Assembly (NCBI RefSeq): GCF_029223525.1
Contig: NZ_JARHTQ010000002.1
Coordinates: forward strand, 186,001-250,000
DNA length: 64,000 nt
Direction of reading: 5' to 3'
DNA from: Streptantibioticus ferralitis
GTDB lineage: Bacteria; Actinomycetota; Actinomycetes; Streptomycetales; Streptomycetaceae
Shown: positions 1-64,000 of the stretch, piece by piece
Numbering within the stretch: position 1 is the stretch's first letter
Layout: each line of letters begins with the position of its first letter
Notes under the pieces: model-generated
What the model was told of the DNA's origin: nothing
Database searches by the model: none
Seen by the model: the letters and a program-made list of their open reading frames with translations, nothing else
Position numbers and translations under genes: made by a program

Positions 1-350
1 ATGAGCGCCGGCCGGCAGAACAGGGTCCAGGTGGCGGGGTCCCGTGACGCAGTCGGCGGGCGAGGTCGTCGGCATCCGGGCCGGGGATGGACAGATCGGC
101 GGGGGCGGCGGGGCGATGCATCGCGTGGGTACCGAGCAGGGACAGGACGAACGACGAGTCGTCGCCCGGCGGGTGAGGCCGCATCAGGTAGAAGATCGCG
201 CCGAGGACGGCTTCGCGGCGGGCGTTGAGGAGGTTGTGGCTGCGGCGGATGGTGCCTTCTGCGGCAACGAGGATGTCGGCGCCCGTGGCGGGGAAGGCGG
301 CGACCTGGCGGCGGGCGATCTGGCCGCTGATCAGTGACAGGACGTCCTTC
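1..350 (-). CDS. Partial unknown protein, cut by left window edge
   Basis: One minus-strand frame stays open from about position 350 to the left edge and reads like real protein, with the segments WARTRVRKRAKDVL, LNARREAVLGAIFYLM and FVLSLLGTHAM. Codon use is GC3-rich in this frame only. No convincing start codon was found upstream, so the 5' end may be broken, as it is for other genes flanking the cluster. The family is not recognised. It could be the C-terminal part of a gene continuing to the left or a remnant. Confidence 0.35.
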
Positions 351-1043
351 GCCCTCTTGCGGACCCTTGTCCTTGCCCAGCCACCGTGCCCGTCTTGAAA
401 TATTCGGCACAGCCATCCGGCAATTGGCCGGGGGGTTGACAGGCATGGCGCCGCACCGGAGGATTCCAGCAGTGCAACGCCGGATCGAGAGTTTTACGAA
501 GACGCCATCGTCCTGCGGCTGACGCAGAAGAGACGCTCGTTTTGCGCCAAGGTCGATCTCCAGTCATTCTCTCCCTTCCTCAAGACCCGGGGCAGGTCTC
601 CGACACCAGCTCGACATTCCTTCCACTCCTTCCAGCGAGCACGAGCACGCCCTCTAGGCCACTTTCTGTCCGATTACTGATAGTTTGCATTACTACAGTA
701 GGAAAATATTCGAACTTGAGTAGCGCGCATGCTGACGGCTGGGCTCCAAGCGTTCAGGAAATGCTTCGAGCGCCCGGTTTTCACACCTCCCCAGCCACCT
801 CGGGCACCCTCAATATTGTCTGTGGCGGAAACGATCGCGAAATGAAACAGCAGTTGTAGATCGTGATCGCTGATGCGGCTGGCGCTGGACAGCAGGCAGC
901 GCGGGAGATGCACACCGCATATCGCAGCTCTCATACAGAGTGTTCGTTGGTCCCCGCCTGCGCGCCAGGCGTCAGGTTAATTCGTCAGACGTTTGCTGTG
1001 CGAGCGCCCCGCTTTCATCGGTTCCGGAAGTAGGGAGTAATCC
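351..1043. other. Non-coding stretch at the left border
   Basis: No frame here has consistent coding character. The stretch around 640-870 is visibly AT-richer than the rest of the window, for example near 680-715. That suits a promoter or foreign spacer DNA, but no specific promoter can be assigned. Confidence 0.4.
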
Positions 1044-1298
1044 ATGAAGCCAGCTATGACGGCCGCTGCCGTGGGTGCGTTCGCGCTCGCTAGCGTGCTG
1101 GTGTCCTCGCCGGCATACGCCGGCAGTAATGGCCAGCGGATCTACTTCCGCCCCGAATCCGGCCTGCCTTCGCGCACCAGCACCGTGCCGACCCGGTGCC
1201 CCCGGGGGTATCACCGCGGCAGCCGATGGATCCGTACGGCGCCGCACGGCACGCAGCACCTCACAGATTTCCGTCCGTCCACTCCAGCCAGCCTGTGA
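1044..1298 (+). CDS. Small putative secreted protein
   Basis: An 84-residue reading frame starts at ATG with a purine-rich stretch (AGGGAG) a few bases upstream. The N-terminus is a classical Sec signal peptide: a Lys near the start, an Ala/Val/Leu core, and a likely cleavage site after SSPAYA near residue 26. The short mature part starts with NGQRIYFRPESG and becomes Arg/Pro/Thr-rich, so the 3' half may be out of its ancestral frame. There is no recognised domain. It lies just before the heptose cluster and on the same strand, but nothing ties it to that pathway. Confidence 0.45.
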   Translation: MKPAMTAAAVGAFALASVLVSSPAYAGSNGQRIYFRPESGLPSRTSTVPTRCPRGYHRGSRWIRTAPHGTQHLTDFRPSTPASL

Positions 1299-1398
1299 TC
1301 GGAGGGTGTCTTGGATTCTGTGAAATTGGATTCCGTGAAAGCGGATGTGGCCGAATTAGGTGGCGGAACTTCCGTCACTGCTGAAGGAGGATCGCGGC

Positions 1399-1830
1399 TT
1401 GGATAGCGAATCGCAGGACCGTGTGTACGCAGCTGCCTCGGTCACCGCCTTCGACCACATCAGGCTGGACGTAGCGGACATCGACGTCGCCGAACGATTT
1501 TATGCCGACGCGCTCGGGCTGTCTAGCGTCGTGCGCTACGATCTGGCCGATCGCGTCATCCTGCAGATGGCGCCGGACGGCATACCAGCGGGTATAGAAC
1601 TATGGCAGGAACGAGATCTCGTGCCGAACCCGCATCCTACTCACCACGTCGCGTTTCGCGTCGCCGACGTTCCGGCATTGGTAGAACACATTCGCGCGCT
1701 CGGTTACCGAGTGGTCACCGAGCCATACCGAATCGAGCAAGAGACGGTGGCGTTCGTGGCCGACCCGGATCGCCACACCATCGAACTCAACGACTTCCTG
1801 GGACGCCCGACAGCAGGAGTACCGGCATGA
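1399..1830 (+). CDS. VOC superfamily (glyoxalase/bleomycin-resistance type) protein
   Basis: This is a single VOC domain of 143 residues. The pattern is typical: FDHIRLDV followed by AERFYADALGL, then THHVAFRVAD, and HTIELNDF at the end. These give the His/Glu positions that usually bind a divalent metal. I chose the TTG at 1399 because a strong GGAGG lies at 1386-1390; an ATG at 1360 in the same frame has no ribosome site. The gene overlaps the next one by ATGA, so it is probably translationally coupled to the GmhA-HldE fusion. Its role may be a sugar-processing step or self-resistance; neither is shown by the sequence. Confidence 0.8.
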   Translation: MDSESQDRVYAAASVTAFDHIRLDVADIDVAERFYADALGLSSVVRYDLADRVILQMAPDGIPAGIELWQERDLVPNPHPTHHVAFRVADVPALVEHIRALGYRVVTEPYRIEQETVAFVADPDRHTIELNDFLGRPTAGVPA

Positions 1831-3926
1831 CGGCCGACACCTCGACCGCTACGGACTCCCTGAACCAGCTCACCACAGCCCTGAGCGAGATAGACCTGCC
1901 CCGGGTCGCGGACTGGGGATCACGGCTGGCTCAGTTACGCAGCAACGGTCAGCGTCTGCTGGTAGCCGGCAATGGCGGGTCCGCAGCGCAAGCCCAACAC
2001 CTGACGGCCGAGCTGGTGGGTCGATTCCAGACGGAACGCCCTCCGATGTCCGCGTTAGCGCTGCACGCCGAGACGTCTTCGGTCACCGCAATCAGCAACG
2101 ACTACGGTTACGAGCACGTCTTCGCCCGGCAAGTCCGGGCACACGCGCGTCCAGGCGACACTGTGCTGCTCATGTCCGGCTCCGGTCGCAGCCCCAACGT
2201 GTTGCGCGCTGCGGAGGCCGCGCGCGAGGTCGGCGCGGTGACCTGGGCGCTGACGGGACCAGCACCCAACCCGTTGGCGACGCTGGTGGACGAAGCGGTG
2301 ACCGTACCGGCGCGGGCGGTATCCACGGTGCAGGAATGCCACCTCGTGGTCATCCACCTGATGTGTGCCGGCATGGACGCCGCCGTCGCTGCCATGGACG
2401 CCACCGCCACGGACGCCGTCGGTTCCGCCCCGTCCGTGCCGCCACCTTTGTCCACCTCGTCACCGGAGCCGGTGAGGGAACGCCAGCCGGCTACGGCACG
2501 CGGAGTCCGCCCGAACCTGGTGGTGGTCGGCGACGCGTTCGTCGACCACGACCACCTTGGCCGTGTGGAGCGGGTCGCATCCGACGAGCCGGCCCTGGTC
2601 GTGTCCGGTGGCACCACACACATGCGCCCCGGTGGTGCCGCCCTGGCCGCTGTACTGAGCGCGAGACGGGGCTACCCGGTCACCCTGGTCACCGCGCTCG
2701 GCCAGGACGCGGTCGGCGACCGGCTGCGCACGCTGCTGGACGAAGCGCGAGTCGGGGTGGTCGATCTCGGGCTGGACGGCCCGACCGCGGTGAAAACGCG
2801 GATCCGCGCCGCCGGGCGCACCCTGATGATGCTGGACGAGCACGACGTCTGCCCGCCCGTTGGGCGGGAGGGCGAAACGGCATTGGCTGCGGCACGGCGC
2901 GCGTTGATGGCAGCCGGCGGCGTCCTGGTGTCCGACTACGGTCGAGGCGTCGCCGCGTATACCGACCTGCGTGCCGCACTGGCTGAGGCTGCCCGGCGGT
3001 CTCCGTTGGTCTGGGACCCGCATCCGCGCGGCGCGGTTCCGGTCCCCCATACGGCTGTCGTGACGCCGAACAGCCGAGAAGCTCGGGTGATCGCCTCCCT
3101 CACGGGCAGCGACACGTTCTCAGATGACATCGAAGCGGCACGTGCGGTATGGCGCGCGTGGGGGCCGGTCCAGGTGGCGCTCACCCGGCACGAGCATGGC
3201 GCTGTCCTGCTCGCCGACGCGGATCTGCCGCCGCTGGTCGTGCCCACGAAGGTTGCCGCAGGACGGAAGGCCGACCCCTGCGGTGCCGGCGACTTCTTCG
3301 CCGGTCACCTCGCCACCATGTTGGCCTGCGGCCAGCTACCCAGCGAGGCGGTGGCATCGGCGGTGTGGGCAGCGTCGGCGTACGTCGCGGCGGGTGGTCC
3401 CAGGTCCTTAGACTTCCCGCCCGACGACGGCTCACCGATGACCGGGCTCTCGGGCGCCGGGCCCGCGGCGGCCGCGCACGGAGCGATCGAGCTCGCCGAT
3501 GCGGTCCGTGCGAGGGGCGGTACCGTGGTCGCTGCTGGCGGGTGTTTCGACCTCTTGCACGTCGGGCATATCCGGCTGCTCGAACAGGCGCGCCAACTGG
3601 GTGATTGCCTGATCGTCTGCCTGAACAGCGACGACTCGTTGTCCCGGCTGAAAGGCCCGTCGCGCCCGATCGTACCGGCGGCACAACGCGCTCTCGTGCT
3701 CGAAGCACTCGCTTCCGTGGACGCCGTTCTGGTGTTTTACGAGGACACCCCCGAAGCGGCCATACGCGCGCTGCGACCCGCGATCTGGGTCAAGGGTGGC
3801 GACTACTCGGGAATGGAAATTCCCGAGAACGAGCTGGTCAGCTCCCTGGGCGGACGAACCGTGGTCGTACCTTTCGTCGCCGGCTGGTCGACGTCGTCGC
3901 TGATCGAGTCGGCACGGACACCGTGA
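1827..3926 (+). CDS. Trifunctional GmhA-HldE fusion: sedoheptulose-7-P isomerase / heptose-7-P kinase / heptose-1-P adenylyltransferase
   Basis: The 699-residue protein has three domains. Residues 1-195 are a SIS domain with GNGGSAAQAQH near residues 48-58 (GmhA type). Residues about 230-530 are a PfkB kinase with the CGAGDFF motif and catalytic Asp489. Residues about 560-699 are a cytidylyltransferase-fold domain with GCFDLLHVGH (His578/His581) and a VKGGDY motif. In known pathways GmhA makes heptose 7-phosphate, the HldE kinase adds the 1-phosphate, and the HldE transferase makes ADP-heptose after GmhB removes the 7-phosphate. All the motifs inspected are intact. ADP as the nucleotide is inferred from HldE and is not proven. 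The gene starts by ATGA overlap with the VOC gene and ends overlapping an hldD stub. Confidence 0.92.
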   Translation: MTADTSTATDSLNQLTTALSEIDLPRVADWGSRLAQLRSNGQRLLVAGNGGSAAQAQHLTAELVGRFQTERPPMSALALHAETSSVTAISNDYGYEHVFARQVRAHARPGDTVLLMSGSGRSPNVLRAAEAAREVGAVTWALTGPAPNPLATLVDEAVTVPARAVSTVQECHLVVIHLMCAGMDAAVAAMDATATDAVGSAPSVPPPLSTSSPEPVRERQPATARGVRPNLVVVGDAFVDHDHLGRVERVASDEPALVVSGGTTHMRPGGAALAAVLSARRGYPVTLVTALGQDAVGDRLRTLLDEARVGVVDLGLDGPTAVKTRIRAAGRTLMMLDEHDVCPPVGREGETALAAARRALMAAGGVLVSDYGRGVAAYTDLRAALAEAARRSPLVWDPHPRGAVPVPHTAVVTPNSREARVIASLTGSDTFSDDIEAARAVWRAWGPVQVALTRHEHGAVLLADADLPPLVVPTKVAAGRKADPCGAGDFFAGHLATMLACGQLPSEAVASAVWAASAYVAAGGPRSLDFPPDDGSPMTGLSGAGPAAAAHGAIELADAVRARGGTVVAAGGCFDLLHVGHIRLLEQARQLGDCLIVCLNSDDSLSRLKGPSRPIVPAAQRALVLEALASVDAVLVFYEDTPEAAIRALRPAIWVKGGDYSGMEIPENELVSSLGGRTVVVPFVAGWSTSSLIESARTP

Positions 3927-4057
3927 TGAGACAACAGAGCGTGCTGGTCACGGGAGCAGCCGGATTCACCGGGAGACGTATGGCGCGGGGCCTTTCTGGA
4001 CGCCGAGTACCGGGTCACACGGTGGACTTCACCACGTCACCAACAAAACTATCCTGA
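3926..4057 (+). pseudogene. hldD-like epimerase stub (frameshifted and truncated)
   Basis: The ATG at 3926 overlaps the stop of the GmhA-HldE gene and opens with SVLVTGAAGFTGRR, the NAD-binding start of an HldD-like epimerase. It matches the intact gene at 15082 (VLVTGAAGFIGRH). After MAR the frame breaks: an extra G in the GGGG run at 3987-3990 moves the continuation AFLDAEYRVT into another frame. Homology then stops near 4020, leaving about 35 of some 320 codons. Position and overlap mirror the intact hldE'-hldD junction at 15082. Confidence 0.85.
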
Positions 4058-4120
4058 AAGCGCGTCAGTCGGGGCGCGGAACAAGCCGTTCGATGGAATT
4101 TCCGAAGGGATGGAGATCAC

Positions 4121-4687
4121 GTGAGTATTGATACGGTCGTGGTGAGCAAGGATAAGCTGGACATGCTCATGCCTCTGATCGTCGAGCAGCAGTATGACTG
4201 CGGAAAAGAGGTCGACCTCGCCACCACCCGCACCTTCTTCGAGGGCATCGTCGACAATGAGGCGAGCTTCCAGATCATGGCGGCAGAAGACGACGTCGCT
4301 GTGGGCTTCGTGATGGTCGATCCCATTCCGAACCTCCAGTTCGCCGATAAGGTGGCGTATGTGCACGACGTCTTTGTGACCGAGTCCCTTCGTGGTGTCC
4401 GGGGCATCGGAGCAATCCTGATGGTTGCGGGGTTCGCGGAGGCGATGCGGCGCGGCTATGAGTTCGCCGAAGGCGAGACCGACCCCGACAACCGTCCCGC
4501 GCGGAAACTCTACGAGCGCATGGCGAAGAAATTGGGAATCGGCTGCAAGGAGGTGGCCTCGGTGCGTTACCTGGTGGACCTTCGTCCCGGCATCGAGCGC
4601 GCGCGCCGCGAGCCAGAGTACCTGGACCTACTCGCTACCCCCCAGCTACTCAGCCGTCAGAGTGCTCGACCGGGAGCCGATAGTTAG
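4121..4687 (+). CDS. GNAT-family N-acetyltransferase
   Basis: A 188-residue protein with a GTG start preceded by a purine-rich GGGATGGAG. The acetyl-CoA loop is visible as RGVRGIGAILM, preceded by the beta-strand VHDVFVTESL. The C-terminal half carries a typical motif-B stretch ending PARKLYERM. It probably N- or O-acylates a biosynthetic intermediate. The natural candidate is the amino group installed by the DegT aminotransferase encoded at 7318, but substrate cannot be read from sequence. It follows the hldD stub by 63 bases and precedes the GT9 gene. Confidence 0.8.
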   Translation: MSIDTVVVSKDKLDMLMPLIVEQQYDCGKEVDLATTRTFFEGIVDNEASFQIMAAEDDVAVGFVMVDPIPNLQFADKVAYVHDVFVTESLRGVRGIGAILMVAGFAEAMRRGYEFAEGETDPDNRPARKLYERMAKKLGIGCKEVASVRYLVDLRPGIERARREPEYLDLLATPQLLSRQSARPGADS

Positions 4688-4709
4688 ACGCTGACCTAGA
4701 AGGGCGAGT

Positions 4710-5735
4710 ATGCGTACTGCAATGGTCGTGATAAACGAAGGCGTGGGTAACGGGATCATTGTGGCGCCACTACTGGCGGCGCTCGAGCGATGTTATCCGG
4801 GATGGCGCTACTTCATGGCACCGAACATTGCGCTCGACGCTGAATGGGTGCGTTCGGCGGTCGGCATACATGGTGCTTCCGGGACGTTCCCGGCGCTGTG
4901 GCGGCGGTTCTTACCGGCGGACCGGGAGGCACTGTGGAACTTTATCGATCGCACTGGGGTGGAACTGGTCGTAAACCTCAGAATGGAGTTCGCCGAAGAG
5001 GACGGAAACTACTTCGAATTCCGGGCGGAGGCGACGAAAAGGGGAGTCGAGTGCTGGGATCTGCACGAATTGGGCGGGCGGCCGCAGCGGCTGCCCTTCG
5101 GTGAACAGGCCGCCAATCTCCTGCGCGCGCACAACGTCCCCGTCGAGCTGAATCGCCCGGCCTGGCTCGCCGACCGACGGCGACCACGTCCGGGCGTGGT
5201 CGGTTGCTACGTCGGTGCCAGTGCCGCGGTCAAACGCTGGCCGCTGGGTGACTGGTCGACTCTGATCTCGCATCTGGGCGACCGGCGACTGATCGTCGAG
5301 GTCGCGGTCGGCCTGGGAGCGGACGAGCAGGCATTGGCACATCGGCTGTCGTCGGTGCCGGCCGTCGCCGACACGGTGTTCCTGCACTCTCTGGAAGCTC
5401 TCCGCGACTGGATCGCCGGGCTGGACGTGCTGGTCAGCAACGACACGCTGGCCGTACACCTGGCGGCCGCACTGGGTTGCCCGGTAGTAACGCTGTACCT
5501 GGCGACCGACGGTGACATCTGGTCACCGGCGGCGGCCCCTGATGTCTCGCGGGCCGTGCAGAGCGCTATCGCGCTGTCCTGTTCCTACATGAAGCCGAAC
5601 GGCACCTGCCGGCGCTACTACGTCGGCTGTCCGGCTCCGTGCGCGGCCGGTGTGCGCCCGGCTGATGTGCTGATCGAACTGGACCAGCTGGAATGGAGTG
5701 GGCGGCAAGCCAGTCACCAGGAGGTGGTCAAATGA
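4710..5735 (+). CDS. GT9-family heptosyltransferase-like glycosyltransferase
   Basis: A 341-residue GT-B protein. The donor-site signatures of ADP-heptose transferases (GT9, WaaC/WaaF/WaaQ type) are clear: KRWPLGDWSTL in the middle and VSNDTLAVHLAAALGCPVVTLY near residue 250. The N-terminus (VINEGVGNGIIVAPLL) resembles the GxGD/N start of the family. GT9 enzymes normally build lipopolysaccharide inner core. A Gram-positive has none, so here it probably moves the heptose made by the neighbouring genes onto a small molecule or cell-surface acceptor. Its stop overlaps the start of the next gene (ATGA). Confidence 0.88.
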   Translation: MRTAMVVINEGVGNGIIVAPLLAALERCYPGWRYFMAPNIALDAEWVRSAVGIHGASGTFPALWRRFLPADREALWNFIDRTGVELVVNLRMEFAEEDGNYFEFRAEATKRGVECWDLHELGGRPQRLPFGEQAANLLRAHNVPVELNRPAWLADRRRPRPGVVGCYVGASAAVKRWPLGDWSTLISHLGDRRLIVEVAVGLGADEQALAHRLSSVPAVADTVFLHSLEALRDWIAGLDVLVSNDTLAVHLAAALGCPVVTLYLATDGDIWSPAAAPDVSRAVQSAIALSCSYMKPNGTCRRYYVGCPAPCAAGVRPADVLIELDQLEWSGRQASHQEVVK

Positions 5736-6814
5736 CCCGCCGGCGGGCGATCGCGGTGCTCGGTGGCCGGCCCGGCAATGCGGGAGCCGACGTCCTCCGG
5801 CTGGCTGAGATGATCGGCGAGGAGCTCGCCAAACGTGGCTACGGCGTGGTGAGCGGCGGCGAGGGCGGCGTAGCGGCCGCAGCCAACAAGGGCTGCCAGG
5901 CCGTCGGCGGCGACACACTCGCGTTGTTGAAGTGGAACCGTCTGTCCGACGCCGAGGATGGGACCACCTGGGCCCTGCCCACGTCGATGGACCTGGCCCG
6001 GAGCAACATCCTCAACTGGTGCGGTGACGGCATGATCGCGTTCGAAGGCCGCTACGGCACGCTCACCGAGATCGGTCTCGCCCTGGACACGGGACGCCCT
6101 CTGTTGGTCTTGGGTAACCACCCGTTTCTCACCGCAGAGGCGTTCGCGGCGCCCACTTGCCGCGTCGTGCCGGACCCTCGGCCGGAGGACGCCTCCGAGC
6201 TGGTCGACCTGCTGGAAACGCTGATCGCGGCCGGCGAGCAGGCATCGGTACGGCCCGGTGCCGCCGTCGTCGAGGACGACCAGGTCGACGAGAGCGGTAT
6301 CGGTTTGCGACGTGCGATTCCGGGGGACCTGGAGCTGTTCCGCCGAGCGTTCGGCGACGCCGACGTGCTGGCGTGGCGAGCGCTGGAGCCGACCGACGGG
6401 GTGCTCAGCCGATTCCAGCACGAACGCTGCCTGGTGATGCTCGAGCGGAATCGTCCGGTCGGCTTCCTGGAGTACCGCACGGAGGCTGATCCGGAGCTCG
6501 ACCATATCCAGGTCGAGGCGGTGGCGGTGGCCGACGCGGCCGACCGGGGCCGGTCGATCGGGACACGAGCGTTGAGGTTGTTCGCCGGGTCGGTCTTCGC
6601 CGCCGGCCGGCACCGCATCACCGCGGCGCCCCATCCCGACAACAGGGCTGCCGTGCGGTGCCTGGATAAGGTGGGTTTCCAGCAGGTCGGCCTGATGAGG
6701 GCGTACGAACGCCACCGCGGTACGTGGCGGGACGCGCTGCTGATGGATCTGGTCCCGAGCGACCTGGCCGGCAGGTCGTCCAGGCCACCGGAGATCGAGG
6801 TCGGGTACGGATAA
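5732..6814 (+). CDS. Fusion of a LOG/TIGR00725-like Rossmann domain and a GNAT acetyltransferase
   Basis: Residues 1-165 form a LOG-like domain: VLGGRPGNAGAD, GVVSGGEGG and, in place of the classic PGGxGTxxE, FEGRYGTLTEI. Residues about 190-345 are a GNAT domain (GLRRAIPGDLELF to NRAAVRCLDKVGFQQVG). The protein has 360 residues and starts at the ATG overlapping the GT9 stop; 13 extra in-frame codons upstream are not needed. LOG relatives hydrolyse nucleoside monophosphates to a free base, while TIGR00725 proteins are uncharacterised. A coupled base-release and acylation enzyme is possible but unproven. The gene ends at an IS remnant that interrupts the operon. Confidence 0.8.
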   Translation: MTRRRAIAVLGGRPGNAGADVLRLAEMIGEELAKRGYGVVSGGEGGVAAAANKGCQAVGGDTLALLKWNRLSDAEDGTTWALPTSMDLARSNILNWCGDGMIAFEGRYGTLTEIGLALDTGRPLLVLGNHPFLTAEAFAAPTCRVVPDPRPEDASELVDLLETLIAAGEQASVRPGAAVVEDDQVDESGIGLRRAIPGDLELFRRAFGDADVLAWRALEPTDGVLSRFQHERCLVMLERNRPVGFLEYRTEADPELDHIQVEAVAVADAADRGRSIGTRALRLFAGSVFAAGRHRITAAPHPDNRAAVRCLDKVGFQQVGLMRAYERHRGTWRDALLMDLVPSDLAGRSSRPPEIEVGYG

Positions 6815-7290
6815 CTCTCTCGACCACCCAGCGGTGGTGGCTGGTGATCGGGTTGGTCTTCGATCCGGCCTTGTCGCGATCGGTCGGATTCGGTCCGTCA
6901 GTGGCCCCCTTGTACAGCCCTCACGCTGACGGAGTCGACTGCGCACCGGGACCGGTCCAGTTCCCCGCGGGCGCCGAGTTCGTCGAGGATGACACGGTGC
7001 GGCCTGGCCCAGACCCGGGCTTTGCTCCACTGGGCGAAGCCCGGTAGACCGTGGGTCAGGCCGGGCCGAACACGGGCGGGAGCTGCCGCCAGGTGCAGCC
7101 CGACGTAGCCACGAAGATGATCGCGGCCAACGATTCACGGTCACCGGCCCGTCGTCGGCCCCTGCCCTGCGGTCGTATGACCTCCGTGCGAGGCACCACC
7201 CGCCGAAACAACTCCCACAACTCGTCCGGCATCAACCGCTCAACCAGATCAAGCGCGAACCGACCAACGACGCAGCAAGCCAAAAGAAGC
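6812..7290 (-). mobile_element. Degenerate IS5-family transposase remnant
   Basis: On the minus strand the N-terminal part of an IS5-type transposase can be read: DLVERLMPDELWELFRRV, then SLAAIIFVATSGCTWRQLPPVFGP. A Trp codon has become TGA at 7056-7058. Beyond it, TVYR, AQWSKAR and VILDELGARGELD continue in shifted frames, and HRWVVER from the transposase C-terminus appears near 6815-6835, so a large internal part is missing. It is inactive. No terminal inverted repeats or target duplication were recognised. Confidence 0.8.
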
Positions 7291-7317
7291 GATGTATGAG
7301 ACGAACGGAGGATCGCC

Positions 7318-8565
7318 ATGGCCGGACCAGGAGTTTCCCGCATCGGCCCGGAAGAGGAGGCCGAGGTTCTGGACGTGTTACGTGAGCGAGAGCTGAGCCG
7401 GTACCGCTTCGACGACCACGACGGGTCTGCGCGGTTGTCGAAGGTTGCGCGGTTCGAGCAGGAGTTCCGCACCTTGACCGGTGCGCGCCACTGCCTGGGC
7501 ATGAACAGCTGCACCAGCGCTTTGTTTGCCGGTCTGCTCGCGGCAGGGGTCGGTCCGGGCGACGAGGTGATCGTGCCGGGCTACACCTTTATCGCCCCGA
7601 TCGCCGCAGTTGCGCATACGGGAGCCGAGCCGGTGCTCGCTGAGATCGACGAGAGCCTCCTGCTCGATCCGGCGGACGTGGCTGCGAGAATCACCTCGCG
7701 CACGAAGGCGGTGATCGCCGTGCACATGCTCGGAGCGCCGTGCGACCTCGACGACCTCGACGCCCTCACACGTGAGCACGGGCTGCTGCTCGTGGAGGAC
7801 TGCGCGCAGGCCGGTGGTGGCACGTACCACGGCCAACACCTCGGGACTTTCGGCCGATTCGGCGCGTTCAGTCTCAACGTCTTCAAGACCTTCACAGCGG
7901 GCGACGGTGGCGTCCTGCTCACCGAGGACGACGATCTGTACGAGACGGCGTTCGCCCTGCACGATCACGGCGCCGCGCCGTTGCGGTCGGGCGTCACCGA
8001 GGGGCCCCCGCTGTTCGGTCTGAATCTACGGATGCACGAGCTGACCGGCGCGGTCGCGCTTGCCCAGGTCCGCAAGCTGCCGGGCACCCTGCGGACGTTG
8101 CGAGCCAACCGGGACAAGTTCGCGGACGCGATCGGCGACCTGCCCGGGGTGACGCGTCGCCCACTGCACGACCCGGACGGCGACTGCGCCACGGTGCTCG
8201 CGTACACGTTCGCGTCCGCGGCCACGGCCGGCGAGGTGGCAACCCGACTGGGCACGATCACCCTGAGCCAGTCGGGCAAACACAGTTACGCCAACATGTC
8301 CCAACTACAACCGGATCGACTGATCTCGACGGCGTCCGGGACGCGCAGGCCGGATCGCGCCGCCCTGCGTCGGTCCTATCCGCCGGGCAGCCTGCCGCGC
8401 ACGGACGACCTGCTCAACCGCAGCATCGCGTTGAGCGTCGGGGTGGTCGACTCCTACCTCGGCAGCGGAGTAGGCATCGACGTGACCGCCGATGACGACG
8501 CGATCGAGGCAGCGGCACGGCTGTTCAAGAACACAGTTGAGGACGTTGTCAAGGCAGCGTCATGA
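7318..8565 (+). CDS. DegT/DnrJ/EryC1/StrS-family PLP aminotransferase
   Basis: A 415-residue sugar aminotransferase. It shows NSCTSALFAGLLA, PGYTFIAP, VEDCAQAGGG and the PLP-lysine segment SLNVFKTFTAGDGG, giving Lys190 as the Schiff-base residue. This family converts keto-sugars or keto-cyclitols to amines using glutamate or glutamine. The keto substrate could come from one of the two GMC oxidoreductases or the SDR in the cluster. Start: ATG with GGAGG eight bases upstream. Its promoter region overlaps the IS remnant, so this may be the first gene of a second transcript. ATGA overlap with the next small gene. Confidence 0.93.
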   Translation: MAGPGVSRIGPEEEAEVLDVLRERELSRYRFDDHDGSARLSKVARFEQEFRTLTGARHCLGMNSCTSALFAGLLAAGVGPGDEVIVPGYTFIAPIAAVAHTGAEPVLAEIDESLLLDPADVAARITSRTKAVIAVHMLGAPCDLDDLDALTREHGLLLVEDCAQAGGGTYHGQHLGTFGRFGAFSLNVFKTFTAGDGGVLLTEDDDLYETAFALHDHGAAPLRSGVTEGPPLFGLNLRMHELTGAVALAQVRKLPGTLRTLRANRDKFADAIGDLPGVTRRPLHDPDGDCATVLAYTFASAATAGEVATRLGTITLSQSGKHSYANMSQLQPDRLISTASGTRRPDRAALRRSYPPGSLPRTDDLLNRSIALSVGVVDSYLGSGVGIDVTADDDAIEAAARLFKNTVEDVVKAAS

Positions 8566-8726
8566 GTGTGGGAAGGGATACCGACGCCGAATTCGAGGCG
8601 GCCGCGACGACCTTGCTGCCGACCGTCGCACTGCGTGGCTGGGCCGTCGCTACGGAAGCGGAGGCTGACGCGGCTCTGCCGGCCTGCGTCGAGCAGGCGT
8701 TGCGGTGGAAGGAACGCACCGGATGA
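8562..8726 (+). CDS. Small 54-residue protein in the cluster
   Basis: A short reading frame fits exactly between two genes, overlapping the aminotransferase stop (ATGA at 8562) and the next start (ATGA at 8723). The double overlap and GC3-rich codons argue that it is translated. The protein starts MSVGRDTD, is rich in Ala and Glu, and ends ACVEQALRWKERTG. It has no signal peptide or membrane segment and is not recognised. It might be a small subunit or chaperone of a neighbour, or mainly a translational coupler. Confidence 0.6.
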   Translation: MSVGRDTDAEFEAAATTLLPTVALRGWAVATEAEADAALPACVEQALRWKERTG

Positions 8727-9718
8727 GTACAGTTGCGTTCGAGTACGGCGCGCGGGCGGCGACGGATTTCCTGGACGCGCACCGGCTCTCGGCGCGGACG
8801 CCGTTCCAGACGCGCGGTTGGTGGCGAGCGTGGATTCGTGAGGCGGCGGACGCCGAGGGCGCGACCCCGGTGCTGGTCCATATGACGCGTACCGACCGGC
8901 CCATCCTGGTGGTCGGCCTGCAGTTGCACCAGGACGGCAGTACGGCGGTCCTGCGCCCATTGTCCTGGCCATGGGCCGACTACCACGAGGTCGCTGTGGT
9001 GGGCGACGCGTCGCCCACCGGCCCCGAGCCCGACATCGGGTGGTTGGCCGAGGCGATCGACCGGTGTCAGCGGGAGTTCGGCGCCCGACTGGAGTTGAGT
9101 GACCTGATTGCCGATGGAGCGCTGCTACGCGCCGTGTCCGAGTTGGGCGCCGCGCCCCGGCCGTCGGAGGTGGTTGTCCGGCTCGACCTCACCGACCCCG
9201 ACGTCGTCCAACGCGTCAGCGAGCGGCGCGACATGCGGCGAAAGCGCCGCCGGATCGAGCGACTCGGCACGCTCCGGCTCACCTGCGCAGACACCTCGGC
9301 GCGGGTCGCCGCCCGCCTGCCGGCCTTCATCGACCTGCATACTCAACGGTGGCGGGACCGGCCTGATGCTGTGGCGCCATTCGACGGCGGTGTGGTCGAC
9401 CGGACGTTCGCGGCCGTCGCAGCCGAGCCGTCCAGCGCCGCGCGATTACACGAGTTGTGGCTGGACGAAACCCTGCTCGCCGGATGGTTCGGCTTCTGGC
9501 ACGATCGCACGTACTACGCCTACCGTGCGGCCTACAACACGGGCCACGGCCGCGACTCGCCGGGGCACCTACTGGTGGCCGCGATGGTCACCGAACTCGT
9601 CGCCCAAGGGACGGACACCTTCGATCTGACGCGCGGTGCCCACGCCTACAAGCTCGAACTGCCCAGCATCCGCGCGCTCACCATGGCGGCAAGTCTGGAG
9701 CAACCGTGCCGGGTGTGA
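8723..9718 (+). CDS. BioF2/CelD-like (FemAB-fold) acyltransferase
   Basis: A 331-residue protein resembling the GNAT 'acetyltransferase involved in cellulose biosynthesis' group. Visible hallmarks are RRDMRRKRRRIERLG followed by an acidic/aromatic stretch, LHELWLDETLLAGWFGF, TYYAYRAAYN and the closing FDLTRGAHAYKLEL. These enzymes transfer acyl or aminoacyl groups to amines. It is the third acyltransferase-type gene in the cluster, suggesting several acylations or different acyl donors. Start ATG overlaps the small 54-residue gene. It ends about 20 bases before an antisense gmhB wreck. Confidence 0.75.
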   Translation: MSTVAFEYGARAATDFLDAHRLSARTPFQTRGWWRAWIREAADAEGATPVLVHMTRTDRPILVVGLQLHQDGSTAVLRPLSWPWADYHEVAVVGDASPTGPEPDIGWLAEAIDRCQREFGARLELSDLIADGALLRAVSELGAAPRPSEVVVRLDLTDPDVVQRVSERRDMRRKRRRIERLGTLRLTCADTSARVAARLPAFIDLHTQRWRDRPDAVAPFDGGVVDRTFAAVAAEPSSAARLHELWLDETLLAGWFGFWHDRTYYAYRAAYNTGHGRDSPGHLLVAAMVTELVAQGTDTFDLTRGAHAYKLELPSIRALTMAASLEQPCRV

Positions 9719-9739
9719 CCCCCCGTCGCTCGAGGGCCC

Positions 9740-10172
9740 TCGGGCACCGGACCGCCTCGCCGACTTGGCGGAGCCATCGGCCGTGGTCGTCCCGTGCACA
9801 TCCTGCGTCACCTCGACGGGCGGCCGAGGACCGCTGAACACGGTGACGATTTCGGCTCGTTCGTCCGGCCACGACGAGGTGTGGCACCGCCCGGTCCGGA
9901 CCGTGCAGACAGGCCTGGATTCCGTCGAGCCGAACGCTGCGGAGAGCAACAAGCCGTCGGAGTCGCCGGTGCATTCGAGCCAGGCAGCCTCGGAGGACAA
10001 CCCTCGTGCCCGTCCTCCCCAGTTGGTGACGACGACCCGGGCAAACCCGGCGGCCTGGAGGGCGCGCGGCGGGCGGATTCCCGACTGGAGGACGAGATCG
10101 TCGGGGTGGGACAGAGAGGACGGGGCCTGGTCATGGTGCCGATGCGTGCACCTTGCGCATCAGCGGGGCTGA
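9740..10172 (-). pseudogene. Decayed antisense gmhB (heptose-1,7-bisphosphate phosphatase) copy
   Basis: Minus-strand translations in three frames together retrace the intact GmhB encoded at 16050. Near 10150-10120 is RIGTMTRPRP (intact: RDGTLTEPRH). Near 10110-10000 is HPDDLVLQSGIRPP then AGFARVVVTN (intact: RPEDLVLQAGIGPP, AGFALVVVTN). Near 9974-9880 is MHRRLRRLVALRSVRLDGI with C, H and P following (intact: MHQRLRELLAHHQVQLDGI). The zinc-loop cysteines and the C-terminal half are lost. Frameshifts separate the blocks. It occupies most of the 519-base gap between the acyltransferase and GMC genes and points against the cluster. Confidence 0.8.
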
Positions 10173-10237
10173 TGCGCACCGCCCACGCGGTCGCCTCACT
10201 GCCGGATGACAACACTCAGACTACAAACAACTGTGGG

Positions 10238-11683
10238 GTGTCCGTGGGATCGTCGGTTGACGTGGAGACAGTCGTAGTCGGCGCAGGCATGGCCGGCCTC
10301 GCGACAGCGGCAGAACTCGGCCGACGGGACCGGGGTTCGGTGGCCGTACTGGAGGCTGGGCCTGACCGAGGTCGCACACATATCCAGAACGAATTTTCTT
10401 CGGCCGAAGCGCTCCAACTCTGGTTGCGTCCGGACACCGACCCCGACTTCCGCCGTCCGTACCAGACAGTCGGCGGGGTCTACCGCGACTTGGCCGGCCT
10501 GCGTCGCCGGGTCGGCGGCCGCTCGCTCTACTGGGGTGGCGTACTGCTACCCATCGAACGCTGGGCCCTTTCCGAGGGGTGGCCGGACGCGGTCGTCACC
10601 GAATTGACCGAGACATGGGATGGGGGGCCGTCGTTGTACCAGCGGGTCGTCGACGACGTGGTCAGTTGGGGCGCCGAGCCTCCCGGAGCACCCGGGCTGA
10701 CCATCGGTGAACTGGCGTTCGACCGAACGCCGCACGCCACCCGCACGGAACCTGCCGGCGGGTGGAGCGCGTTCAGTCCGTTGGCATGGTGGGACGACGA
10801 CGGCGACTCAAGGGTGCGCCGTGTGCCGATCCTCGCCGGCCATGACGTTCTGGGGGTCCGTGTCGAACACGGCAGGGCGACGGGCGTGCTGGTACGCACC
10901 GAGGACGGTGAGCTGCGCGACCTACGTGCGAACCGGGTAGTCCTGGCCGCCGGTACGGTCGTGAACAGCCGGCTGGCGATCCAGGCCCTGGCTGCCTCGG
11001 ACGCTGACACACCGCGTGAGCTGCCGGGACTCGTGGACAAGATCTCACAAGGGTTCACGGTCGCCTTCACCGATGTCGAACGGCTTCCCGACGCAGTCCG
11101 GGCGGCTGCTCATGAGGGCCACGTCTACCATCGGATCGGTACCGTCAGTACCCGGTCCAACCAGTTCGTGCGATTCACCGAAAGCGTGAACGGCACGGTC
11201 ACCATGGACAGTTGGACCATGGGCGAGCAGCGCCGCGGCCCGCACGGCCGGGTGCGGTGCGACGGCGGCGGCGAATGGCCCTGGTCGACGACTGTGCACG
11301 CCCGACTTGAAGCGGCCGACGAGGCGGTGCGCACCAGCCAGCAACACCTGCTCGGCGAACTGTGGGCTGAAATGTCGCACCTACTCGGAGTTCCGGCTGA
11401 CACGCTTCAATTCTCGCCGCAGCACGGTTCGCCTGACCTGGCCGACCGGCTGACAGCGGTCCGCGAACCGACGCCACTCACCTACAGCTTCCCGCTCGGT
11501 TCCGAGCAACACGAGGCCGGCACGTTGGCCCTCGGCGAAGTCCTCGACGAGGACCACCAGTTCACCGCCGTACCGGGTCTGTACGCGTGTGGGCCGTCGG
11601 TGATGCCACGCACCGGAGCGGCGAACCCGTCAATGACAACGCTCGCGCTCAGCAAGCGGTTGGGAGCGATCCTCGCCCGGTGA
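10238..11683 (+). CDS. GMC / pyranose-oxidase-like FAD oxidoreductase (copy 1)
   Basis: A 481-residue flavoenzyme. The FAD-binding start is VVVGAGMAGLATAAEL, with AVLEAGP following. The C-terminus has the GMC pattern YACGPSVMPRTGAANPSMTTLAL. The expected His/Asn pair is present as His425 (QHEAGT) and Asn463. The layout resembles pyranose 2-oxidases and C-glycoside 3-oxidases, which make keto-sugars. I start it at GTG 10238; upstream in-frame codons overlap the gmhB wreck, and no strong ribosome site is visible, so GTG 10244 is also possible. It is a paralogue of the gene at 16892. It probably oxidises a heptose or acceptor hydroxyl before transamination or epimerisation. Confidence 0.85.
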   Translation: MSVGSSVDVETVVVGAGMAGLATAAELGRRDRGSVAVLEAGPDRGRTHIQNEFSSAEALQLWLRPDTDPDFRRPYQTVGGVYRDLAGLRRRVGGRSLYWGGVLLPIERWALSEGWPDAVVTELTETWDGGPSLYQRVVDDVVSWGAEPPGAPGLTIGELAFDRTPHATRTEPAGGWSAFSPLAWWDDDGDSRVRRVPILAGHDVLGVRVEHGRATGVLVRTEDGELRDLRANRVVLAAGTVVNSRLAIQALAASDADTPRELPGLVDKISQGFTVAFTDVERLPDAVRAAAHEGHVYHRIGTVSTRSNQFVRFTESVNGTVTMDSWTMGEQRRGPHGRVRCDGGGEWPWSTTVHARLEAADEAVRTSQQHLLGELWAEMSHLLGVPADTLQFSPQHGSPDLADRLTAVREPTPLTYSFPLGSEQHEAGTLALGEVLDEDHQFTAVPGLYACGPSVMPRTGAANPSMTTLALSKRLGAILAR

Positions 11684-11719
11684 CAAGCACCAGAAGCAGC
11701 AAGCAGAGAGGCAGCCCCG

Positions 11720-12595
11720 ATGCAAGGAATGTCGATCGCGGTTTCCGGCACCGAATTCACGGACACCGACGGCGTGGACGGCCTGATCGAAATGGCCAGG
11801 TCCGCTCAATGCGACGCGGTGGAATTCTGGTATCCGAAGAACGCCCTGCGGGACGGTGTCGACGCCACACTCCGCAAGCTGGACCGTGCCGGGCTGCGGA
11901 TAGCCTGCGTATCAACCCCCAGCCAGCTCTACGGTTCCGGCGAAGCGGACGCCGTCTCGCTTCTCCACGAGGCGATCACGATAGCGGCACGGACCGGCGG
12001 CAACCGGGTGAACACCTACTTCGGTCACGCGCCGGTGGTCGATGACCAGAGGGCAATCGCGGCCTACGCCGGCGCGCTGGCACCGGTCCTCGACCACGCT
12101 GCGGCCGAAGACGTGGTGGTCGTGTTGGAGAACGAGTTCGACGCGTTCGGATGGGACCCGGTGGCGTCCGACGTCAGCAGGCGGCCGGTAGCGTTGGCGG
12201 CGCTGTTCGCCCGGGTTGACTCGCCCTGGTTCGGCTTGAACTTCGATGCTGCAAACTTCCTCTGCGCGGCGGTCGCCCCGGCCCGCGACGCGTTGCCCCT
12301 GCTCCTGCCGTGGGTGCGCTATGCCCACGTGAAGGACGTGTGTCGAGCGTCGGCGGAAACCCCGCCCGATGGCTGGACCCGGTACACCGATCACGGCAGG
12401 GCCTACGACACGGCGCCTCTCGGCACCGGGGAACTGGACTGGCCGGCGATCATCGAAAGCCTGGCGAGCGCGGACTACGACGGGTACCTCACGCTCGAAC
12501 CACACTGCGCGCGGTCGATTCTCCTGGCCGAGACGGCCGGGGCAGCCGACTACCTGCGCGACGTGATCAACGTTCACGCGCCGTCCCACCGGTGA
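11720..12595 (+). CDS. Sugar phosphate isomerase/epimerase (xylose-isomerase-like TIM barrel)
   Basis: A 291-residue AP-endonuclease-2-fold protein. Metal-site segments typical of the family are seen: VVLENEFD, FGLNFDAANF, WVRYAHVKDV and YLTLEPH. The family includes isomerases, epimerases and dehydratases of sugars, inositols and keto-sugars. Following a GMC oxidase by 36 bases, it may act on the 3- or 2-keto sugar that oxidase forms. That pairing is known in C-glycoside deglycosylation, but no recognisable small CarC-type subunit is present. GTGA overlap couples it to the next gene. Confidence 0.82.
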   Translation: MQGMSIAVSGTEFTDTDGVDGLIEMARSAQCDAVEFWYPKNALRDGVDATLRKLDRAGLRIACVSTPSQLYGSGEADAVSLLHEAITIAARTGGNRVNTYFGHAPVVDDQRAIAAYAGALAPVLDHAAAEDVVVVLENEFDAFGWDPVASDVSRRPVALAALFARVDSPWFGLNFDAANFLCAAVAPARDALPLLLPWVRYAHVKDVCRASAETPPDGWTRYTDHGRAYDTAPLGTGELDWPAIIESLASADYDGYLTLEPHCARSILLAETAGAADYLRDVINVHAPSHR

Positions 12596-13053
12596 TCCAG
12601 GAGAATCTTCTCACTACGACTGATTGGCAACCGCGCGTGCTCTCCGACATCGAGGCATCCAGACCCCTTGCCCACACCCTGGGCCAACAGCTGCTTACCC
12701 GGTTGCAGCCACGAGGTTCGGTCGCCTCCACCGCCGACGACATGCGGCTGCCCACCCGAGAGGCGGACACCGAGGTCGTGACGGTCGCCTTCGAGACCGG
12801 TCGTCAGTGGCTGGAGCGCTCTGAGAGCGACCCGCACACCTACCTGTCGGAGCGGAAGAGGTTTGGGGCGGTCGTCGTAGCCGCCCAGCACTGCTCCGGC
12901 GGTACTGCGCTCACCTCGGAGGAGCCGGCCCAGTTCGACGAGGAGTACATCGCCTTGCTCAACCGCCGGCACCGTGAACCCGCCCCCGGCACACGGCACA
13001 TCTGCGTGCTGTTCCATGCCTTCCCCACCCCCGACCCGACGGAGGCGTCGTGA
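12592..13053 (+). CDS. Conserved-looking unknown 153-residue protein
   Basis: GTG start overlaps the TIM-barrel gene stop (GTGA), and the stop overlaps the MFS gene start (GTGA), so it sits tightly inside the operon. The protein is soluble, has no signal peptide, and has an acidic/aromatic central part (AFETGRQWLERSESDPHTYL) and a C-terminal RHICVLFHAFPTPDP. I do not recognise a family. Its place beside a TIM-barrel enzyme suggests a partner subunit, but no motif supports that. Confidence 0.7.
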   Translation: MIQENLLTTTDWQPRVLSDIEASRPLAHTLGQQLLTRLQPRGSVASTADDMRLPTREADTEVVTVAFETGRQWLERSESDPHTYLSERKRFGAVVVAAQHCSGGTALTSEEPAQFDEEYIALLNRRHREPAPGTRHICVLFHAFPTPDPTEAS

Positions 13054-14288
13054 CCTCCGCGGCCGCCGAGCCGTCGCTGTGGCGCAACCGCGACTTTGTC
13101 ACGCTCTGGAGCGGCCAGGTCGTCTCCACCCTCGGCGCCCGGGTCAGCGCGACAGCGATGCCGCTGCTCGTACTGGCCACGACCGGCTCGCCCGCCGACG
13201 CGGGCCTTGTCGGAGCCGCCGGCACTTTGCCCTTTCTCGTCGCCTACTTACCGGCCGGACCACTGGTGGACCGGTACAACCGTCACCGGATCCTGCTGAC
13301 GAGCGAGATCCTGGCCGGCCTCGCTCTGGCCACCGTTCCGATCGCCCTGTGGCTGCGACTGCTGACGGTCGCTCAGCTCATTGTCGTCGCGTTCGTCCAG
13401 GGGCTGTGCTTCGTGTTCTTCAGCCTGGCGGAGACGGCCGCCCTTCCCAAAATCGTGCCGGCCGTCCTGCTACCTGCGGCCCTGGCCCAGAACGAGGCCC
13501 GCAGCCGCGGCGCTGCCCTGGCCGGTGGGCCGCTCGGCGGCCTGCTCTTCGGAATCGACCGCGCCCTGCCCTTCCTGGCCGATGCGCTCTCCTACGCCGC
13601 CGCCTCCATCGCGCTGCTGTTCCTCCGCAAGGACCTGCAGAACACGACGACCGCGCCGGCCGAGCCGCTGTGGCAGGCGACCGTGGCAGGACTGCGCTGG
13701 ATCTGGCGCCACCCGCTCATCCGCACCGCGATCCTGCTGATCACCGCCAGCAACCTGGTCTTCCAGGCGCTCGTCCTGACGATCGTCGTCCTCGCCCAAC
13801 GCCACGGTGCCACCCCCGGCGCCATCGGCACAATGCTCGGCATCTACGCCGGTGGCGGGCTCATCGGCGCACTGGTTGCCACCAGGGCCCACCGATACTT
13901 CACCCCCAAAATGGTCATCATCGGGGTCAACTGGATCTGGGCCGCGCTCTTGCCGCTCTTCCTGCTCACCACCAACCCCCTGCACATCGGGGCGATCGGC
14001 GCAGCCACCGCGTTCATCGGACCAGTATGGAACGTCGTGATCATGAGCTACACCGCACTCCTGGTCCCCAACGAGATCCTGGGCCGGGTCACCAGTGCGG
14101 CGATGACCCTCGCCTGGGGCGTCATGCCCATCGGCTCCCTCGGCGCCGGGTTGTTGCTGACCACCGCAGGCCCCACCGGTGCCGTCCTCGCCCTCTCCGC
14201 CATCATGCTCGTCACAGCGGTCGGCGCGACCATCAGCCCGGCCGTTCGCCGCGCCCCACCGCTGACCGCACCCGAGGATGCGATCTGA
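13050..14288 (+). CDS. MFS transporter, probable exporter
   Basis: A 412-residue membrane protein with about 12 hydrophobic segments. It starts LWRNRDFVTLWSGQVVSTLG, typical of the MFS_3 (EntS-like) exporter group, and has the loop motif DRYNRHRILL between helices 2 and 3. It most likely exports the cluster product and may give self-resistance. GTG start overlaps the previous stop. A 122-base gap follows before the broken gmhA-hldE copy, which has its own ribosome site. Confidence 0.88.
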   Translation: MTSAAAEPSLWRNRDFVTLWSGQVVSTLGARVSATAMPLLVLATTGSPADAGLVGAAGTLPFLVAYLPAGPLVDRYNRHRILLTSEILAGLALATVPIALWLRLLTVAQLIVVAFVQGLCFVFFSLAETAALPKIVPAVLLPAALAQNEARSRGAALAGGPLGGLLFGIDRALPFLADALSYAAASIALLFLRKDLQNTTTAPAEPLWQATVAGLRWIWRHPLIRTAILLITASNLVFQALVLTIVVLAQRHGATPGAIGTMLGIYAGGGLIGALVATRAHRYFTPKMVIIGVNWIWAALLPLFLLTTNPLHIGAIGAATAFIGPVWNVVIMSYTALLVPNEILGRVTSAAMTLAWGVMPIGSLGAGLLLTTAGPTGAVLALSAIMLVTAVGATISPAVRRAPPLTAPEDAI

Positions 14289-14410
14289 GGGCGCACTCTG
14301 TCCCTGCCCAACGACGTCACCAACGTGGTCTTGAGCGAAGTGGGGTCAACGCCCGGCCAGTTGATCGTCCCTTACCCGCGTTTGACCGTCCCGCCAAGGA
14401 GTTGACCGTG

Positions 14411-15085
14411 ATGACGCCAGGTCGCGAGCACGTCCAGGCACTGGCCACCGTCCTGCCCGCGCTGGACACCGATCGTCTCCATGCCTGGGCGCGCATCCTG
14501 GCCGACCGGCTCCCGGCAGGCCGGCGGTTGCCGGTCGCGGGCAACGGAAGGAGCGCGGCCGAGGCCCGACACCTGACCTCCGAAATGGGCGGCCGGTTCC
14601 ACAGCGAACGCCCGCCGCCGTCGGCCATCGCCCAGCACGCGGATTCCTCCTCGGGGACCGCCATCGCCAACGACCACGGCACCGAGGAGGTCTTCGCCCG
14701 CCAGGTGGGCGCCCACGGTCGCCCGGCGACGTCCTGCTGCTCTCGACCTCCGGGGCCGACCCGAAAGTTCTCAGCGACGACTCCGGTCCGCCGACTCAAG
14801 GGACCAGACCGGCCCGTGGTTGCAGACCACGAACGCGCCGCGCTAACAGAAGCACTGGACTGCGTCGACGGTGTCCTCGTCTTCGCTGAGGACACCCCCG
14901 AACGCGTCCTGGCCGAACTGCGCCCCGATATCCGGGTCAAGGGCGATGACCACGCGGGCCGGCGGATCTCCGAGGCCGGCCTGGCGGAAGGCCGTGGCGG
15001 TGAGGCCATCGTCGTTCCGTACCTGAACGGGCACTTCACGAACCCCTTCGTCATCCGACTCACCCAGCAGGCAGGCACACCATGA
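14411..15085 (+). pseudogene. Gutted second GmhA-HldE copy: kinase lost, two compensating frameshifts
   Basis: The frame is open for 224 codons but is not a functional enzyme. The N-terminal part matches a SIS domain (RLPVAGNGRSAAEARHLTSE). After HGRP a G is missing near 14725, so VLLLSTSGADPKVLS can be read only in another frame. Sequence then jumps straight to SDDS and, after an extra G near 14784, RRLKGPDRPVV. That is the middle of the nucleotidyltransferase domain. The whole PfkB kinase and the HxGH motif are deleted. The tail (VFAEDTPERVLAELRPD, VKGDDH) matches the intact copy at 1827. AAGGAG precedes ATG 14411, and translation still couples to hldD by ATGA. Confidence 0.88.
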
Positions 15086-16053
15086 ACCCGCGCGTGCTCG
15101 TCACAGGTGCGGCCGGCTTCATCGGCCGGCACACCACCGCGGCCTTCCACCAGGCCGGTTACCAGGTCACTGCACTCGACCTACGCTCTGCCCCCGGGCA
15201 CCTCGCCGAGTCAGCGCGCTGGCAGCGCATGCCCTTCACCTCCCGGGCTCTCCTGGACGAGATTGCATCCGGCCGGTACCAGACTGTCGTCCACCAGGCC
15301 GGGATCAGCGACACCCGTGCGGTGGCAGGACCGGAACTGGACGACACCAACACCCACGGCGTATTGCGGCTGGCCGAGGCCTGCCGCACCGGGGGTGCCC
15401 GCCTGATCTACGCCTCCTCGCACTCGGTTTACGGCACCCTGCACCACCGAAAGCCGATCCCCGAGCGCGCCGACACCGACCTCACACGTTGCTCAGGTCC
15501 GCTGAACCCGTACGCGGCATCCAAGCTCGCCCTCGACCAGCAGATGCGCTCCTGGTACCGCACGGGCCTGGACTGGGTAGGTCTGCGCTATACCAACGTG
15601 TTCGGCCCTGATGAGACAGACAAAGGCCCCATGGCCTCGATCCTGTCCCAGCTCCTGCGCTCGGCCGCCGGTACCGGCGAAGTACGCTTGTTCGACGACT
15701 CTCTGACCGCGGCCCGCGACTATATCCCCGTCGAGATCGTCGCCGCCACGATCCTCCAGCTCACCCGACAGCACGTCCCTGCCGCGGTTTACAACCTCGG
15801 CGCCGGCTTCGCCGTTTCCTTCGCCGAGATCACCCAGTGGTGCGCCCGCCTGCACCGCGAGACCGCCGGTGAGGCACCGCTGCGGGTGACGTTGGTACCG
15901 AACGCAGTCGCAGCCGCCTACCAGTACTACACGTGCGCGGAGATGACCGCCCTGGACACCGTGCTACGCGGCCGACCCACAGTCTCCTTCCAGGGTGTGG
16001 AAACCCAAGCTGCCGAACTGTTCCACGCCTTCGGCACCCGTGAAGCAGCATGA
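15082..16053 (+). CDS. NAD-dependent ADP-heptose-6-epimerase-like (HldD-type) SDR
   Basis: A 323-residue extended SDR. It has the NAD loop VLVTGAAGFIGRH, the serine strand YASSHSVYG, the catalytic pair in NPYAASK, and RYTNVFGP and ARDYIPVE further on, all as in HldD and related epimerases. HldD converts ADP-D-glycero- to ADP-L-glycero-manno-heptose. A different epimerase or 4,6-type reaction is possible since only the fold is certain. The intact gene overlaps the broken gmhA-hldE copy upstream and gmhB downstream. A stub of a second hldD lies at 3926. Confidence 0.85.
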   Translation: MNPRVLVTGAAGFIGRHTTAAFHQAGYQVTALDLRSAPGHLAESARWQRMPFTSRALLDEIASGRYQTVVHQAGISDTRAVAGPELDDTNTHGVLRLAEACRTGGARLIYASSHSVYGTLHHRKPIPERADTDLTRCSGPLNPYAASKLALDQQMRSWYRTGLDWVGLRYTNVFGPDETDKGPMASILSQLLRSAAGTGEVRLFDDSLTAARDYIPVEIVAATILQLTRQHVPAAVYNLGAGFAVSFAEITQWCARLHRETAGEAPLRVTLVPNAVAAAYQYYTCAEMTALDTVLRGRPTVSFQGVETQAAELFHAFGTREAA

Positions 16054-16814
16054 CCGACCCGGCGCGCACCAGCGCCCTTCGGCTGCCGGCGGTGTTCCTC
16101 GACCGCGATGGCACCCTCACCGAACCCCGGCACTACCCGTCCCGCCCCGAGGACCTGGTACTCCAGGCGGGCATCGGGCCACCGCTACTCGCCCTCCAGC
16201 ACGCCGGATTCGCCCTGGTCGTGGTCACCAACCAGAGCGGCCTGGCCCGCGGCCTGGTCGACGAGGCCGCCATCGCACCGATGCACCAGCGGCTGCGGGA
16301 ACTCCTGGCCCACCACCAGGTCCAGCTGGACGGGATCTACCTGTGCCCGCACCATCCAGGCGGTACCGTGCCGCGGTTCTCCATCGCCTGTTCGTGTCGC
16401 AAGCCCGCCCCTGGAATGCTCCACCAGGCCGCCGGCGACCTCGGCCGTGACCTGTCCTCCTCGTGGATGGTCGGCGACTCCGTCTGCGACATCGACGCCG
16501 GCCACCGCGCCGGAACCCGCACCGCCCTCGTCGGCCCACAGCCCCGCGCTGATGTCGCACCGACCCTGTACCGGACCACGACCGCGCAGGCACTCACCGC
16601 CATCGCGGCCTGCGAAATCCCCCTGTACGAGAGTGACGAGCTGGGGAGCAATGATCTCGGGGCGAAGTGGGCGGCCGTTCGAGAGTCGGTGCTTGGTGAA
16701 GCTCACCAAAACGATCGGCCAGGCCTTGCGCGTCCCGTTCACGCCGTGGATGCTCACCCGGGACCGGACGATCGCCGAACTTGGCCTGAAGATCGACGCG
16801 CTGACGGCGGCTGA
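16050..16814 (+). CDS. GmhB-like heptose-1,7-bisphosphate 7-phosphatase (HAD-IIIA), with odd C-terminal tail
   Basis: The 254-residue protein has the HAD motif FLDRDGTLTE (Asp18/Asp20), VVTNQSGLARG, a zinc loop (CPHHPGG then ACSCRKP) and the motif WMVGDSVCDIDAG. It would remove the 7-phosphate before nucleotide transfer. GmhB proteins are usually about 180-190 residues. Here homology ends near AACEI, and about 60 further residues are low-complexity Asp/Arg/His/Pro-rich. Another frame of that tail reads more protein-like (TPWMLTRDRTIAELGLKID), so a frameshift or fusion may have altered the 3' end. ATGA overlap with hldD. Confidence 0.88.
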   Translation: MTDPARTSALRLPAVFLDRDGTLTEPRHYPSRPEDLVLQAGIGPPLLALQHAGFALVVVTNQSGLARGLVDEAAIAPMHQRLRELLAHHQVQLDGIYLCPHHPGGTVPRFSIACSCRKPAPGMLHQAAGDLGRDLSSSWMVGDSVCDIDAGHRAGTRTALVGPQPRADVAPTLYRTTTAQALTAIAACEIPLYESDELGSNDLGAKWAAVRESVLGEAHQNDRPGLARPVHAVDAHPGPDDRRTWPEDRRADGG

Positions 16815-16891
16815 GGAACCGCCCTCAGGGTGAGTGCGACCCGATCCGTAGACCGCATACACGGACCCGACGAACTCAATGGAGAACCATC

Positions 16892-18475
16892 GTGTCGACA
16901 GCTGATCTCTCCCCAGGTCTTGCCGAATGGCAGTGGCCCGCTACGGTTCCAGGCACCGATGACCCGCACTGTCGGGTAGTGATCGCCGGAGGTGGGCTCG
17001 CCGGCCTCGAAGTGGCCCGGCAACTGGCCGCTCTCGGTGTCGACGACGTCCTGGTCATCGAAGCTGGACCCGCGCAGGATCTGTTACACATCAACTCCGC
17101 GCACAAGCACGATCAAGCGCTGCGCACCTTCCTCGATCCCGCCAGCGACCCACACTTCCAGCGTTGTTGGACATCGGAATCCGCCCCGCACTACGCCGTC
17201 AACGCCGGTCTGCGCAAGCGCCTCGGTGGACGTTCACTGTACTGGTACGGCGCGTCACTGCCGGTTGAGGACTGGGCGTTGGCCGACTGGCCGGAGTCGA
17301 TCGTGACGGACCTGCGCGGCTCGTGGCGGGGCGGCGGACCGCTCTACGAACAGGTCGCGGCAGACCTCCGAATAGATCCGAACCGACTCGACTCGCAGCA
17401 ACCGGTTCTGAAGCTAGGAGGATTCCGTCTCGTCCGCACCCCGCAGGCCGAAACCCGGTTCGGTGACGATGGCCGCTGGTACGCCTACTCCCCGCTGGAC
17501 CATTGGCGACACCCGGTAACGGGCGCCGTGCTGGACGGCCCGCGTGGCATCCGGTTCCTGTGTGGCACCGACGTCCTCTCGGTTGACATCAAGGACGGGC
17601 GAGCCTGCGGCGTCCTCGTCCGGGAAACCGGCCCGAACGGCAGGGCCCGCCGGATTTCCGCGGACTCGGTGGTCCTGGCCGCCGGGACCATCGAGAACAG
17701 CAGGCTGGCCATCCAGGCGCTGTGCGCGATCGACCCCTGCCGCCCGCCCCGGCTGGACGGGCTTACCGACCACATCGTCCAGGGCTTCTTCGTGCGGGTG
17801 CGCGACGCCGACGACGACAGGGCATCCCATGGCTTGTCGGACGCCGCATCCGGCTCGTACGTGACCGCGTGCGAGGACGTCGTCCGGTCGAACCTGTTCA
17901 TCACGGTCGAACGGCCCGAACCCGGCGTCCTTCTGTTCGATGTGCGGCTCACCGGGGAGCAGATGCCCGGAACTGGTAGCCACGTTACGTGCGAGCCGAC
18001 CGGCGAGTACCCGTGGCGCACAACTGTCACGGCGGATCTGGCCCCGGCCGACCGGGACGTCGTCGGACGCCAGCGCCAGGTGCTGGACAAGGTTTGGCGC
18101 CAACTGGCCGCCGAGTTCGGTCTCACCGCCACGCCCCTGGCTTTCGACGACTTCGACCACCCGGTTCGCACCAACGCGTTCGTGCTGCCGGAGTCGATCG
18201 GCGCGGAGGCGTCCGAAGGGCCCTTCACCTGGTCAAGCCTGCTGGGTACCGAGGACCATGAGGGGTGCACGTTGCCGCTGGGTGACGTACTTGACAACCG
18301 TCACGTGTTCGCCTCCATCCCTTGCCTCTACGCCTGCGGGCCAGCGACCTTTCCCCGCATGGGCGCCGCCAACCCCTCGCTCACCACCCTGGCTCTCGCG
18401 CGGCGACTAGCACACTTCCTGGCCGCCACTCATGGCGAGCAATCACACCGAGCAACATCGGAGGCAGACGCGTGA
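16892..18475 (+). CDS. GMC / pyranose-oxidase-like FAD oxidoreductase (copy 2)
   Basis: A 527-residue paralogue of the gene at 10238. FAD motif: VVIAGGGLAGLEVARQL and LVIEAGP. Near the C-terminus are DHEGCT (His456) and FPRMGAANPSLTTLAL (Asn494), the His/Asn pair of the pyranose-oxidase group. It has an extra N-terminal leader and a 25-residue C-terminal extension compared with copy 1. Two such oxidases suggest oxidation at two different carbons or on two different sugars. The final TGA overlaps the ATG of the SDR (TGATG), and a GGAGG at 18460 serves that next gene. Confidence 0.86.
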   Translation: MSTADLSPGLAEWQWPATVPGTDDPHCRVVIAGGGLAGLEVARQLAALGVDDVLVIEAGPAQDLLHINSAHKHDQALRTFLDPASDPHFQRCWTSESAPHYAVNAGLRKRLGGRSLYWYGASLPVEDWALADWPESIVTDLRGSWRGGGPLYEQVAADLRIDPNRLDSQQPVLKLGGFRLVRTPQAETRFGDDGRWYAYSPLDHWRHPVTGAVLDGPRGIRFLCGTDVLSVDIKDGRACGVLVRETGPNGRARRISADSVVLAAGTIENSRLAIQALCAIDPCRPPRLDGLTDHIVQGFFVRVRDADDDRASHGLSDAASGSYVTACEDVVRSNLFITVERPEPGVLLFDVRLTGEQMPGTGSHVTCEPTGEYPWRTTVTADLAPADRDVVGRQRQVLDKVWRQLAAEFGLTATPLAFDDFDHPVRTNAFVLPESIGAEASEGPFTWSSLLGTEDHEGCTLPLGDVLDNRHVFASIPCLYACGPATFPRMGAANPSLTTLALARRLAHFLAATHGEQSHRATSEADA

Positions 18476-19200
18476 TGCTCACGGACAAGCGGGTCCTGGT
18501 CACCGGAGCGTCGAAGGACATCGGCCGGGGCATCGCGCTCGACCTGGTCAGGCGCGGAGCAACCGTCGTCGGCACGTACAACACCGGCGCGGCCGACGCA
18601 GAGGAACTCCTTGTCCTCGGCGTCAAGGAGATGGTCCACCTCAATCACTTGGACCGGGAGGAATCAGCGGCCACGCTCGGCCGACTGGCCGCTACCGGCC
18701 CCTTCCACGGGCTCGTGAACAACGCCGCGGTGATTGAGTTCACTTCCTGGGAGTCCAGTTTGGACTCCTGGGACAGGGTGCTGGACGTCAACCTCCGGGG
18801 TCCACTGGCCACCACGATCGCGCTTGCCCCGACCATGCCGCCCGGCAGTTCAATCGTCAATATCTCCAGCACAGCGGGGACGATGGGCTCATTCGATTCA
18901 CTCGCCTACTCGGCGAGTAAGGCCGCGCTCACCAACCTGACGAAGAGCCTCGCCAACGTGCTCGGGCCATCCGGGATCCGCGTCAACGCCGTCTCGCCCT
19001 GCTATATCGACGTCGATGCACCCGCGGAATCAGCCGGATTGACTCCGTTGAGGCGCAACGGGTTCCCAGATGACATCGCCTCGGTCGTGGCGTTCCTGCT
19101 CACCGGCGGCGCTCGCTTTGTCACAGGCACGGAAATCACCGTGGACGGTGGCTACACGGCTGCGGATGCCCTCGCGAAACGCGCGTATGACGCGGGCTGA
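18475..19200 (+). CDS. Classical short-chain dehydrogenase/reductase
   Basis: A 241-residue SDR with cofactor loop VTGASKDIGRG, structural NNAAV, catalytic Ser in NISSTAG and Tyr/Lys in YSASKAAL, ending in the usual TVDGGYTA. It may reduce a keto group made by one of the GMC oxidases, giving net inversion of a hydroxyl, or oxidise an alcohol. It is the last gene of the heptose cluster. The start is ATG 18475, set by the overlap with the GMC gene; longer in-frame upstream sequence lies inside that gene. Confidence 0.9.
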   Translation: MLTDKRVLVTGASKDIGRGIALDLVRRGATVVGTYNTGAADAEELLVLGVKEMVHLNHLDREESAATLGRLAATGPFHGLVNNAAVIEFTSWESSLDSWDRVLDVNLRGPLATTIALAPTMPPGSSIVNISSTAGTMGSFDSLAYSASKAALTNLTKSLANVLGPSGIRVNAVSPCYIDVDAPAESAGLTPLRRNGFPDDIASVVAFLLTGGARFVTGTEITVDGGYTAADALAKRAYDAG

Positions 19201-19512
19201 CCGATCCACCGCCGATGCAGACCGGGACAACAGAGCCACACCAGAAAGCAGGCAGATCGCGTCGCCATCACGGAGCTCCGCCACTTGCGGAATGTAGCCG
19301 GCTCGGCTGTCGGCCTGCCAGTTGGGTGTGTTGGCGGCGGCGAGCATGAACACGTTGTACGTGCATGCCTTGAAAACGACTCATAGGCACCGTTGGCCGT
19401 CCGGGACGAAGACGTCTCGGACGGGGAATGGGCGACGGCCTGCTGTTCGTTTACTCCTCGGGCCCGCCGTAGCTGCAATCACTACGGTTGCCTGTCGGGT
19501 CCGATGTCACGT
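19201..19512. other. Intergenic sequence at right cluster boundary
   Basis: No intact gene is seen. Short protein-like shreds appear in several frames, for example MLAAANTPNWQAD on minus near 19350 and DVSDGEWA on plus near 19405. They suggest decayed genes or IS scraps but are too short to assign. Confidence 0.4.
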
Positions 19513-19897
19513 CATGTGCGCACCGGCTGGGTCAATGTGGGCACCGACCATGACACCGCTGCGTTCGCCGTCGAATCGATCCGCCGCCGTCGACCAGTCC
19601 GAGTGCGCGTGGCAGTCGCCGCGCTGCGCCCGCCGCAGCGTCTCGCCCCGGCGGCCGGTGGCGTCGCCGCCTCCTCCAGCCGGGCCAGGTACACCGGGAC
19701 CCGTCCACGGCCGTGGTGGTCGGCCCGAGCCCCCGTACGTCCCGCAGGGTTCCCGCGGCGGCCCGTGCCGCCACCTCGTCGTCCCCCAGGGCGCGCAGGG
19801 CCTCGGCCGCCCTCCGGAAGGCCTGCACCCGGTACGTCGGCGCCTGCTCGCGCTCCAGCAGGAACGCGATCCTCTGCAGCGCCGTCACCGGCTCCAC
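19513..19897 (-). pseudogene. Broken PHP-domain / PolX-like gene
   Basis: The minus strand encodes the N-terminal helix-hairpin region of an actinobacterial PHP protein: EPVTALQRIAFLLERE, AFRRAAEALRALGD, GTLRDVRGLGPTTT. Then the frame breaks. RVPVYLARLEEAATPPA follows in a second frame and GDCHAHSDWST, the start of the PHP metal site, in a third. The rest of the PHP domain is absent. A GTG near 19897 would be the original start. It marks the edge between the accessory heptose cluster and more typical genes to the right. Confidence 0.75.
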
Positions 19898-20127
19898 CGC
19901 GCATCCCTCCGGCACCGGACCCCGCGCCCGCCCCCGCTCAACCGTGGCGCACGACGGGTGGCAGCGCATCATGGCGGTATGCGGCCAGACAACACCTACG
20001 AGTGGTTTGGGCGTCGGGCGCACATGAGTCTTCGGAGCCGGGGGCAAGGCGTGGTCATTCGAATGGCGGAACGCAAGCGGAACGCGTTCCTCCACAACCT
20101 TGCCGCCGCCGGACCTGGAGTCGCTCC
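19898..20127. other. Upstream region of the P450 gene
   Basis: No coding signal is evident. GGAG about eight bases before 20128 is the P450 ribosome site. A promoter is presumably here, but no clear -35/-10 can be picked. Confidence 0.4.
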
Positions 20128-21333
20128 ATGGAAAAACCCGCCACCGTATGGGACTGCCCGTTCAAGCACGACACCGACCTGGAGTTCGATCCGCTGATGC
20201 GGCGATTACTGGCCGAGGAACCGGTCGCCAGGATCCGTATGCCGCACGGCGAGGGCGAGGCATGGCTGGTCACCCGGTACGAGGACGTCCGTACCGTGAC
20301 CACGGACCGCCGTTTCAGCCGCGCGGCCGGTATCGGGCGCGATCTGCCCAGGATGACCCCCGAACCGATCGCTCAGGTCGAGTCGATCAACCTGATGGAT
20401 CCGCCGGCCCACAGCCATCTGCGCAGGCTGGTGGCGAAGGCGTTCACCAACCGCCAGGTCGACGAGATGCGCCCGAAGACCCAGCGGATCGTGGACGCCC
20501 TGCTCGACGAGATGACGGCGCACGGCAGTCCCGCCGACCTGGTGCGCCACGTGTCGTCCCGGCTACCGCTGATGACGATCAGCGAGATGCTCGGCATACC
20601 CGAGGAGGACCGCCCGAGGCTGCGCGAATGCGCCGTCACCATGATGTCGACGTCACCGGAGGGGCGGGCGGCCGCCGCCGCGGCCAAGGCGGAGCTGCGC
20701 ACCTACTTCACCCAACTGACCGGTCGGCGTCGGCGGAATCCCGCCGACGACCTGCTGAGCGCCCTCGCCGCGTCACGTGACGGCGAGGAGTTGCTCGACG
20801 ACAGCGAACTGGCCGTCATGGGCATGGTGTTGATGGTCACCGGCCATGACACCAGTACCTACCAGATCAGCAACATCGTCTACACCCTGCTCACCCACCC
20901 CGATGAGCTCGGCACCCTGCGGGCCCGGCCCGACCTGCTGCCGAAGGCCATCGAGGAACTGCTGCGCTTCATCCCGTTCCGGCAGGGGGTCGGCATCGCC
21001 CGGATCGCCATGGAGGACGTGGAGGTGGGCGGCGTGACCATCCGTGCGGGGGAGCCGGTGCATGTCTCGTACCTGTCCGCCAACCGCGACGAGCGGATGT
21101 TCGACCGGCCCGACGAGTTGGACCTGGAACGGGGCGCCGCGAATCACATGACGTTCGGCCACGGCACGCACCACTGCGTCGGCGCACACCTGGCCAGGAT
21201 GGAACTCCAGGTTGCCGTCGGCACCCTGCTGAACCGCTTCCCGAAGTTGCGGTTGGCAGTGCCTCGCGATGAGATTGACTGGAACAGCGGATCGATTTGG
21301 CGGTATCCGCAGGCCCTACCGGTTTCCTGGTGA
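20128..21333 (+). CDS. Cytochrome P450, CYP158-like
   Basis: The 401-residue P450 has an I-helix VTGHDTST, the EELLRF (ExxR) helix and the haem loop FGHGTHHCVGAHLAR, with Cys350 as the iron ligand. It ends RYPQALPVSW, much like the S. coelicolor CYP158A enzymes that couple flaviolin. It lies 56 bases upstream of rppA and on the same strand. RppA product oxidises to flaviolin, so oxidative C-C coupling of flaviolin is the likely job, giving pigment or melanin-type polymers. The start was chosen by GGAG spacing; longer in-frame upstream sequence lacks coding character. Confidence 0.88.
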   Translation: MEKPATVWDCPFKHDTDLEFDPLMRRLLAEEPVARIRMPHGEGEAWLVTRYEDVRTVTTDRRFSRAAGIGRDLPRMTPEPIAQVESINLMDPPAHSHLRRLVAKAFTNRQVDEMRPKTQRIVDALLDEMTAHGSPADLVRHVSSRLPLMTISEMLGIPEEDRPRLRECAVTMMSTSPEGRAAAAAAKAELRTYFTQLTGRRRRNPADDLLSALAASRDGEELLDDSELAVMGMVLMVTGHDTSTYQISNIVYTLLTHPDELGTLRARPDLLPKAIEELLRFIPFRQGVGIARIAMEDVEVGGVTIRAGEPVHVSYLSANRDERMFDRPDELDLERGAANHMTFGHGTHHCVGAHLARMELQVAVGTLLNRFPKLRLAVPRDEIDWNSGSIWRYPQALPVSW

Positions 21334-21389
21334 AACCGGTGAGCTTACCGGATTCCTTCCCGCACCCTGCGCCCGATAGCGGAGATCTC

Positions 21390-22532
21390 ATGGCAACCCT
21401 GTGCAGACCGGCTATCCGTGTTCCCGAGCATGTCATCACGATGGAGCAGACTCTGGAACTCGCCCGCACTCTGCATGCCGACCATCCGCAACTCGGCCTT
21501 GTGCTGCGGCTGATCGAGAACACCGGTGTGCGTACCCGCCACATCCTCCAGCCCATCGAGGAAACCCTCAGACACCCGGGATTCACCCAGCGCAACGCGC
21601 TCTATGAGTCCGGGTCGAAAAGACTCGTGCCTCCGGTCATCGAGGAGGCACTGGACTACGCGCAGTTGCGCCCCAAGGACATCGACCTGATCGTCTATGT
21701 GTCCTGCACGGGATTTCTGATGCCCTCGTTGACCGCCTGGCTGATCAACACCATGGGCTTCAGATCGGACACCCGGCAGACGCCCATCGCCCAGCTGGGC
21801 TGTGCGGCCGGCGGCGCCGCGATCAACCGGGCACACGACTTCTGTCTGGCCTATCCCGGCGCCAACGTGCTGATCGTGGCCTGCGAGTTCTGCTCGCTGT
21901 GCTACCAGCCCACCGATGTGGGCATCGGCTCGCTGCTGTCCAACGGACTGTTCGGGGACGCGGTCGCGGCGGCCGTGGTACGCGGCGAAGGGGGCACCGG
22001 CATACGGCTGGAGCGCAACGGCTCCCATCTGGTGCCGGACACGGTGGACTGGATCGCCTACGGGGTGCGCAACACCGGATTCCACTTCCTGCTGGACAAG
22101 CGGGTTCCGAAGACGATGGAAATGCTGGCCCCGGCGTTGCGTACGTTGGCGGAACAGCATGAATGGGATGTGTCCGGCCTCGACTTCTACATAATCCATG
22201 CGGGCGGCCCGCGTATTCTCGACGACCTGTGCCGCCTGTTGTCGCTGAAACCCGCCGCGTTCCGCTACAGCCGTGCCACGCTTGAGGAACGCGGCAACAT
22301 CGCGAGCGCGGTGGTCTTCGACGCCATGGCCCGGTTGTTCGCGGACGGTACCCAGGTCGACTCCGCGCGCGGAGTGATCGCCGGATTCGGTCCCGGAATC
22401 ACCGCCGAGATCGCGCTCGGCAGTTGGACTTCGGCGAGGACGGCACAGGACGAGCGCCTGGTCGCGGTCAACGCCTCGCTTTCTTCCGACACGTCGCTGT
22501 CAGGAGAGCACGCGACGGCGGAAGTTCCGTAG
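21390..22532 (+). CDS. rppA: Type III polyketide synthase, 1,3,6,8-tetrahydroxynaphthalene synthase
   Basis: A 380-residue chalcone-synthase-fold enzyme that closely follows RppA. It starts MATLCRPAIRVPEHVITMEQ, has the nucleophile in QLGCAAGGAA at Cys138, and has FYIIHAGGPRILDD and ERGNIASAVV with the His and Asn of the triad. RppA condenses five malonyl-CoA to tetrahydroxynaphthalene, which oxidises to flaviolin. GGAG at 21381 fits the ATG at 21390. Its last 33 bases overlap the 3' end of the converging ABC permease gene. It works with the upstream P450. Confidence 0.95.
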   Translation: MATLCRPAIRVPEHVITMEQTLELARTLHADHPQLGLVLRLIENTGVRTRHILQPIEETLRHPGFTQRNALYESGSKRLVPPVIEEALDYAQLRPKDIDLIVYVSCTGFLMPSLTAWLINTMGFRSDTRQTPIAQLGCAAGGAAINRAHDFCLAYPGANVLIVACEFCSLCYQPTDVGIGSLLSNGLFGDAVAAAVVRGEGGTGIRLERNGSHLVPDTVDWIAYGVRNTGFHFLLDKRVPKTMEMLAPALRTLAEQHEWDVSGLDFYIIHAGGPRILDDLCRLLSLKPAAFRYSRATLEERGNIASAVVFDAMARLFADGTQVDSARGVIAGFGPGITAEIALGSWTSARTAQDERLVAVNASLSSDTSLSGEHATAEVP

Positions 22533-23381
22533 GCCCAGGCCGAGAAAGAGCGCGCAGAATCCGGTGAGTACCGGATACACCACGTAGAGATGCATATGTG
22601 ATGCCTCGGTGAACCCGGCGCGCATTCCCTCGGTGATGTAGATCAACGGGTTGACGAGCACCAGGACTTGGAGCCAGTGGAAACCACCGACATGGACCAG
22701 GGACAGCTTGGTCCACTGGTAGTACGTGCCGCCCAGGAACACCAGTGGCAGCACCACGAAACCGAACATGACACCGATGTTCCGCGGCTCGAACGTGGTG
22801 CCGAGGAGCAGCCCCAATGAGGTCATGGTGATGCACGCCAGGGGGATCAGGGTGACCACGATCCACCAGTGGACGGTCAGATGCGCGTGCACCCCAGGCG
22901 CGTGGACGACGGCCGCGATGGGCAGCACGATGACCGCGGAGATCAGGCCCTGGGTGGCGCCGGACAGTACCCGGGCGACCGCCACCAGCCACAGTGGGCA
23001 CGGGGCCTGCACCCGGTCCTCGATCTCCCGGGTGAAGCCGAACTCCTGGGACATCTGGATGGCCACCGACTGGATGCCCTGGAACATGATGGCGATCGAC
23101 ACCACCCCCGGCACCAGAACCGTGGCGAACGCCGATTCGCCCGCCGTACCGCCGCCGGAGCCGATGCCCTGGCCGATGGTGGGGAAGACATAGAGGAACA
23201 CGAACACCAGCAGGAACGGCTGCATCAGCGTACGGCCCACGAACTCGCCGAAGTTCTTGCGCAGTACGGTCAGATCCCGCCGGATCAGCGCGGCCAACGC
23301 CGAGCGGCTGGCGGCCGCCGCGGACCTGGTCGGCCGTACGGTGATACGAGTGGGCGCCGAGGGGGCGGTGGGTGCGGTCAT
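22500..23381 (-). CDS. ABC-2 type exporter permease
   Basis: A 293-residue permease with about six membrane segments. It starts near the sequence RRDLTVLRKNFGEFVGRTLMQ and contains the family loop FGFTREIEDRVQAPCP and the segment NPLIYITEGMRA. This is the DrrB/daunorubicin-resistance type. The ATG at 23381 overlaps the ATPase stop (ATGA). With that ATPase it should form a drug or lipid/polyketide exporter. Its tail overlaps rppA, so it may export the rppA/P450 product, though the two are on opposite strands. Confidence 0.9.
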   Translation of the reverse strand: MTAPTAPSAPTRITVRPTRSAAAASRSALAALIRRDLTVLRKNFGEFVGRTLMQPFLLVFVFLYVFPTIGQGIGSGGGTAGESAFATVLVPGVVSIAIMFQGIQSVAIQMSQEFGFTREIEDRVQAPCPLWLVAVARVLSGATQGLISAVIVLPIAAVVHAPGVHAHLTVHWWIVVTLIPLACITMTSLGLLLGTTFEPRNIGVMFGFVVLPLVFLGGTYYQWTKLSLVHVGGFHWLQVLVLVNPLIYITEGMRAGFTEASHMHLYVVYPVLTGFCALFLGLGLRNFRRRVLS

Positions 23382-24394
23382 CAGTCCCTCAGCTCCTTTC
23401 CGGTGAGGCTGATGAACACCGTCTCCAGGGTGCTTTCGGCGATGGAGAGGTCGACCAGGTTGAAGCCGCCGGACTCGGCGCTCGCCACCACCCGGGGCAG
23501 CACCCTGTCGTTCCCCTTCACCTGGAGTTCGACCCCGCCGTCGACCAGACGGGTGCGCACGACCCCGTCGATGTCCCGGTGCAGCCGCGCCGCGAGATCG
23601 TCCGCGTCGCCGCTGGTGGCCACCGTGACGACGGTGTCGGCGCCGATGCTCCGCTTGAGCGCGTCGGGTGTGTCCAGCGCGAGGATCCTGCCGTGGTCGA
23701 TGATCGCCACCCGGTCGCAGAGGCGGTCGGCCTCCTCCATGTTGTGTGTGGTGAGCAGGATCGTCTGGCCGTCGGCGATCAACCGGTCCAGGACATCCCA
23801 CAGCGCCAGTCGGCCCTGCGGATCGAGTCCCGCCGTCGGCTCGTCGAGGAACAGCACGGCCGGGCGGTGGAATATCGCCCGCGCCACCATCAGCCGCTGG
23901 GCCATCCCCCCGGACAGCGTGTACACCGAGGACGCCGCCCATTTGGACAGCTGGAACTGATCAAGGAGTTCGTCCGCCATTCGCCGGGACTGCCGAGCGG
24001 GAACGCCGAACAGCAGACCGTGGAAGTAGAGGTTCTCCCACACCGTCAGCGCCCGGTCCAGGGTGTTCTGCTGGCTCACCACGGCGATGACCTGCTTGGC
24101 CAGGGTGGGTTGGTCGATGACGTCGATGTCGCCGATGTACGCGGAGCCCGCGGTGGGGATGACACGGGTGGTCAGCATCCCGACCGTGGTGGTCTTGCCC
24201 GCGCCGTTCGGCCCGAGCAGCCCGAAGATCTCCCCCTGGTACACCCGCAGGTCCAACCGGTCCACGGCGGCGAAATCCGTCTTCGGATAGACCTTGGTCA
24301 GCCCCGACGTACGGATGACCGGCTCCCGGCCGTCCGCCGCTCGCGGGCAGCGCCGCGCCGCCGCGCTGTCCGTTTCGGTCTCCGGCGTCCCCAT
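23381..24394 (-). CDS. ABC exporter ATP-binding protein (DrrA type)
   Basis: A 337-residue ATPase with Walker A GPNGAGKTT, Q-loop VVSQQ, signature LSGGMAQR and Walker B VLFLDEPTAGLDP, followed by TTHNMEEAD. The C-terminal 100 residues are the extra domain found in DrrA-like proteins (ESTLETVFISLTGKEL). First gene of a two-gene operon with the permease, overlapping by ATGA. A promoter should lie in 24395-24516. Confidence 0.93.
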   Translation of the reverse strand: MGTPETETDSAAARRCPRAADGREPVIRTSGLTKVYPKTDFAAVDRLDLRVYQGEIFGLLGPNGAGKTTTVGMLTTRVIPTAGSAYIGDIDVIDQPTLAKQVIAVVSQQNTLDRALTVWENLYFHGLLFGVPARQSRRMADELLDQFQLSKWAASSVYTLSGGMAQRLMVARAIFHRPAVLFLDEPTAGLDPQGRLALWDVLDRLIADGQTILLTTHNMEEADRLCDRVAIIDHGRILALDTPDALKRSIGADTVVTVATSGDADDLAARLHRDIDGVVRTRLVDGGVELQVKGNDRVLPRVVASAESGGFNLVDLSIAESTLETVFISLTGKELRD

Positions 24395-24516
24395 GGCTCA
24401 CCTCGTCGCATCCGGCCCCGGGGCACCATCCATCGTCCGCCAGCAGTCCGGCCGGTACAACTCGCCGGACGCCGGGCGGGCGGGAGCCCGCGGCGACCGT
24501 CAGCGCGTCGAGCCCG

Positions 24517-25515
24517 TCACCCGACCGGCGGAACGGCCGTCTGCCGATCGGTGAGCTCCGCCAGCGTCGGCGGGTCGGCGCCCGGGCGGCCGCAGGTGAG
24601 CGCCGCCGCCAGGCTGGCCCGGGCGAGGGCGGCCGCCACGGCGGCGTCCAGCGCCTGCGCGCCGGTCGCCGCGCGCAGCCTGGTACGGGGTGACGGCTCG
24701 GCCCCGGCCGGGAGGCTGCCGAGCATCCCGGCCGACAGCAGCCCGCTGATCAGGCCCGCCATGAACGCGTCGCCCGCGCCCACGGTGTCGACGACCCGCA
24801 CCTTCGGCACCGGCACCTCGCACCGGCCCACCCGCCAGAAGGCACCCGTACTGTCGGCCCCCCGCGTCAGTACGACCAGGGACGGTCCGGACGACGCCCA
24901 GCGGGCTGCCACCTCCTCGGGCTTCCGCTCGGGGTAGAGCCAGGCGAGGTCCTCCTCGCTGGCCTTCACCACGTCGCTGGACGCCACGAACGCCTCCACC
25001 CGGGGCCGCTCCTCGGCGGCGTCGCCGAGCAGGCTGGGCCGCAGGTTCGGGTCGTACGAGATGGTGGTGGCATCGCGCGCGGCCCGCACCGCCGCCTCGA
25101 CATGCCGGGCGCCGGGCTCGAGCGCGGTGGCGATCGACCCGGTGTGCAGGTGGCCCGGGGCGCCGTCCCGCACCAGGGCGAGGGTGCTCGGCGGAATGTC
25201 CCAGTGCAGATCGAAGGTGTACGTGGCCGATCCGTGCTCGTCGAGCACCGCGGTCGCGGTGGGCGAGGCACCGGGCACCACGGAACCGTGCGTCAACTCC
25301 ACACCGCTGTCCAGCAGATGCCGCCGCAGCGCCGCCCCGTTGCCGTCCTGACCCACCCTGGTCGCCAGGCGCACCGGGTGGCCGAGGCGGGCCAGTCCGA
25401 GCGCCACGTTCGCCGGACTGCCACCGGGGCGGGCGCTACGGGACCCGTCAGGTCCGCACAGGATGTCCGTGAGCGCCTCCCCGATGACGAGTACGGGTGG
25501 TGCGGACGAGGTCAT
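24517..25515 (-). CDS. PfkB-family sugar kinase (fructokinase-like)
   Basis: A 332-residue ribokinase-fold kinase with ARPGGSPANVALGLARLG near the N-terminus and the anion-hole/catalytic motif DTVGAGDAFMAG. Last gene of the polyol operon. After a polyol dehydrogenase makes a ketose such as fructose, this kinase would phosphorylate it for glycolysis. The substrate is inferred from context; pfkB kinases for other sugars look the same. About 64 bases separate it from the dehydrogenase. Confidence 0.9.
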   Translation of the reverse strand: MTSSAPPVLVIGEALTDILCGPDGSRSARPGGSPANVALGLARLGHPVRLATRVGQDGNGAALRRHLLDSGVELTHGSVVPGASPTATAVLDEHGSATYTFDLHWDIPPSTLALVRDGAPGHLHTGSIATALEPGARHVEAAVRAARDATTISYDPNLRPSLLGDAAEERPRVEAFVASSDVVKASEEDLAWLYPERKPEEVAARWASSGPSLVVLTRGADSTGAFWRVGRCEVPVPKVRVVDTVGAGDAFMAGLISGLLSAGMLGSLPAGAEPSPRTRLRAATGAQALDAAVAAALARASLAAALTCGRPGADPPTLAELTDRQTAVPPVG

Positions 25516-25579
25516 GGCGTGCTCCTTGGCGTCGGGGGGAGCTGCGGCGGCGGGCGCAGAGGACGGAGCTTAGGGGAGC

Positions 25580-26569
25580 TCACGGGAGGACCTGGATCTT
25601 GCGGCCCTTGCCGGCCCGGAAGCGGTCCAGCGCGGTCGGGTACTCGTCCAGTGGCAGCCGGTCGCTGATGAACACCTCCGGGTCCAGCACACCCGCGCTG
25701 AACAACTCGGCGGCGCGCTCGTAACTGTGCAGTACCGCCATGGAGCCGGTGATGGTGATCTCCTGGTTGTAGATCCGGTACGGCTCGATGGTGGCGCGGG
25801 CCGCGTAGTCCGAGACACCGAACTGCAGGAACGTACCGCCCTTGCCGACCCGGCCGAGCGCGTCCTGGATCGCCTTCTCGTTGCCGGTGGCGTCGATGAC
25901 GACGTCCCAGCCGCGCGGCCGGTCGATCTCGTCAGCCGAGGTGACCGCGGAACTGCAGCCCAACTGCCCGGCCGTCGCCAGCCGTTCGCGGTTGACGTCG
26001 ACCATGTCCACCGAGGCGGCACCGGTCAGCTTGGCGAGCTGCAGCATCATCAGGCCCATGGTGCCGGATCCGTAGATCAGCACATGGGCCGCCAACTGGC
26101 CGCGCAGCACGTCGTATCCGCGGACGGCGCAGGACAGCGGCTCGATCAGCGCGGCGTCCTCGGTGCGGACATGGTCCGGGAGCTTGACGCAGTTGGCGGC
26201 GGGCGCCACCGCGTACTCCGCCGCGCCGCCCGCGGTGCTCACCCCGATCGCCGCCCAGCGCTCGCACAGGTTGTTGCGGCCGCGACGGCAGTAGTAGCAC
26301 TCATGGCAGTACAGCGAGGGATCCACCGCGACCCGGTCGCCCTCGCGCAGCTCGTCGACGTCCGCACCGAGCGCCACCACCCGGCCGGCGAACTCATGAC
26401 CCGGTACCACCGGCAGGGTGGGTGCGAACTCGCCCTGCAGGATGTGCAGATCGGTACCGCACAGCCCGCACGCCGCGACCTCGACGACCACCTCGCGGGG
26501 GCCGGGGGTGGGGTCCGGAACCTGTCCGACCTCCACGGAACCGACGCCGGTGATGATGGCTGCCTTCAT
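25580..26569 (-). CDS. Zinc-dependent medium-chain (polyol/sorbitol-type) dehydrogenase
   Basis: A 329-residue MDR enzyme. Catalytic zinc ligands appear in CGLCGTDLH and GHEFAG; the structural zinc cluster is CHECYYCRRGRNNLC; the NAD loop is YGSGTMGLM. Closest in pattern to sorbitol/arabitol/threonine dehydrogenases. It would oxidise an imported polyol to a ketose. The start codon overlaps the MalG-like permease stop (ATGA). Confidence 0.9.
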   Translation of the reverse strand: MKAAIITGVGSVEVGQVPDPTPGPREVVVEVAACGLCGTDLHILQGEFAPTLPVVPGHEFAGRVVALGADVDELREGDRVAVDPSLYCHECYYCRRGRNNLCERWAAIGVSTAGGAAEYAVAPAANCVKLPDHVRTEDAALIEPLSCAVRGYDVLRGQLAAHVLIYGSGTMGLMMLQLAKLTGAASVDMVDVNRERLATAGQLGCSSAVTSADEIDRPRGWDVVIDATGNEKAIQDALGRVGKGGTFLQFGVSDYAARATIEPYRIYNQEITITGSMAVLHSYERAAELFSAGVLDPEVFISDRLPLDEYPTALDRFRAGKGRKIQVLP

Positions 26570-27396
26570 TTGACTGCTCCTAGTGACAGGCCCTGGACGA
26601 GCTTGTCCTGAGCGGCGAACCCGGCGATCAGCACGGGCAGTGAGATACAGGTCGCGGCAGCGCACACCTTCGCCAGGAACAGGCCCTGGCTGGTGACGAA
26701 ACTGGTGAGGAACACCGGTGCGGTACCCGCCACCACCCCGGTCAGCACCCGTGCGAACAACAGCTCGTTCCAGCTGAAGATGAAGGAGATCAGCGCTGTC
26801 GCGGCGATCCCGGGCATCGCGACCGGCGCCACGATCCGCACCAGCGTGGTCGGCAGCCGCGCGCCGTCGATGGCGGCCGCCTCCAGGATCTCCACCGGGA
26901 CCTCGGCGAGGAACGAGCGCATCATCCACACCGCGATCGGCAGGTTCATCGAGGTGTAGAGGATGACCAGCAGCCAGATGTTGTCCAGCATGGCGAGGTG
27001 CTCGGCGATCAGATAGACCGGCAGCAGTCCGGCGACGACCGGCAGCATCTTGGTGGACAGGAAGAAGAAGAGCACGTCCGACCACTTGCGCACCGGTTTG
27101 ATGGACAGCGCGTACGCCGCCGGTACGGCGAGGACCAGGACGAGCAGGGTGGACATCACGCTGGCCGTAAGGGAGTTCAGCAGCGGTGGCCAGGGACTGA
27201 CCCCGGTGCCCGCGCCGAAGAACTCCCGGTAGCCCTGGAGCGTCAGGGCGGCGCCGGGGCTGGGCGGATTGGTCGCCGCGTCCTGCTCACTGTGCAGCGA
27301 GGTCAGCACCATCCACAGCACGGGCAGGACGAACAGGACGCCCGCGATCCAGGCCACCAGTGACCAGACGGCGCCACGTCGTGCCGTTGAACTCAT
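26566..27396 (-). CDS. Carbohydrate ABC importer permease (MalG type)
   Basis: A 276-residue membrane protein with six segments and the cytoplasmic EAA loop (EAAAIDGARLPTTLVRIVAP). It pairs with the MalF-type permease encoded just upstream, whose stop overlaps its start. No ATPase gene is in the operon. In Streptomyces such importers usually share MsiK, which is encoded elsewhere. Confidence 0.93.
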   Translation of the reverse strand: MSSTARRGAVWSLVAWIAGVLFVLPVLWMVLTSLHSEQDAATNPPSPGAALTLQGYREFFGAGTGVSPWPPLLNSLTASVMSTLLVLVLAVPAAYALSIKPVRKWSDVLFFFLSTKMLPVVAGLLPVYLIAEHLAMLDNIWLLVILYTSMNLPIAVWMMRSFLAEVPVEILEAAAIDGARLPTTLVRIVAPVAMPGIAATALISFIFSWNELLFARVLTGVVAGTAPVFLTSFVTSQGLFLAKVCAAATCISLPVLIAGFAAQDKLVQGLSLGAVK

Positions 27397-28361
27397 CGTG
27401 ATGCCTCCTGGCTGAGCAGGGACGAGACGGTACGCAGCGCGAAGGTCGCCACGATGATCGAACCGATGACCACGACGACCCCCTCCGCGGACGCCTGCCC
27501 GTAGTCATGGGCCTGGTAGAAGGTCTGGTAGATGCTGTACGGCAGGTTGGCGGTGCCCAGGCCGCCGGAGGTGATGGTGAAGACCGCGTCGAAGTTCTGC
27601 ACCACGTACACCGAGCCGAGCAGCGCCGCGAGTTCGAGATAGCGCCGCAGATGGGGAAGGGTCAGATAGCGGAAGATCTGCCAACTCCCCGCGCCGTCCA
27701 CGGTGGCCGCCTCGACCGCGTCCAACTGCCTGCTCTGCAGTCCGGCGAGCAGGATGAGCATCATGAACGGGGTCCACTGCCACACCAGCGAGATCTCCAC
27801 CGCCATCAGCGGTGTGTGCGAGATCCAGTCCGGCTGCGGTGCGTGATGGCTGCCGAACAGGCTCCACAACCAGCTCAGCACCCCGTTGATGACACCGTAC
27901 GAGGCGTTGTAGAGGGCATGCTTCCACAGCAGTGCGGAGGCCACGGGGACGATGAGGAACGGCGTGATCAGCAGGGTGCGCACGATGCCCCGGCCGCGGA
28001 AGCGCCGGTCGAGCAGGAGGGCGAGGCCCAATCCGAGTACCAGGCTCACCACCACGACCGTGGCGGTCAACGCGATGGTGGTCAGCACCGATGAACGCAG
28101 CATCGGATCCGAGATCACCGTCTGGTAGTTGGTGAGTCCGGTGAAGCGGCGGTTCTGCGGCGCCAGCGCGTTCCACTGCATGAAGGAGATCACCAGCGTT
28201 GCCACGAACGGCAGTTGGGTGACGATGACCATGAACACCAGCGCCGGGAGCAGCGGGGCGCGGCGCGCCCAGGCCTTGGCCCGTGACCCGGCCTGCCGCG
28301 CGGCCCCGGCGCGGCCCAGTGGCGCGGTGGGGGTGAGGGGATAGGTTGCGTTCGTACTCAT
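27393..28361 (-). CDS. Carbohydrate ABC importer permease (MalF type)
   Basis: A 322-residue permease. A short cytoplasmic, Arg-rich N-terminus precedes PLLPALVFMVIVTQLP, and the EAA loop reads EAATVDGAGSWQIFRYLTLP. It forms the channel with the MalG-type protein. The start was set at ATG 28361; open sequence upstream of it belongs to another frame of the binding-protein region. ATGA overlap with the next gene. Confidence 0.92.
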   Translation of the reverse strand: MSTNATYPLTPTAPLGRAGAARQAGSRAKAWARRAPLLPALVFMVIVTQLPFVATLVISFMQWNALAPQNRRFTGLTNYQTVISDPMLRSSVLTTIALTATVVVVSLVLGLGLALLLDRRFRGRGIVRTLLITPFLIVPVASALLWKHALYNASYGVINGVLSWLWSLFGSHHAPQPDWISHTPLMAVEISLVWQWTPFMMLILLAGLQSRQLDAVEAATVDGAGSWQIFRYLTLPHLRRYLELAALLGSVYVVQNFDAVFTITSGGLGTANLPYSIYQTFYQAHDYGQASAEGVVVVIGSIIVATFALRTVSSLLSQEASR

Positions 28362-28404
28362 GCCTGTTCTCCGCTCCGTACGGGGCGCCGAGGCGTGGCG
28401 GCTT

Positions 28405-29805
28405 TCACTTGGCATAGGTCGCGGCGACTCTCGCGGCCAGTGTCTGGCTGTCCTTGAGGGCCTGCTGGACGCTTGTCTGTCCGGCGATGGCGGAACTGAG
28501 GTTCTGCGAGACCCTGGTGCCCAACGCGGAGAACTCCGGTATGCCGACGAACTGGATTCCGGGGGCCGGTCGCGGCTGTACGCCGGGGTGGTCGGGGTCG
28601 GCACCGGCGATCGCGGTCCTGGTGGGGTTGGCGAACGCGGCGGACGCACGCAGATACGCCGGATTGGCGTACGTCGACGCCCGCTTCCCCGCGGGGACCC
28701 GGGACCAGCCGAGTTCCTTGCCGACGAGTTGTTCGTACTGGCTGCTGGTGGCCCAGGAGATGAACTTCCAGGCGTCGTCCTGGTGCTTGCTGGCCTTCTG
28801 CAGCGCGAGCGCCCAGGTGTACAGCCAGCCGGAGTTGCGCGTCTGGTCCACCGGCGCGGGCGCGTACCCGATCTTCCCGGCCACCGGAGACCCGGCGCCG
28901 TCCAGCGAACCGGCCGCCGCGGTGGAGTCGTACCACATGGCGACCTTGCCCTGCTGCAGATCGTTGAGGCATTCGGTGTATCCGGCCTGTGCGGCACCCG
29001 CCTCGCCGTGGGCGCGGATCAGGCCCACGTAGAAGTTCGCGGCGCGGGTGAACGCGGGGCTGGTCAGCTGCGCCTTCCAGCCCTTGTCGAACCAGGTGCC
29101 GCCGAAGGTGTTCACCACGGTGGTGAACGGGGCGGCCATCTGGCCCCAACCGGGCTGGCCGCGCAGGCAGATGCCCCGCATGCCCGGTGCGGCGCCGTCC
29201 AACTTGGCCGCGGTGTCGGCGACCTGGCTCCAAGTGGGCCGCGCGGGAATGGCGAGTCCCTTGGCGGCGAGCAGGTCCTTGCGGTACATCAGGAACGACG
29301 ACTCGCCGTAGAACGGCTCGGCGTAGATCTGGCCGTCGGCGGCCGTCAACGAGTGCCGCATCGGGGGCAGCACGTCCTGCTGGTCGTACGACGGATCCTG
29401 CGCGGCGCGGCTGCCCAGCGGTGACAGCCAGCCGTTCCTGGCGTAGAACGGCACCTCGTAGTTGCTGATGCTGGCGATGTCGTATTCGGCCGCCTGGCTG
29501 GAGAAGTCCTGACTGATCTTGTCGCGGACATCGTCCTCGGGCAGCAGGGTGAAGTTCACCTTGATGCCGGTCTGCCGGGTGAAGTGCTCCGCGGTCAGCT
29601 TCTGCAGATCCACCATCTGCGGATTGTTGACCATCAGGACGTTGATGGTGTGGCGGTGCGAACCGCCGCCGAGGGCGTCGCCGCCCGCTCCGGCGCAGCC
29701 GCTGAGCAGCAGCGCGGCGCAGGCTCCCAGGGCGCCGAGGCGGCGCCTGAGGGAACGCCTGGTGGGTGGTGTTTTGGGCATGGGGGTGCCGGTGAGGGCG
29801 GTCAT
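28405..29805 (-). CDS. Sugar/polyol-binding lipoprotein of ABC importer
   Basis: A 466-residue extracellular solute-binding protein. The leader has RRSLRRRLG, a hydrophobic core, and lipobox LLSGC, so the mature protein is lipid-anchored. MVNNPQMVDLQKLTAEHF and AAEYDIASISNYEVPFYARNG match the SmoE/mannitol-sorbitol-binding style of family 1 proteins. A second Met (MPKTPP) eight codons in may be the true start. First structural gene after the DeoR regulator. Confidence 0.9.
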   Translation of the reverse strand: MTALTGTPMPKTPPTRRSLRRRLGALGACAALLLSGCAGAGGDALGGGSHRHTINVLMVNNPQMVDLQKLTAEHFTRQTGIKVNFTLLPEDDVRDKISQDFSSQAAEYDIASISNYEVPFYARNGWLSPLGSRAAQDPSYDQQDVLPPMRHSLTAADGQIYAEPFYGESSFLMYRKDLLAAKGLAIPARPTWSQVADTAAKLDGAAPGMRGICLRGQPGWGQMAAPFTTVVNTFGGTWFDKGWKAQLTSPAFTRAANFYVGLIRAHGEAGAAQAGYTECLNDLQQGKVAMWYDSTAAAGSLDGAGSPVAGKIGYAPAPVDQTRNSGWLYTWALALQKASKHQDDAWKFISWATSSQYEQLVGKELGWSRVPAGKRASTYANPAYLRASAAFANPTRTAIAGADPDHPGVQPRPAPGIQFVGIPEFSALGTRVSQNLSSAIAGQTSVQQALKDSQTLAARVAATYAK

Positions 29806-29835
29806 ATGGGTGCCTTCGGGGGAGGGGGAAGGGGG

Positions 29836-30597
29836 TCAGACCCTTAGCACCTGGGGTCCGAGCAGCGAATAACGGTGGGCTTCGGCGGCGGACAGCCCGG
29901 TGTCCGTGACGATGGTCTCGAAGTCCGCGATGCCCGCGAACCGGCAGAAGCTGTTGGCCCCGAACTTGCTGTGGAAGCCGAGGAACACCCGCCTGCGCGA
30001 GGACCGGATCGCCTGGGACTTGACCGCCGCCACCGCCGGATCGGGGGTGGTCAGGCCGAACTCGCGGGAGATGCCGTTGGCGCCGAGGAACGCCAGATCG
30101 ATCACGAAGGTGGAGAGCATCTCGGTGGCCCAGGAGCCGACCGACGCCAGTGTTCTGCCGCGGACCCGGCCGCCGAGGAGCAGGACGGTGATGTCGTCCG
30201 ATTCCGCCACGGCGGCCGCCGTCGCCAGGGAAGCGGTCACGATGGTGAGCTTCCGGTCGGATGGCAGCATGGAGGTGAGGAGTTGGGGGGTGTACCCCTC
30301 GTCCACGAAGACCGTCTCCGCGTCACCGAGCAACCGCACCGCGGCTGCCGCGATACGGCGTTTGTCCGCCACGTTCTGGCTCTCGCGGCGCGCCAGGCTC
30401 GTTTCGAAGCCCGCGCTTTCCACCGGGTAGGCGCCGCCGTGGGTGCGGCGGACCAGGCCCCTGTGCTCCATTTCGCGCAGATCGCGGCGGATGGTCTCCG
30501 GCGCCACGCCGAAATCGGTGGCAGCGGCCGACACCTCGACCCGGCCCTCGTGCCGTGCGAGGGCGAGGATCCGATGTTGCCGTTCCTCAGCCGTCAT
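29836..30597 (-). CDS. DeoR-family transcriptional regulator of the polyol operon
   Basis: The 253-residue protein has an N-terminal helix-turn-helix (RQHRILALARHEGRVEVSAAA, then PETIRRDLREMEHRGLVRRTHGG) and a C-terminal DeoR sensor domain (FVDEGYT, FLGANGIS) that usually binds a sugar phosphate. It is the first gene of the operon and probably represses it and itself until the phosphorylated sugar appears. Confidence 0.93.
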   Translation of the reverse strand: MTAEERQHRILALARHEGRVEVSAAATDFGVAPETIRRDLREMEHRGLVRRTHGGAYPVESAGFETSLARRESQNVADKRRIAAAAVRLLGDAETVFVDEGYTPQLLTSMLPSDRKLTIVTASLATAAAVAESDDITVLLLGGRVRGRTLASVGSWATEMLSTFVIDLAFLGANGISREFGLTTPDPAVAAVKSQAIRSSRRRVFLGFHSKFGANSFCRFAGIADFETIVTDTGLSAAEAHRYSLLGPQVLRV

Positions 30598-31111
30598 GAC
30601 GGTGCTTGCCTCCTTTCCCGCGCGGTGGTGGCGGCTTTGCCTGATCGGGCATGTGCGGCCCGTTTATGCCCGCCCGAGAGTTATACCAACGGGGTGCTTC
30701 GGCGGGTTGGCCCGGAACTGGGAAAGTTATGCCCGGTTTTCTCTGTGGGCGATATCGAGTTTACGCAGGTAGCGGCGGCAAACGGTTGCGAAGCGGGTGG
30801 TTTTGCGCCGCCAGCGGTGTCTGTTTGGTGCCCGGGTCCGTTCGGTCATGGTTTTCGGCGGCGATGGGCCGCGGTGGGTTTTACCGGGGCGTGGGTTTGA
30901 CGCCAGGTGCTGACCGGTGGCAGGGCCGCCGAGGCGGCGACCCGAGTGCGACCCGTTCGAAGTCATCTGCCGTACATCGGGAATACATGCGTCCGCCGCT
31001 CAATGCCCCGCAAAGCGGTCGGAATTGACCGAGGGAGACCGAGCGTGGTGGCCAACTACACTGTTTGCCGGTGTTTTTAGGCCAGATCAGCAGAGAACGG
31101 GGAATTTACTG
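30598..31111. other. Divergent intergenic region between deoR and the NRPS gene
   Basis: About 510 bases without a convincing gene. It must hold the minus-strand promoter of the polyol operon and the plus-strand promoter of the NRPS-like gene. No clean -10/-35 pair or inverted-repeat operator stood out by eye. Confidence 0.5.
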
Positions 31112-34100
31112 TTGAGTACGCCAACCAACAGGGATCGATCGTTCAGCGGACCGACCGCCGCTGGAAATCGCCCCTACAGCAGGGCCGTCTCACCCCTTGA
31201 GTGGACCTTCTTGGGTGTCGAGCCGGAGCACAGTGTGATCCACCATCTCGTCGAAGGGGAGGGCAGACTCCGGGCCGAAGAACTCGCCCGCGCCGTGGCC
31301 GTTGCCTCGCGGGCCAATCCAGGGGCTCGAGTGGTGCGCCAGGACAAGCGCTGGGTGGACAGCGGGAAGGCGCCCGAAGTGCGTCTACTCGCAGGAGAAT
31401 CGTTCAATCGGGCGCGTCTCGACGCGCCCGCGCTGCGCGCCGCGCTGACCGATGCGGGACCGACCTGCGAAGTGCTGCTGGTTCCCGGGGACCCGGCAAC
31501 CGTGGTGTTCCGCGCTGCGCACGCGGTGATGGACGGGCGCGGTCTGCTCATGTGGGCTGCCGATGTGTTCCGCGTGCTGCGCGGCGAGGAGCCGCGGGGC
31601 GCGACCGCACCGGTCAACAACGACGATCTGCTGCGGCAGATCTGCGCACCGGATGATCCACCGCCGCCGGCCGACGCGGCGGCCATGGAGTTCCCCTCAC
31701 CGCTCGGACCGCGCCCGGCTGGTTCAAGCAGTCTGCTGTGGCGGCGCCGGACGGTCGACGGGACCCATCTCGGTGCCACCGCCAAGGCGACCGCCGCGCT
31801 CGCCGCGGCATACGGCCCCGGGCGGTACTTCGTACCGGTCGATCTGCGCCGTCACGCCCCCGGAGTCCGGTCGACAGCGACGTTGTCACACCCGCTCCGC
31901 CTGGAGACAGCCGCCGACGACGGCTGGGAGGAGGTACAGCGCAAGATGCTCACCGCCATGGCCCAACGGCAGGAGCTGGCCACCGGCGCGGACCCGGCCA
32001 TCATGGAACTGCCGTTGCCCCTACTGCGCACCGGCATCGCGGAGTTGGACCAGAACGCGGCCCGTGCCGATACCTACACCGGGCGGGCCTTCGTCTCACA
32101 CCTCGGTTCCGTCGACCTCGACGAGTTCTCCACCGACCACTTCCACGCCACGTCCCTGTACACGCTGGGCGGTGCGAACCCCGGCAGCCCGCCGGAGATC
32201 AACCTGGTGGAGACGGCGGGACGCACCGAGATCACGGTGGCCTGGTACGACGGCCCGGACACCCCCGCTCGCGCCGAGGCGCTGCTGGACGTCGTCGAGG
32301 AGGCGCTCTCCCCCCGGGAGCACCGCCAGTGGGCCGGAAACCGTACCGAGCGTGCGCTGCCCAACGAGCAGTCGGTGGTCCGGCTCTTCCGCGAGCAGGT
32401 CGAACGCACTCCGCACCGGATCGCGCTCAGCGGACCGGAAGGCGAGATCAGCTATGCGGAGCTGAGCCGCCGCGCCGACGCGGTGGCGGCCGAGCTGCGC
32501 CGCCGCGGGGTGGGCCCCGGCACGGTCGTCGGACTGCTCGCGGGTCGCTCGGTGGCGGCCGTCGCCGGGCTGTGGGGCGTGCTGCGGGCAGGCGCCTGCT
32601 ACCTCCCGCTGGACGTACGCCATCCCGATCTGCGCCTCGCCGAGCTGCTCGCCGACGCCGGGAGCACGTACTGCCTGGTGGAGTGGCACTACCGGGAGCG
32701 TGACTGTGTCCCCGAAGGCTGCCATGTGCTGCCGCTGGACGACCTGGTGCGTGCGGAGGGCGCACACAGCGCCGATGTTGAGATCAGCCCCTCCGATCTC
32801 GCCTACATCATCTACACCTCCGGGTCCACCGGTCGGCCGAAGGGCGTGCAGATCGAGCATCGCAACCTGGTCAACTACGTCCACTGGGCGACCCGCGAGT
32901 TCGATGTGGACGAGGGGACCCGGCTGCCACTGCTGACCTCGCCGTCCTTCGACGTCTCGGGCACCTCGGTCTTCCTGCCGCTGCTGGTCGGCGGCCAGGT
33001 CGTGCTGATGTCGGACGACCCCAACCACCTCTCGCTGCGCCGCCTGTTGGAGGACTCCGGGGCCAACGCGCTGAACCTGACGCCGTCTCACCTCGATCTG
33101 ATCGGCAGGCTTGACCTCGCGCCGACCGGCTACCGCAGTGTGGTGGTGGTGGGCGAGCAGCTGCGGGTCGAAGTCGCCGCTCGTGCTCAGGAGATGTTCG
33201 GGCCGAAGTGCCGGATCATCAACGAGTACGGACCGACCGAGGCGACCATCGGCTGCACCGCGCACACCTACGATCTGGCGACGGACGGGGACGGGCCGGT
33301 GGTGCCCATCGGCATCCCCGCGGACAACACCACGGTGTTCCTGCTCGACGCCGAACGCCGGTTCGTCGCACCCGGCGAGGTGGGCGAGATGTATCTCGGC
33401 GGTGCCCAACTCGCCCGCGGCTACCTCGGCCGACCGGACCTCAACCGTGAGCGTTTCCCGACCCTGGCGGACGGCACGCGGGTCTACCGCACCGGTGACC
33501 TGGCCCGGGTACTGCCGTCCGGGGAACTGGAGTTCATCGGGCGGATCGACGACCAGGTCAAGGTCCGCGGCCACCGGGTGGAACCCGCGGAGGTGGCACA
33601 GGTCCTGGAGGACCATCCGGCCGTGGATCGCGCCGTCGTGGTGGCCAGGAGCAGAGCAGGCCAGTCGGGCAAGGCGCTGTACGGGTACGTGCTGGCCAAC
33701 TCGGCCGTCACACCGGAGGAGTTGGAAGAGCACCTGGCGGTCCGGCTGCCCGGCTACATGGTGCCCGCCGCGACCCTGGTGGTGCCGGAGCTGCCGTACA
33801 CGGTCAGCGGGAAGGTGGACGTACGGGCCCTGCCGGACCCGTTCGGCGACCAGCCCGGTGCCGCGTCCGACCCGGCGGACACCGTCGTGGACCCGGTGCA
33901 GCAGGCGGTGGCCCAGGTCTGGGCGCGGACCCTCGGGGTGCCGCACGTCCGGCTGGACGGCCAGGCCGACTTCCACCGGCTGGGCGGCGACTCCGTCTCC
34001 TTGCTGGCGATGCTCGCCGGAGTCAGCCGGGAGGTGCTGACCGCCGACGGCGAGGCCGCCTTCATGGCCTCGCTGCCGGAGATCCTCCGTGAGCCGACCC

Positions 34101-34153
34101 TGGAGCGGGTGACCGCGCTGGCCCGCCAGGCGGGTACCAAGACGACCGCCTGA
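31112..34153 (+). CDS. Single-module NRPS: condensation-like, adenylation and carrier domains
   Basis: A 1013-residue protein. Residues about 20-400 look like a condensation/acyltransferase-type domain with the active-site motif AAHAVMDGRG near residue 136. The adenylation domain spans about 420-930, with YIIYTSGSTGRPKG near 566 and SFDVSGTSVF retaining the Asp that binds an alpha-amino group, so an amino acid is the likely substrate. A carrier domain with GGDSVS gives Ser961 for phosphopantetheine. No thioesterase or other module is nearby. I chose TTG 31112 because GGGGA lies about ten bases upstream; the start is not certain. It could condense an acyl or aminoacyl group made elsewhere. Confidence 0.85.
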   Translation: MSTPTNRDRSFSGPTAAGNRPYSRAVSPLEWTFLGVEPEHSVIHHLVEGEGRLRAEELARAVAVASRANPGARVVRQDKRWVDSGKAPEVRLLAGESFNRARLDAPALRAALTDAGPTCEVLLVPGDPATVVFRAAHAVMDGRGLLMWAADVFRVLRGEEPRGATAPVNNDDLLRQICAPDDPPPPADAAAMEFPSPLGPRPAGSSSLLWRRRTVDGTHLGATAKATAALAAAYGPGRYFVPVDLRRHAPGVRSTATLSHPLRLETAADDGWEEVQRKMLTAMAQRQELATGADPAIMELPLPLLRTGIAELDQNAARADTYTGRAFVSHLGSVDLDEFSTDHFHATSLYTLGGANPGSPPEINLVETAGRTEITVAWYDGPDTPARAEALLDVVEEALSPREHRQWAGNRTERALPNEQSVVRLFREQVERTPHRIALSGPEGEISYAELSRRADAVAAELRRRGVGPGTVVGLLAGRSVAAVAGLWGVLRAGACYLPLDVRHPDLRLAELLADAGSTYCLVEWHYRERDCVPEGCHVLPLDDLVRAEGAHSADVEISPSDLAYIIYTSGSTGRPKGVQIEHRNLVNYVHWATREFDVDEGTRLPLLTSPSFDVSGTSVFLPLLVGGQVVLMSDDPNHLSLRRLLEDSGANALNLTPSHLDLIGRLDLAPTGYRSVVVVGEQLRVEVAARAQEMFGPKCRIINEYGPTEATIGCTAHTYDLATDGDGPVVPIGIPADNTTVFLLDAERRFVAPGEVGEMYLGGAQLARGYLGRPDLNRERFPTLADGTRVYRTGDLARVLPSGELEFIGRIDDQVKVRGHRVEPAEVAQVLEDHPAVDRAVVVARSRAGQSGKALYGYVLANSAVTPEELEEHLAVRLPGYMVPAATLVVPELPYTVSGKVDVRALPDPFGDQPGAASDPADTVVDPVQQAVAQVWARTLGVPHVRLDGQADFHRLGGDSVSLLAMLAGVSREVLTADGEAAFMASLPEILREPTLERVTALARQAGTKTTA

Positions 34154-34338
34154 CGACCGCCCCGACCTGCGACTTTCCGGTCGTCGTCGGAAGCCCTGCC
34201 GGGAGCGCCGGGCGAGGACGACACTGGTAGGGAGCAGGTCGGGGCAGACACGCAGGTCGCTCACCGGAGTCGTCGCCCGCGCGCGGTGTCCGCCTTGGTC
34301 CGAAGGGGCCGGAATCCGGCGTGCGAGGAGGTGCGATC

Positions 34339-35676
34339 GTGTACTTCTACGATCGGCTGGACGCGGGACGGCGCCTCGCCGAGCGCCTGGTACATCTGCG
34401 CGGAACGGATGTGGTCGTACTCGGCCTGCCACGGGGGGGTGTCCCGGTCGCCGCCCACGTCGCGGAGGCGCTCAACGCACCCCTGGACGTCTGCGTGGTG
34501 CGCAAGCTCGGCGCACCGTTCCAGCCGGAGCTGGCCATGGGGGCGATCGGCGAGGGCGGGGTGCGGGTCATCAATGACGAGGTGGTGGGCTTGGAGCGGG
34601 TCTCCGACGAGGAACTCGCCGAGGTGGAGGAACGGGAGCGGGCCGAACTCGCCCGGCGCGCCAGCCAGTACCGTGGCGATCGGCCCCGCCTGGACATCGG
34701 AGGGCGCACGGTGATCGTGATCGACGACGGCATCGCCACCGGCGCGACCGCCCGGGCGGCCTGCCGGATCGCTCGCGCACAGGGCGCGGCCAGGGTGATA
34801 CTCGCCGTGCCCGTCGCGCCGCCCGACCGGATCGTGCCGATGCGACAGGACGCCGATGAACTGGTGTGCCTGGAGACGCCCCATGACTTCTTCGGCGTGG
34901 GCCAGTTCTACGCGGACTTCTCGCAGACCACCGACGAGGAGGTCATGGACTGCCTCGCGCGGGCCGCGGAGCGCGGCGGCGCGCTCGGGGCCGCCTCGTC
35001 ACCGTCCCACGACCACGAGCCGTACGACGGCGAGGTCGAGATACGCGCCGGATCCGCGCAGCTCGCCGGGCGGCTCACCGTACCCGCCGGGGCGACGGGC
35101 ATGGTCGTCTTCGCGCACGGCAGCGGCAGCAGCAGGCACAGCCCGCGCAACCGCCTGGTCGCGAGCGTGCTCAACCAGGCCGGACTGGCGACACTGCTGT
35201 TCGACCTGCTGACCCGGGACGAGGAAGTGGACCGGGCCAATGTCTTCGACACCGTCCTGCTCGCCCGGCGGCTGACCGACACCACGAAGTGGCTGCGGGA
35301 GCGGCCCGAGGTGCGCGGCCTGCCGTTGGGGTACTTCGGTGCCAGCACCGGCGCGGCGGCCGCGCTGTGGGCGGCGGCGGAACCCGATGCACAGATCTAC
35401 GCGGTGGTGTCCCGCGGCGGTCGCCCGGACCTGGCCGGGCCCCGGCTGTCCGCGGTGACCTCGCCCACGCTGCTGATCGTCGGCGGTCAGGACCACGAGG
35501 TGCTCGCGCTCAACCGGCAGGCCCAGGCGCGGATGCGCTGTGAGAGCCGACTCGCGGTGGTACCCGGCGCCACCCACCTCTTCGATGAGGCGGGCACGCT
35601 GGAGCAGGCGGCGGAGCTGGCGAAGGACTGGTTCCTGGGACACCTCGCCGCCGCACCGGGCGCCGCCGCCGGATGA
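34339..35676 (+). CDS. Phosphoribosyltransferase fused to an alpha/beta hydrolase
   Basis: The 445-residue protein joins two domains. Residues 1-215 are a PRTase with the PRPP loop VIVIDDGIATGATARAA and a typical hood start (YFYDRLDAGRRLAERL). Residues about 235-440 are a dienelactone-hydrolase-like fold with VVFAHGSGSSRHSPRN and nucleophile elbow FGASTGAAA. Acid and base can be seen in VGGQDHEVL and GATHLF. GTG 34339 follows a GGAGG by eight bases and is preferred to the GTG at 34321. Such fusions are common in actinomycetes, but their substrate is unknown. Confidence 0.88.
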   Translation: MYFYDRLDAGRRLAERLVHLRGTDVVVLGLPRGGVPVAAHVAEALNAPLDVCVVRKLGAPFQPELAMGAIGEGGVRVINDEVVGLERVSDEELAEVEERERAELARRASQYRGDRPRLDIGGRTVIVIDDGIATGATARAACRIARAQGAARVILAVPVAPPDRIVPMRQDADELVCLETPHDFFGVGQFYADFSQTTDEEVMDCLARAAERGGALGAASSPSHDHEPYDGEVEIRAGSAQLAGRLTVPAGATGMVVFAHGSGSSRHSPRNRLVASVLNQAGLATLLFDLLTRDEEVDRANVFDTVLLARRLTDTTKWLRERPEVRGLPLGYFGASTGAAAALWAAAEPDAQIYAVVSRGGRPDLAGPRLSAVTSPTLLIVGGQDHEVLALNRQAQARMRCESRLAVVPGATHLFDEAGTLEQAAELAKDWFLGHLAAAPGAAAG

Positions 35677-35688
35677 GCCGCGCCGCGG

Positions 35689-36063
35689 TCAGTGACCGCG
35701 TGGCGCGTACATGATCACCGCCACACCGAGCAGACACACGCACGCTCCGACGATGTCTGCCCAGTCCGGCCGGTAGCCGTCGACGACCACGCCCCAGGCC
35801 AGCGACCCCCCGACGAACACACCGCCGTACGCCGCCAGGATCCGCCCGAACGCCGCATCGGGCTGCAACGTCGCGGCGAAGCCGTAGATCCCCAGCGCCA
35901 GCACACCGGCCCCCACCCAGGCCCAGCCGCGGTGTTCCCGCACCCCCTGCCACACCAGCCAGGCGCCGCCGATTTCGAAGAGGGCGGCGACGACGAACAA
36001 CACGACGGAGCGAAGGACGAGCACCGGAGCGACTTCCGTGACGGGGACGGGGGCAGGCGACAT
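35689..36063 (-). CDS. YnfA / UPF0060-family small membrane protein
   Basis: A 124-residue protein with four hydrophobic helices. Characteristic stretches are [19 protein letters not shown] and [21 protein letters not shown]. The family resembles small multidrug transporters, but its function is unproven. It converges on the PRTase-hydrolase gene and is divergent from the sigma-factor gene, with about 100 bases between starts. Confidence 0.9.
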
Positions 36064-36164
36064 GATCGCCTCGCAGAGCGTAGCCCGCTACCTCCGGCGG
36101 AAGCCGTCCGGTGGGGCGCGTCGGCCTTGCGGTGGCAGGGATACCACTGCTCTGATGGGGCGGC

Positions 36165-37466
36165 GTGACAGCTTCCGACACCCATCGCGCGATCGACGCG
36201 GTCTGGCGGATCGAGTCGGCGAGGGTGATCGCCGGTCTCACCCGGATCGTCCGCGACGTCGGCATCGCCGAGGAACTGGCTCAGGACGCACTGGTCGCCG
36301 CGCTGGAGCAGTGGCCGGAATCCGGCATCCCGCGCAACCCGGGAGCATGGCTCATGGCCACCGCCAAGCATCGTGCGATCGATCTGCTGCGGCGGCAGGA
36401 GCGACTCGACGTGAAGGTCCAGGAGCTCGGCCGTGAACTGGAGACCGAACAGCGCGGTGCCGCACCGGACTTCGACACCGCCCTCGACGAGGACTTCGGT
36501 GACGACCTGCTCCGGCTGATGTTCATCTCCTGCCACCCGGTGCTGTCCACCGAGGCCCGGGTGGCCCTGACGCTTCGGCTGCTGGGCGGGTTGACCACCG
36601 GGGAGATCGCACGTGCCTTCCTGGTGTCGGAGCCGACCGTGGCGCAGCGGATCGTGCGGGCGAAACGGACCCTCGCCAAGGAGAACGTGCCCTTCGAGGT
36701 CCCACAGGGACCCGAACTCGCCGACCGGCTGTCCTCCGTGCTGGAGGTCGTCTACCTGGTGTTCAACGAGGGATATGCGGCGACCGCCGGTGACGACTGG
36801 ATGCGCCCGGCGCTGTGCGAGGAGGCGCTGCGACTGGGCCGCGTCCTGGCCGAGCTCGTGCCGGACGAACCGGAAGCACACGGCCTGGTGGCGCTGATGG
36901 AGATCCAGGCGTCGCGGTCGGCCGCGCGTACCGGCCCCTCCGGCGAGCCCGTTCTGCTGCTGGACCAGGACCGCTCCCGATGGGACCAACTGCTGATCCA
37001 CCGAGGGCTCGCCGCCCTGGAGCGTGCCGAGAAGCTCGGCGGCGCGCGGGGCCCGTATGCCCTGCAGGCCGCGATCGCCGCCTGCCACGCCCGGGCCCGT
37101 ACCGCGCCGGAGACCGACTGGGTGCGGATCGCCGCGCTGTACCAGGCGCTCGCGCACCGCGCGCGGTCTCCCGTCGTCGAGTTGAACCGAGCGGTCGCGC
37201 TGGGCATGGCCTACGGTCCGGCCACCGGACTGGAACTCGTCGACGAACTGGCCTCGGAACCCTCGTTGAAGAACTACCACCTGCTGCCGAGCGTGCGCGG
37301 CGACCTGCTGGCCAAGCTCGGTCGTCTGGACGAGGCGCGCGGGGAGTTCGAGCGCGCGGCGGCGCTCACCGGAAACGAACGCGAGCGCACTCTGCTCTTG
37401 GCACGCGCCGCCGCGTGCGGCCGTACTGGAGAGGGCGGCCCCGGGCCGCTCAGCAACGGGCACTAG
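36165..37466 (+). CDS. ECF sigma factor with long C-terminal helical extension (ECF42-like)
   Basis: A 433-residue protein. Residues about 1-95 form sigma region 2 (RIVRDVGIAEELAQDALVAA, AKHRAIDLLRRQ), and about 120-180 form region 4 (RLLGGLTTGEIARAFLVSEPT). The remaining 250 residues are TPR-like helices (VYLVFNEGYAA, LNRAVALGMA). This is the ECF42 architecture, in which the C-terminal domain replaces an anti-sigma factor. ECF42 genes usually sit beside a DGPF/YCII-like gene. None is seen here; the neighbours are a YnfA gene and glutamate decarboxylase. GTG start. Confidence 0.92.
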   Translation: MTASDTHRAIDAVWRIESARVIAGLTRIVRDVGIAEELAQDALVAALEQWPESGIPRNPGAWLMATAKHRAIDLLRRQERLDVKVQELGRELETEQRGAAPDFDTALDEDFGDDLLRLMFISCHPVLSTEARVALTLRLLGGLTTGEIARAFLVSEPTVAQRIVRAKRTLAKENVPFEVPQGPELADRLSSVLEVVYLVFNEGYAATAGDDWMRPALCEEALRLGRVLAELVPDEPEAHGLVALMEIQASRSAARTGPSGEPVLLLDQDRSRWDQLLIHRGLAALERAEKLGGARGPYALQAAIAACHARARTAPETDWVRIAALYQALAHRARSPVVELNRAVALGMAYGPATGLELVDELASEPSLKNYHLLPSVRGDLLAKLGRLDEARGEFERAAALTGNERERTLLLARAAACGRTGEGGPGPLSNGH

Positions 37467-37560
37467 CCTGTCCGCCGCGCGTGACCGGCCCGGCCGGGCC
37501 GGCCGACGCCGCATGAATCGGTACGTACGGAACGACGTCGGCGAAAAGGACATGCTCACC

Positions 37561-38973
37561 ATGCCGCTCAAGCGCCCGCACCAGCACCGCGAAGCCAGCA
37601 GCCACCTGACGGTGAACCCGGTCTTCACCCGGGAACCCGTTTGCGTCCCCCGGTTCGAGTTGCCCGAGGGGGGGATCGACCCGGACACCGCGTACCAGAT
37701 CGTGCACGACGAGTTGATGCTCGACGGGAACGCCCGGCTGAACCTGGCCACCTTCGTCAGCACCTGGGCCGAGCCGCAGGCCCAGCGGTTGATGGCCGAG
37801 TGCGCCGAGAAGAACATGATCGACAAGGATGAGTACCCGCAGACCGCGGAGGTGGAGGCCCGCTGCGTACACATGCTCGCCGATCTGTGGAACGCCCCCG
37901 ACTCCCATGCGGCCGTGGGCTGTTCGACGACCGGCTCCAGTGAGGCCGCGATGCTGGCCGGTCTCGCCTTCAAGCGGCGCTGGCAGCACCGCCGCCGCGC
38001 CGAGGGCAAGCCGGCGGACCGGCCGAACATGGTCATGGGCATCAACGTGCAGGTGTGCTGGGAGAAGTTCGCCGACTACTTCGAGGTCGAACCCCGTTAC
38101 GTACCCATGGAGGGCAACCGCTTCACCCTGTCCGCGGACGCCGCCGCCGAGCTGTGCGACGAGAACACCATCGGCGTCGTGGCCGTGCTGGGCTCGACCT
38201 TCGACGGTGCGTACGAGCCGGTCGCCGAGATATGCGCCGCCCTCGACGCGTTCCAGGAGCGCACCGGTATCGACGTTCCGGTGCATGTGGACGGCGCGTC
38301 GGGTGCGATGATCGCCCCGTTCCTCGACCCCGACCTGCCGTGGGACTTCCGGCTGCCGCGGGTCGCCTCCATCAACACCTCGGGGCACAAGTACGGCCTG
38401 GTGATGCCGGGTGTCGGCTGGGCACTGTGGCGGGACGCCGAGGCCCTGCCGAAGGACCTGGTCTTCCACGTCAACTACCTCGGCGGGGACATGCCGACGT
38501 TCGCGCTGAACTTCTCCCGGCCCGGCGCCCAGGTGATCGCCCAGTACTACAACTTCCTGCGGCTGGGGTTCGAGGGCTACCGCCGCGTTCAGCAGACCTG
38601 CCGGGACGTCGCGACCCGGCTCGCCAGCGAGATAGCCAAGCTGGGGCCGTTCAGCCTCATCACCGACGGCAGTGAACTTCCGGTCTTCGCCTTCCGGGTG
38701 AGCGACGAGATCACCAACTTCACGGTGTTCGACGTGTCCGCCGCCCTGCGCGAACGCGGCTGGCTGGTGCCCGCATACACCTTCCCGGCCAACCGCACCG
38801 ACCTGGCGGCGCTGCGCGTCGTCATCCGCAACGGCTTCGGACACGACCTCGCCGACCTCTTCCTGGAGGACCTGCGCCGGGTACTGCCGCGCCTGCGGGC
38901 ACAGGCCCAGCCGCATCGCGACGCGGAGAACGCCGGCGCCTTCGCACACGGCGCCGAGACGAAGTCCCGCTGA
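37561..38973 (+). CDS. gadB: Glutamate decarboxylase
   Basis: PLP enzyme converting glutamate to GABA plus CO2, of about 470 residues. Clear family segments: ELMLDGNARLNLATFVSTWA, DEYPQTAEVEARCVHMLADLW, GCSTTGSSEA, HVDGASGAMIAPF and the PLP lysine in SINTSGHKYG (Lys277). I start at ATG 37561, ten bases after AAAGGA. ATG 37552 and ATG 37513 are in frame and possible. It may serve acid tolerance or GABA metabolism; no antiporter gene is adjacent. A strong terminator follows it. Confidence 0.93.
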   Translation: MPLKRPHQHREASSHLTVNPVFTREPVCVPRFELPEGGIDPDTAYQIVHDELMLDGNARLNLATFVSTWAEPQAQRLMAECAEKNMIDKDEYPQTAEVEARCVHMLADLWNAPDSHAAVGCSTTGSSEAAMLAGLAFKRRWQHRRRAEGKPADRPNMVMGINVQVCWEKFADYFEVEPRYVPMEGNRFTLSADAAAELCDENTIGVVAVLGSTFDGAYEPVAEICAALDAFQERTGIDVPVHVDGASGAMIAPFLDPDLPWDFRLPRVASINTSGHKYGLVMPGVGWALWRDAEALPKDLVFHVNYLGGDMPTFALNFSRPGAQVIAQYYNFLRLGFEGYRRVQQTCRDVATRLASEIAKLGPFSLITDGSELPVFAFRVSDEITNFTVFDVSAALRERGWLVPAYTFPANRTDLAALRVVIRNGFGHDLADLFLEDLRRVLPRLRAQAQPHRDAENAGAFAHGAETKSR

Positions 38974-38991
38974 ACCTGGATCGCGTGCCCC

Positions 38992-39036
38992 GGGGGCAGG
39001 CCTCCAACACCCGTTGAGGGTTGGGGGCTTGCCCCC
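38992..39036 (+). terminator. Hairpin terminator after glutamate decarboxylase
   Basis: A long inverted repeat 18 bases past the stop. GGGGGCAGGCCTCCAAC at 38992-39008 pairs with GTTGGGGGCTTGCCCCC at 39020-39036 with a few bulges, leaving a small loop. No T-run follows, as is usual in Streptomyces. Confidence 0.75.
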
Positions 39037-39278
39037 TACACGGCTGCCGAGGCGCGGACCGGCGGTGCCAGGCAATCGGGCCCACCGCCGGGCGGGCGAT
39101 GTCCTGCGCGGACTCGGTCCGCACCGGGCGTCCCGTACGACTCAATGATGACAGCCACCTTTCGGTGGTACCGGAGTTTGATGCCACAACCCGCGTACAG
39201 GTTGATCCGGCGAACTGCCCTGCGCCCATAGGTTCTTGATCGAAGACCGGTGACCGGCGATCAGGAAGACAGACACAC
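39037..39278 (+). promoter_or_regulatory. Leader/promoter region of the TPR gene
   Basis: No gene is seen. A small hairpin (CCACC/GGTGG around TTTC) lies near 39156-39170, and AGGAAG about 12 bases before 39279 is the ribosome site. A promoter for the TPR gene should be in this stretch. Confidence 0.35.
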
Positions 39279-40301
39279 ATGTACAGCAAGGCGTTCGCTC
39301 CCGAGTACCAAGGCGTTCTGGGATCCGCTCTGTCGGTGAACTCCTCGTACGAGGAGGTGCTGGCCAAGGCGACCGAGGAACAGCGCGAGTCAGTGCTGGG
39401 GTACGCGCGGGCCGGGCTCGCCGTCGCCGAGGCGAACCGGCGCCTGGGGCGGGTGGCCGACGCGGAGCGGGCCTGGCGGGACAGCTATCGCGCCGCCCGG
39501 CGGGCCGGTGACAGTGCGGCGATGGCCTGGGCGCTGTGGAGCGGCGGCACCCTGGCCCGGCAGCGCGGCCGGCTCGCGTTGGCCCGGCGCTGGCTGTCGG
39601 CCGCCGCCGAGTGCGCGGAGCGCGGCAGTGACCGGATCGCCCGTGGGTACGCACTGGCGGGGCTGGCGGAGACCGGCCGAATCCAGGGCGACTACGCGGC
39701 CGTCACCGAACTGCACGAGCAACTCCTCGCCGAGGCCCGCGCGCACGGCGAGGCCCGGCACACGGTGTGGGCGCTGGAGGGCATCGCGCAGATGCACCGC
39801 AACACCGGCTCGTACGACACCGCGCTGGCGATGTTCGAGGAGGCCGCCGAGATAGCCCGGCGAGCGGAGGACGCCCGCGGTCACGCCTGGGCGCTGCGCG
39901 GCATAGCCGATGTGCTGTCGGTACGCGGCGAGACCGAGCGGGCGCTGGAACTGCTCACCGAGGCGGAAGCCGTTTGCCGGGGGATGCGGCTGGAGAGCGC
40001 GCTCGCGTACAACCACAAGATGCGCGGCAACGTGCTGTTCCGGGCAGGACGGTACGAGGAGGCGCGCGAGGTCTACTCCGGTGCGCTGGAGGAGTTCCGC
40101 GCCATCGGCGAGCCGCGCGGCGCAGCACTGTCCCGGCTCGGCTTGGTCAAGTCCCGGGCGCGGCTGGGGCGTTCGGACGCCGAGACGGCGGCCGAGCTGG
40201 CCGAACTGGACGAGACCCTGCAGCGCATCGGGCTGCGGCACGCCCGCGCGATGCTCCGGGACTTCCGTGCCGAACTCGGTGGTCAGGCGGAGGCCGCCTG
40301 A
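39279..40301 (+). CDS. Tetratricopeptide-repeat protein
   Basis: A 340-residue helical protein made of about six to seven TPR units. Repeats such as RGYALAGLAETGRIQGDYAA, HTVWALEGIAQMHRNTGSYD and HAWALRGIADVLSVRGETER show the W/L-G-A-F pattern at about 40-residue spacing. No signal peptide, enzyme domain or DNA-binding domain. Probably a protein-protein interaction adaptor; partner unknown. Confidence 0.85.
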   Translation: MYSKAFAPEYQGVLGSALSVNSSYEEVLAKATEEQRESVLGYARAGLAVAEANRRLGRVADAERAWRDSYRAARRAGDSAAMAWALWSGGTLARQRGRLALARRWLSAAAECAERGSDRIARGYALAGLAETGRIQGDYAAVTELHEQLLAEARAHGEARHTVWALEGIAQMHRNTGSYDTALAMFEEAAEIARRAEDARGHAWALRGIADVLSVRGETERALELLTEAEAVCRGMRLESALAYNHKMRGNVLFRAGRYEEAREVYSGALEEFRAIGEPRGAALSRLGLVKSRARLGRSDAETAAELAELDETLQRIGLRHARAMLRDFRAELGGQAEAA

Positions 40302-40341
40302 CCACCGAGGGGGGTCGTCTACGCCAGTGCACACTGGACGT

Positions 40342-40572
40342 ATGTGCAGAAGCATCAAGACCTTGCGGCCGCCCGTCATGGAGCAGGTCGGCGACGAGGA
40401 CATCCGGGCCGCGGCGCTGCAGTACGTGCGCAAGGTGTCGGGATTCCGCGCACCGGCCGCGCACAACCGGGTCGCCTTCGACCGAGCGGTGGACGCGGTG
40501 GCGTCAGCCACCGCGTCCCTGCTGGCGGATCTGGAGGTCCGCGGCGCCGCGCCACGGGCGGGCCGATCCTGA
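40342..40572 (+). CDS. DUF2277-family small protein
   Basis: A 76-residue protein beginning MCRSIKTLRPP, the hallmark of this small conserved family, with AALQYVRKVSGF and NRVAFDRAVD following. The function is unknown. It lies 40 bases after the TPR gene and converges on the parvulin-like gene. Confidence 0.85.
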   Translation: MCRSIKTLRPPVMEQVGDEDIRAAALQYVRKVSGFRAPAAHNRVAFDRAVDAVASATASLLADLEVRGAAPRAGRS

Positions 40573-40630
40573 CGGCGGGGTGCGGCGGTCCCGGCCGCAC
40601 GACGGGGTGTCGTGGGCCGCGGCCGCAGCA

Positions 40631-41413
40631 TCAGTGGCGGTGGACGGGGTCGGGGAGGCTGGGGTCGCCGGGGTGTTCGTAGCCCGGGGACAAGTGGACG
40701 AGGGCGGCGCGGCGGCCGGCCAGCCAGTCGTCGAAGGCCAGGCCGCGGGCGGCGGCCAGTAGGTCGGTGTGGATGGTGTCCCGTACCGCCTCGTACGGCA
40801 GGGTGCCGGCCCGCTCGATGTGGTCGAGGACGGCGACATGCCAGCCGAACACCGTCCGCACCGGACCGATCCGGTCGCCCGCGGCGGCGGCGAAGAGGGC
40901 GTCCTCAAGGGGGCCGCTGAGCTGGCCGCGGGCGAGTGTCTCGGCGGGCGCGAGGTCGTCGGGGCGCAGGGCCGCGGCCTCCTCACGGGTGGCGCGGACC
41001 GCCTGGCGCAGGGTGCGCAGCTCGGGGCGGGTCCACAGGTCGGGGTTGGCGTCGTAGTACCGGCGCAGTTCGGCTTCGGTGACCGTGACATCCGCGGTGA
41101 CCTGGTCGAACAATGCTCGGGCCGCATGGGTGAGCGCCTGCTGGGTGCCTGGATCCGCGCCGCTGTCATGCACCGGATGCGCCATGGGTGCCTGCGGCGG
41201 GACGGTGGTGTGGCGTGCCTCATGGAACACCAGCGCCTCGGAGGCGAGCAGTTGGGCGACCCAGCGGCGCAGCCGCACACCCGCGGGAGTGTGGTCCTTC
41301 GGCAACCGTGGGCCCAGTGGCCCGCCCCGGATGGCGGCCAGCCGACGTTCCAGCTCGGCCGTGGTGATCACACGGCCGCCCACCTGGGCGACGATTGGCG
41401 ACTCGGCGGTCAC
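40631..41413 (-). CDS. Parvulin/SurA-like peptidyl-prolyl isomerase family protein
   Basis: A 260-residue protein. The N-terminal helical part (VAQVGGRVITTAELERRLAA) and central segment TEAELRRYYDANPDLW resemble SurA/PrsA-type chaperones. The C-terminal stretch ADGDRIGPVRT/FGWHVAVLDHI-like has the rotamase look. No signal peptide is seen. GTG start overlaps the stop of the GH38 gene (GTGA), so it is translated with it. It may assist folding of that very large exported enzyme, but without a leader it would act inside the cell. Confidence 0.75.
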   Translation of the reverse strand: MTAESPIVAQVGGRVITTAELERRLAAIRGGPLGPRLPKDHTPAGVRLRRWVAQLLASEALVFHEARHTTVPPQAPMAHPVHDSGADPGTQQALTHAARALFDQVTADVTVTEAELRRYYDANPDLWTRPELRTLRQAVRATREEAAALRPDDLAPAETLARGQLSGPLEDALFAAAAGDRIGPVRTVFGWHVAVLDHIERAGTLPYEAVRDTIHTDLLAAARGLAFDDWLAGRRAALVHLSPGYEHPGDPSLPDPVHRH

Positions 41414-44400
41414 GATGGCCTCCAGGCGGTGTGGCCGTGGGTGGACGAGCGGCCCTTGTCGCCGTCAGCGCTCTGCCGGGGGGCCGGAGTCTGCGTGGAG
41501 GAGCTGATGATGATGGACGCCGTCGGGGTGTAGAGCAGTCTGCCGAAGTACATCAGCTTCACCAGCGCCCACCAGTTGCCGGGCCGGGCGCCCGCCGGGG
41601 CGTTGATCTCGAAGCTGACCGCGCTGTCGCCGCCCGCCGCGACCGAGAAGGGCTGGCTCCAGGGCCCGCTGATGGGCCAGATCGCGTACGGGGTGATGAG
41701 TTGGGCCTCGCCGTGGATCCGCGAGTGCGCGGTGTTGCGCAGTGCCACGGACAGGTGTCCGGTCTGGCCGGGGGACACCACGAGGTCCTGGGCGACCAGA
41801 GCCGCTTCGAGCTCCCCGGCCGGGTTCCACTGCTCGGGGTGTTCGGGTACGACCAGACGCGCTTTGCGGGTGATCTTGTCGATGGACAGCGAGAGCGCCC
41901 GTTCCGCCGACGAGTCCTGGACCGGCTCGGTCGGGTCGGAACCGGGCAGCACGGTCCGTACCGGGGATGCCGCCGCCCGGGCGGCGGGTACGTGGTCGAC
42001 GGTCACCACGTCCTCGTGGATCTGACCGCTCCCGTCGGCGGTGCGGACGGCGACGAAGTAGCGCCCGCCGGGCCCGTTCGGCTGGAGGTGGACGGAGTAG
42101 CGAAGATGCGCGCCCGGCGCCAGCGCGTACATACGGGTGGGGGGATCGGCCGTCCAACCGTCCGGCACGATGACCTCCACCATCCCGGCGACCTGCTCGA
42201 CGGTGTGTGAGGAGGCGACGGTGATCGTGATGTCGTACGGTCCGTGGCCGGTGACGGCGGTCGGCTCGGCCTCGATCGAGGTCATGCGGTAACCCATGGA
42301 CGCGGCACCCTTGTTGTGCCGCCAGTACCGCGCGAAGACCGGCTGGGCGGGCTCCGCGCTCGGCGCGAGTTGCGGCCTGGCCGTACTCGGCGGCATTCCG
42401 CGCTGCCCCTCGGCGGGCTTGCGCGGTGTCGCGACCATGGTGCGGACCTCGAAGGCACCGAGTTCGGCGGTGATCCCGTGCTCCGAGCGTGCCATCGGAC
42501 GGGCGTCCTGCTCAAGGGGGTTGGCCGTGGCCGCCCAGTCGAGCGGGCGGAAGAACCTGAAGCGGGCGGTCGTCGGCCGACCGGTGGACTCGTAGGCCCG
42601 CAGCACGATCCCGGCCGCCGGGTCCATGTCGGTACCGGCCATCGACGCCATCGGGTTGCCGTGCGGCTTGAGCGCGGTGATCACCACGCCATCGCCGTCG
42701 GCGGACAGGAAGTCCGCGGCAGCGCCCAGTGGTCCGCGGTGCACTGCCTCCTGCCGGGTGGTGAACGGGTTGTTGTACGCGTGGCCGCGCCGGGCCAGAC
42801 CTGCCCTGCGCCAGTCGCCGCGGTGACCGACCAGCGCGTAGGCGAAGGTGTGGCTCCAGTGGTTGGTCTCGAAGTTCGCGCCGTCCGGCAGGGTCCGCCG
42901 TGGCGGGTCGATCCACGTACCGGACGGCCAGCCGGTCGAGGACCGCAGGATGCCCAGGTAGACGTCGCCGGAGTTGTCGATGGTGAAGCCCGGCAGGCCC
43001 CGGTTGAGCACGGCGAAGCCGTACGGTTCGACCTGGCCGGTGGTGCCGTCCAGTTCCGCGGGCTGGACGACGTCGATCCGCGGCGCGCGGCGCAGTTCGG
43101 CGGCGAGGCGGTGCAGTGCGGTGCGGGTGTCGGCCGGGGTGCGTCCGGCGATCACGAGCACCGGCAGAGCGCGCGGGCCGCGTAGATCGGCACGCGGGAT
43201 CCATGCCTCGGCCAGCGGCTTGTCGGCCGGTACCCATACGCGTGCGGTGCGGCCGTGGGTCAGCTGACGGTCCAGTTCGGCCTGGTATCCGGGCGGGGCC
43301 GCGTCCAGTACCGCGGCGGTGAAGTCGTTCTCGGCGGGGCCGCCGACGCTGATGCGGACATCGGGCAGATTGGAGTCCACGTCGAGGCTGCCGTAGCGGG
43401 ACCCGTCATGGGTGGAGGTGGTGGCGGTGACGCCGGTGGCCACCAGGGCGGTGACCGCGTCCCGGGCCGGTTCCGCGTAGGCGGTGATACCGGGTACCAC
43501 GACCTCGGCGACGCTCACCGCCCGTGCGGCGCGCACCGGGTCGCCGCCCGCCGCGTCCACCAGCGCGACCACGAGCGTCGAACCGAGCTCGACCCAGTTG
43601 TAGGCGGGGTACTCCAGCGTCCACTTCGCCTCGGCGTAGTCGACGTTGGGGAACCCGAAGCCCCGCCCCACCACGGCGTCGCCCACCTCGGAGACCGGCA
43701 TACCGCCCTCGACGTCGGGCTGGAACCGTACCCGCATCAGGCGGTTGGTGCCGGTGAAGCCGTCGATACGGGTGGTCAGGTCGACACGGTCGACACCGTC
43801 CCACAGCATGATCTCCTGGGTGTATCGACACAGTGCGAAGTCGGCGGACACCGTGACGCGCTGTCCGATGGGGCAGCGTTCGACACTGACCGTCGCCGGG
43901 TAGTTCGAACTCCTCGCGACCGGGCCGCCTTTGGGCACGGTCACCCAGGGGCCGCCGGAGGGAGCGCCGGGGCCGTCCTCGTACTCGTCGTAGGCCAGCA
44001 GCTCGTTGGCGAAGCCGCCGGAGCGGAGCATCCGCTTGTCCGCCTTCTTGTCGTACAACGAGCTGATGGCGCCGCCGCGTTCGGGATCCACGGCGAGGTG
44101 GTAGTACTCGTTCTCGATCGCCAGCCCGTCGGAGCTGTTCCAGGAGGGTCCGTCCAGCGGGGTGTTGGAGGGGATGACGCGGTAGGTGGCGTAGCCGGTG
44201 GCCGGAACGTCATGGGCGACGAACGCCAGCGCGGCGGAGGCGAGTGTGCCGTCGGGGTGGCGGGTCAGGTGCTCGATATGGACGGGCACGCTCCGGCCGG
44301 TGGAGTCGAGCAGCGAGATGCCCACCGGGCCGGGCGCCGGGAAGTCCACCGTGGCCCGGGCGGCGTCGGTGCGCGGCCAGGCCATGGCGTTGAACACCAG

Positions 44401-46626
44401 CACCGGGGTACCGGGCCCGGAGGTGTCCGCGTGTGCCGCGATCAGCGCCTGCGAGCTGTCCAGTGCGGTCCGCCCCAGTTCCAGCGCCTCGCGCCAGCCG
44501 CCGAGCAGATCCAGATAGACCTGGTCGCACTCGGAGCCGGTGATCGCGTCGTGGTGGGCGCCGAAGCAGAGCTGGCGCCAGGCCTTGTCCATCGCCTCGA
44601 CGGGGTAGCGGGCGCCCAGCAGCGCGGCGATGGTGGCGAACCGTTCCGCCGAGAGCAGGGTGTTCTCCGCCTGCCGCTGCGCCTGCTTGGTGTCGATGAA
44701 CGAGATGTCCTTGCCGGTGAAGATCGGGTTCATGTCCCGGGTCTGCGGAGAGAGCGCCACCCGGTCCCGGGCCAGGTCCCGGCGTACCGCGTCGAAGAAC
44801 TCGCTGGGCACGGCGGTCACGAACTTCGGCCATACGTACTTCTCGGCCCAGGAGCGGTGGATACGGGTCACCCATCGGTTCGGCGGTGAGTAGTCGGTGC
44901 CCACGGGCAGGAGGCAGTTCTTCGTGGCGGCAACCGACTTGAGGTCGCGGAACAGTTCGTAGGTGGCCGCCTCGGCGGTCGGCAGGTCCTTGGCGGTGTC
45001 CATCCACCAGCCCGCCGAGTAGTGGTTGGGCATGTAGCTGGTGAGCAGCGACCTCCCGCTGGGCGCGATCCAGTCGAACTCACTGCGGAACTGCATACGC
45101 CGGTTGTCGCCGACGCTGCTCTTCGGCCCCCACTCGTGGTGCGGGCCGCGCGCCCATGAACTCGACGTGAGCCCGGCGTCCGCCATGATCCCGGGGAACT
45201 GCGGATCGTGCCCGAACACATCCAACTGCCAGGTGCTGCGCGGCGGTCCGCCGAGGACGTCGCGCTGGTATCCCACGCCGTACACGGCGCTGCGGATGGT
45301 CAGCTCCATACTGGTGAGATTGGTGTTCGGCTCGTTGTACAGCCCGCCGACGAGCTCCAACCGCCCTTCGCCAAGGAGCTGCCGCACATAGTCGCGCTCC
45401 TCCGGGTGGGAGTCCCAGAACGGCTTGAGGTAGTCCAGTTCGGCCAGCACGAACTTGTAGTCCGGATCGCGCCGCGCCATGTCCAGGTGCGCCCGCACCA
45501 ACGCCAGCCCGGGGCGCTGGAAACCGGAGTTCTCCCATGACTCGGTGTAGGCGCCCTGGGTGTTCCACCAGACCGGGTCGTAGTGGTAGTGCGAGACCAT
45601 GTACATCGTCCAGCCGGGCTCGGCCGCGGTGATCCGCACCGACTGGGTGTCGCGGACATCACGGGTCCGCGCCTGGACGCGGGCCCGGTGCACCGTGCCT
45701 TCGGTCTGCGCCGAGGCGTAGACGACGCCGACCTCGACGGTGTCCTGATGGCCCGGTGGCAGAGCGGTGACGGTGACGGGTTCCGGCAGGCTGATGCCGT
45801 CGCCGGTCAGGGTGACGGTCGCCGGAGCGCGGGAAGTCACCGGGCGGTCGCCGATGTTGGCGACGGTGATGTGCACCAGTTGCCTGGGTGCCCGCTCGGA
45901 ACCGGTGAACAACTCCGTCGAGGCCACCGAGGTGACCTTCACCGCCGATCCGCCGACCGCCGGCTGCGCGCTGACCGCGATCAGCTTCAGCGCCGGGGTG
46001 TCCGGCAGCGTCAGGCTCACTGCCTGCCGTGCCGGATCGAAGGGCACCACCTGGAGGAACAGCCGCACCCGCGGGCCCGCGTCGCCCTCGGGCCGGTGCC
46101 GGTGGGTGGTCTCGACGGCCACCGCCTCCAGGAACTGCGGCAGATGCGCCCAGTCGGTGAACTGCAGCGGTACCGAGTCGGTGTCGCCGTCGGCGTAACC
46201 GACCCGCGCCGTCGCGCTGACCGAACCGCCGGAGGCCGCGCCGATCAGATACAGCAGCGCGTGCCGCCCCTCCGGTACGTCGAGGGTCTGGCCCCGCGCG
46301 GCCAGGAAGTTGTTGGCACCCGGCGTGTACGTGGGGAACACGAACGGCACCCCGGCGATCCAGGTGGGCCCGGAGGGCAGTTCCTCGGCCGGAAACGCCC
46401 ATCCGTGCCCGTCGAAGTCCCCGGCCGAGCGGTCGGAGTCGTACGACGCCCCGTCCAGGTCGTATGGCAGGGGCAGCGGTACCGCCTCGGGCACCGCCAC
46501 CCCCGCCCGCGCCGCGGCGGTCGTGCCGCCGTCCACACCCACCGCCGCCGCTGACGCCATCGCCAACGACGCCATGAACCTGCGCCGGCTCAGTTTCGCC
46601 GCGCGCTCCTCAGGCAGCCCAGACAC
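41410..46626 (-). CDS. Secreted glycoside hydrolase family 38 (alpha-mannosidase type), very large
   Basis: A 1738-residue protein. The leader has a twin-arginine motif (KLSRRRFMASLAM), indicating Tat export. An N-terminal beta-rich region of about 330 residues precedes the GH38 catalytic domain, which starts with SHYHYDPVWWNTQ near residue 340. The likely nucleophile Asp is in WQLDVFGHD near 465. The mid and C-terminal parts hold the GH38 beta domains plus NPCBM/CBM-like extensions. GH38 enzymes are usually 800-1100 residues, so about 600 residues are extra. I use GTG 46626, which has AGAGG upstream; an in-frame ATG lies at 46686. It probably degrades mannose-containing glycans. Confidence 0.88.
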   Translation of the reverse strand: MSGLPEERAAKLSRRRFMASLAMASAAAVGVDGGTTAAARAGVAVPEAVPLPLPYDLDGASYDSDRSAGDFDGHGWAFPAEELPSGPTWIAGVPFVFPTYTPGANNFLAARGQTLDVPEGRHALLYLIGAASGGSVSATARVGYADGDTDSVPLQFTDWAHLPQFLEAVAVETTHRHRPEGDAGPRVRLFLQVVPFDPARQAVSLTLPDTPALKLIAVSAQPAVGGSAVKVTSVASTELFTGSERAPRQLVHITVANIGDRPVTSRAPATVTLTGDGISLPEPVTVTALPPGHQDTVEVGVVYASAQTEGTVHRARVQARTRDVRDTQSVRITAAEPGWTMYMVSHYHYDPVWWNTQGAYTESWENSGFQRPGLALVRAHLDMARRDPDYKFVLAELDYLKPFWDSHPEERDYVRQLLGEGRLELVGGLYNEPNTNLTSMELTIRSAVYGVGYQRDVLGGPPRSTWQLDVFGHDPQFPGIMADAGLTSSSWARGPHHEWGPKSSVGDNRRMQFRSEFDWIAPSGRSLLTSYMPNHYSAGWWMDTAKDLPTAEAATYELFRDLKSVAATKNCLLPVGTDYSPPNRWVTRIHRSWAEKYVWPKFVTAVPSEFFDAVRRDLARDRVALSPQTRDMNPIFTGKDISFIDTKQAQRQAENTLLSAERFATIAALLGARYPVEAMDKAWRQLCFGAHHDAITGSECDQVYLDLLGGWREALELGRTALDSSQALIAAHADTSGPGTPVLVFNAMAWPRTDAARATVDFPAPGPVGISLLDSTGRSVPVHIEHLTRHPDGTLASAALAFVAHDVPATGYATYRVIPSNTPLDGPSWNSSDGLAIENEYYHLAVDPERGGAISSLYDKKADKRMLRSGGFANELLAYDEYEDGPGAPSGGPWVTVPKGGPVARSSNYPATVSVERCPIGQRVTVSADFALCRYTQEIMLWDGVDRVDLTTRIDGFTGTNRLMRVRFQPDVEGGMPVSEVGDAVVGRGFGFPNVDYAEAKWTLEYPAYNWVELGSTLVVALVDAAGGDPVRAARAVSVAEVVVPGITAYAEPARDAVTALVATGVTATTSTHDGSRYGSLDVDSNLPDVRISVGGPAENDFTAAVLDAAPPGYQAELDRQLTHGRTARVWVPADKPLAEAWIPRADLRGPRALPVLVIAGRTPADTRTALHRLAAELRRAPRIDVVQPAELDGTTGQVEPYGFAVLNRGLPGFTIDNSGDVYLGILRSSTGWPSGTWIDPPRRTLPDGANFETNHWSHTFAYALVGHRGDWRRAGLARRGHAYNNPFTTRQEAVHRGPLGAAADFLSADGDGVVITALKPHGNPMASMAGTDMDPAAGIVLRAYESTGRPTTARFRFFRPLDWAATANPLEQDARPMARSEHGITAELGAFEVRTMVATPRKPAEGQRGMPPSTARPQLAPSAEPAQPVFARYWRHNKGAASMGYRMTSIEAEPTAVTGHGPYDITITVASSHTVEQVAGMVEVIVPDGWTADPPTRMYALAPGAHLRYSVHLQPNGPGGRYFVAVRTADGSGQIHEDVVTVDHVPAARAAASPVRTVLPGSDPTEPVQDSSAERALSLSIDKITRKARLVVPEHPEQWNPAGELEAALVAQDLVVSPGQTGHLSVALRNTAHSRIHGEAQLITPYAIWPISGPWSQPFSVAAGGDSAVSFEINAPAGARPGNWWALVKLMYFGRLLYTPTASIIISSSTQTPAPRQSADGDKGRSSTHGHTAWRPS

Positions 46627-46848
46627 GGCACCTCTTCTACGGTCGATGTTTGACCACGGCGGTCGGCCCGCCGATCTCCCGCCCAAGATGCCAGGACAAA
46701 CCCGTACAGATCACTACAAACATGGATTTAGGGATCAACTATGCAAATACGACTAAGCGCTTGCCGTGTCGTCCGGCGATGCGGCGGACGCGCGAGCGGG
46801 CCCGTCGTGCGGGTGCTTCCGGGAGCCTGGGGCGCAGATATATAGAAT

Positions 46849-46863
46849 TGGTTTTCATTTTCG
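46849..46863 (+). promoter_or_regulatory. Probable Zur (zinc uptake regulator) operator
   Basis: TGGTTTTCATTTTCG resembles the actinobacterial Zur palindrome TGAAAATGATTTTCA, most clearly in the CATTTTC half and the central ATGA of the reverse strand. It lies about 50 bases before the cysteine-poor L28 gene, which is the expected target in zinc starvation. Adjacent TATAGAAT may be part of the promoter. Confidence 0.6.
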
Positions 46864-46914
46864 TCTAGCTGCTACGGTGGTCTGCCAAGCGCGACTCACC
46901 ACCGAAGGGACCGT

Positions 46915-47151
46915 ATGTCCGCCCACTGCCAACTCACCGGCCGTCAGCCCGGATTCGGGCACCACATCTCGCACTCGCACCGGCGCACCAAGCGTCGCTT
47001 CGACCCCAACATCCAGCGCAAGCGGTACTGGCTGCCCAGCGAAGGACGCCATGTGCGTCTCACGCTGAGCGCCAAGGGGGTCAAGACCGTCGACGTCATC
47101 GGCATCGAGGCCGCCGTGGCCCGTATCCGAGCCAGGGGAGGGAAGGTCTGA
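46915..47151 (+). CDS. rpmB: Ribosomal protein L28, zinc-independent (C-minus) paralogue
   Basis: A 78-residue L28. [21 protein letters not shown] is the family core. The first zinc-ribbon pair is reduced to CQLTG (one Cys instead of CxxC), and the second pair is also missing. In Streptomyces, C-minus L28 replaces the zinc form when zinc is scarce, under Zur control. TGATG overlap with rpsN. Confidence 0.95.
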
Positions 47152-47456
47152 TGGCCAAGAAGAGCAAGATCGCCAAGAACGAACAGCGGCGCGCGATCGT
47201 CGCCCGGTACGCCGAGCGGCGCGCCCAGCTCAAGGCGGTCATCGCCGATCCGCGCGCCTCCGACGAGGAACGCACCGCGGCCCAGCAGGAGTTGCGCCGC
47301 CAGCCGCGCGACGCCAGTGCCACCCGGGTCCGCAACCGCGACTCGGTCGACGGCCGCCCGCGCGGCCACTTCCGTGCCTTCGGCCTCTCGCGGATCCGAC
47401 TGCGGGAGATGGCCCATGCGGGCGAGTTGCCGGGCGTGACCAAGAGCAGCTGGTAG
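47151..47456 (+). CDS. rpsN: Ribosomal protein S14, zinc-independent long paralogue
   Basis: A 101-residue S14 of the long type that lacks the CxxC-x12-CxxC zinc site. It ends [25 protein letters not shown], with [12 protein letters not shown] before. It would replace zinc-containing S14 in zinc starvation. Operon with rpmB through a one-base overlap. Confidence 0.95.
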
Positions 47457-47559
47457 GCGGGCTGGACCGCCCCGGCCGGGCGCCTCCGCCCCAACGACCT
47501 CCCGCGCCTCCGTCGAGTTGCGGGCCCCCGTACCGCGACGACGCTGAACGGAGGGGAAC

Positions 47560-47856
47560 GGGGGCGAGGGACGCCGGCGGCCGGGGCGAGCGTCCTTCGT
47601 GGCTCTCGCCGCTCTGGCTCGGCCTGATCGGCGGCGGCCCGACGTTCCTCGGTACCCTGACCGGTCCGCACCTGGTCGACGACACGCTGTCCATCGCCTT
47701 CCTGGCCCTTGTCGCGGGCTCGATCCTGTACCTGGTCATCGAGCTACCGGCGGTCGCCCGCAAGGCCGCCCTCAAGTCGCTGACCACCTGGTGCATCCTG
47801 CTGGGCCCGCTCACGGGCTTCGCCATCGACGCCGTCGTCACCGCGGACGGCGCCTG
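47560..47856 (+). pseudogene. C-terminal remnant of a ZIP-family metal transporter
   Basis: About 95 codons without a start. PLWLGLIGGGPTFLGTLTG, then IAFLALVAGSILYLVIEL and LLGPLTGFAID match the last three membrane segments of bacterial ZIP zinc transporters. The N-terminal two thirds are missing. It lies directly downstream of the zinc-regulated ribosomal genes, suggesting a once larger zinc-starvation locus. Confidence 0.7.
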
Positions 47857-47914
47857 ACGATCCGTCGACGCGAATCCGGCCCGGCCCCTGCCGTCCTCGG
47901 CGGCCCGGGCCCGG

Positions 47915-49546
47915 TCAGCCTCTGCGCAGGACGGATTCCAGGACCTCGGTGAGCGCCGCCTCCGGCTCGGCGCTGAAGCCGGCCGTCCGCCAGGCCACGA
48001 ATCCGTCCGGGCGCACCAGCACGGCACCGTCGGATGAGGTGCCGTGCACCTGTGCCCAGTCGGCGCCCGGTTCGCACACCAGGTCGTGGTCGGCGTCCGG
48101 CCCGACCCGGTAGCACTCCAGCGGCAGCCCCAACCGGTCGCCGACCCGCCGCCCCGCGTCGTACCACGTGCGGCCACCGGTACCGCAGAGCAGGACGAAG
48201 GCAGCCTCGTACAGATCGAGCGAGGACAGCCGCACACCGTCCCGGCGCAGCCACATGTGGGGTGCCCGGCTGCCCGGTTCGGCGCTGAGCTCCAACTGCT
48301 CGGGCACGATCGGCGCGGCCGGATCCGTACCGACGACCGCACCCTCGGTGTAGCGGTAGCCCAGCGCCGTCGCCAGGACGCCGCGTTGCCTGCCGGTGGG
48401 CGGTGCGGCGTCGTACCCCGGGTGCCGGTGCTCGGTGGAGCGGGCGGAGGCGCGCTCGCTCGTCGCCCGCGCCACCGGTTGCCGTTCCGACCCGTACGTC
48501 TCCAGCAGCCCCGGCCCCGCCCAGCCGTTCAGGACGGCGGCGAGCTTCCAGGCCAGGTTGTGCGCGTCCTGGATGCCGGTGTTCGAACCGAACGCGCCGG
48601 TGGGCGACATCTCGTGTGCGGAGTCCCCGGCCAGGAAGACCCGCCCGGTCCCATAGCTGCGCGCCACCCGCTCAGCGGCGTGCCAGGGCGCCTTGCCGGT
48701 GATCTCCACCTCCATGTCCGGTACGCCCGTCGCCTGGCGGATGTGCTCGGCGCACCGCTCGTCGCTGAAGCTCTCCAACTCCTCGCCGCGCTCGGGGTGC
48801 CACGGGATGTGGAAGACCCACTGCTCCCGGTTGTCCACCGGCAGCAGCGTCCCGTCGGCCTCCGGGTTCCGCAGATAGCAGGCGATGAACCGCCGGTCGC
48901 CCACCGCGTCCGCCAACCGCTTGGCCCGGAACGTGACGCTGACGTTGTGGAAGAGGTCGCCGCGCCCGGTCTGGCCGATGCCCAGCCGCTCGCGGACCGG
49001 GCTGCGCGGGCCGTCGGCGGCGACGAGGTACTGGGCGCGCACCGTGCGGCACTCGTCGGTGCCCCTGCGGCACACCACGGCGGTGATCCCGTCACCGTCC
49101 TGCTCGAAGGAGCGCAACTCCGTCGAGAAGCGAAGGTCGCCGCCGAGCTCGCGGGCGCACTGCACCAGCACCGGCTCAAGGTCGTTCTGACTGCACAGGC
49201 ACCAGCTCGTCGGGCTGAACAGGGACAGCCGACCGCCTGGGTCCACTTCCTTGAACAGCCACTCCTGCTCGGTTCCGGTCAGCGTCTCGGCCTGCAGGAT
49301 GCCGTGGTTGTCCGCCAGTGCCGACGCGGCCACATGAATCTGCGGCTCCACACCGGCCACGCGGAAGAGCTCCATCGTGCGCACGTTGTTGCCGCGGCCC
49401 CGCGGATGCCGCGAGGTGCCCGGATGCTTCTCCACCAGCATGTGCTCGATGCCCAGGCGCCCCAGGAACAGCGAGGCGGACAGACCCACCAGGGACCCGC
49501 CGGTGATCAGCACCGGTACGTGGTCGTCGATCTTCGCGTTCATCAA
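47915..49546 (-). CDS. FAD-dependent polyketide hydroxylase (whiE ORFVIII type)
   Basis: A 543-residue aromatic hydroxylase of the PheA/TfdB group. FAD motif VLITGGSLVGLSASLFLGRL, the DG motif YLVAADGPRSPVRE, and GRVFLAGDSAHEMSPTGAFG. The C-terminal thioredoxin-like domain is present. In spore-pigment clusters this gene is transcribed away from the PKS genes, exactly as here, and hydroxylates the aromatic pigment late in sporulation. Confidence 0.92.
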   Translation of the reverse strand: MMNAKIDDHVPVLITGGSLVGLSASLFLGRLGIEHMLVEKHPGTSRHPRGRGNNVRTMELFRVAGVEPQIHVAASALADNHGILQAETLTGTEQEWLFKEVDPGGRLSLFSPTSWCLCSQNDLEPVLVQCARELGGDLRFSTELRSFEQDGDGITAVVCRRGTDECRTVRAQYLVAADGPRSPVRERLGIGQTGRGDLFHNVSVTFRAKRLADAVGDRRFIACYLRNPEADGTLLPVDNREQWVFHIPWHPERGEELESFSDERCAEHIRQATGVPDMEVEITGKAPWHAAERVARSYGTGRVFLAGDSAHEMSPTGAFGSNTGIQDAHNLAWKLAAVLNGWAGPGLLETYGSERQPVARATSERASARSTEHRHPGYDAAPPTGRQRGVLATALGYRYTEGAVVGTDPAAPIVPEQLELSAEPGSRAPHMWLRRDGVRLSSLDLYEAAFVLLCGTGGRTWYDAGRRVGDRLGLPLECYRVGPDADHDLVCEPGADWAQVHGTSSDGAVLVRPDGFVAWRTAGFSAEPEAALTEVLESVLRRG

Positions 49547-49910
49547 TGGCTCCAGCCGTTACGGGGATTCACAAGTGCGAGAGCGGTTCTGCCGACCACG
49601 GCGGCTGCGGGGCCCGCGTCATCGATCCTTGCCCCCGCACCGGTATTCCGCCCGGCCATGTCACCCGAACGGCCTATACGCGTTGCGGCATCCGTGGTAT
49701 CCCATCACCATCGATTCACGGGCCTGATTCCCGAAATCCGGAAAGATATCCGGGGGAGCGGGTCCGGTGTTCCGGGGAAATTCCGTGGAGCGCCGTGGAG
49801 CGATAAGTGCGGCCCGCTGGAAAAGCTTATCCGGCTTAGGCGTGTTTGGCATCCAGTCTGGCCCGAGGCCCGTTGACGCCGAGTCCCCTGCCCGCGAAGG
49901 AGCGGTGAAG
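49547..49910. promoter_or_regulatory. Divergent promoter region of the spore-pigment locus
   Basis: A 364-base spacer between the hydroxylase and the ORFI-like gene with no coding signal. It must carry both promoters. In S. coelicolor the whiE promoters depend on sporulation regulators and the divergent one on sigma F; this is family knowledge, and no box was identified here. Confidence 0.6.
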
Positions 49911-51065
49911 ATGACGGTGCTGTCCAAAGCTGAAGAGCCCGGATCCAAGGTCGACGCGCTTGAATTCGCGCCCGGTGACTCCAAGTTGCGGGTAATTCTC
50001 GTGCTGCACATCAAAGAGGGTGCGGAAAAGCGCTTCATGGAAGTCTACGAGAAGCTCAACAGACAGGTGGTGAAAGTTCCGGGGCACATCAGCGGCCAGC
50101 TGTGCCAGTCGATCCAGAACCCTTCCGAGTGGATCATCACCAGTGAATGGGAGAGCCCTGCTCCCTACTTCGCCTGGGTGAACAGCGCCGAGCACGTACG
50201 CATGGTGGAGCCGATGCACGAGTGCGTGCACAACACCCAGTCGCTGCGCTACGGCGTCCTGCGGGAGAGCCGGCCGGATGCCGCCGCACCCGCCGACGGC
50301 GCACGCAGGGCGGAGCGCAACGGGGGCCGCCGCGCGGCGCAGGCCGGCGACAACGTGGTCCGACATGCCGTCACCTTCACCGTCAAGCCCGGCAGCGAGC
50401 GGGCCGCCGCGAAGATCCTGGCCGAGTACACCTCACCCGAGGCCGAGGTCGACGCGATCACCCGGCTGCACCGCACCTCCCTGTTCATGCAGGGCAATCG
50501 GGTGGTCCGGGCGATCGAGGTGATCGGTGACCTCGGCGCCGCGCTGCGCCATGTCGCCGGCCAGCCGGGGGTCAAGGCGGCCGAGGAAGCGCTGAACCCG
50601 CATCTGGAGGAGGCCCGCGACCTCGACGACCCCAAGGCCGCGCGCGAGTTCTTCATGCGGGCCGGGCTGCCCGCGGTGCACCAGCTGACGGTCGGTGACG
50701 TCACCGCGCCGGGCGTTCGGCGGCGCGCCTTCAACTACCGCGCCCGTCCCGGCTGCGGGGCCGCGGTGGCTCTGCTGCTGGCCCGCCAGGACCAGCTGGC
50801 CGCGGCCCGGCATCCGACCCCGCTGGTGAGCAGCACCATCTTCCAGCGAGATGACATCGTTATCCGGGTCGTCGATCTGCGGTCGCCGAGCGAACCGGAC
50901 CCCACGGTCGTCCTCGGCATCGACGGACCGCGCGCCCCCGCCGTACTCAGCCGACTGGTCGACCTCGGTGAGAAGGACGACCTGACCAGCGAAGCAGGGA
51001 TCAAACGCTTCCTCGCCGACTGCGACATGGACCTGGTCACCGACCGCCGGGCGCAAGAGGCCTGA
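49911..51065 (+). CDS. WhiE ORFI / SchA/CurD-like protein with two ABM-type domains
   Basis: A 384-residue protein. The N-terminal half ([20 protein letters not shown] to WITSEWES-like) is an antibiotic-biosynthesis-monooxygenase fold. The second half starts [20 protein letters not shown] and matches the SchA/CurD domain of spore-pigment clusters. Biochemical role uncertain, probably polyketide folding or oxygenation. ATG 49911 is eight bases after AAGGAG; longer upstream sequence in frame is spacer. Confidence 0.88.
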
Positions 51066-51136
51066 CGCCTGCCGCCTGACGCGACTCAGCGGCCAGGCAC
51101 AGCCCACACGACGCCATGACGCCTTCGGAGAGCCCC

Positions 51137-51550
51137 ATGCCCACACAGACCGCACGCATCGTGCACATCGACGAGACCAAGCCCAACCGCCGACGCGGTG
51201 GCGACCTGCGCACCCTGCTCACCCCCACCACCGTGGGCGCCACGAGCGGGTTCATGGGACTCGCCATCATCCGGCCAGGCGAGCGCATCGCGGAGCACTA
51301 CCACCCGTACTCCGAGGAGTTCGTCTACGTCGTCCACGGCCAGGTCGAAGTCGACCTGGACGGGGAGCCGCATCCGCTGGGGCCCGACCACGCGCTGCTG
51401 ATCCCGACTCATGTGCGCCACCGGTTCCGCAACGTCGGGGACACCGAGGTCCGGATGGTCTTCCACCTCGGGCCGCTGGCCCCCCGCCCGGAGCTGGGGC
51501 ATGTGGACACCGAGGACGGGCCGCCCGACCCGGCGAAGGCGGTGTCATGA
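51137..51550 (+). CDS. Cupin protein (WhiE ORFII / CurC type)
   Basis: A 137-residue single cupin. Metal-binding motif 1 is [15 protein letters not shown] and motif 2 is [12 protein letters not shown]. It is a conserved member of spore-pigment loci, probably in cyclisation or oxidation. ATG 51137 follows GGAGAG; ATG 51116 is in frame and less likely. Stop overlaps the KS start. Confidence 0.9.
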
Positions 51551-52815
51551 TGCGACGCGTAGCCGTCACCGGAGTCGGCGTGGTCGCGCCCGGCGGAGTG
51601 GGGGTGCCCGCGTTCTGGGACACGCTCACCGCCGGACGCACCGCGACCCGGGGAATCTCCCTTTTCGACCCCGAGGGATTCCGCTCGCGGATCGCCGCCG
51701 AGTGCGACTTCGACCCGCTGGAGTGCGGTCTCGGCGCCGACCAGGTGGTGCGTGCCGACCGGTACGTGCAGTTCGCGCTGGTGGCCGCGGCGGAGGCGGT
51801 GCGCGACTCCGGCCTCGACCTGGAGGCCGAGAACCCCTGGCGGATCGGGGTGTCGCTGGGCTCGGCCGTGGGCGGCACCACCCGGCTTGAGCACGACTAC
51901 GTCCAGGTCAGTGCCTCCGGGACGCGCTGGGACGTCGACCACCGGCAGGCGGAACCGCATCTGCAGCGCGCGTTCTCGCCCAGTGCGCTCGCCTCAGAGG
52001 TGGCCGAGCAGACCGGTGCCCGCGGCCCCGCCCAGACGGTCTCCACCGGGTGCACCTCCGGCCTCGACGCGGTCGGCTACGCCTTCCACGCCATCGAGGA
52101 GGGCAACGCCGACATCTTCGTCGCCGGTGCCGCGGACTCGCCCATCTCACCCATCACGGTGGCGTGTTTCGACGCGATCAGAGCGACGTCTCCCAACAAC
52201 GACGATCCCGCGCACGCCTCGCGGCCCTTCGACGCCCGCCGGGACGGATTCGTCATGGGCGAGGGCGGTGCGGTGCTGGTGCTGGAGGAGACGGAGCACG
52301 CGCGGCGCCGCGGAGCACGGATCTACTGCGAGGTCGGCGGCTTCGCCACGTTCGGCAACGCCTACCACATGACCGGTCTGACCCGGGAGGGCCTGGAGAT
52401 GTCCCGGGCCATCGACTGCGCACTGGAGCACGCGCGCGTGCACAGCTCCGATGTGGACTACGTCAACGCCCATGGTTCGGGCACCAAGCAGAACGACCGG
52501 CACGAGACGGCGGCGGTGAAGCGGTCGCTGGGGGAGCACGCCTACTCGACACCGATGAGCTCGATCAAGTCCATGGTGGGGCACTCGCTCGGCGCGATAG
52601 GGGCGATAGAGGTGGCGGCCTGCACCCTCGCCCTGGCCAACGGCGTGGTGCCGCCGACGGCGAACTACGAGACCCCCGACCCCGAGTGCGACCTGGACTA
52701 TGTACCGCGTACCGCGCGCGACATGCCGTTGCGGACCGTGCTGTCGGTCGGTAGCGGATTCGGCGGATTCCAGTCCGCCGTCGTCCTCAACCGCAGGGAG
52801 AGGCGGGCACGATGA
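51547..52815 (+). CDS. Type II PKS ketosynthase alpha (whiE ORFIII type)
   Basis: A 422-residue beta-ketoacyl synthase. Catalytic Cys169 is in [13 protein letters not shown]; the two histidines are in [11 protein letters not shown] and [12 protein letters not shown]. It builds the polyketide chain with the CLF and ACP that follow. Start overlaps the cupin stop; its own stop overlaps the CLF start (ATGA), ensuring equal synthesis. Confidence 0.96.
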
Positions 52816-54056
52816 GTCAGCGCAAGAGTCGCCGGGTGGTCCTGACGGGCATCGGTGTCATAGCCCCCAACGGGGTGGGCACCCGCGCGTTCTGGAAGGC
52901 GTCGAAGGAAGGGATGAGCGTCCTGGACGCGGTGTCCCGCGACGGATGCGAGAGCTATCCGCTCCGGGTCGCGGGCGAGGTCCGCGGCTTCGACCCGAAG
53001 GACGCGATAGAAGGTCAGTACCTGGTGCAGACCGACCGCTTCACGCACTTCGCGATGGCCGCGGCCGACCTGGCGAAGGGCGACGCGCGACTCGACACGG
53101 CCGACCTCCCGCCCTTCTCGGTGGGGGTCGCCACCGCTTCCGGTTCCGGCGGTGGTGAGTTCGGCCAGCGTGAACTGCAGCAGCTGTGGGGCCAGGGGCC
53201 GAAGTACGTCGGCCCGTACCAGTCCATCGCCTGGTTCTACGCGGCCAGCACCGGCCAGATCTCGATCCGCGGCGACCACAAGGGGCCCTGCGGAGTGCTG
53301 GCCAACGACGAGGCCGGCGGCCTGGACGCGATCGCCCACGCCTGCCGGAACATCCGGCGCGGTGCCGACGCGATCATCGTGGGCGCCGCCGAGGCCCCAC
53401 TGGCGCCGTACTCGATCGTCTGCCAGCTCGGGTATCCGGAACTCAGCCGGGCGAGCGTTCCCGAGCGCGCCTACCTGCCGTTCACCGCGGACGCCTGCGG
53501 ATTCGTGCCCGCGGAGGGCGGCGCGATGCTGGTGGTCGAGGACGCGGGCGCGGCCCGTCGGCGCGGTGCCACGGCCAGGGCGGTCATCTGTGGTCACGCG
53601 GCCACCTTCACCGGGGCGTCCGCCTGGGAGCGGTCGCGGGACGGGTTGGTGCACGCCATCCGCGGGGCACTGGACCAGGCGCGGTGCGCACCCGAGGAGA
53701 TCGATGTGGTGTTCGCCGACGCCCTCGGGGTGCCCAGCGCGGACCGTGCCGAGGCGCTGGCCATCAACGAGGCCCTGGGCGGCCACGCCGCCGACGTGCC
53801 GGTGACCGCGCCGAAGACCGGTATCGGCCGGGCGTACTGCGGGGCCCCGGTACTGGATGTGGCCACCGCGGTACTCGCCATGGAGCACGGCCTCGTACCG
53901 CCCACCCCCAACGTCGTCGAGGCCGTCCATGACATCGACCTGGTCACCGGCCTCGCGCGCCCCGCGCAGGTGCGCACCGCGCTGGTGCTCAGCCGCGGAC
54001 TCATGGGGTGCAATGCCGCGCTCGTGCTGCGGCACGGCGCCGACGAGCCGTCATGA
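52812..54056 (+). CDS. Type II PKS chain-length factor (KS-beta, whiE ORFIV type)
   Basis: A 414-residue KS homologue without the active-site Cys. The aligned position in [10 protein letters not shown] is Glu167, where most CLFs have Gln. The catalytic His motifs are degenerate ([24 protein letters not shown]). It dimerises with KS-alpha and sets chain length, by family knowledge probably a 24-carbon chain in spore-pigment systems. Confidence 0.95.
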
Positions 54057-54098
54057 CCGCACCGCCGTCAGCAGAACCGGAAGGGAAGGAGAGTACTG

Positions 54099-54844
<746 letters not shown>

Positions 54845-54850
54845 TGGTGA

Positions 54851-54899
54851 CTCCCGGCGCACCCCGGCCGGGCGCACCCCGGCCGGGGTGCGCCGGGAG
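54851..54899 (+). terminator. Perfect 19-bp inverted repeat between aromatase and cyclase genes
   Basis: CTCCCGGCGCACCCCGGCC at 54851-54869 is the exact reverse complement of 54881-54899, with an 11-base loop. An alternative 22-base palindrome sits at 54872-54893. It starts seven bases after the aromatase stop and about 45 bases before the cyclase start, so it may attenuate transcription or stabilise the upstream mRNA rather than end the operon. Confidence 0.75.
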
Positions 54900-54944
54900 G
54901 GCCGTCGCACGCCCGAAGGATCTGACGAGGAGAGGACACCGCCC

Positions 54945-55277
54945 ATGCACCGCGCTCTGATCGTCGCCCGGATGAAACCCGGCGCGGCCCCCGGAATCGC
55001 CGAGGTCTTCGCCGACTCCGACCGAGGCGAGCTGCCGCGTCTGATAGGCGTCAGCGGCCGCAGCCTGTTCCAGTTCGGCGATGTGTACCTGCACCTGATC
55101 GAGGCCGACGAGCCGCCCGGCCCCCGGGTGGCCAGCCTGACCGGCCACCCGGAGTTCCGTACCGTCAGCGAGCGGCTCGCCGCCTACGTCCAGGCCTACG
55201 ATCCGCAGACCTGGCGGGAACCGAAGGACGCCATGGCCCACGAGTTCTACCGCTGGGACCGCGGCGGCACGGCCTGA
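54945..55277 (+). CDS. TcmI-family polyketide cyclase (whiE ORFVII type)
   Basis: A 110-residue ferredoxin-fold cyclase. MHRALIVARMKPGAAPGIAEVF, then LPRLIGVSGRSLFQFGDVYLHLIE and HPEFRTVSERL are diagnostic of the family. It closes later rings of the pigment. AGGAGAGG lies upstream of ATG 54945. Last gene of the forward PKS operon. Confidence 0.93.
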   Translation: MHRALIVARMKPGAAPGIAEVFADSDRGELPRLIGVSGRSLFQFGDVYLHLIEADEPPGPRVASLTGHPEFRTVSERLAAYVQAYDPQTWREPKDAMAHEFYRWDRGGTA

Positions 55278-55279
55278 CC

Positions 55280-56311
55280 TCAGACGGGCACGGTGGCGTC
55301 GAAGGCGTGCAGATAGGCGTTGACCGGCCGGATCTCGCCGAGCTCCAGACCGGCCTCCTTCATCAGCTTGACCATGCTCCCCTTGGAGTGTTTCGCGCCC
55401 CCCACGTTGAGCAGCAGCAGCAGGTCCATGGCGGTGGTGAACCGCATGGAGGGGCTGTCGTCGACCAGGTTCTCGATGACGATCACCCTGGCGCCAGGAC
55501 GAGCCGCGGTCATCACGTTCCGCAGGGTCATCCGGGTGCTCTGGTCGTCCCACTCCAGCATGTTCTTGATGATGTACAGATCGGCCTGGACCGGGACCTC
55601 GTCACGGCAGTCGCCAGGCAGTAGCTGGGCCCGCTCGGCCAGCGCGCCGCCGGGCCGCAGCCGTGGATCGGCGTTCGCCACCACCTTGGGCAGATCGAGC
55701 AGCGTGCCGCGTACGGTGGGATCCTTCTCCAGCAGGCTGGCGATGACATGCCCCTGCCCGCCGCCGATGTCCACGACGGTCGACACCCCGGTGAGATCGA
55801 CGAACGCCGCGAGGTCTTCGGCGGACTGCTTGCTCGACTGCGTCATGGCTTTGCTGAAGACATCGGCCGATGCCCCCGCGCCGTCGTGCAGGTAGTCGAA
55901 GAACTCCTTGCCGAAGACATCGGGAAAGACCTTCTTGCCCGAGCGTACGGCTTCGTCCAGCCGCGGCCAGACCTCCCAGGTCCACGGCTCGGTGCACCAC
56001 AGCGAGATGTAGCGCAGGCTGTTCGGCGCGTCCTCGCGCAGCAGCCGGGACATCTCGGTGTGCACCCACTGGTCGTTGCCGGTCTCGGCGAAGATCTCGT
56101 AGCAGGACAGGGTGCGCAGCAGCCGGCGCAGCGGTCGTGCCTCGGTTTTCAGCGCCGCGGCCAGTTCCGCGGTGCTGGCCGGGGCGTCCTGCAGGGTGTC
56201 CGCGATGCGCAGTTGCGCCGCCGCGCGTACGGCAGCCGCACACGCGGCGCCGAACACAAGCTCCCGAAGCCGCATACCCGCGGGCGGTGAGGTGGATCGT
56301 GCGGTGGTCAT
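55280..56311 (-). CDS. SAM-dependent O-methyltransferase (acetylserotonin/TcmN-C type)
   Basis: A 343-residue methyltransferase. An N-terminal winged-helix dimerisation part (AAVRAAAQLRIADTLQ) precedes the SAM site VVDIGGGQGHVIASLL, and DLYIIKNMLEWDD gives the active-site region. It converges on the cyclase gene with only a few bases between. It probably methylates the pigment; not all whiE loci have it. Confidence 0.92.
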   Translation of the reverse strand: MTTARSTSPPAGMRLRELVFGAACAAAVRAAAQLRIADTLQDAPASTAELAAALKTEARPLRRLLRTLSCYEIFAETGNDQWVHTEMSRLLREDAPNSLRYISLWCTEPWTWEVWPRLDEAVRSGKKVFPDVFGKEFFDYLHDGAGASADVFSKAMTQSSKQSAEDLAAFVDLTGVSTVVDIGGGQGHVIASLLEKDPTVRGTLLDLPKVVANADPRLRPGGALAERAQLLPGDCRDEVPVQADLYIIKNMLEWDDQSTRMTLRNVMTAARPGARVIVIENLVDDSPSMRFTTAMDLLLLLNVGGAKHSKGSMVKLMKEAGLELGEIRPVNAYLHAFDATVPV

Positions 56312-56341
56312 GAAGCCGCCTTCCCAGTCGTGGAGCCGCGG

Positions 56342-57400
56342 TCAGCACGAGCCGGTTGGCTCGGAGACACGGCAGGAGTTCCTGGCGAAGGTGTTGTCCT
56401 CGCCCACATCCCGGTTGGCCAGGTCCGCCGGGTTGTTGTCGCGCACCGTGTTGTCACGGATGGTGATGTGGGAGTTCGGTGCCCCGAAATGACTGCGGTA
56501 CAGGACGATCCCGCCGGACATGGGCGAACGGCCGCTGTTGCCGCGTACCAGGTTGTGCGTCACCAGGGTCTGCTCCGCGCCGGTGACCAGGATTCCCACA
56601 CCCTGGAACTTCGGCAGGTGGGCGGACTTGGGGCAGAGCTTGTTGTTCTCCTCCACCCTGTTGCGGCGGATGGTGATGGCTCCCGCGCGCGGGACGTTCT
56701 CGTCGCCCACGACGAAGACGCCACCGCAGTTCCCGGTGATGGTGTTGTGCTTGATCACCAGGTTCCTGGCCCGCCGGATCACCACACCGTAGTGGTTGCC
56801 CTGCAGGTAGTTGCCGCCGATCACCGCGCCCTGGGTGTCGATGGCACCGCCCTCCCTGCCGATGACGTTCGCCAGCAGGATGCCCGACTCACCGTTGTTC
56901 CTGATGACGTTGTGCCGGAACTCCCCGCGCGTGGACAGCTGTTGGCTGATGCCCTGCTGGCCGTTGTTCTCGACCCGTACGTCGCGGACGCTCATCTGGT
57001 CGGTCCAGGAGGCCGAGATGCCGTCCTTCGTGAAGCCGGAGACGGTCAGGGACTGGATCCGCACACCGGCGAGCGGCTTGTTCCCGGTGCCGGTGACGCA
57101 GATGCCGTGACCGGCCTTCGCGCAGGCGTTCTCGGGCCTGGTGGTTCCCGGGGTGAGCACGGTTTCGGGGCCCACACCGCGAAGGGTCAGCCCGGGGACG
57201 GTGACCTCGATGCTCTCCCGGTACGTGCCGGGGAGGAGGTACAGGGTCTCCCCGGGGCTGGCGTGTTCGACCGCCTGTTGGATCGACTCGCCCGGGTGGA
57301 CGATGTGCCGATTCGCCGCGGCGGCGGGAGGGGCGGCTGTCCAGCCGCTGACGAGGACCGTGGCGAGTGGCACGAGGTACTGGGCTCTTCGCTTGCGCAT
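56342..57400 (-). CDS. Secreted right-handed parallel beta-helix protein
   Basis: A 352-residue protein with a Sec signal peptide (MRKRRAQYLVPLATVLVSG, cleavage after PAAAA). The mature part starts IVHPGESIQQAVEHASPGET, followed by PbH1-type repeats with Asn ladders (RNNGESGILL, ITGNCGGVFV, NTVRDNNPADL). These are NosD/pectate-lyase-like folds. The C-terminus has a Cys pair (NSCRV...GSC) that may form a disulfide. Target polysaccharide unknown. Upstream in-frame codons are not needed. Confidence 0.88.
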   Translation of the reverse strand: MRKRRAQYLVPLATVLVSGWTAAPPAAAANRHIVHPGESIQQAVEHASPGETLYLLPGTYRESIEVTVPGLTLRGVGPETVLTPGTTRPENACAKAGHGICVTGTGNKPLAGVRIQSLTVSGFTKDGISASWTDQMSVRDVRVENNGQQGISQQLSTRGEFRHNVIRNNGESGILLANVIGREGGAIDTQGAVIGGNYLQGNHYGVVIRRARNLVIKHNTITGNCGGVFVVGDENVPRAGAITIRRNRVEENNKLCPKSAHLPKFQGVGILVTGAEQTLVTHNLVRGNSGRSPMSGGIVLYRSHFGAPNSHITIRDNTVRDNNPADLANRDVGEDNTFARNSCRVSEPTGSC

Positions 57401-57831
57401 GGGACGGTGTCTGCCTTCCTGGATGCCGCGGCGGAGCACCGGGGGTGCTCCGCGCCCGGGCGGGGAGGGAACGTTGCGGGGCGCAGGGCGCACAACGCAG
57501 CGGGTCGGACGGCCCTGCCGAATCGAAGCTATGAGTGCCCGTCAGCCCCCGCCACTTGTGCGCCCCCGTCTGGCGCACGAAGATCCCGACCGCTGCTCCG
57601 CCCGGGCTACCCGGCGGCCGAGCGTGCGACGCGGGCAGGGTGCCGTATCCCGCTGTCGCCGTCCGCGCGGCGGCGCGGCACGGCGGCGAACCAAGCGCAT
57701 GGCCCCGGTACCAGTGGCAGTTCTCCCCCTCACGGTCCCGCCCAGGGTGCTGGTGATCGGGAGACCCCCAAGCCCCCTGCCGCGCCACCGCGGCGCGGCC
57801 GAAGTCCCTCCCGATCACCTGGCGGAAACGG
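57401..57831. other. Intergenic region without evident gene
   Basis: About 430 bases. Frames on both strands are open but have no consistent codon bias or family resemblance. A promoter for the beta-helix gene should lie at the left side. Nothing else is recognised. Confidence 0.5.
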
Positions 57832-58620
57832 CTAGCCAGCGGCGGCGCTGGTGATCACGGAGAACGGGGCGCCGAAGGGGTCGGTGAGCGCGGCCATGCG
57901 TCCGACGCCCGCCAGGTCCGCGGGCGGTGCGACGACCTGGCCGCCCTTCTCCTTGGCGACGGCGACCGCGGCGTCGCAGTCGGCCACCTCGAAGTACGGC
58001 CGCCAGCCCGGCTTCCAGCCGGACTCGCGCAGCTCGTCGTTCACTCCCATGATTCCGCCCTGACCGGCGTCCTCGCCGCCGCCGGCCGGAACGACGACGG
58101 TGTACGTGAAACCTTCCATCGGCATGTCCTGGGTCTGCCAGCCGAAGACCGAGCGGTAGAAGGTCTTCGCCGTGTCGGGGGCAGCGGTGTGCAACTCGGT
58201 CCAACACAGGGTGTTCGGGTCGTTGACCGCCTCCAGCCCCTGGTTCTCGATGGGCTGCCAGACGGCGAACTCGGCGCCGGTGGGGTCGGTGAAGCCAGCC
58301 ATCCGGCCCTCGGTGAAGACGTCCATCGGCGCGAAGCGCACGGTGCCGCCCGCCTGCTCCACCGACTTGGCGGTGGCGTCCGCGTCGGGGGTGTGGAAGT
58401 AGAGGGTCCAGGCCGGAGCTGCGCCCTCCTGCATGAGGGGTCCGACGGCCGCGACCGTCTTCCCGTCGAGCGTGAACATTCCGTAGCCGCCGGCGTCGGG
58501 CCCCGCGGACTGGAACTGCCAGCCGAACAAGGCGCCGTAGAACGCGACCGAGGCGTCCACATCGGGGCTGCCAAGGTCGACCCAGTTGGGGGATCCGGGC
58601 ACGTGCGAGGTGCTGAGCAT
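57832..58620 (-). CDS. Two-domain VOC-family protein
   Basis: A 262-residue protein with two VOC domains: residues 8-125 (PNWVDLGSPDVDASVAFYGALFGW to DPTGAEFAVWQP) and about 135-258 (LCWTELHTAAPDTAKTFYRSVFGW to DPFGAPFSVI). The PDVDA and AAPDTA starts and FGW pattern are typical of the Streptomyces CFP32-like group. Function unknown. ATG 58620 has GAAGGAAG upstream. Confidence 0.9.
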   Translation of the reverse strand: MLSTSHVPGSPNWVDLGSPDVDASVAFYGALFGWQFQSAGPDAGGYGMFTLDGKTVAAVGPLMQEGAAPAWTLYFHTPDADATAKSVEQAGGTVRFAPMDVFTEGRMAGFTDPTGAEFAVWQPIENQGLEAVNDPNTLCWTELHTAAPDTAKTFYRSVFGWQTQDMPMEGFTYTVVVPAGGGEDAGQGGIMGVNDELRESGWKPGWRPYFEVADCDAAVAVAKEKGGQVVAPPADLAGVGRMAALTDPFGAPFSVITSAAAG

Positions 58621-58948
58621 GACGGTCTTCCTTCGACGTTTTCCCTGGTGGGACCGCCCGCCGACCAGCTCGTCCGGGCGGCTTCCCTTGGACACACTCA
58701 GCATGGCAGGGGGCACTGACAATCGCCCCGCGCAGCGCCCCCGGCCGGGCCGGCCGGCGCTGCGACGCCACCGCGCGCGAACCGTGCGGCTGCCACATGG
58801 TGGGGTGGAGGGCTGTCCGCTCGGTGGGGTCCTTCGGGGGCCGCGGCCACCCCTGACACAGGGCGTGGCCACCCCTAAACACCAGGCAATGTCCAGACGT
58901 TCTCCATCAACGACAGCTACACTACGCGCTGACTTGAAGGAGCGTCAG
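58621..58948. other. Divergent promoter region, VOC gene and gnd
   Basis: A 328-base spacer with no gene seen. Two copies of GGCCACCCCT occur near 58846 and 58866. AAGGAG at 58937-58942 is the gnd ribosome site. Confidence 0.45.
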
Positions 58949-60388
58949 ATGACTGCCAAAGCGCAGATCGGGGTGACCGGGCTCGCGGTCATGGGCCGCA
59001 ACCTCGCTCGTAACTTCGCCCGCAACGGCTACACCGTCGCCGTCCACAACCGCACCCCCGCCCGAACCCGAGCGCTGATCGAGGAATTCGGTCACGAGGG
59101 CAGCTTCGTACCCGCGGAGAGCCCCGAGGAGTTCGTGGCCTCGCTGGAGCGGCCGCGGCGGCTACTGGTGATGGTCAAGGCGGGAGAGCCCACCGACGAG
59201 GTCATCAGGGAGTTCGCGCCGCTGCTCGAAGACGGCGACATGATCATCGACGGCGGAAACGCCCACTTCGCGGACACCCGCCGTCGCGAGGCCGCGTTGC
59301 GTGAACACGGCATCCACTTCGTCGGCACCGGGGTGTCGGGCGGTGAGGAGGGCGCGCTGCACGGCCCCTCGATCATGCCCGGCGGCTCGGTGGAGTCATA
59401 TCGGACGCTCGGCCCGATGCTGGAGAAGATCAGCGCCAAGGTCGACGGCGCCCCGTGCTGCACGCATATCGGAGCCGACGGCGCCGGGCACTTCGTGAAG
59501 ATGGTGCACAACGGCATCGAATACGCCGACATGCAGCTGATCGCCGAAGCGTACGACCTGCTGCGCGGTGTGGCGGGCATGACGCCGGCGCGGATCGCCG
59601 AGACCTTCCGCCGGTGGAACACCGGCCGCCTGGACTCGTATCTGATCGAGATCACCGCGGACATCCTCACCCACACCGATGCCGCCACCGGCAAGCCCTT
59701 CGTCGACGTCGTCGAAGACCAGGCCGAGCAGAAGGGCACCGGCCGGTGGACCGTGCAGATCGCGCTCGACCTGGGCGTACCGGTCCCGGGCATCGCGGAG
59801 GCCGTCTTCGCCCGCTCGCTGTCCGGGCACACCCACCTGCGGGCCGCCGCCCGGTCGCTGCCCGGTCCGCGGGGCAACACGCTCGACCCCAAGAGCGCGG
59901 AGCGCTTCGCCGACCAGGTCGAGCACGCCCTGTACGCCTCGAAGATCGTCTCCTACGCACAGGGCTGGAACATGATCCAGGCCGGTAGCGCCGAATACGG
60001 CTGGGACATCGACCTCGGCGCCGTCGCGGCGATCTGGCGCGGCGGATGCATCATCCGGGCCGCCTTCCTCGACCGGATCCGCGCCGCGTACGACGCCGAC
60101 CGGACACTGCCGACGCTGCTGGCGGACGCGCAGTTCGCCAAGGAGATCGGCGAGGCGCAGAGCGCCTGGCGCACCGTGGTGGCGGCCGCGGGTGAACACG
60201 GCATCCCGGCCCCCGGGTTCTCCGCGGCGCTCTCGTACTACGACGCGCTGCGCGCCGAGCGGCTGCCCGCCGCCCTCACCCAGGCGCAGCGTGACTACTT
60301 CGGTGCGCACACCTACCGGCGTGTCGACCGCAAGGGCACCTTCCACACCCGCTGGGCCGACGAGGACCGGAGCGAAGCAGAGGTGTGA
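58949..60388 (+). CDS. gnd: 6-phosphogluconate dehydrogenase (decarboxylating)
   Basis: A 479-residue enzyme of the long NADP-dependent type, oxidising 6-phosphogluconate to ribulose 5-phosphate in the pentose phosphate pathway. Motifs: GVTGLAVMGRNLARN, IIDGGNAHFADT, GVSGGEEGALHGPSIMPGG and the catalytic GAGHFVKMVHNGIEYADMQ. It is monocistronic with its own promoter region. Strong AAGGAG sets the start. Confidence 0.96.
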   Translation: MTAKAQIGVTGLAVMGRNLARNFARNGYTVAVHNRTPARTRALIEEFGHEGSFVPAESPEEFVASLERPRRLLVMVKAGEPTDEVIREFAPLLEDGDMIIDGGNAHFADTRRREAALREHGIHFVGTGVSGGEEGALHGPSIMPGGSVESYRTLGPMLEKISAKVDGAPCCTHIGADGAGHFVKMVHNGIEYADMQLIAEAYDLLRGVAGMTPARIAETFRRWNTGRLDSYLIEITADILTHTDAATGKPFVDVVEDQAEQKGTGRWTVQIALDLGVPVPGIAEAVFARSLSGHTHLRAAARSLPGPRGNTLDPKSAERFADQVEHALYASKIVSYAQGWNMIQAGSAEYGWDIDLGAVAAIWRGGCIIRAAFLDRIRAAYDADRTLPTLLADAQFAKEIGEAQSAWRTVVAAAGEHGIPAPGFSAALSYYDALRAERLPAALTQAQRDYFGAHTYRRVDRKGTFHTRWADEDRSEAEV

Positions 60389-60418
60389 CCCCCGCCCGAG
60401 CAGCGGACCGGCCAACCG

Positions 60419-61630
60419 TCAAAGGCCCAGCGGACTGGGGCGGTTGGCCAGCGTCCGCGCGATGTCGAGGGTCAGGCGCTGCCACGGCTGCCGCGGATCG
60501 CGCCCGGTGAGCTGCCCGACGCGGCGCAGGCGGTAGCGCATGGACTGCGGATGCAGATGGAGTCCGCGGGCCGCGGCGGTGGCGGAGCCGGTGTCCAGAT
60601 AGGCGCCGAGAGCCGCCAGCAGGTGCCGTTGGCCGGGCTCGGTGAGCGGGCCCAGTACCACGCGGGCGATCTGGTCCGTCGTGGCGGCGGCGCGGCCCGC
60701 GAGCAGACTCAGCACATGGGCGTCGGCGTCGGTGAGCATCCGCTCCGGCTGATGGGCATGGGCGGGCGCGGTGTCCAGGGCGTCGGCGGCCAACCGGTAC
60801 GCGGCGGCGATGCGATCGAGGCTCTCCCGGGTGATGGCGCACCCGCGCCACTCGCGGGCGTGCAGCGCCGCCGCCGCTCCGGCGGCCGCCGCCACGGGAA
60901 GCAGCAGGACGACGCGCGGACTCCGGGTGGTGGCCAGGATCGTCGCACCACCCTCGGCGGGTGCCAGGCAGTCCAGTAGCTCGGCCGCGGTCGCCTCGGC
61001 GACGGAGTGCGCGGAGGCGTCCGTGAAGGTGTCGGGTCTGCACGGCTCGGCCAGCAACAGGCAGTATGGATCGGGCAGTTGTACCCCCAGCCGGGTGGTG
61101 CGGTCGGTGATCGCACCGGTCGAGGCGTGCCGTCCGGCGATCAGGTCGTCGAGCAGATCGCGCAGCGCGCGAGCGCGGTCGCTGGCCAGGTACTCGGCGG
61201 TGGCGGCGTAGGCGGTGGCCATCACCTCGGAGAGGGTGTCCAGCGTGGTCAGCAGCAGTCGGGTGAGGGCGAAGATGTCATCGCCGTCCACCTGTCCGCC
61301 GGTTCGCCCGGCGATCAGCTCGGTGACCTTGGTCAGCGCCACCCGGTAGGCCCGCAGCACGGCCTGCACCGGACGGCCGTCGGCGGCGCGGGCCGCCGCG
61401 ATGCCGCGCAGTCGACGCAGATCCGCGGCGTCCAGCGCGCCGTCGGTGGTCCACAGGTACAGCACGCGGTTCAACGCCCTGCCGGTGATGGCTCTGACCT
61501 CCGCCATCCGGCTGTCGTCGAGCGCGGCGTAGGCGGGCACCTGCTCGCCCACCGCGTCGATGACGGCCTCGATCGTCCGGGGATCGCCGACGAGCTCCCG
61601 CCGGATCCGCTCCCGCTCGCGATGCGTCAT
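60419..61630 (-). CDS. PucR/CdaR-type transcriptional regulator
   Basis: The 403-residue protein has an N-terminal RsbT-co-antagonist-like helical domain, a central GGDEF-like fold, and a C-terminal PucR helix-turn-helix (LGAYLDTGSATAAARGLHLHPQSMRYRLRRVGQLTG). It is divergent from the flavoenzyme/hydroxyacid-dehydrogenase operon and probably controls it in response to a 2-hydroxyacid. Confidence 0.9.
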   Translation of the reverse strand: MTHRERERIRRELVGDPRTIEAVIDAVGEQVPAYAALDDSRMAEVRAITGRALNRVLYLWTTDGALDAADLRRLRGIAAARAADGRPVQAVLRAYRVALTKVTELIAGRTGGQVDGDDIFALTRLLLTTLDTLSEVMATAYAATAEYLASDRARALRDLLDDLIAGRHASTGAITDRTTRLGVQLPDPYCLLLAEPCRPDTFTDASAHSVAEATAAELLDCLAPAEGGATILATTRSPRVVLLLPVAAAAGAAAALHAREWRGCAITRESLDRIAAAYRLAADALDTAPAHAHQPERMLTDADAHVLSLLAGRAAATTDQIARVVLGPLTEPGQRHLLAALGAYLDTGSATAAARGLHLHPQSMRYRLRRVGQLTGRDPRQPWQRLTLDIARTLANRPSPLGL

Positions 61631-61647
61631 CCGCAGCCCCTTCCGAC

Positions 61648-61710
61648 TTTGTCACACCGTGATAGTCCTGGCGGTGCCAAGTGCGCAGCGCCATGGACTG
61701 GCATTGTCAC
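61648..61710. promoter_or_regulatory. Candidate operator repeats between the PucR gene and the flavoenzyme gene
   Basis: TTTGTCACACCGTGA at 61648-61662 contains the inverted repeat TCAC-N3-GTGA, and a second TTGTCAC occurs at 61704-61710. They lie in the shared divergent promoter region and are candidate binding sites of the PucR-type regulator. Confidence 0.35.
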
Positions 61711-61770
61711 TCTGACGAGGATCAGGCGTGCAGGGCAGTACCGGACCCCGGCGAGAGGCAGGGCGTATCG

Positions 61771-62958
61771 ATGAGTGGCAGCACGGATCCGGCCAGGGAG
61801 TGGGCGGCGTTCCAGTACGAGATCTATCTGAACGGCATGACGGGCGCGGTGCCCCGGCTGCCCACCGATCTGACCCGGCTGGAGGAGGTCGCCGAACAGC
61901 GGCTGGGCCCAGGACCGGTCGGCTACGTGGCGGGCAGCGCGGGCAGCGGCCGTACGGCGGAGGCCAACCGAAAGGCCCTGGACCGCTGGCAGATCGTGCC
62001 GCGCATGCTGCGCGACGTACAACGCCGTGATCTCTCGGTCGAGTTGCTGGGTGCCCGGCTGCCGGCACCGCTCGCCCTGGCCCCGGTGGGGGTGCTGTCG
62101 ATCATGCATCCGGACGCCGAACCCGCCGCCGCCAGGGCCGCCGCGGCGCAGGGCGTCCCCTTCGTCCTGTCCTCCGCCTCCAGCACGCCGATGGAGGAGG
62201 TCGCCGAGGCGATGGGCGAGGCGGAGCGCTGGTTCCAGCTGTACTGGCCCAAGGACCGCGAGGTCACCAAGAGCCTGCTGGGCCGGGCCAAGGCCGCCGG
62301 ATACACCGCGCTGTTCGTCACCCTTGACACCTGGCTGCTGGCCTGGCGGCCGCGTGACCTGGACCAGGCGTACCTGCCGTTCCTGCACGGTGTCGGCACC
62401 GCCAACTACTTCACCGACCCCGCGTTCCAGGCGGGGCTGGCCAAGCCGGTGCACGAGGACCGGGACGCCGCCGTACTGCACTTCGTGCGGATGTTCGCCG
62501 ACCCGGCGAAGACCTGGGACGATCTGGCCTTTCTCCGCGAGCACTGGGACGGGCCGATCGTGCTCAAGGGGATCCTGCACCCCGACGACGCCCGCCGCGC
62601 CGCCGACGCGGGGATGGACGGCATCGTCGTCTCCAACCACGGCGGCCGCCAGGTCAACGGTTCGATCGGCGCCGCCGACGCGCTGCCCGGTGTGGTCCGG
62701 GCGGTCGGCGACCGGCTGACCGTCCTGTTCGACAGCGGCATCCGCACCGGCGACGACATCTTCAAGGCCCTCGCGCTCGGCGCCCGTGGCGTGCTGCTCG
62801 GTCGGCCCTACGCGTACGGGCTCGGCCTGGACGGCCAGCCCGGCGTGGAACACGTCATCCGCTCGGTGCTGGCCGAGTTCGACCTCACGCTGGCGCTGTC
62901 CGGACACACCGCGCCAGGACAGCTGACCCCCGACGCCCTCACCCGCGCCAACGCCTAG
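61771..62958 (+). CDS. FMN-dependent alpha-hydroxyacid oxidase (lactate 2-monooxygenase-like)
   Basis: A 395-residue TIM-barrel flavoenzyme. It starts EWAAFQYEIYLNGM, as in lactate monooxygenases, has LALAPVGVLSIMHPDAE, PIVLKGILHPDDA (flavin Lys) and the catalytic His/Arg in IVVSNHGGRQVNG. It oxidises an L-2-hydroxyacid. Start chosen at ATG 61771 after GAGAGGCAGG. TAGGAG at its stop is the ribosome site of the next gene. Confidence 0.92.
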   Translation: MSGSTDPAREWAAFQYEIYLNGMTGAVPRLPTDLTRLEEVAEQRLGPGPVGYVAGSAGSGRTAEANRKALDRWQIVPRMLRDVQRRDLSVELLGARLPAPLALAPVGVLSIMHPDAEPAAARAAAAQGVPFVLSSASSTPMEEVAEAMGEAERWFQLYWPKDREVTKSLLGRAKAAGYTALFVTLDTWLLAWRPRDLDQAYLPFLHGVGTANYFTDPAFQAGLAKPVHEDRDAAVLHFVRMFADPAKTWDDLAFLREHWDGPIVLKGILHPDDARRAADAGMDGIVVSNHGGRQVNGSIGAADALPGVVRAVGDRLTVLFDSGIRTGDDIFKALALGARGVLLGRPYAYGLGLDGQPGVEHVIRSVLAEFDLTLALSGHTAPGQLTPDALTRANA

Positions 62959-62968
62959 GAGCCCTCCG

Positions 62969-63955
62969 TTGTCGAACGAGCAGAACACCCTGCGACATGT
63001 GCTCGCCGTCGTCTCCCCGCACGTCGGCGGCCGAGCCGCCGGAACCGCGCTTGCCGCCGTCTTCGCCGACCGGGCCCAGGTCACCGCCGTCGAGGCAGCC
63101 GACGAGGACCCGAACGCCCTGCGCCAGGCCCAGGTCATCATCACCGGTCTGGGCCCGGTGACCGCGGAGCACATCGCCGCCGCGCCCGACCTGCGGCTGA
63201 TCCAGTGCGCCAGCCACGGCTACGACTACGTCGATCTGGCCGCCGCCGCAGACCGGGGCATCCCGGTGTGCACCATCGGCTCCAGCGGCGCGGAGCAGCA
63301 GAACGTCGCCGAGCAGACCTTCGCCCTGATGCTCGCCCTGGCCAAGCAGCTCATCCCCGCCCACACCGCCCTCGTCGAGGCGGACTGGGCACTGCCGCGG
63401 CTGCAGCAGTCCATCACCGAGCTGTCCGGCAAGACCCTGGGCGTCATCGGCTTCGGCCGCATCGGCCAGGAAGTCGCCCGCCGCGCCGCCGCCTTCGAGA
63501 TGCACCTGCTCTACACTGACCGGTCGGCCGGATCGCCGGAGGCGGAGCGCCAACTCGGTGCGCGCCGGGTGGAGTTGGACGAACTGCTGCGCGCCTCGGA
63601 CTACGTCTCCCTGCACGCCCCGCTGACCGAGGAGACCCGGCACCTGCTCAACGCGGAGCGGCTGCGCCTGCTCAAACCCACCGCGTTCGTCATCAACACC
63701 GCCCGCGGCGCCCTGATCGACCAGGACGCGCTGGCCGACGCGCTGGAGGCGGGAGCGCTCGCCGGAGCGGGCATCGATGTCTTCGACCCCGAACCGCCCA
63801 CCGCCGCACTGCGGTTGCTCCGCGCGCCGAGGGTGGTCCTGTCGCCGCATGTCGCCGGAGTGACCAGGGAGACGCTGGTCCGTATCGGGCTGGCCGCGGT
63901 GCGGAACGTCGCCGACTACCTGGACGGCAAGGAGCCGCGCGACGTCATCCGGTAG
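62969..63955 (+). CDS. D-isomer-specific 2-hydroxyacid dehydrogenase
   Basis: A 328-residue NAD(P)-dependent dehydrogenase with GKTLGVIGFGRIGQEVARR, catalytic Arg in NTARGALIDQ, and the Glu/His pair in DVFDPEPP and VLSPHVAGVT. TTG start with AGGAG at 62957-62961. Same operon as the flavoenzyme. Together they may interconvert or degrade both stereoisomers of a 2-hydroxyacid. It may also act as a phosphoglycerate- or hydroxypyruvate-type reductase. Confidence 0.92.
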   Translation: MSNEQNTLRHVLAVVSPHVGGRAAGTALAAVFADRAQVTAVEAADEDPNALRQAQVIITGLGPVTAEHIAAAPDLRLIQCASHGYDYVDLAAAADRGIPVCTIGSSGAEQQNVAEQTFALMLALAKQLIPAHTALVEADWALPRLQQSITELSGKTLGVIGFGRIGQEVARRAAAFEMHLLYTDRSAGSPEAERQLGARRVELDELLRASDYVSLHAPLTEETRHLLNAERLRLLKPTAFVINTARGALIDQDALADALEAGALAGAGIDVFDPEPPTAALRLLRAPRVVLSPHVAGVTRETLVRIGLAAVRNVADYLDGKEPRDVIR

Positions 63956-64000
63956 CCCGGCGGCTCGCCGTCGCAACGGATCGAACCTCTCCGCCGCGAC

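Follow-up and report, generated by a model that had tools for sequence, protein, structure and literature searches.

What is made by the heptose genes near the start of a 64,000-nucleotide stretch of the genome of the soil bacterium Streptantibioticus ferralitis (the whole stretch is hereafter the window)? A sequence-only reading had recognised families of GmhA-HldE, HldD type, GmhB, GT9, DegT, three acyltransferase-type genes, a TIM barrel, an SDR, two GMC oxidases and an exporter, all of which were confirmed by Pfam and NCBIfam searches (the TIM barrel as PF01261, the exporter as MFS); a VOC gene and a LOG domain had escaped it. It had predicted an amino, acylated, oxidised heptoside and could name no matching cluster. 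That last statement does not hold: the genes and their arrangement appear to correspond to those of the septacidin cluster (sepA-sepL), and on this likeness we consider it probable (roughly 0.85) that the locus is a septacidin/spicamycin-type biosynthetic cluster. The predicted product class, an acylated amino-heptose joined to adenine, is most likely a known kind of antitumour compound.

The cluster starts at position 1360 with a VOC/glyoxalase-fold gene, and its core set, identified by Pfam and NCBIfam, occupies 1360-16814 (Table 1). An ORF at 12595-13053 was rejected as a gene: it has no Pfam match, and short matches in clusters L016 and L018 only. The P450 at 20128-21333 was not taken as a cluster member. 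Neither was the type III PKS at 21297-22532; this gene and the ABC genes beyond it are unplaced beside the close clusters and have weak matches elsewhere (26-31% identity). The divergent G562 cluster, however placed, has a PKS matching at 71% some 8 kb upstream of it.

Table 1. Features of the cluster region, with presumed septacidin counterparts.
Feature	Position	Strand	Evidence	Presumed counterpart
VOC/glyoxalase-fold protein, predicted 4'-keto-L-heptose C3 epimerase	1360..1830	+	PF00903 1.6e-13	SepA-like
Tridomain GmhA-HldE: predicted sedoheptulose-7-P isomerase, heptose-7-P kinase, heptose-1-P nucleotidyltransferase	1827..3926	+	PF13580, PF00294, PF01467	SepB-like
HldD gene remnant (117 bp, gene start)	3926..4042	+	blastn 77-82% to HldD start of L015, L016, L018	
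GNAT acyltransferase	4121..4687	+	PF00583 2.6e-13	SepD-like
GT9 heptosyltransferase, predicted heptose transfer to N6 of adenine or AMP	4710..5735	+	PF01075 1.1e-14	SepE-like
LOG/SLOG (AMP phosphoribohydrolase-type) domain fused to GNAT	5693..6814	+	PF18306 1.3e-24, PF00583	SepF position
IS4/5-family transposase remnant, in the gap separating LOG-GNAT from DegT	7062..7232	-	PF13340 6.6e-12	
DegT/DnrJ/EryC1/StrS aminotransferase, predicted 4'-aminotransferase	7318..8565	+	PF01041 4.7e-74	SepG-like
FemAB/Acetyltransf_6-type acyltransferase	8705..9718	+	PF13480 1.3e-25	SepH-like
GMC/pyranose-oxidase-like FAD oxidase 1 (GMC1), predicted 4'-OH oxidase	10238..11683	+	PF05199 2.7e-8	SepI-like
Xylose-isomerase-like TIM barrel, predicted metal-dependent C5 epimerase	11720..12595	+	PF01261 8e-27	SepJ-like
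Predicted MFS exporter	13050..14288	+	PF07690 1e-26	SepK position
Internally deleted second GmhA-HldE, open frame 224 aa	14411..15085	+	PF13580 1.4e-10, PF01467 3.5e-4, no PfkB	
HldD-type epimerase, second lineage	15082..16053	+	PF01370 6.4e-43	SepC role (probable)
GmhB heptose bisphosphate phosphatase	16050..16814	+	PF13242 8.6e-13	SepL-like
GMC/pyranose-2-oxidase-like FAD oxidase 2 (GMC2), proposed to oxidise the 2'-OH as half of an epimerase pair	16892..18475	+		
SDR reductase, proposed 2'-keto reductase	18475..19200	+	PF13561 2.1e-48	

All families needed to supply ADP-L-glycero-D-manno-heptose from S7P (GmhA, HldE, GmhB and HldD) are present. The intact GmhA-HldE combines SIS, PfkB and cytidylyltransferase-like domains within a single ORF; its NCBIfam HldE and gmhA matches fall under the curated cut-offs, as does that of GmhB (PRK08942, 3.9e-42), and no other gmhA match in the genome scores as well: besides it there is the 14411 copy and, on a different contig, a weak, partial one. 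Six of nine clusters carry an HldD gene at the place where the window retains only its beginning, and from about 4054 the window sequence matches (blastn) the spacer that lies between HldD and the GNAT gene in L015, L016 and L018. The HldD gene farther downstream belongs to another lineage, 89-90% identical to those of L014 and L017 and 43-46% to the other six, and probably replaces the deleted one. Just ahead of it, a GmhA part is joined to a nucleotidyltransferase end with the kinase domain missing, both ends being 46-58% identical to intact GmhA-HldE copies. The gap between LOG-GNAT and DegT, where the IS remnant lies, measures 503 bp in the window and 159 bp in L014, against 27-32 bp in each of the remaining seven clusters. 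Because HldD has been replaced and an IS remnant is present, we regard the window copy as rearranged.

Families fitting a C3 epimerase (VOC fold), a C5 epimerase, a 4'-oxidase and a DegT aminotransferase, all predicted activities, are likewise present with their key residues kept. The VOC gene is the first core gene in 9/9 close clusters, and its His/Glu/His/Glu set, which we read as a metal site, is kept in four of five divergent VOCs aligned, the fifth having Ser at the first place. The DegT motif SLNVFKT, presumably the PLP-lysine site, is found in all nine. Five of five TIM-barrel versions aligned keep a Glu/Asp/His/Glu set that we take to be the metal site of sugar 3-epimerases, and a low-confidence structural model (mean pLDDT 63.4) matches SCO6571, Art22 and sugar 3-epimerases. 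GMC1 stands in the core of all nine close clusters and in the G562, G800 and Roseibium versions; in G726, a GMC gene lies about 41 kb from GT9. Both GMC oxidases of the sequence-only reading exist, the second with a Pfam score, taken on its own, of 21.6 bits, under the 24.6 cut-off. Judging by its homologues, GMC1 probably begins near 10238 and not at 9794. Two candidate side-chain acyltransferases (GNAT and PF13480, acyl donors predicted) are present, the GNAT being 74-90% identical in the other eight clusters. The exporter is 87-94% identical in L014, L015, L016, L018 and L020, and none was seen in the DNA examined of L017, L019 and G667.

From the LOG domain and the GT9 transferase we predict an adenine aglycone. 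The latter, a candidate heptosyltransferase to adenine as its predicted acceptor, is weakly related to LPS heptosyltransferase I (solved-structure match 2.3e-6). All nine close clusters carry the LOG motif EGRYGTLxE, as EGRYGTLTE but EGRYGTLSE in L018; the window motif EGRYGTLTE departs from the PGGxGTxxE quoted in PMC8599513, though the PF18306 domain is clear. AMP phosphoribohydrolase activity has been demonstrated for a LOG homologue, AgmA, which releases adenine in the pathway of a different adenine nucleoside antibiotic, angustmycin; the enzymes listed there include no heptose enzyme or GT9 (PMC8599513). Both features missed by the sequence-only reading, VOC protein and LOG domain, point to an adenine aglycone.

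The set occurs in nine genomes, including that of the window, with MFS missing in three; the genera named among them are Streptomyces, Actinacidiphila and Actinomadura, and the proteins are 74-94% identical to those of the window (HldD, with its two lineages, aside). All twelve genes follow the order VOC, GmhA-HldE, HldD, GNAT, GT9, LOG-GNAT, DegT, FemAB, GMC, TIM, MFS, GmhB in L015, L016, L018 and L020 (4/9), an order that appears to fit sepA-sepL by the function assigned to each letter and from which the window itself departs in that HldD has moved. A distant version of the core (FemAB, DegT, GT9, LOG as a stand-alone protein, TIM, VOC and GMC) lies on a Roseibium plasmid. The 25 kb read there showed no gene for heptose supply, as would be expected if the heptosyl-adenine module is separable. 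Among the divergent relatives, G726 gave no LOG or FemAB match at 1e-5 in the stretches examined and G800 no FemAB match at 1e-4; the concatenated tree is rooted at G562 with a support of only 49, so this root is unreliable.

The septacidin cluster sepA-sepL was reportedly described by Tang et al. in PNAS in 2018. SepI and SepJ are matched here by reaction and not by enzyme family, and SepB, SepC and SepL only as jointly making ADP-heptose; none of the host strains is known as a producer. Among the listed solved-structure matches of five window proteins, no entry is named as a Sep protein. The literature matches listed, from a search that most subscription papers lay beyond, included no gene description for a septacidin, spicamycin or anicemycin cluster and named no gene cluster for the latter two; anicemycin genes were called undescribed in 2017 (PMC5256202). 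This analogue consists of adenine, an aminosugar, glycine and a fatty acid (PMC5256202), and PMC10948575 names ADP-heptoses as septacidin/spicamycin intermediates.

From relatives and from earlier septacidin work, and with families, conservation, order and co-occurrence as the observations, we infer the following route. GT9 would attach the heptose to adenine or AMP at N6. Ribose 5-phosphate would be stripped off by the LOG domain, either from AMP before transfer or from heptosyl-AMP after it. The core GMC oxidase would generate a 4'-ketone, the TIM-barrel and VOC enzymes would epimerise C5 and C3, and DegT would aminate C4'. The GNAT and FemAB-type enzymes would then attach acyl groups, which in septacidin are glycine and a fatty acid. 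The additional GMC-SDR pair may oxidise and re-reduce one hydroxyl, most simply that at C2'. Heptose secondary metabolism, amination and acylation, as first proposed for this DNA, are supported; oxidation is predicted to be transient instead, yielding keto intermediates for epimerisation and amination and leaving no mark on the final product. A hygromycin B-type heptose was considered and, as a judgement on gene sets, rejected.

How far do other explanations account for these observations? Deletion of HldD, truncation of a GmhA-HldE copy and the IS remnant could mark a decayed, silent copy, which we consider unlikely: the cluster genes are real and intact, and each predicted function still has an intact ORF. 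In comparisons with at most four genomes per gene (L014/L034, L015, L017, L018), dN/dS is 0.12-0.48 against true orthologues, well below 1 for all 14 genes, and reaches 0.50-0.53 solely for the window HldD against the other HldD lineage. The catalytic motifs looked for are kept in nearly all rows, the patterns failing for VOC (HHxAF) in L019 and HldD (GxxGFIG) in L016.

About equally improbable is a different heptose natural product with another aglycone, as the sequence-only reading suggested, sharing with septacidin only the ADP-heptose and amination genes. The GMC-SDR pair and the GNAT-LOG fusion are not known from the septacidin scheme, and the NRPS-type, ATP-grasp and Lant_dehydr_N genes added in G562 indicate that the family diversifies, yet each of the twelve core genes has a counterpart of the same kind, at four of nine loci apparently in the same order too, and the LOG domain points to adenine. 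Least plausible, and very improbable, is a cell-surface polysaccharide or glycoconjugate cluster drawing on ADP-heptose. GT9, HldE, HldD and GmhA are LPS-type families, but there is a single glycosyltransferase and no lipid A/core or polymer-assembly gene among those annotated in 1360-19200; a LOG domain, VOC, TIM barrel and acyltransferases are present; and GT9 is patchy, found in 7/394 genomes when the family was sampled, counting that of the window, which was the sole carrier in the samples of the class (394 genomes) and the phylum (396).

The two GMC enzymes differ: GMC1 is a constant part of the core, and GMC2 travels with the SDR. The proposed co-occurrence of both oxidases with GmhA-HldE and GT9 is complete for GMC1 (9/9) and extends to 8/9 for GMC2, Actinomadura rubrisoli being the sole genome of the nine in which neither GMC2 nor SDR was detected. 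The SDR start codon overlaps the GMC2 stop by 1 base, identically in 8/8 clusters with the pair, and the two genes are translationally coupled. The FAD motif, as GGGLAG, is found in the six GMC2 proteins aligned, and DHEGCT and ANPS in 8/8, with a C-terminal His/Asn that we take to be the GMC catalytic pair. The best structural matches of a GMC2 model (mean pLDDT 53.9) are C-glycoside oxidase and bacterial pyranose 2-oxidase, at 12-18% identity; confidence in this model and that of the TIM barrel is low, so their matches serve as family hints only. GMC2 is not a recent copy of GMC1: in the tree it stands away from GMC1 and joins, with a support of 100, the GMCs of G618, G380, G588 and G658. 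This sister clade adjoins DegT genes and, in the one case annotated, belongs to an aminocyclitol-like set.

We make the new proposal that GMC2-SDR may invert C2', so that a heptosamine of septacidin type (L-gluco) would become one of spicamycin type (L-manno). An oxidase and a reductase with overlapping codons, absent together, are what a two-enzyme epimerase would be expected to look like, and the two sugars, as far as is known, differ only at C2', which the literature searched did not confirm. The chances are about even, however, that the pair does something else, acting on another hydroxyl (C6'/C7') or the acyl chain, or serving resistance or clearance: a sequence does not reveal regiochemistry, and a sister clade beside DegT genes means that the ancestral oxidase may have served amination. 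PMC9654166 gives L-gluco-heptose as the common precursor of septacidin, spicamycin and anicemycin; the gluco/manno line behind our proposal is not drawn there. The literature search found no paper on GMC/SDR epimerisation in aminoglycosides. More tentatively still, the pair may be a two-enzyme sugar 2'-epimerase from an aminocyclitol-oxidase lineage that acts as a genetic switch between the L-gluco and L-manno types, its loss giving a septacidin-type product in Actinomadura rubrisoli, and the heptosyl-adenine core may have reached a plasmid of Gram-negative Roseibium aggregatum, where its ADP-heptose might come from another source in the cell.

Relative to the septacidin cluster, the window differs by a second-lineage HldD at another place, a truncated GmhA-HldE copy and the GMC-SDR pair; spicamycin and anicemycin belong to the product class predicted here. 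The pathway that supplies ADP-heptose for the LPS inner core, with WaaC as heptosyltransferase I, shares the GmhA, HldE, GmhB, HldD and GT9 families, whereas in the window GmhA and HldE are fused and no lipid A or core genes were seen. Pyranose 2-oxidase and C-glycoside oxidase are GMC-family enzymes like GMC2, which differs in its coupling to an SDR. KRN5500 is a semi-synthetic spicamycin derivative. According to PMC9654166 it has been in clinical trials. The nine clusters, with and without the GMC2-SDR pair, make the gluco/manno question testable, and the LOG domain provides a concrete proposal for the origin of N6-glycosylated adenine. Lastly, the Roseibium locus suggests that this chemistry is not confined to actinomycetes.

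The heptose cluster in the window is real and intact, and is most likely a further member of the septacidin/spicamycin kind. The sequence-only reading had left it unnamed, a label that falls, since gene content and order fit septacidin biosynthesis as we understand it. The genes listed in that reading were right as far as given, but neither the LOG domain nor the VOC protein was among them, and it is by these two that the pathway can be identified. The contig holding the window is 613 kb long and belongs to an 8.8 Mb genome.

Genes of the heptose cluster (window coordinates)
Gene	Position	Strand
VOC	1360-1830	+
GmhA-HldE	1827-3926	+
GNAT	4121-4687	+
GT9	4710-5735	+
LOG-GNAT	5693-6814	+
DegT	7318-8565	+
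FemAB/Acetyltransf_6	8705-9718	+
GMC1	10238-11683	+
TIM barrel	11720-12595	+
MFS	13050-14288	+
HldD	15082-16053	+
GmhB	16050-16814	+
GMC2	16892-18475	+
SDR	18475-19200	+

In septacidin biosynthesis, SepD and SepH are acyltransferases, SepG is the aminotransferase, SepI carries out C4' oxidation, and SepJ and SepA, the latter of VOC fold, epimerise C5 and C3. When the conserved gene order is lettered A to L, VOC is A; GmhA-HldE, HldD and GmhB are B, C and L; and GNAT, DegT, FemAB, GMC and the TIM barrel are D, G, H, I and J. We take all nine of these sep letters to match a gene of suitable kind, in a comparison of assumed assignments with gene order rather than of sequences; for I and J the presumed match is by reaction, not by enzyme family. 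With less certainty, we assume GT9 to be E and MFS to be K. PMC10948575 has ADP-heptoses supplying septacidins and spicamycins, and PMC11573728 treats tridomain isomerase/kinase/nucleotidyltransferases as a known class, with septacidin among their known uses.

Starting from D-manno, inversion at C5 and C3 and amination with inversion at C4 would give the L-gluco sugar by our own stereochemical bookkeeping; L-manno would require one extra inversion, at C2. The septacidin sugar is taken to be L-gluco and the spicamycin sugar L-manno. Our literature search confirmed neither structure, and PMC9654166 gives L-gluco-heptose jointly for septacidin, spicamycin and anicemycin, the last built from adenine, an aminosugar, glycine and a fatty acid (PMC5256202). 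The LOG domain may release adenine from AMP, as by AgmA (54% identical to a rice LOG according to PMC8599513), or trim heptosylated AMP. Its motif, EGRYGTLxE in all nine close clusters and in the divergent versions from Roseibium and sampled genomes G562 and G800, departs from the PGGxGTxxE given in PMC8599513. The Glu/Asp/His/Glu of the TIM barrel is identical in 5/5 aligned versions (window, G562, G800, G726 and Roseibium), and the VOC His/Glu/His/Glu is conserved except that in one of two aligned G800 VOCs Ser replaces the first His of this putative metal site.

Scanning a species-genome collection with the GT9 protein, by short exact patterns that recover close relatives only, picked out seven loci that are 83-90% identical: Streptomyces sp. 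I05A-00742 (L014), Streptomyces sp. WM6378 (L015), S. violascens (L016), S. klenkii (L017), Actinomadura rubrisoli (L018), Actinacidiphila acididurans (L019) and S. xanthochromogenes (L020). One more, G667, came from the family sample, so that with the window there are nine close clusters; G708, G555 and G476, with contig coordinates identical to L014, L016 and L019, were each counted once. HldD excepted, genes are 74-94% identical to the window's. L015, L016, L018 and L020 have all twelve core genes in a single order, shared by L019 and G667, where MFS was not found in the stretches examined; in L017, too, MFS was not found in the stretch examined. GT9 matched 7 of 394 family-sample genomes at 1e-20 (its own, four close clusters, G562 at 51% and G726 at 35%), and beyond its own genome none in the class (394) or phylum (396) samples; LOG-GNAT at 1e-60 matched 5/391 order-sample genomes. 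So few matches indicate that the cluster is sporadic.

More divergent versions extend the family. The G562 cluster (L029 2211-14154, L030 1-7359; 43-62% identical by gene) also encodes proteins with AMP-binding, PP-binding/condensation, ATP-grasp and Lant_dehydr_N domains, gave no match for GmhB or the first GNAT, and probably makes a new acylated heptose nucleoside. G800 (L067, L068; 44-61%) has three VOC matches, including a 47% partial one, with neither FemAB nor GmhB matched at 1e-4; G726 (33-58%) gave no LOG or FemAB match at 1e-5 in the stretches examined. Roseibium aggregatum, a marine alphaproteobacterium, carries a distant heptosyl-adenine core on a plasmid (L069, NZ_CP128602.1 29633-54634), with FemAB (34%), DegT (54%), GT9 (33%), TIM barrel (41%), VOC (46%), GMC (45%) and a stand-alone LOG (41%), beside two genes for radical SAM proteins and three for phytanoyl-CoA dioxygenases; GmhA-HldE, HldD and GmhB were unmatched at 1e-4 within the 25 kb examined.

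A P450 gene and then a type III PKS gene lie just 3' of the window cluster (20128-22532), and a 71% identical PKS lies ~8 kb upstream of the G562 cluster, probably a coincidence. Farther on, a protein with AMP-binding and carrier domains (30917-34153) and a Pyridoxal_deC decarboxylase (37513-38973) possibly belong to a separate cluster.

HldD directly follows GmhA-HldE in six close clusters and is absent from that place in the window, L014 and L017, where an HldD of a second kind sits 5' of GmhB. The window's is 89-90% identical to those of L014 and L017 and 43-46% to the first kind. In the window, the first 117 bp of the lost HldD remain at 3926-4042, with the pre-GNAT spacer beginning at about 4054, and a 675 bp GmhA-HldE copy without the kinase domain lies immediately 5' of the present HldD. 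A second heptose gene set would thus have arrived, its HldD taking over while its GmhA-HldE shrank. An IS4/5 remnant lies 5' of DegT, and the complete genes are under purifying selection. The genome's three gmhA matches are two GmhA-HldE copies and one weak partial, none at the curated cut-off.

GMC1 belongs to the core of all nine close clusters; GMC2 adjoins SDR in 8/9, the exception being A. rubrisoli. In the window and L014 the pair lies 3' of GmhB, and in the other six it is divergently oriented upstream of VOC; in all eight, the GMC2 stop and SDR start overlap by one base. In the A. rubrisoli draft assembly the sole GMC2-like match at 1e-20 was its own GMC1, and SDR had no match at 1e-30. 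Its nearest neighbours in the concatenated tree are the window and L014 (supports 82 and 85); since each of them has the pair, loss in A. rubrisoli is the simpler reading. G562, G800 and G726 each have a single GMC match at 1e-40 (in G726 ~41 kb from GT9), and G800 has a 44% SDR on a different contig. With few candidates scored per genome, GMC2 at >=84% was found in 5/394 family-sample genomes, the five with GT9 at >=85%.

GMCs about 48-50% identical to GMC2 adjoin DegT genes in four more genomes (L052-L055), a possible clue to its origin; in G618 (L052 5020-16983), the one surveyed with Pfam, phosphatase, APH and RmlA/B/D-type genes lie nearby, an aminocyclitol-like set. A Streptomyces plasmid GMC, 39% identical to GMC1, adjoins an inosamine-phosphate amidinotransferase. 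From these settings, the hydroxyls on which the GMC relatives act appear to be those of sugars or cyclitols. An oxidase and a reductase absent jointly fit a two-step epimerisation, and on the sugar structures assumed above C2' is the single centre distinguishing septacidin-type from spicamycin-type products; we infer that GMC2-SDR may epimerise C2'. The remaining interest of the locus lies in this proposal, which is open to testing, and in the spread of the heptosyl-adenine core.
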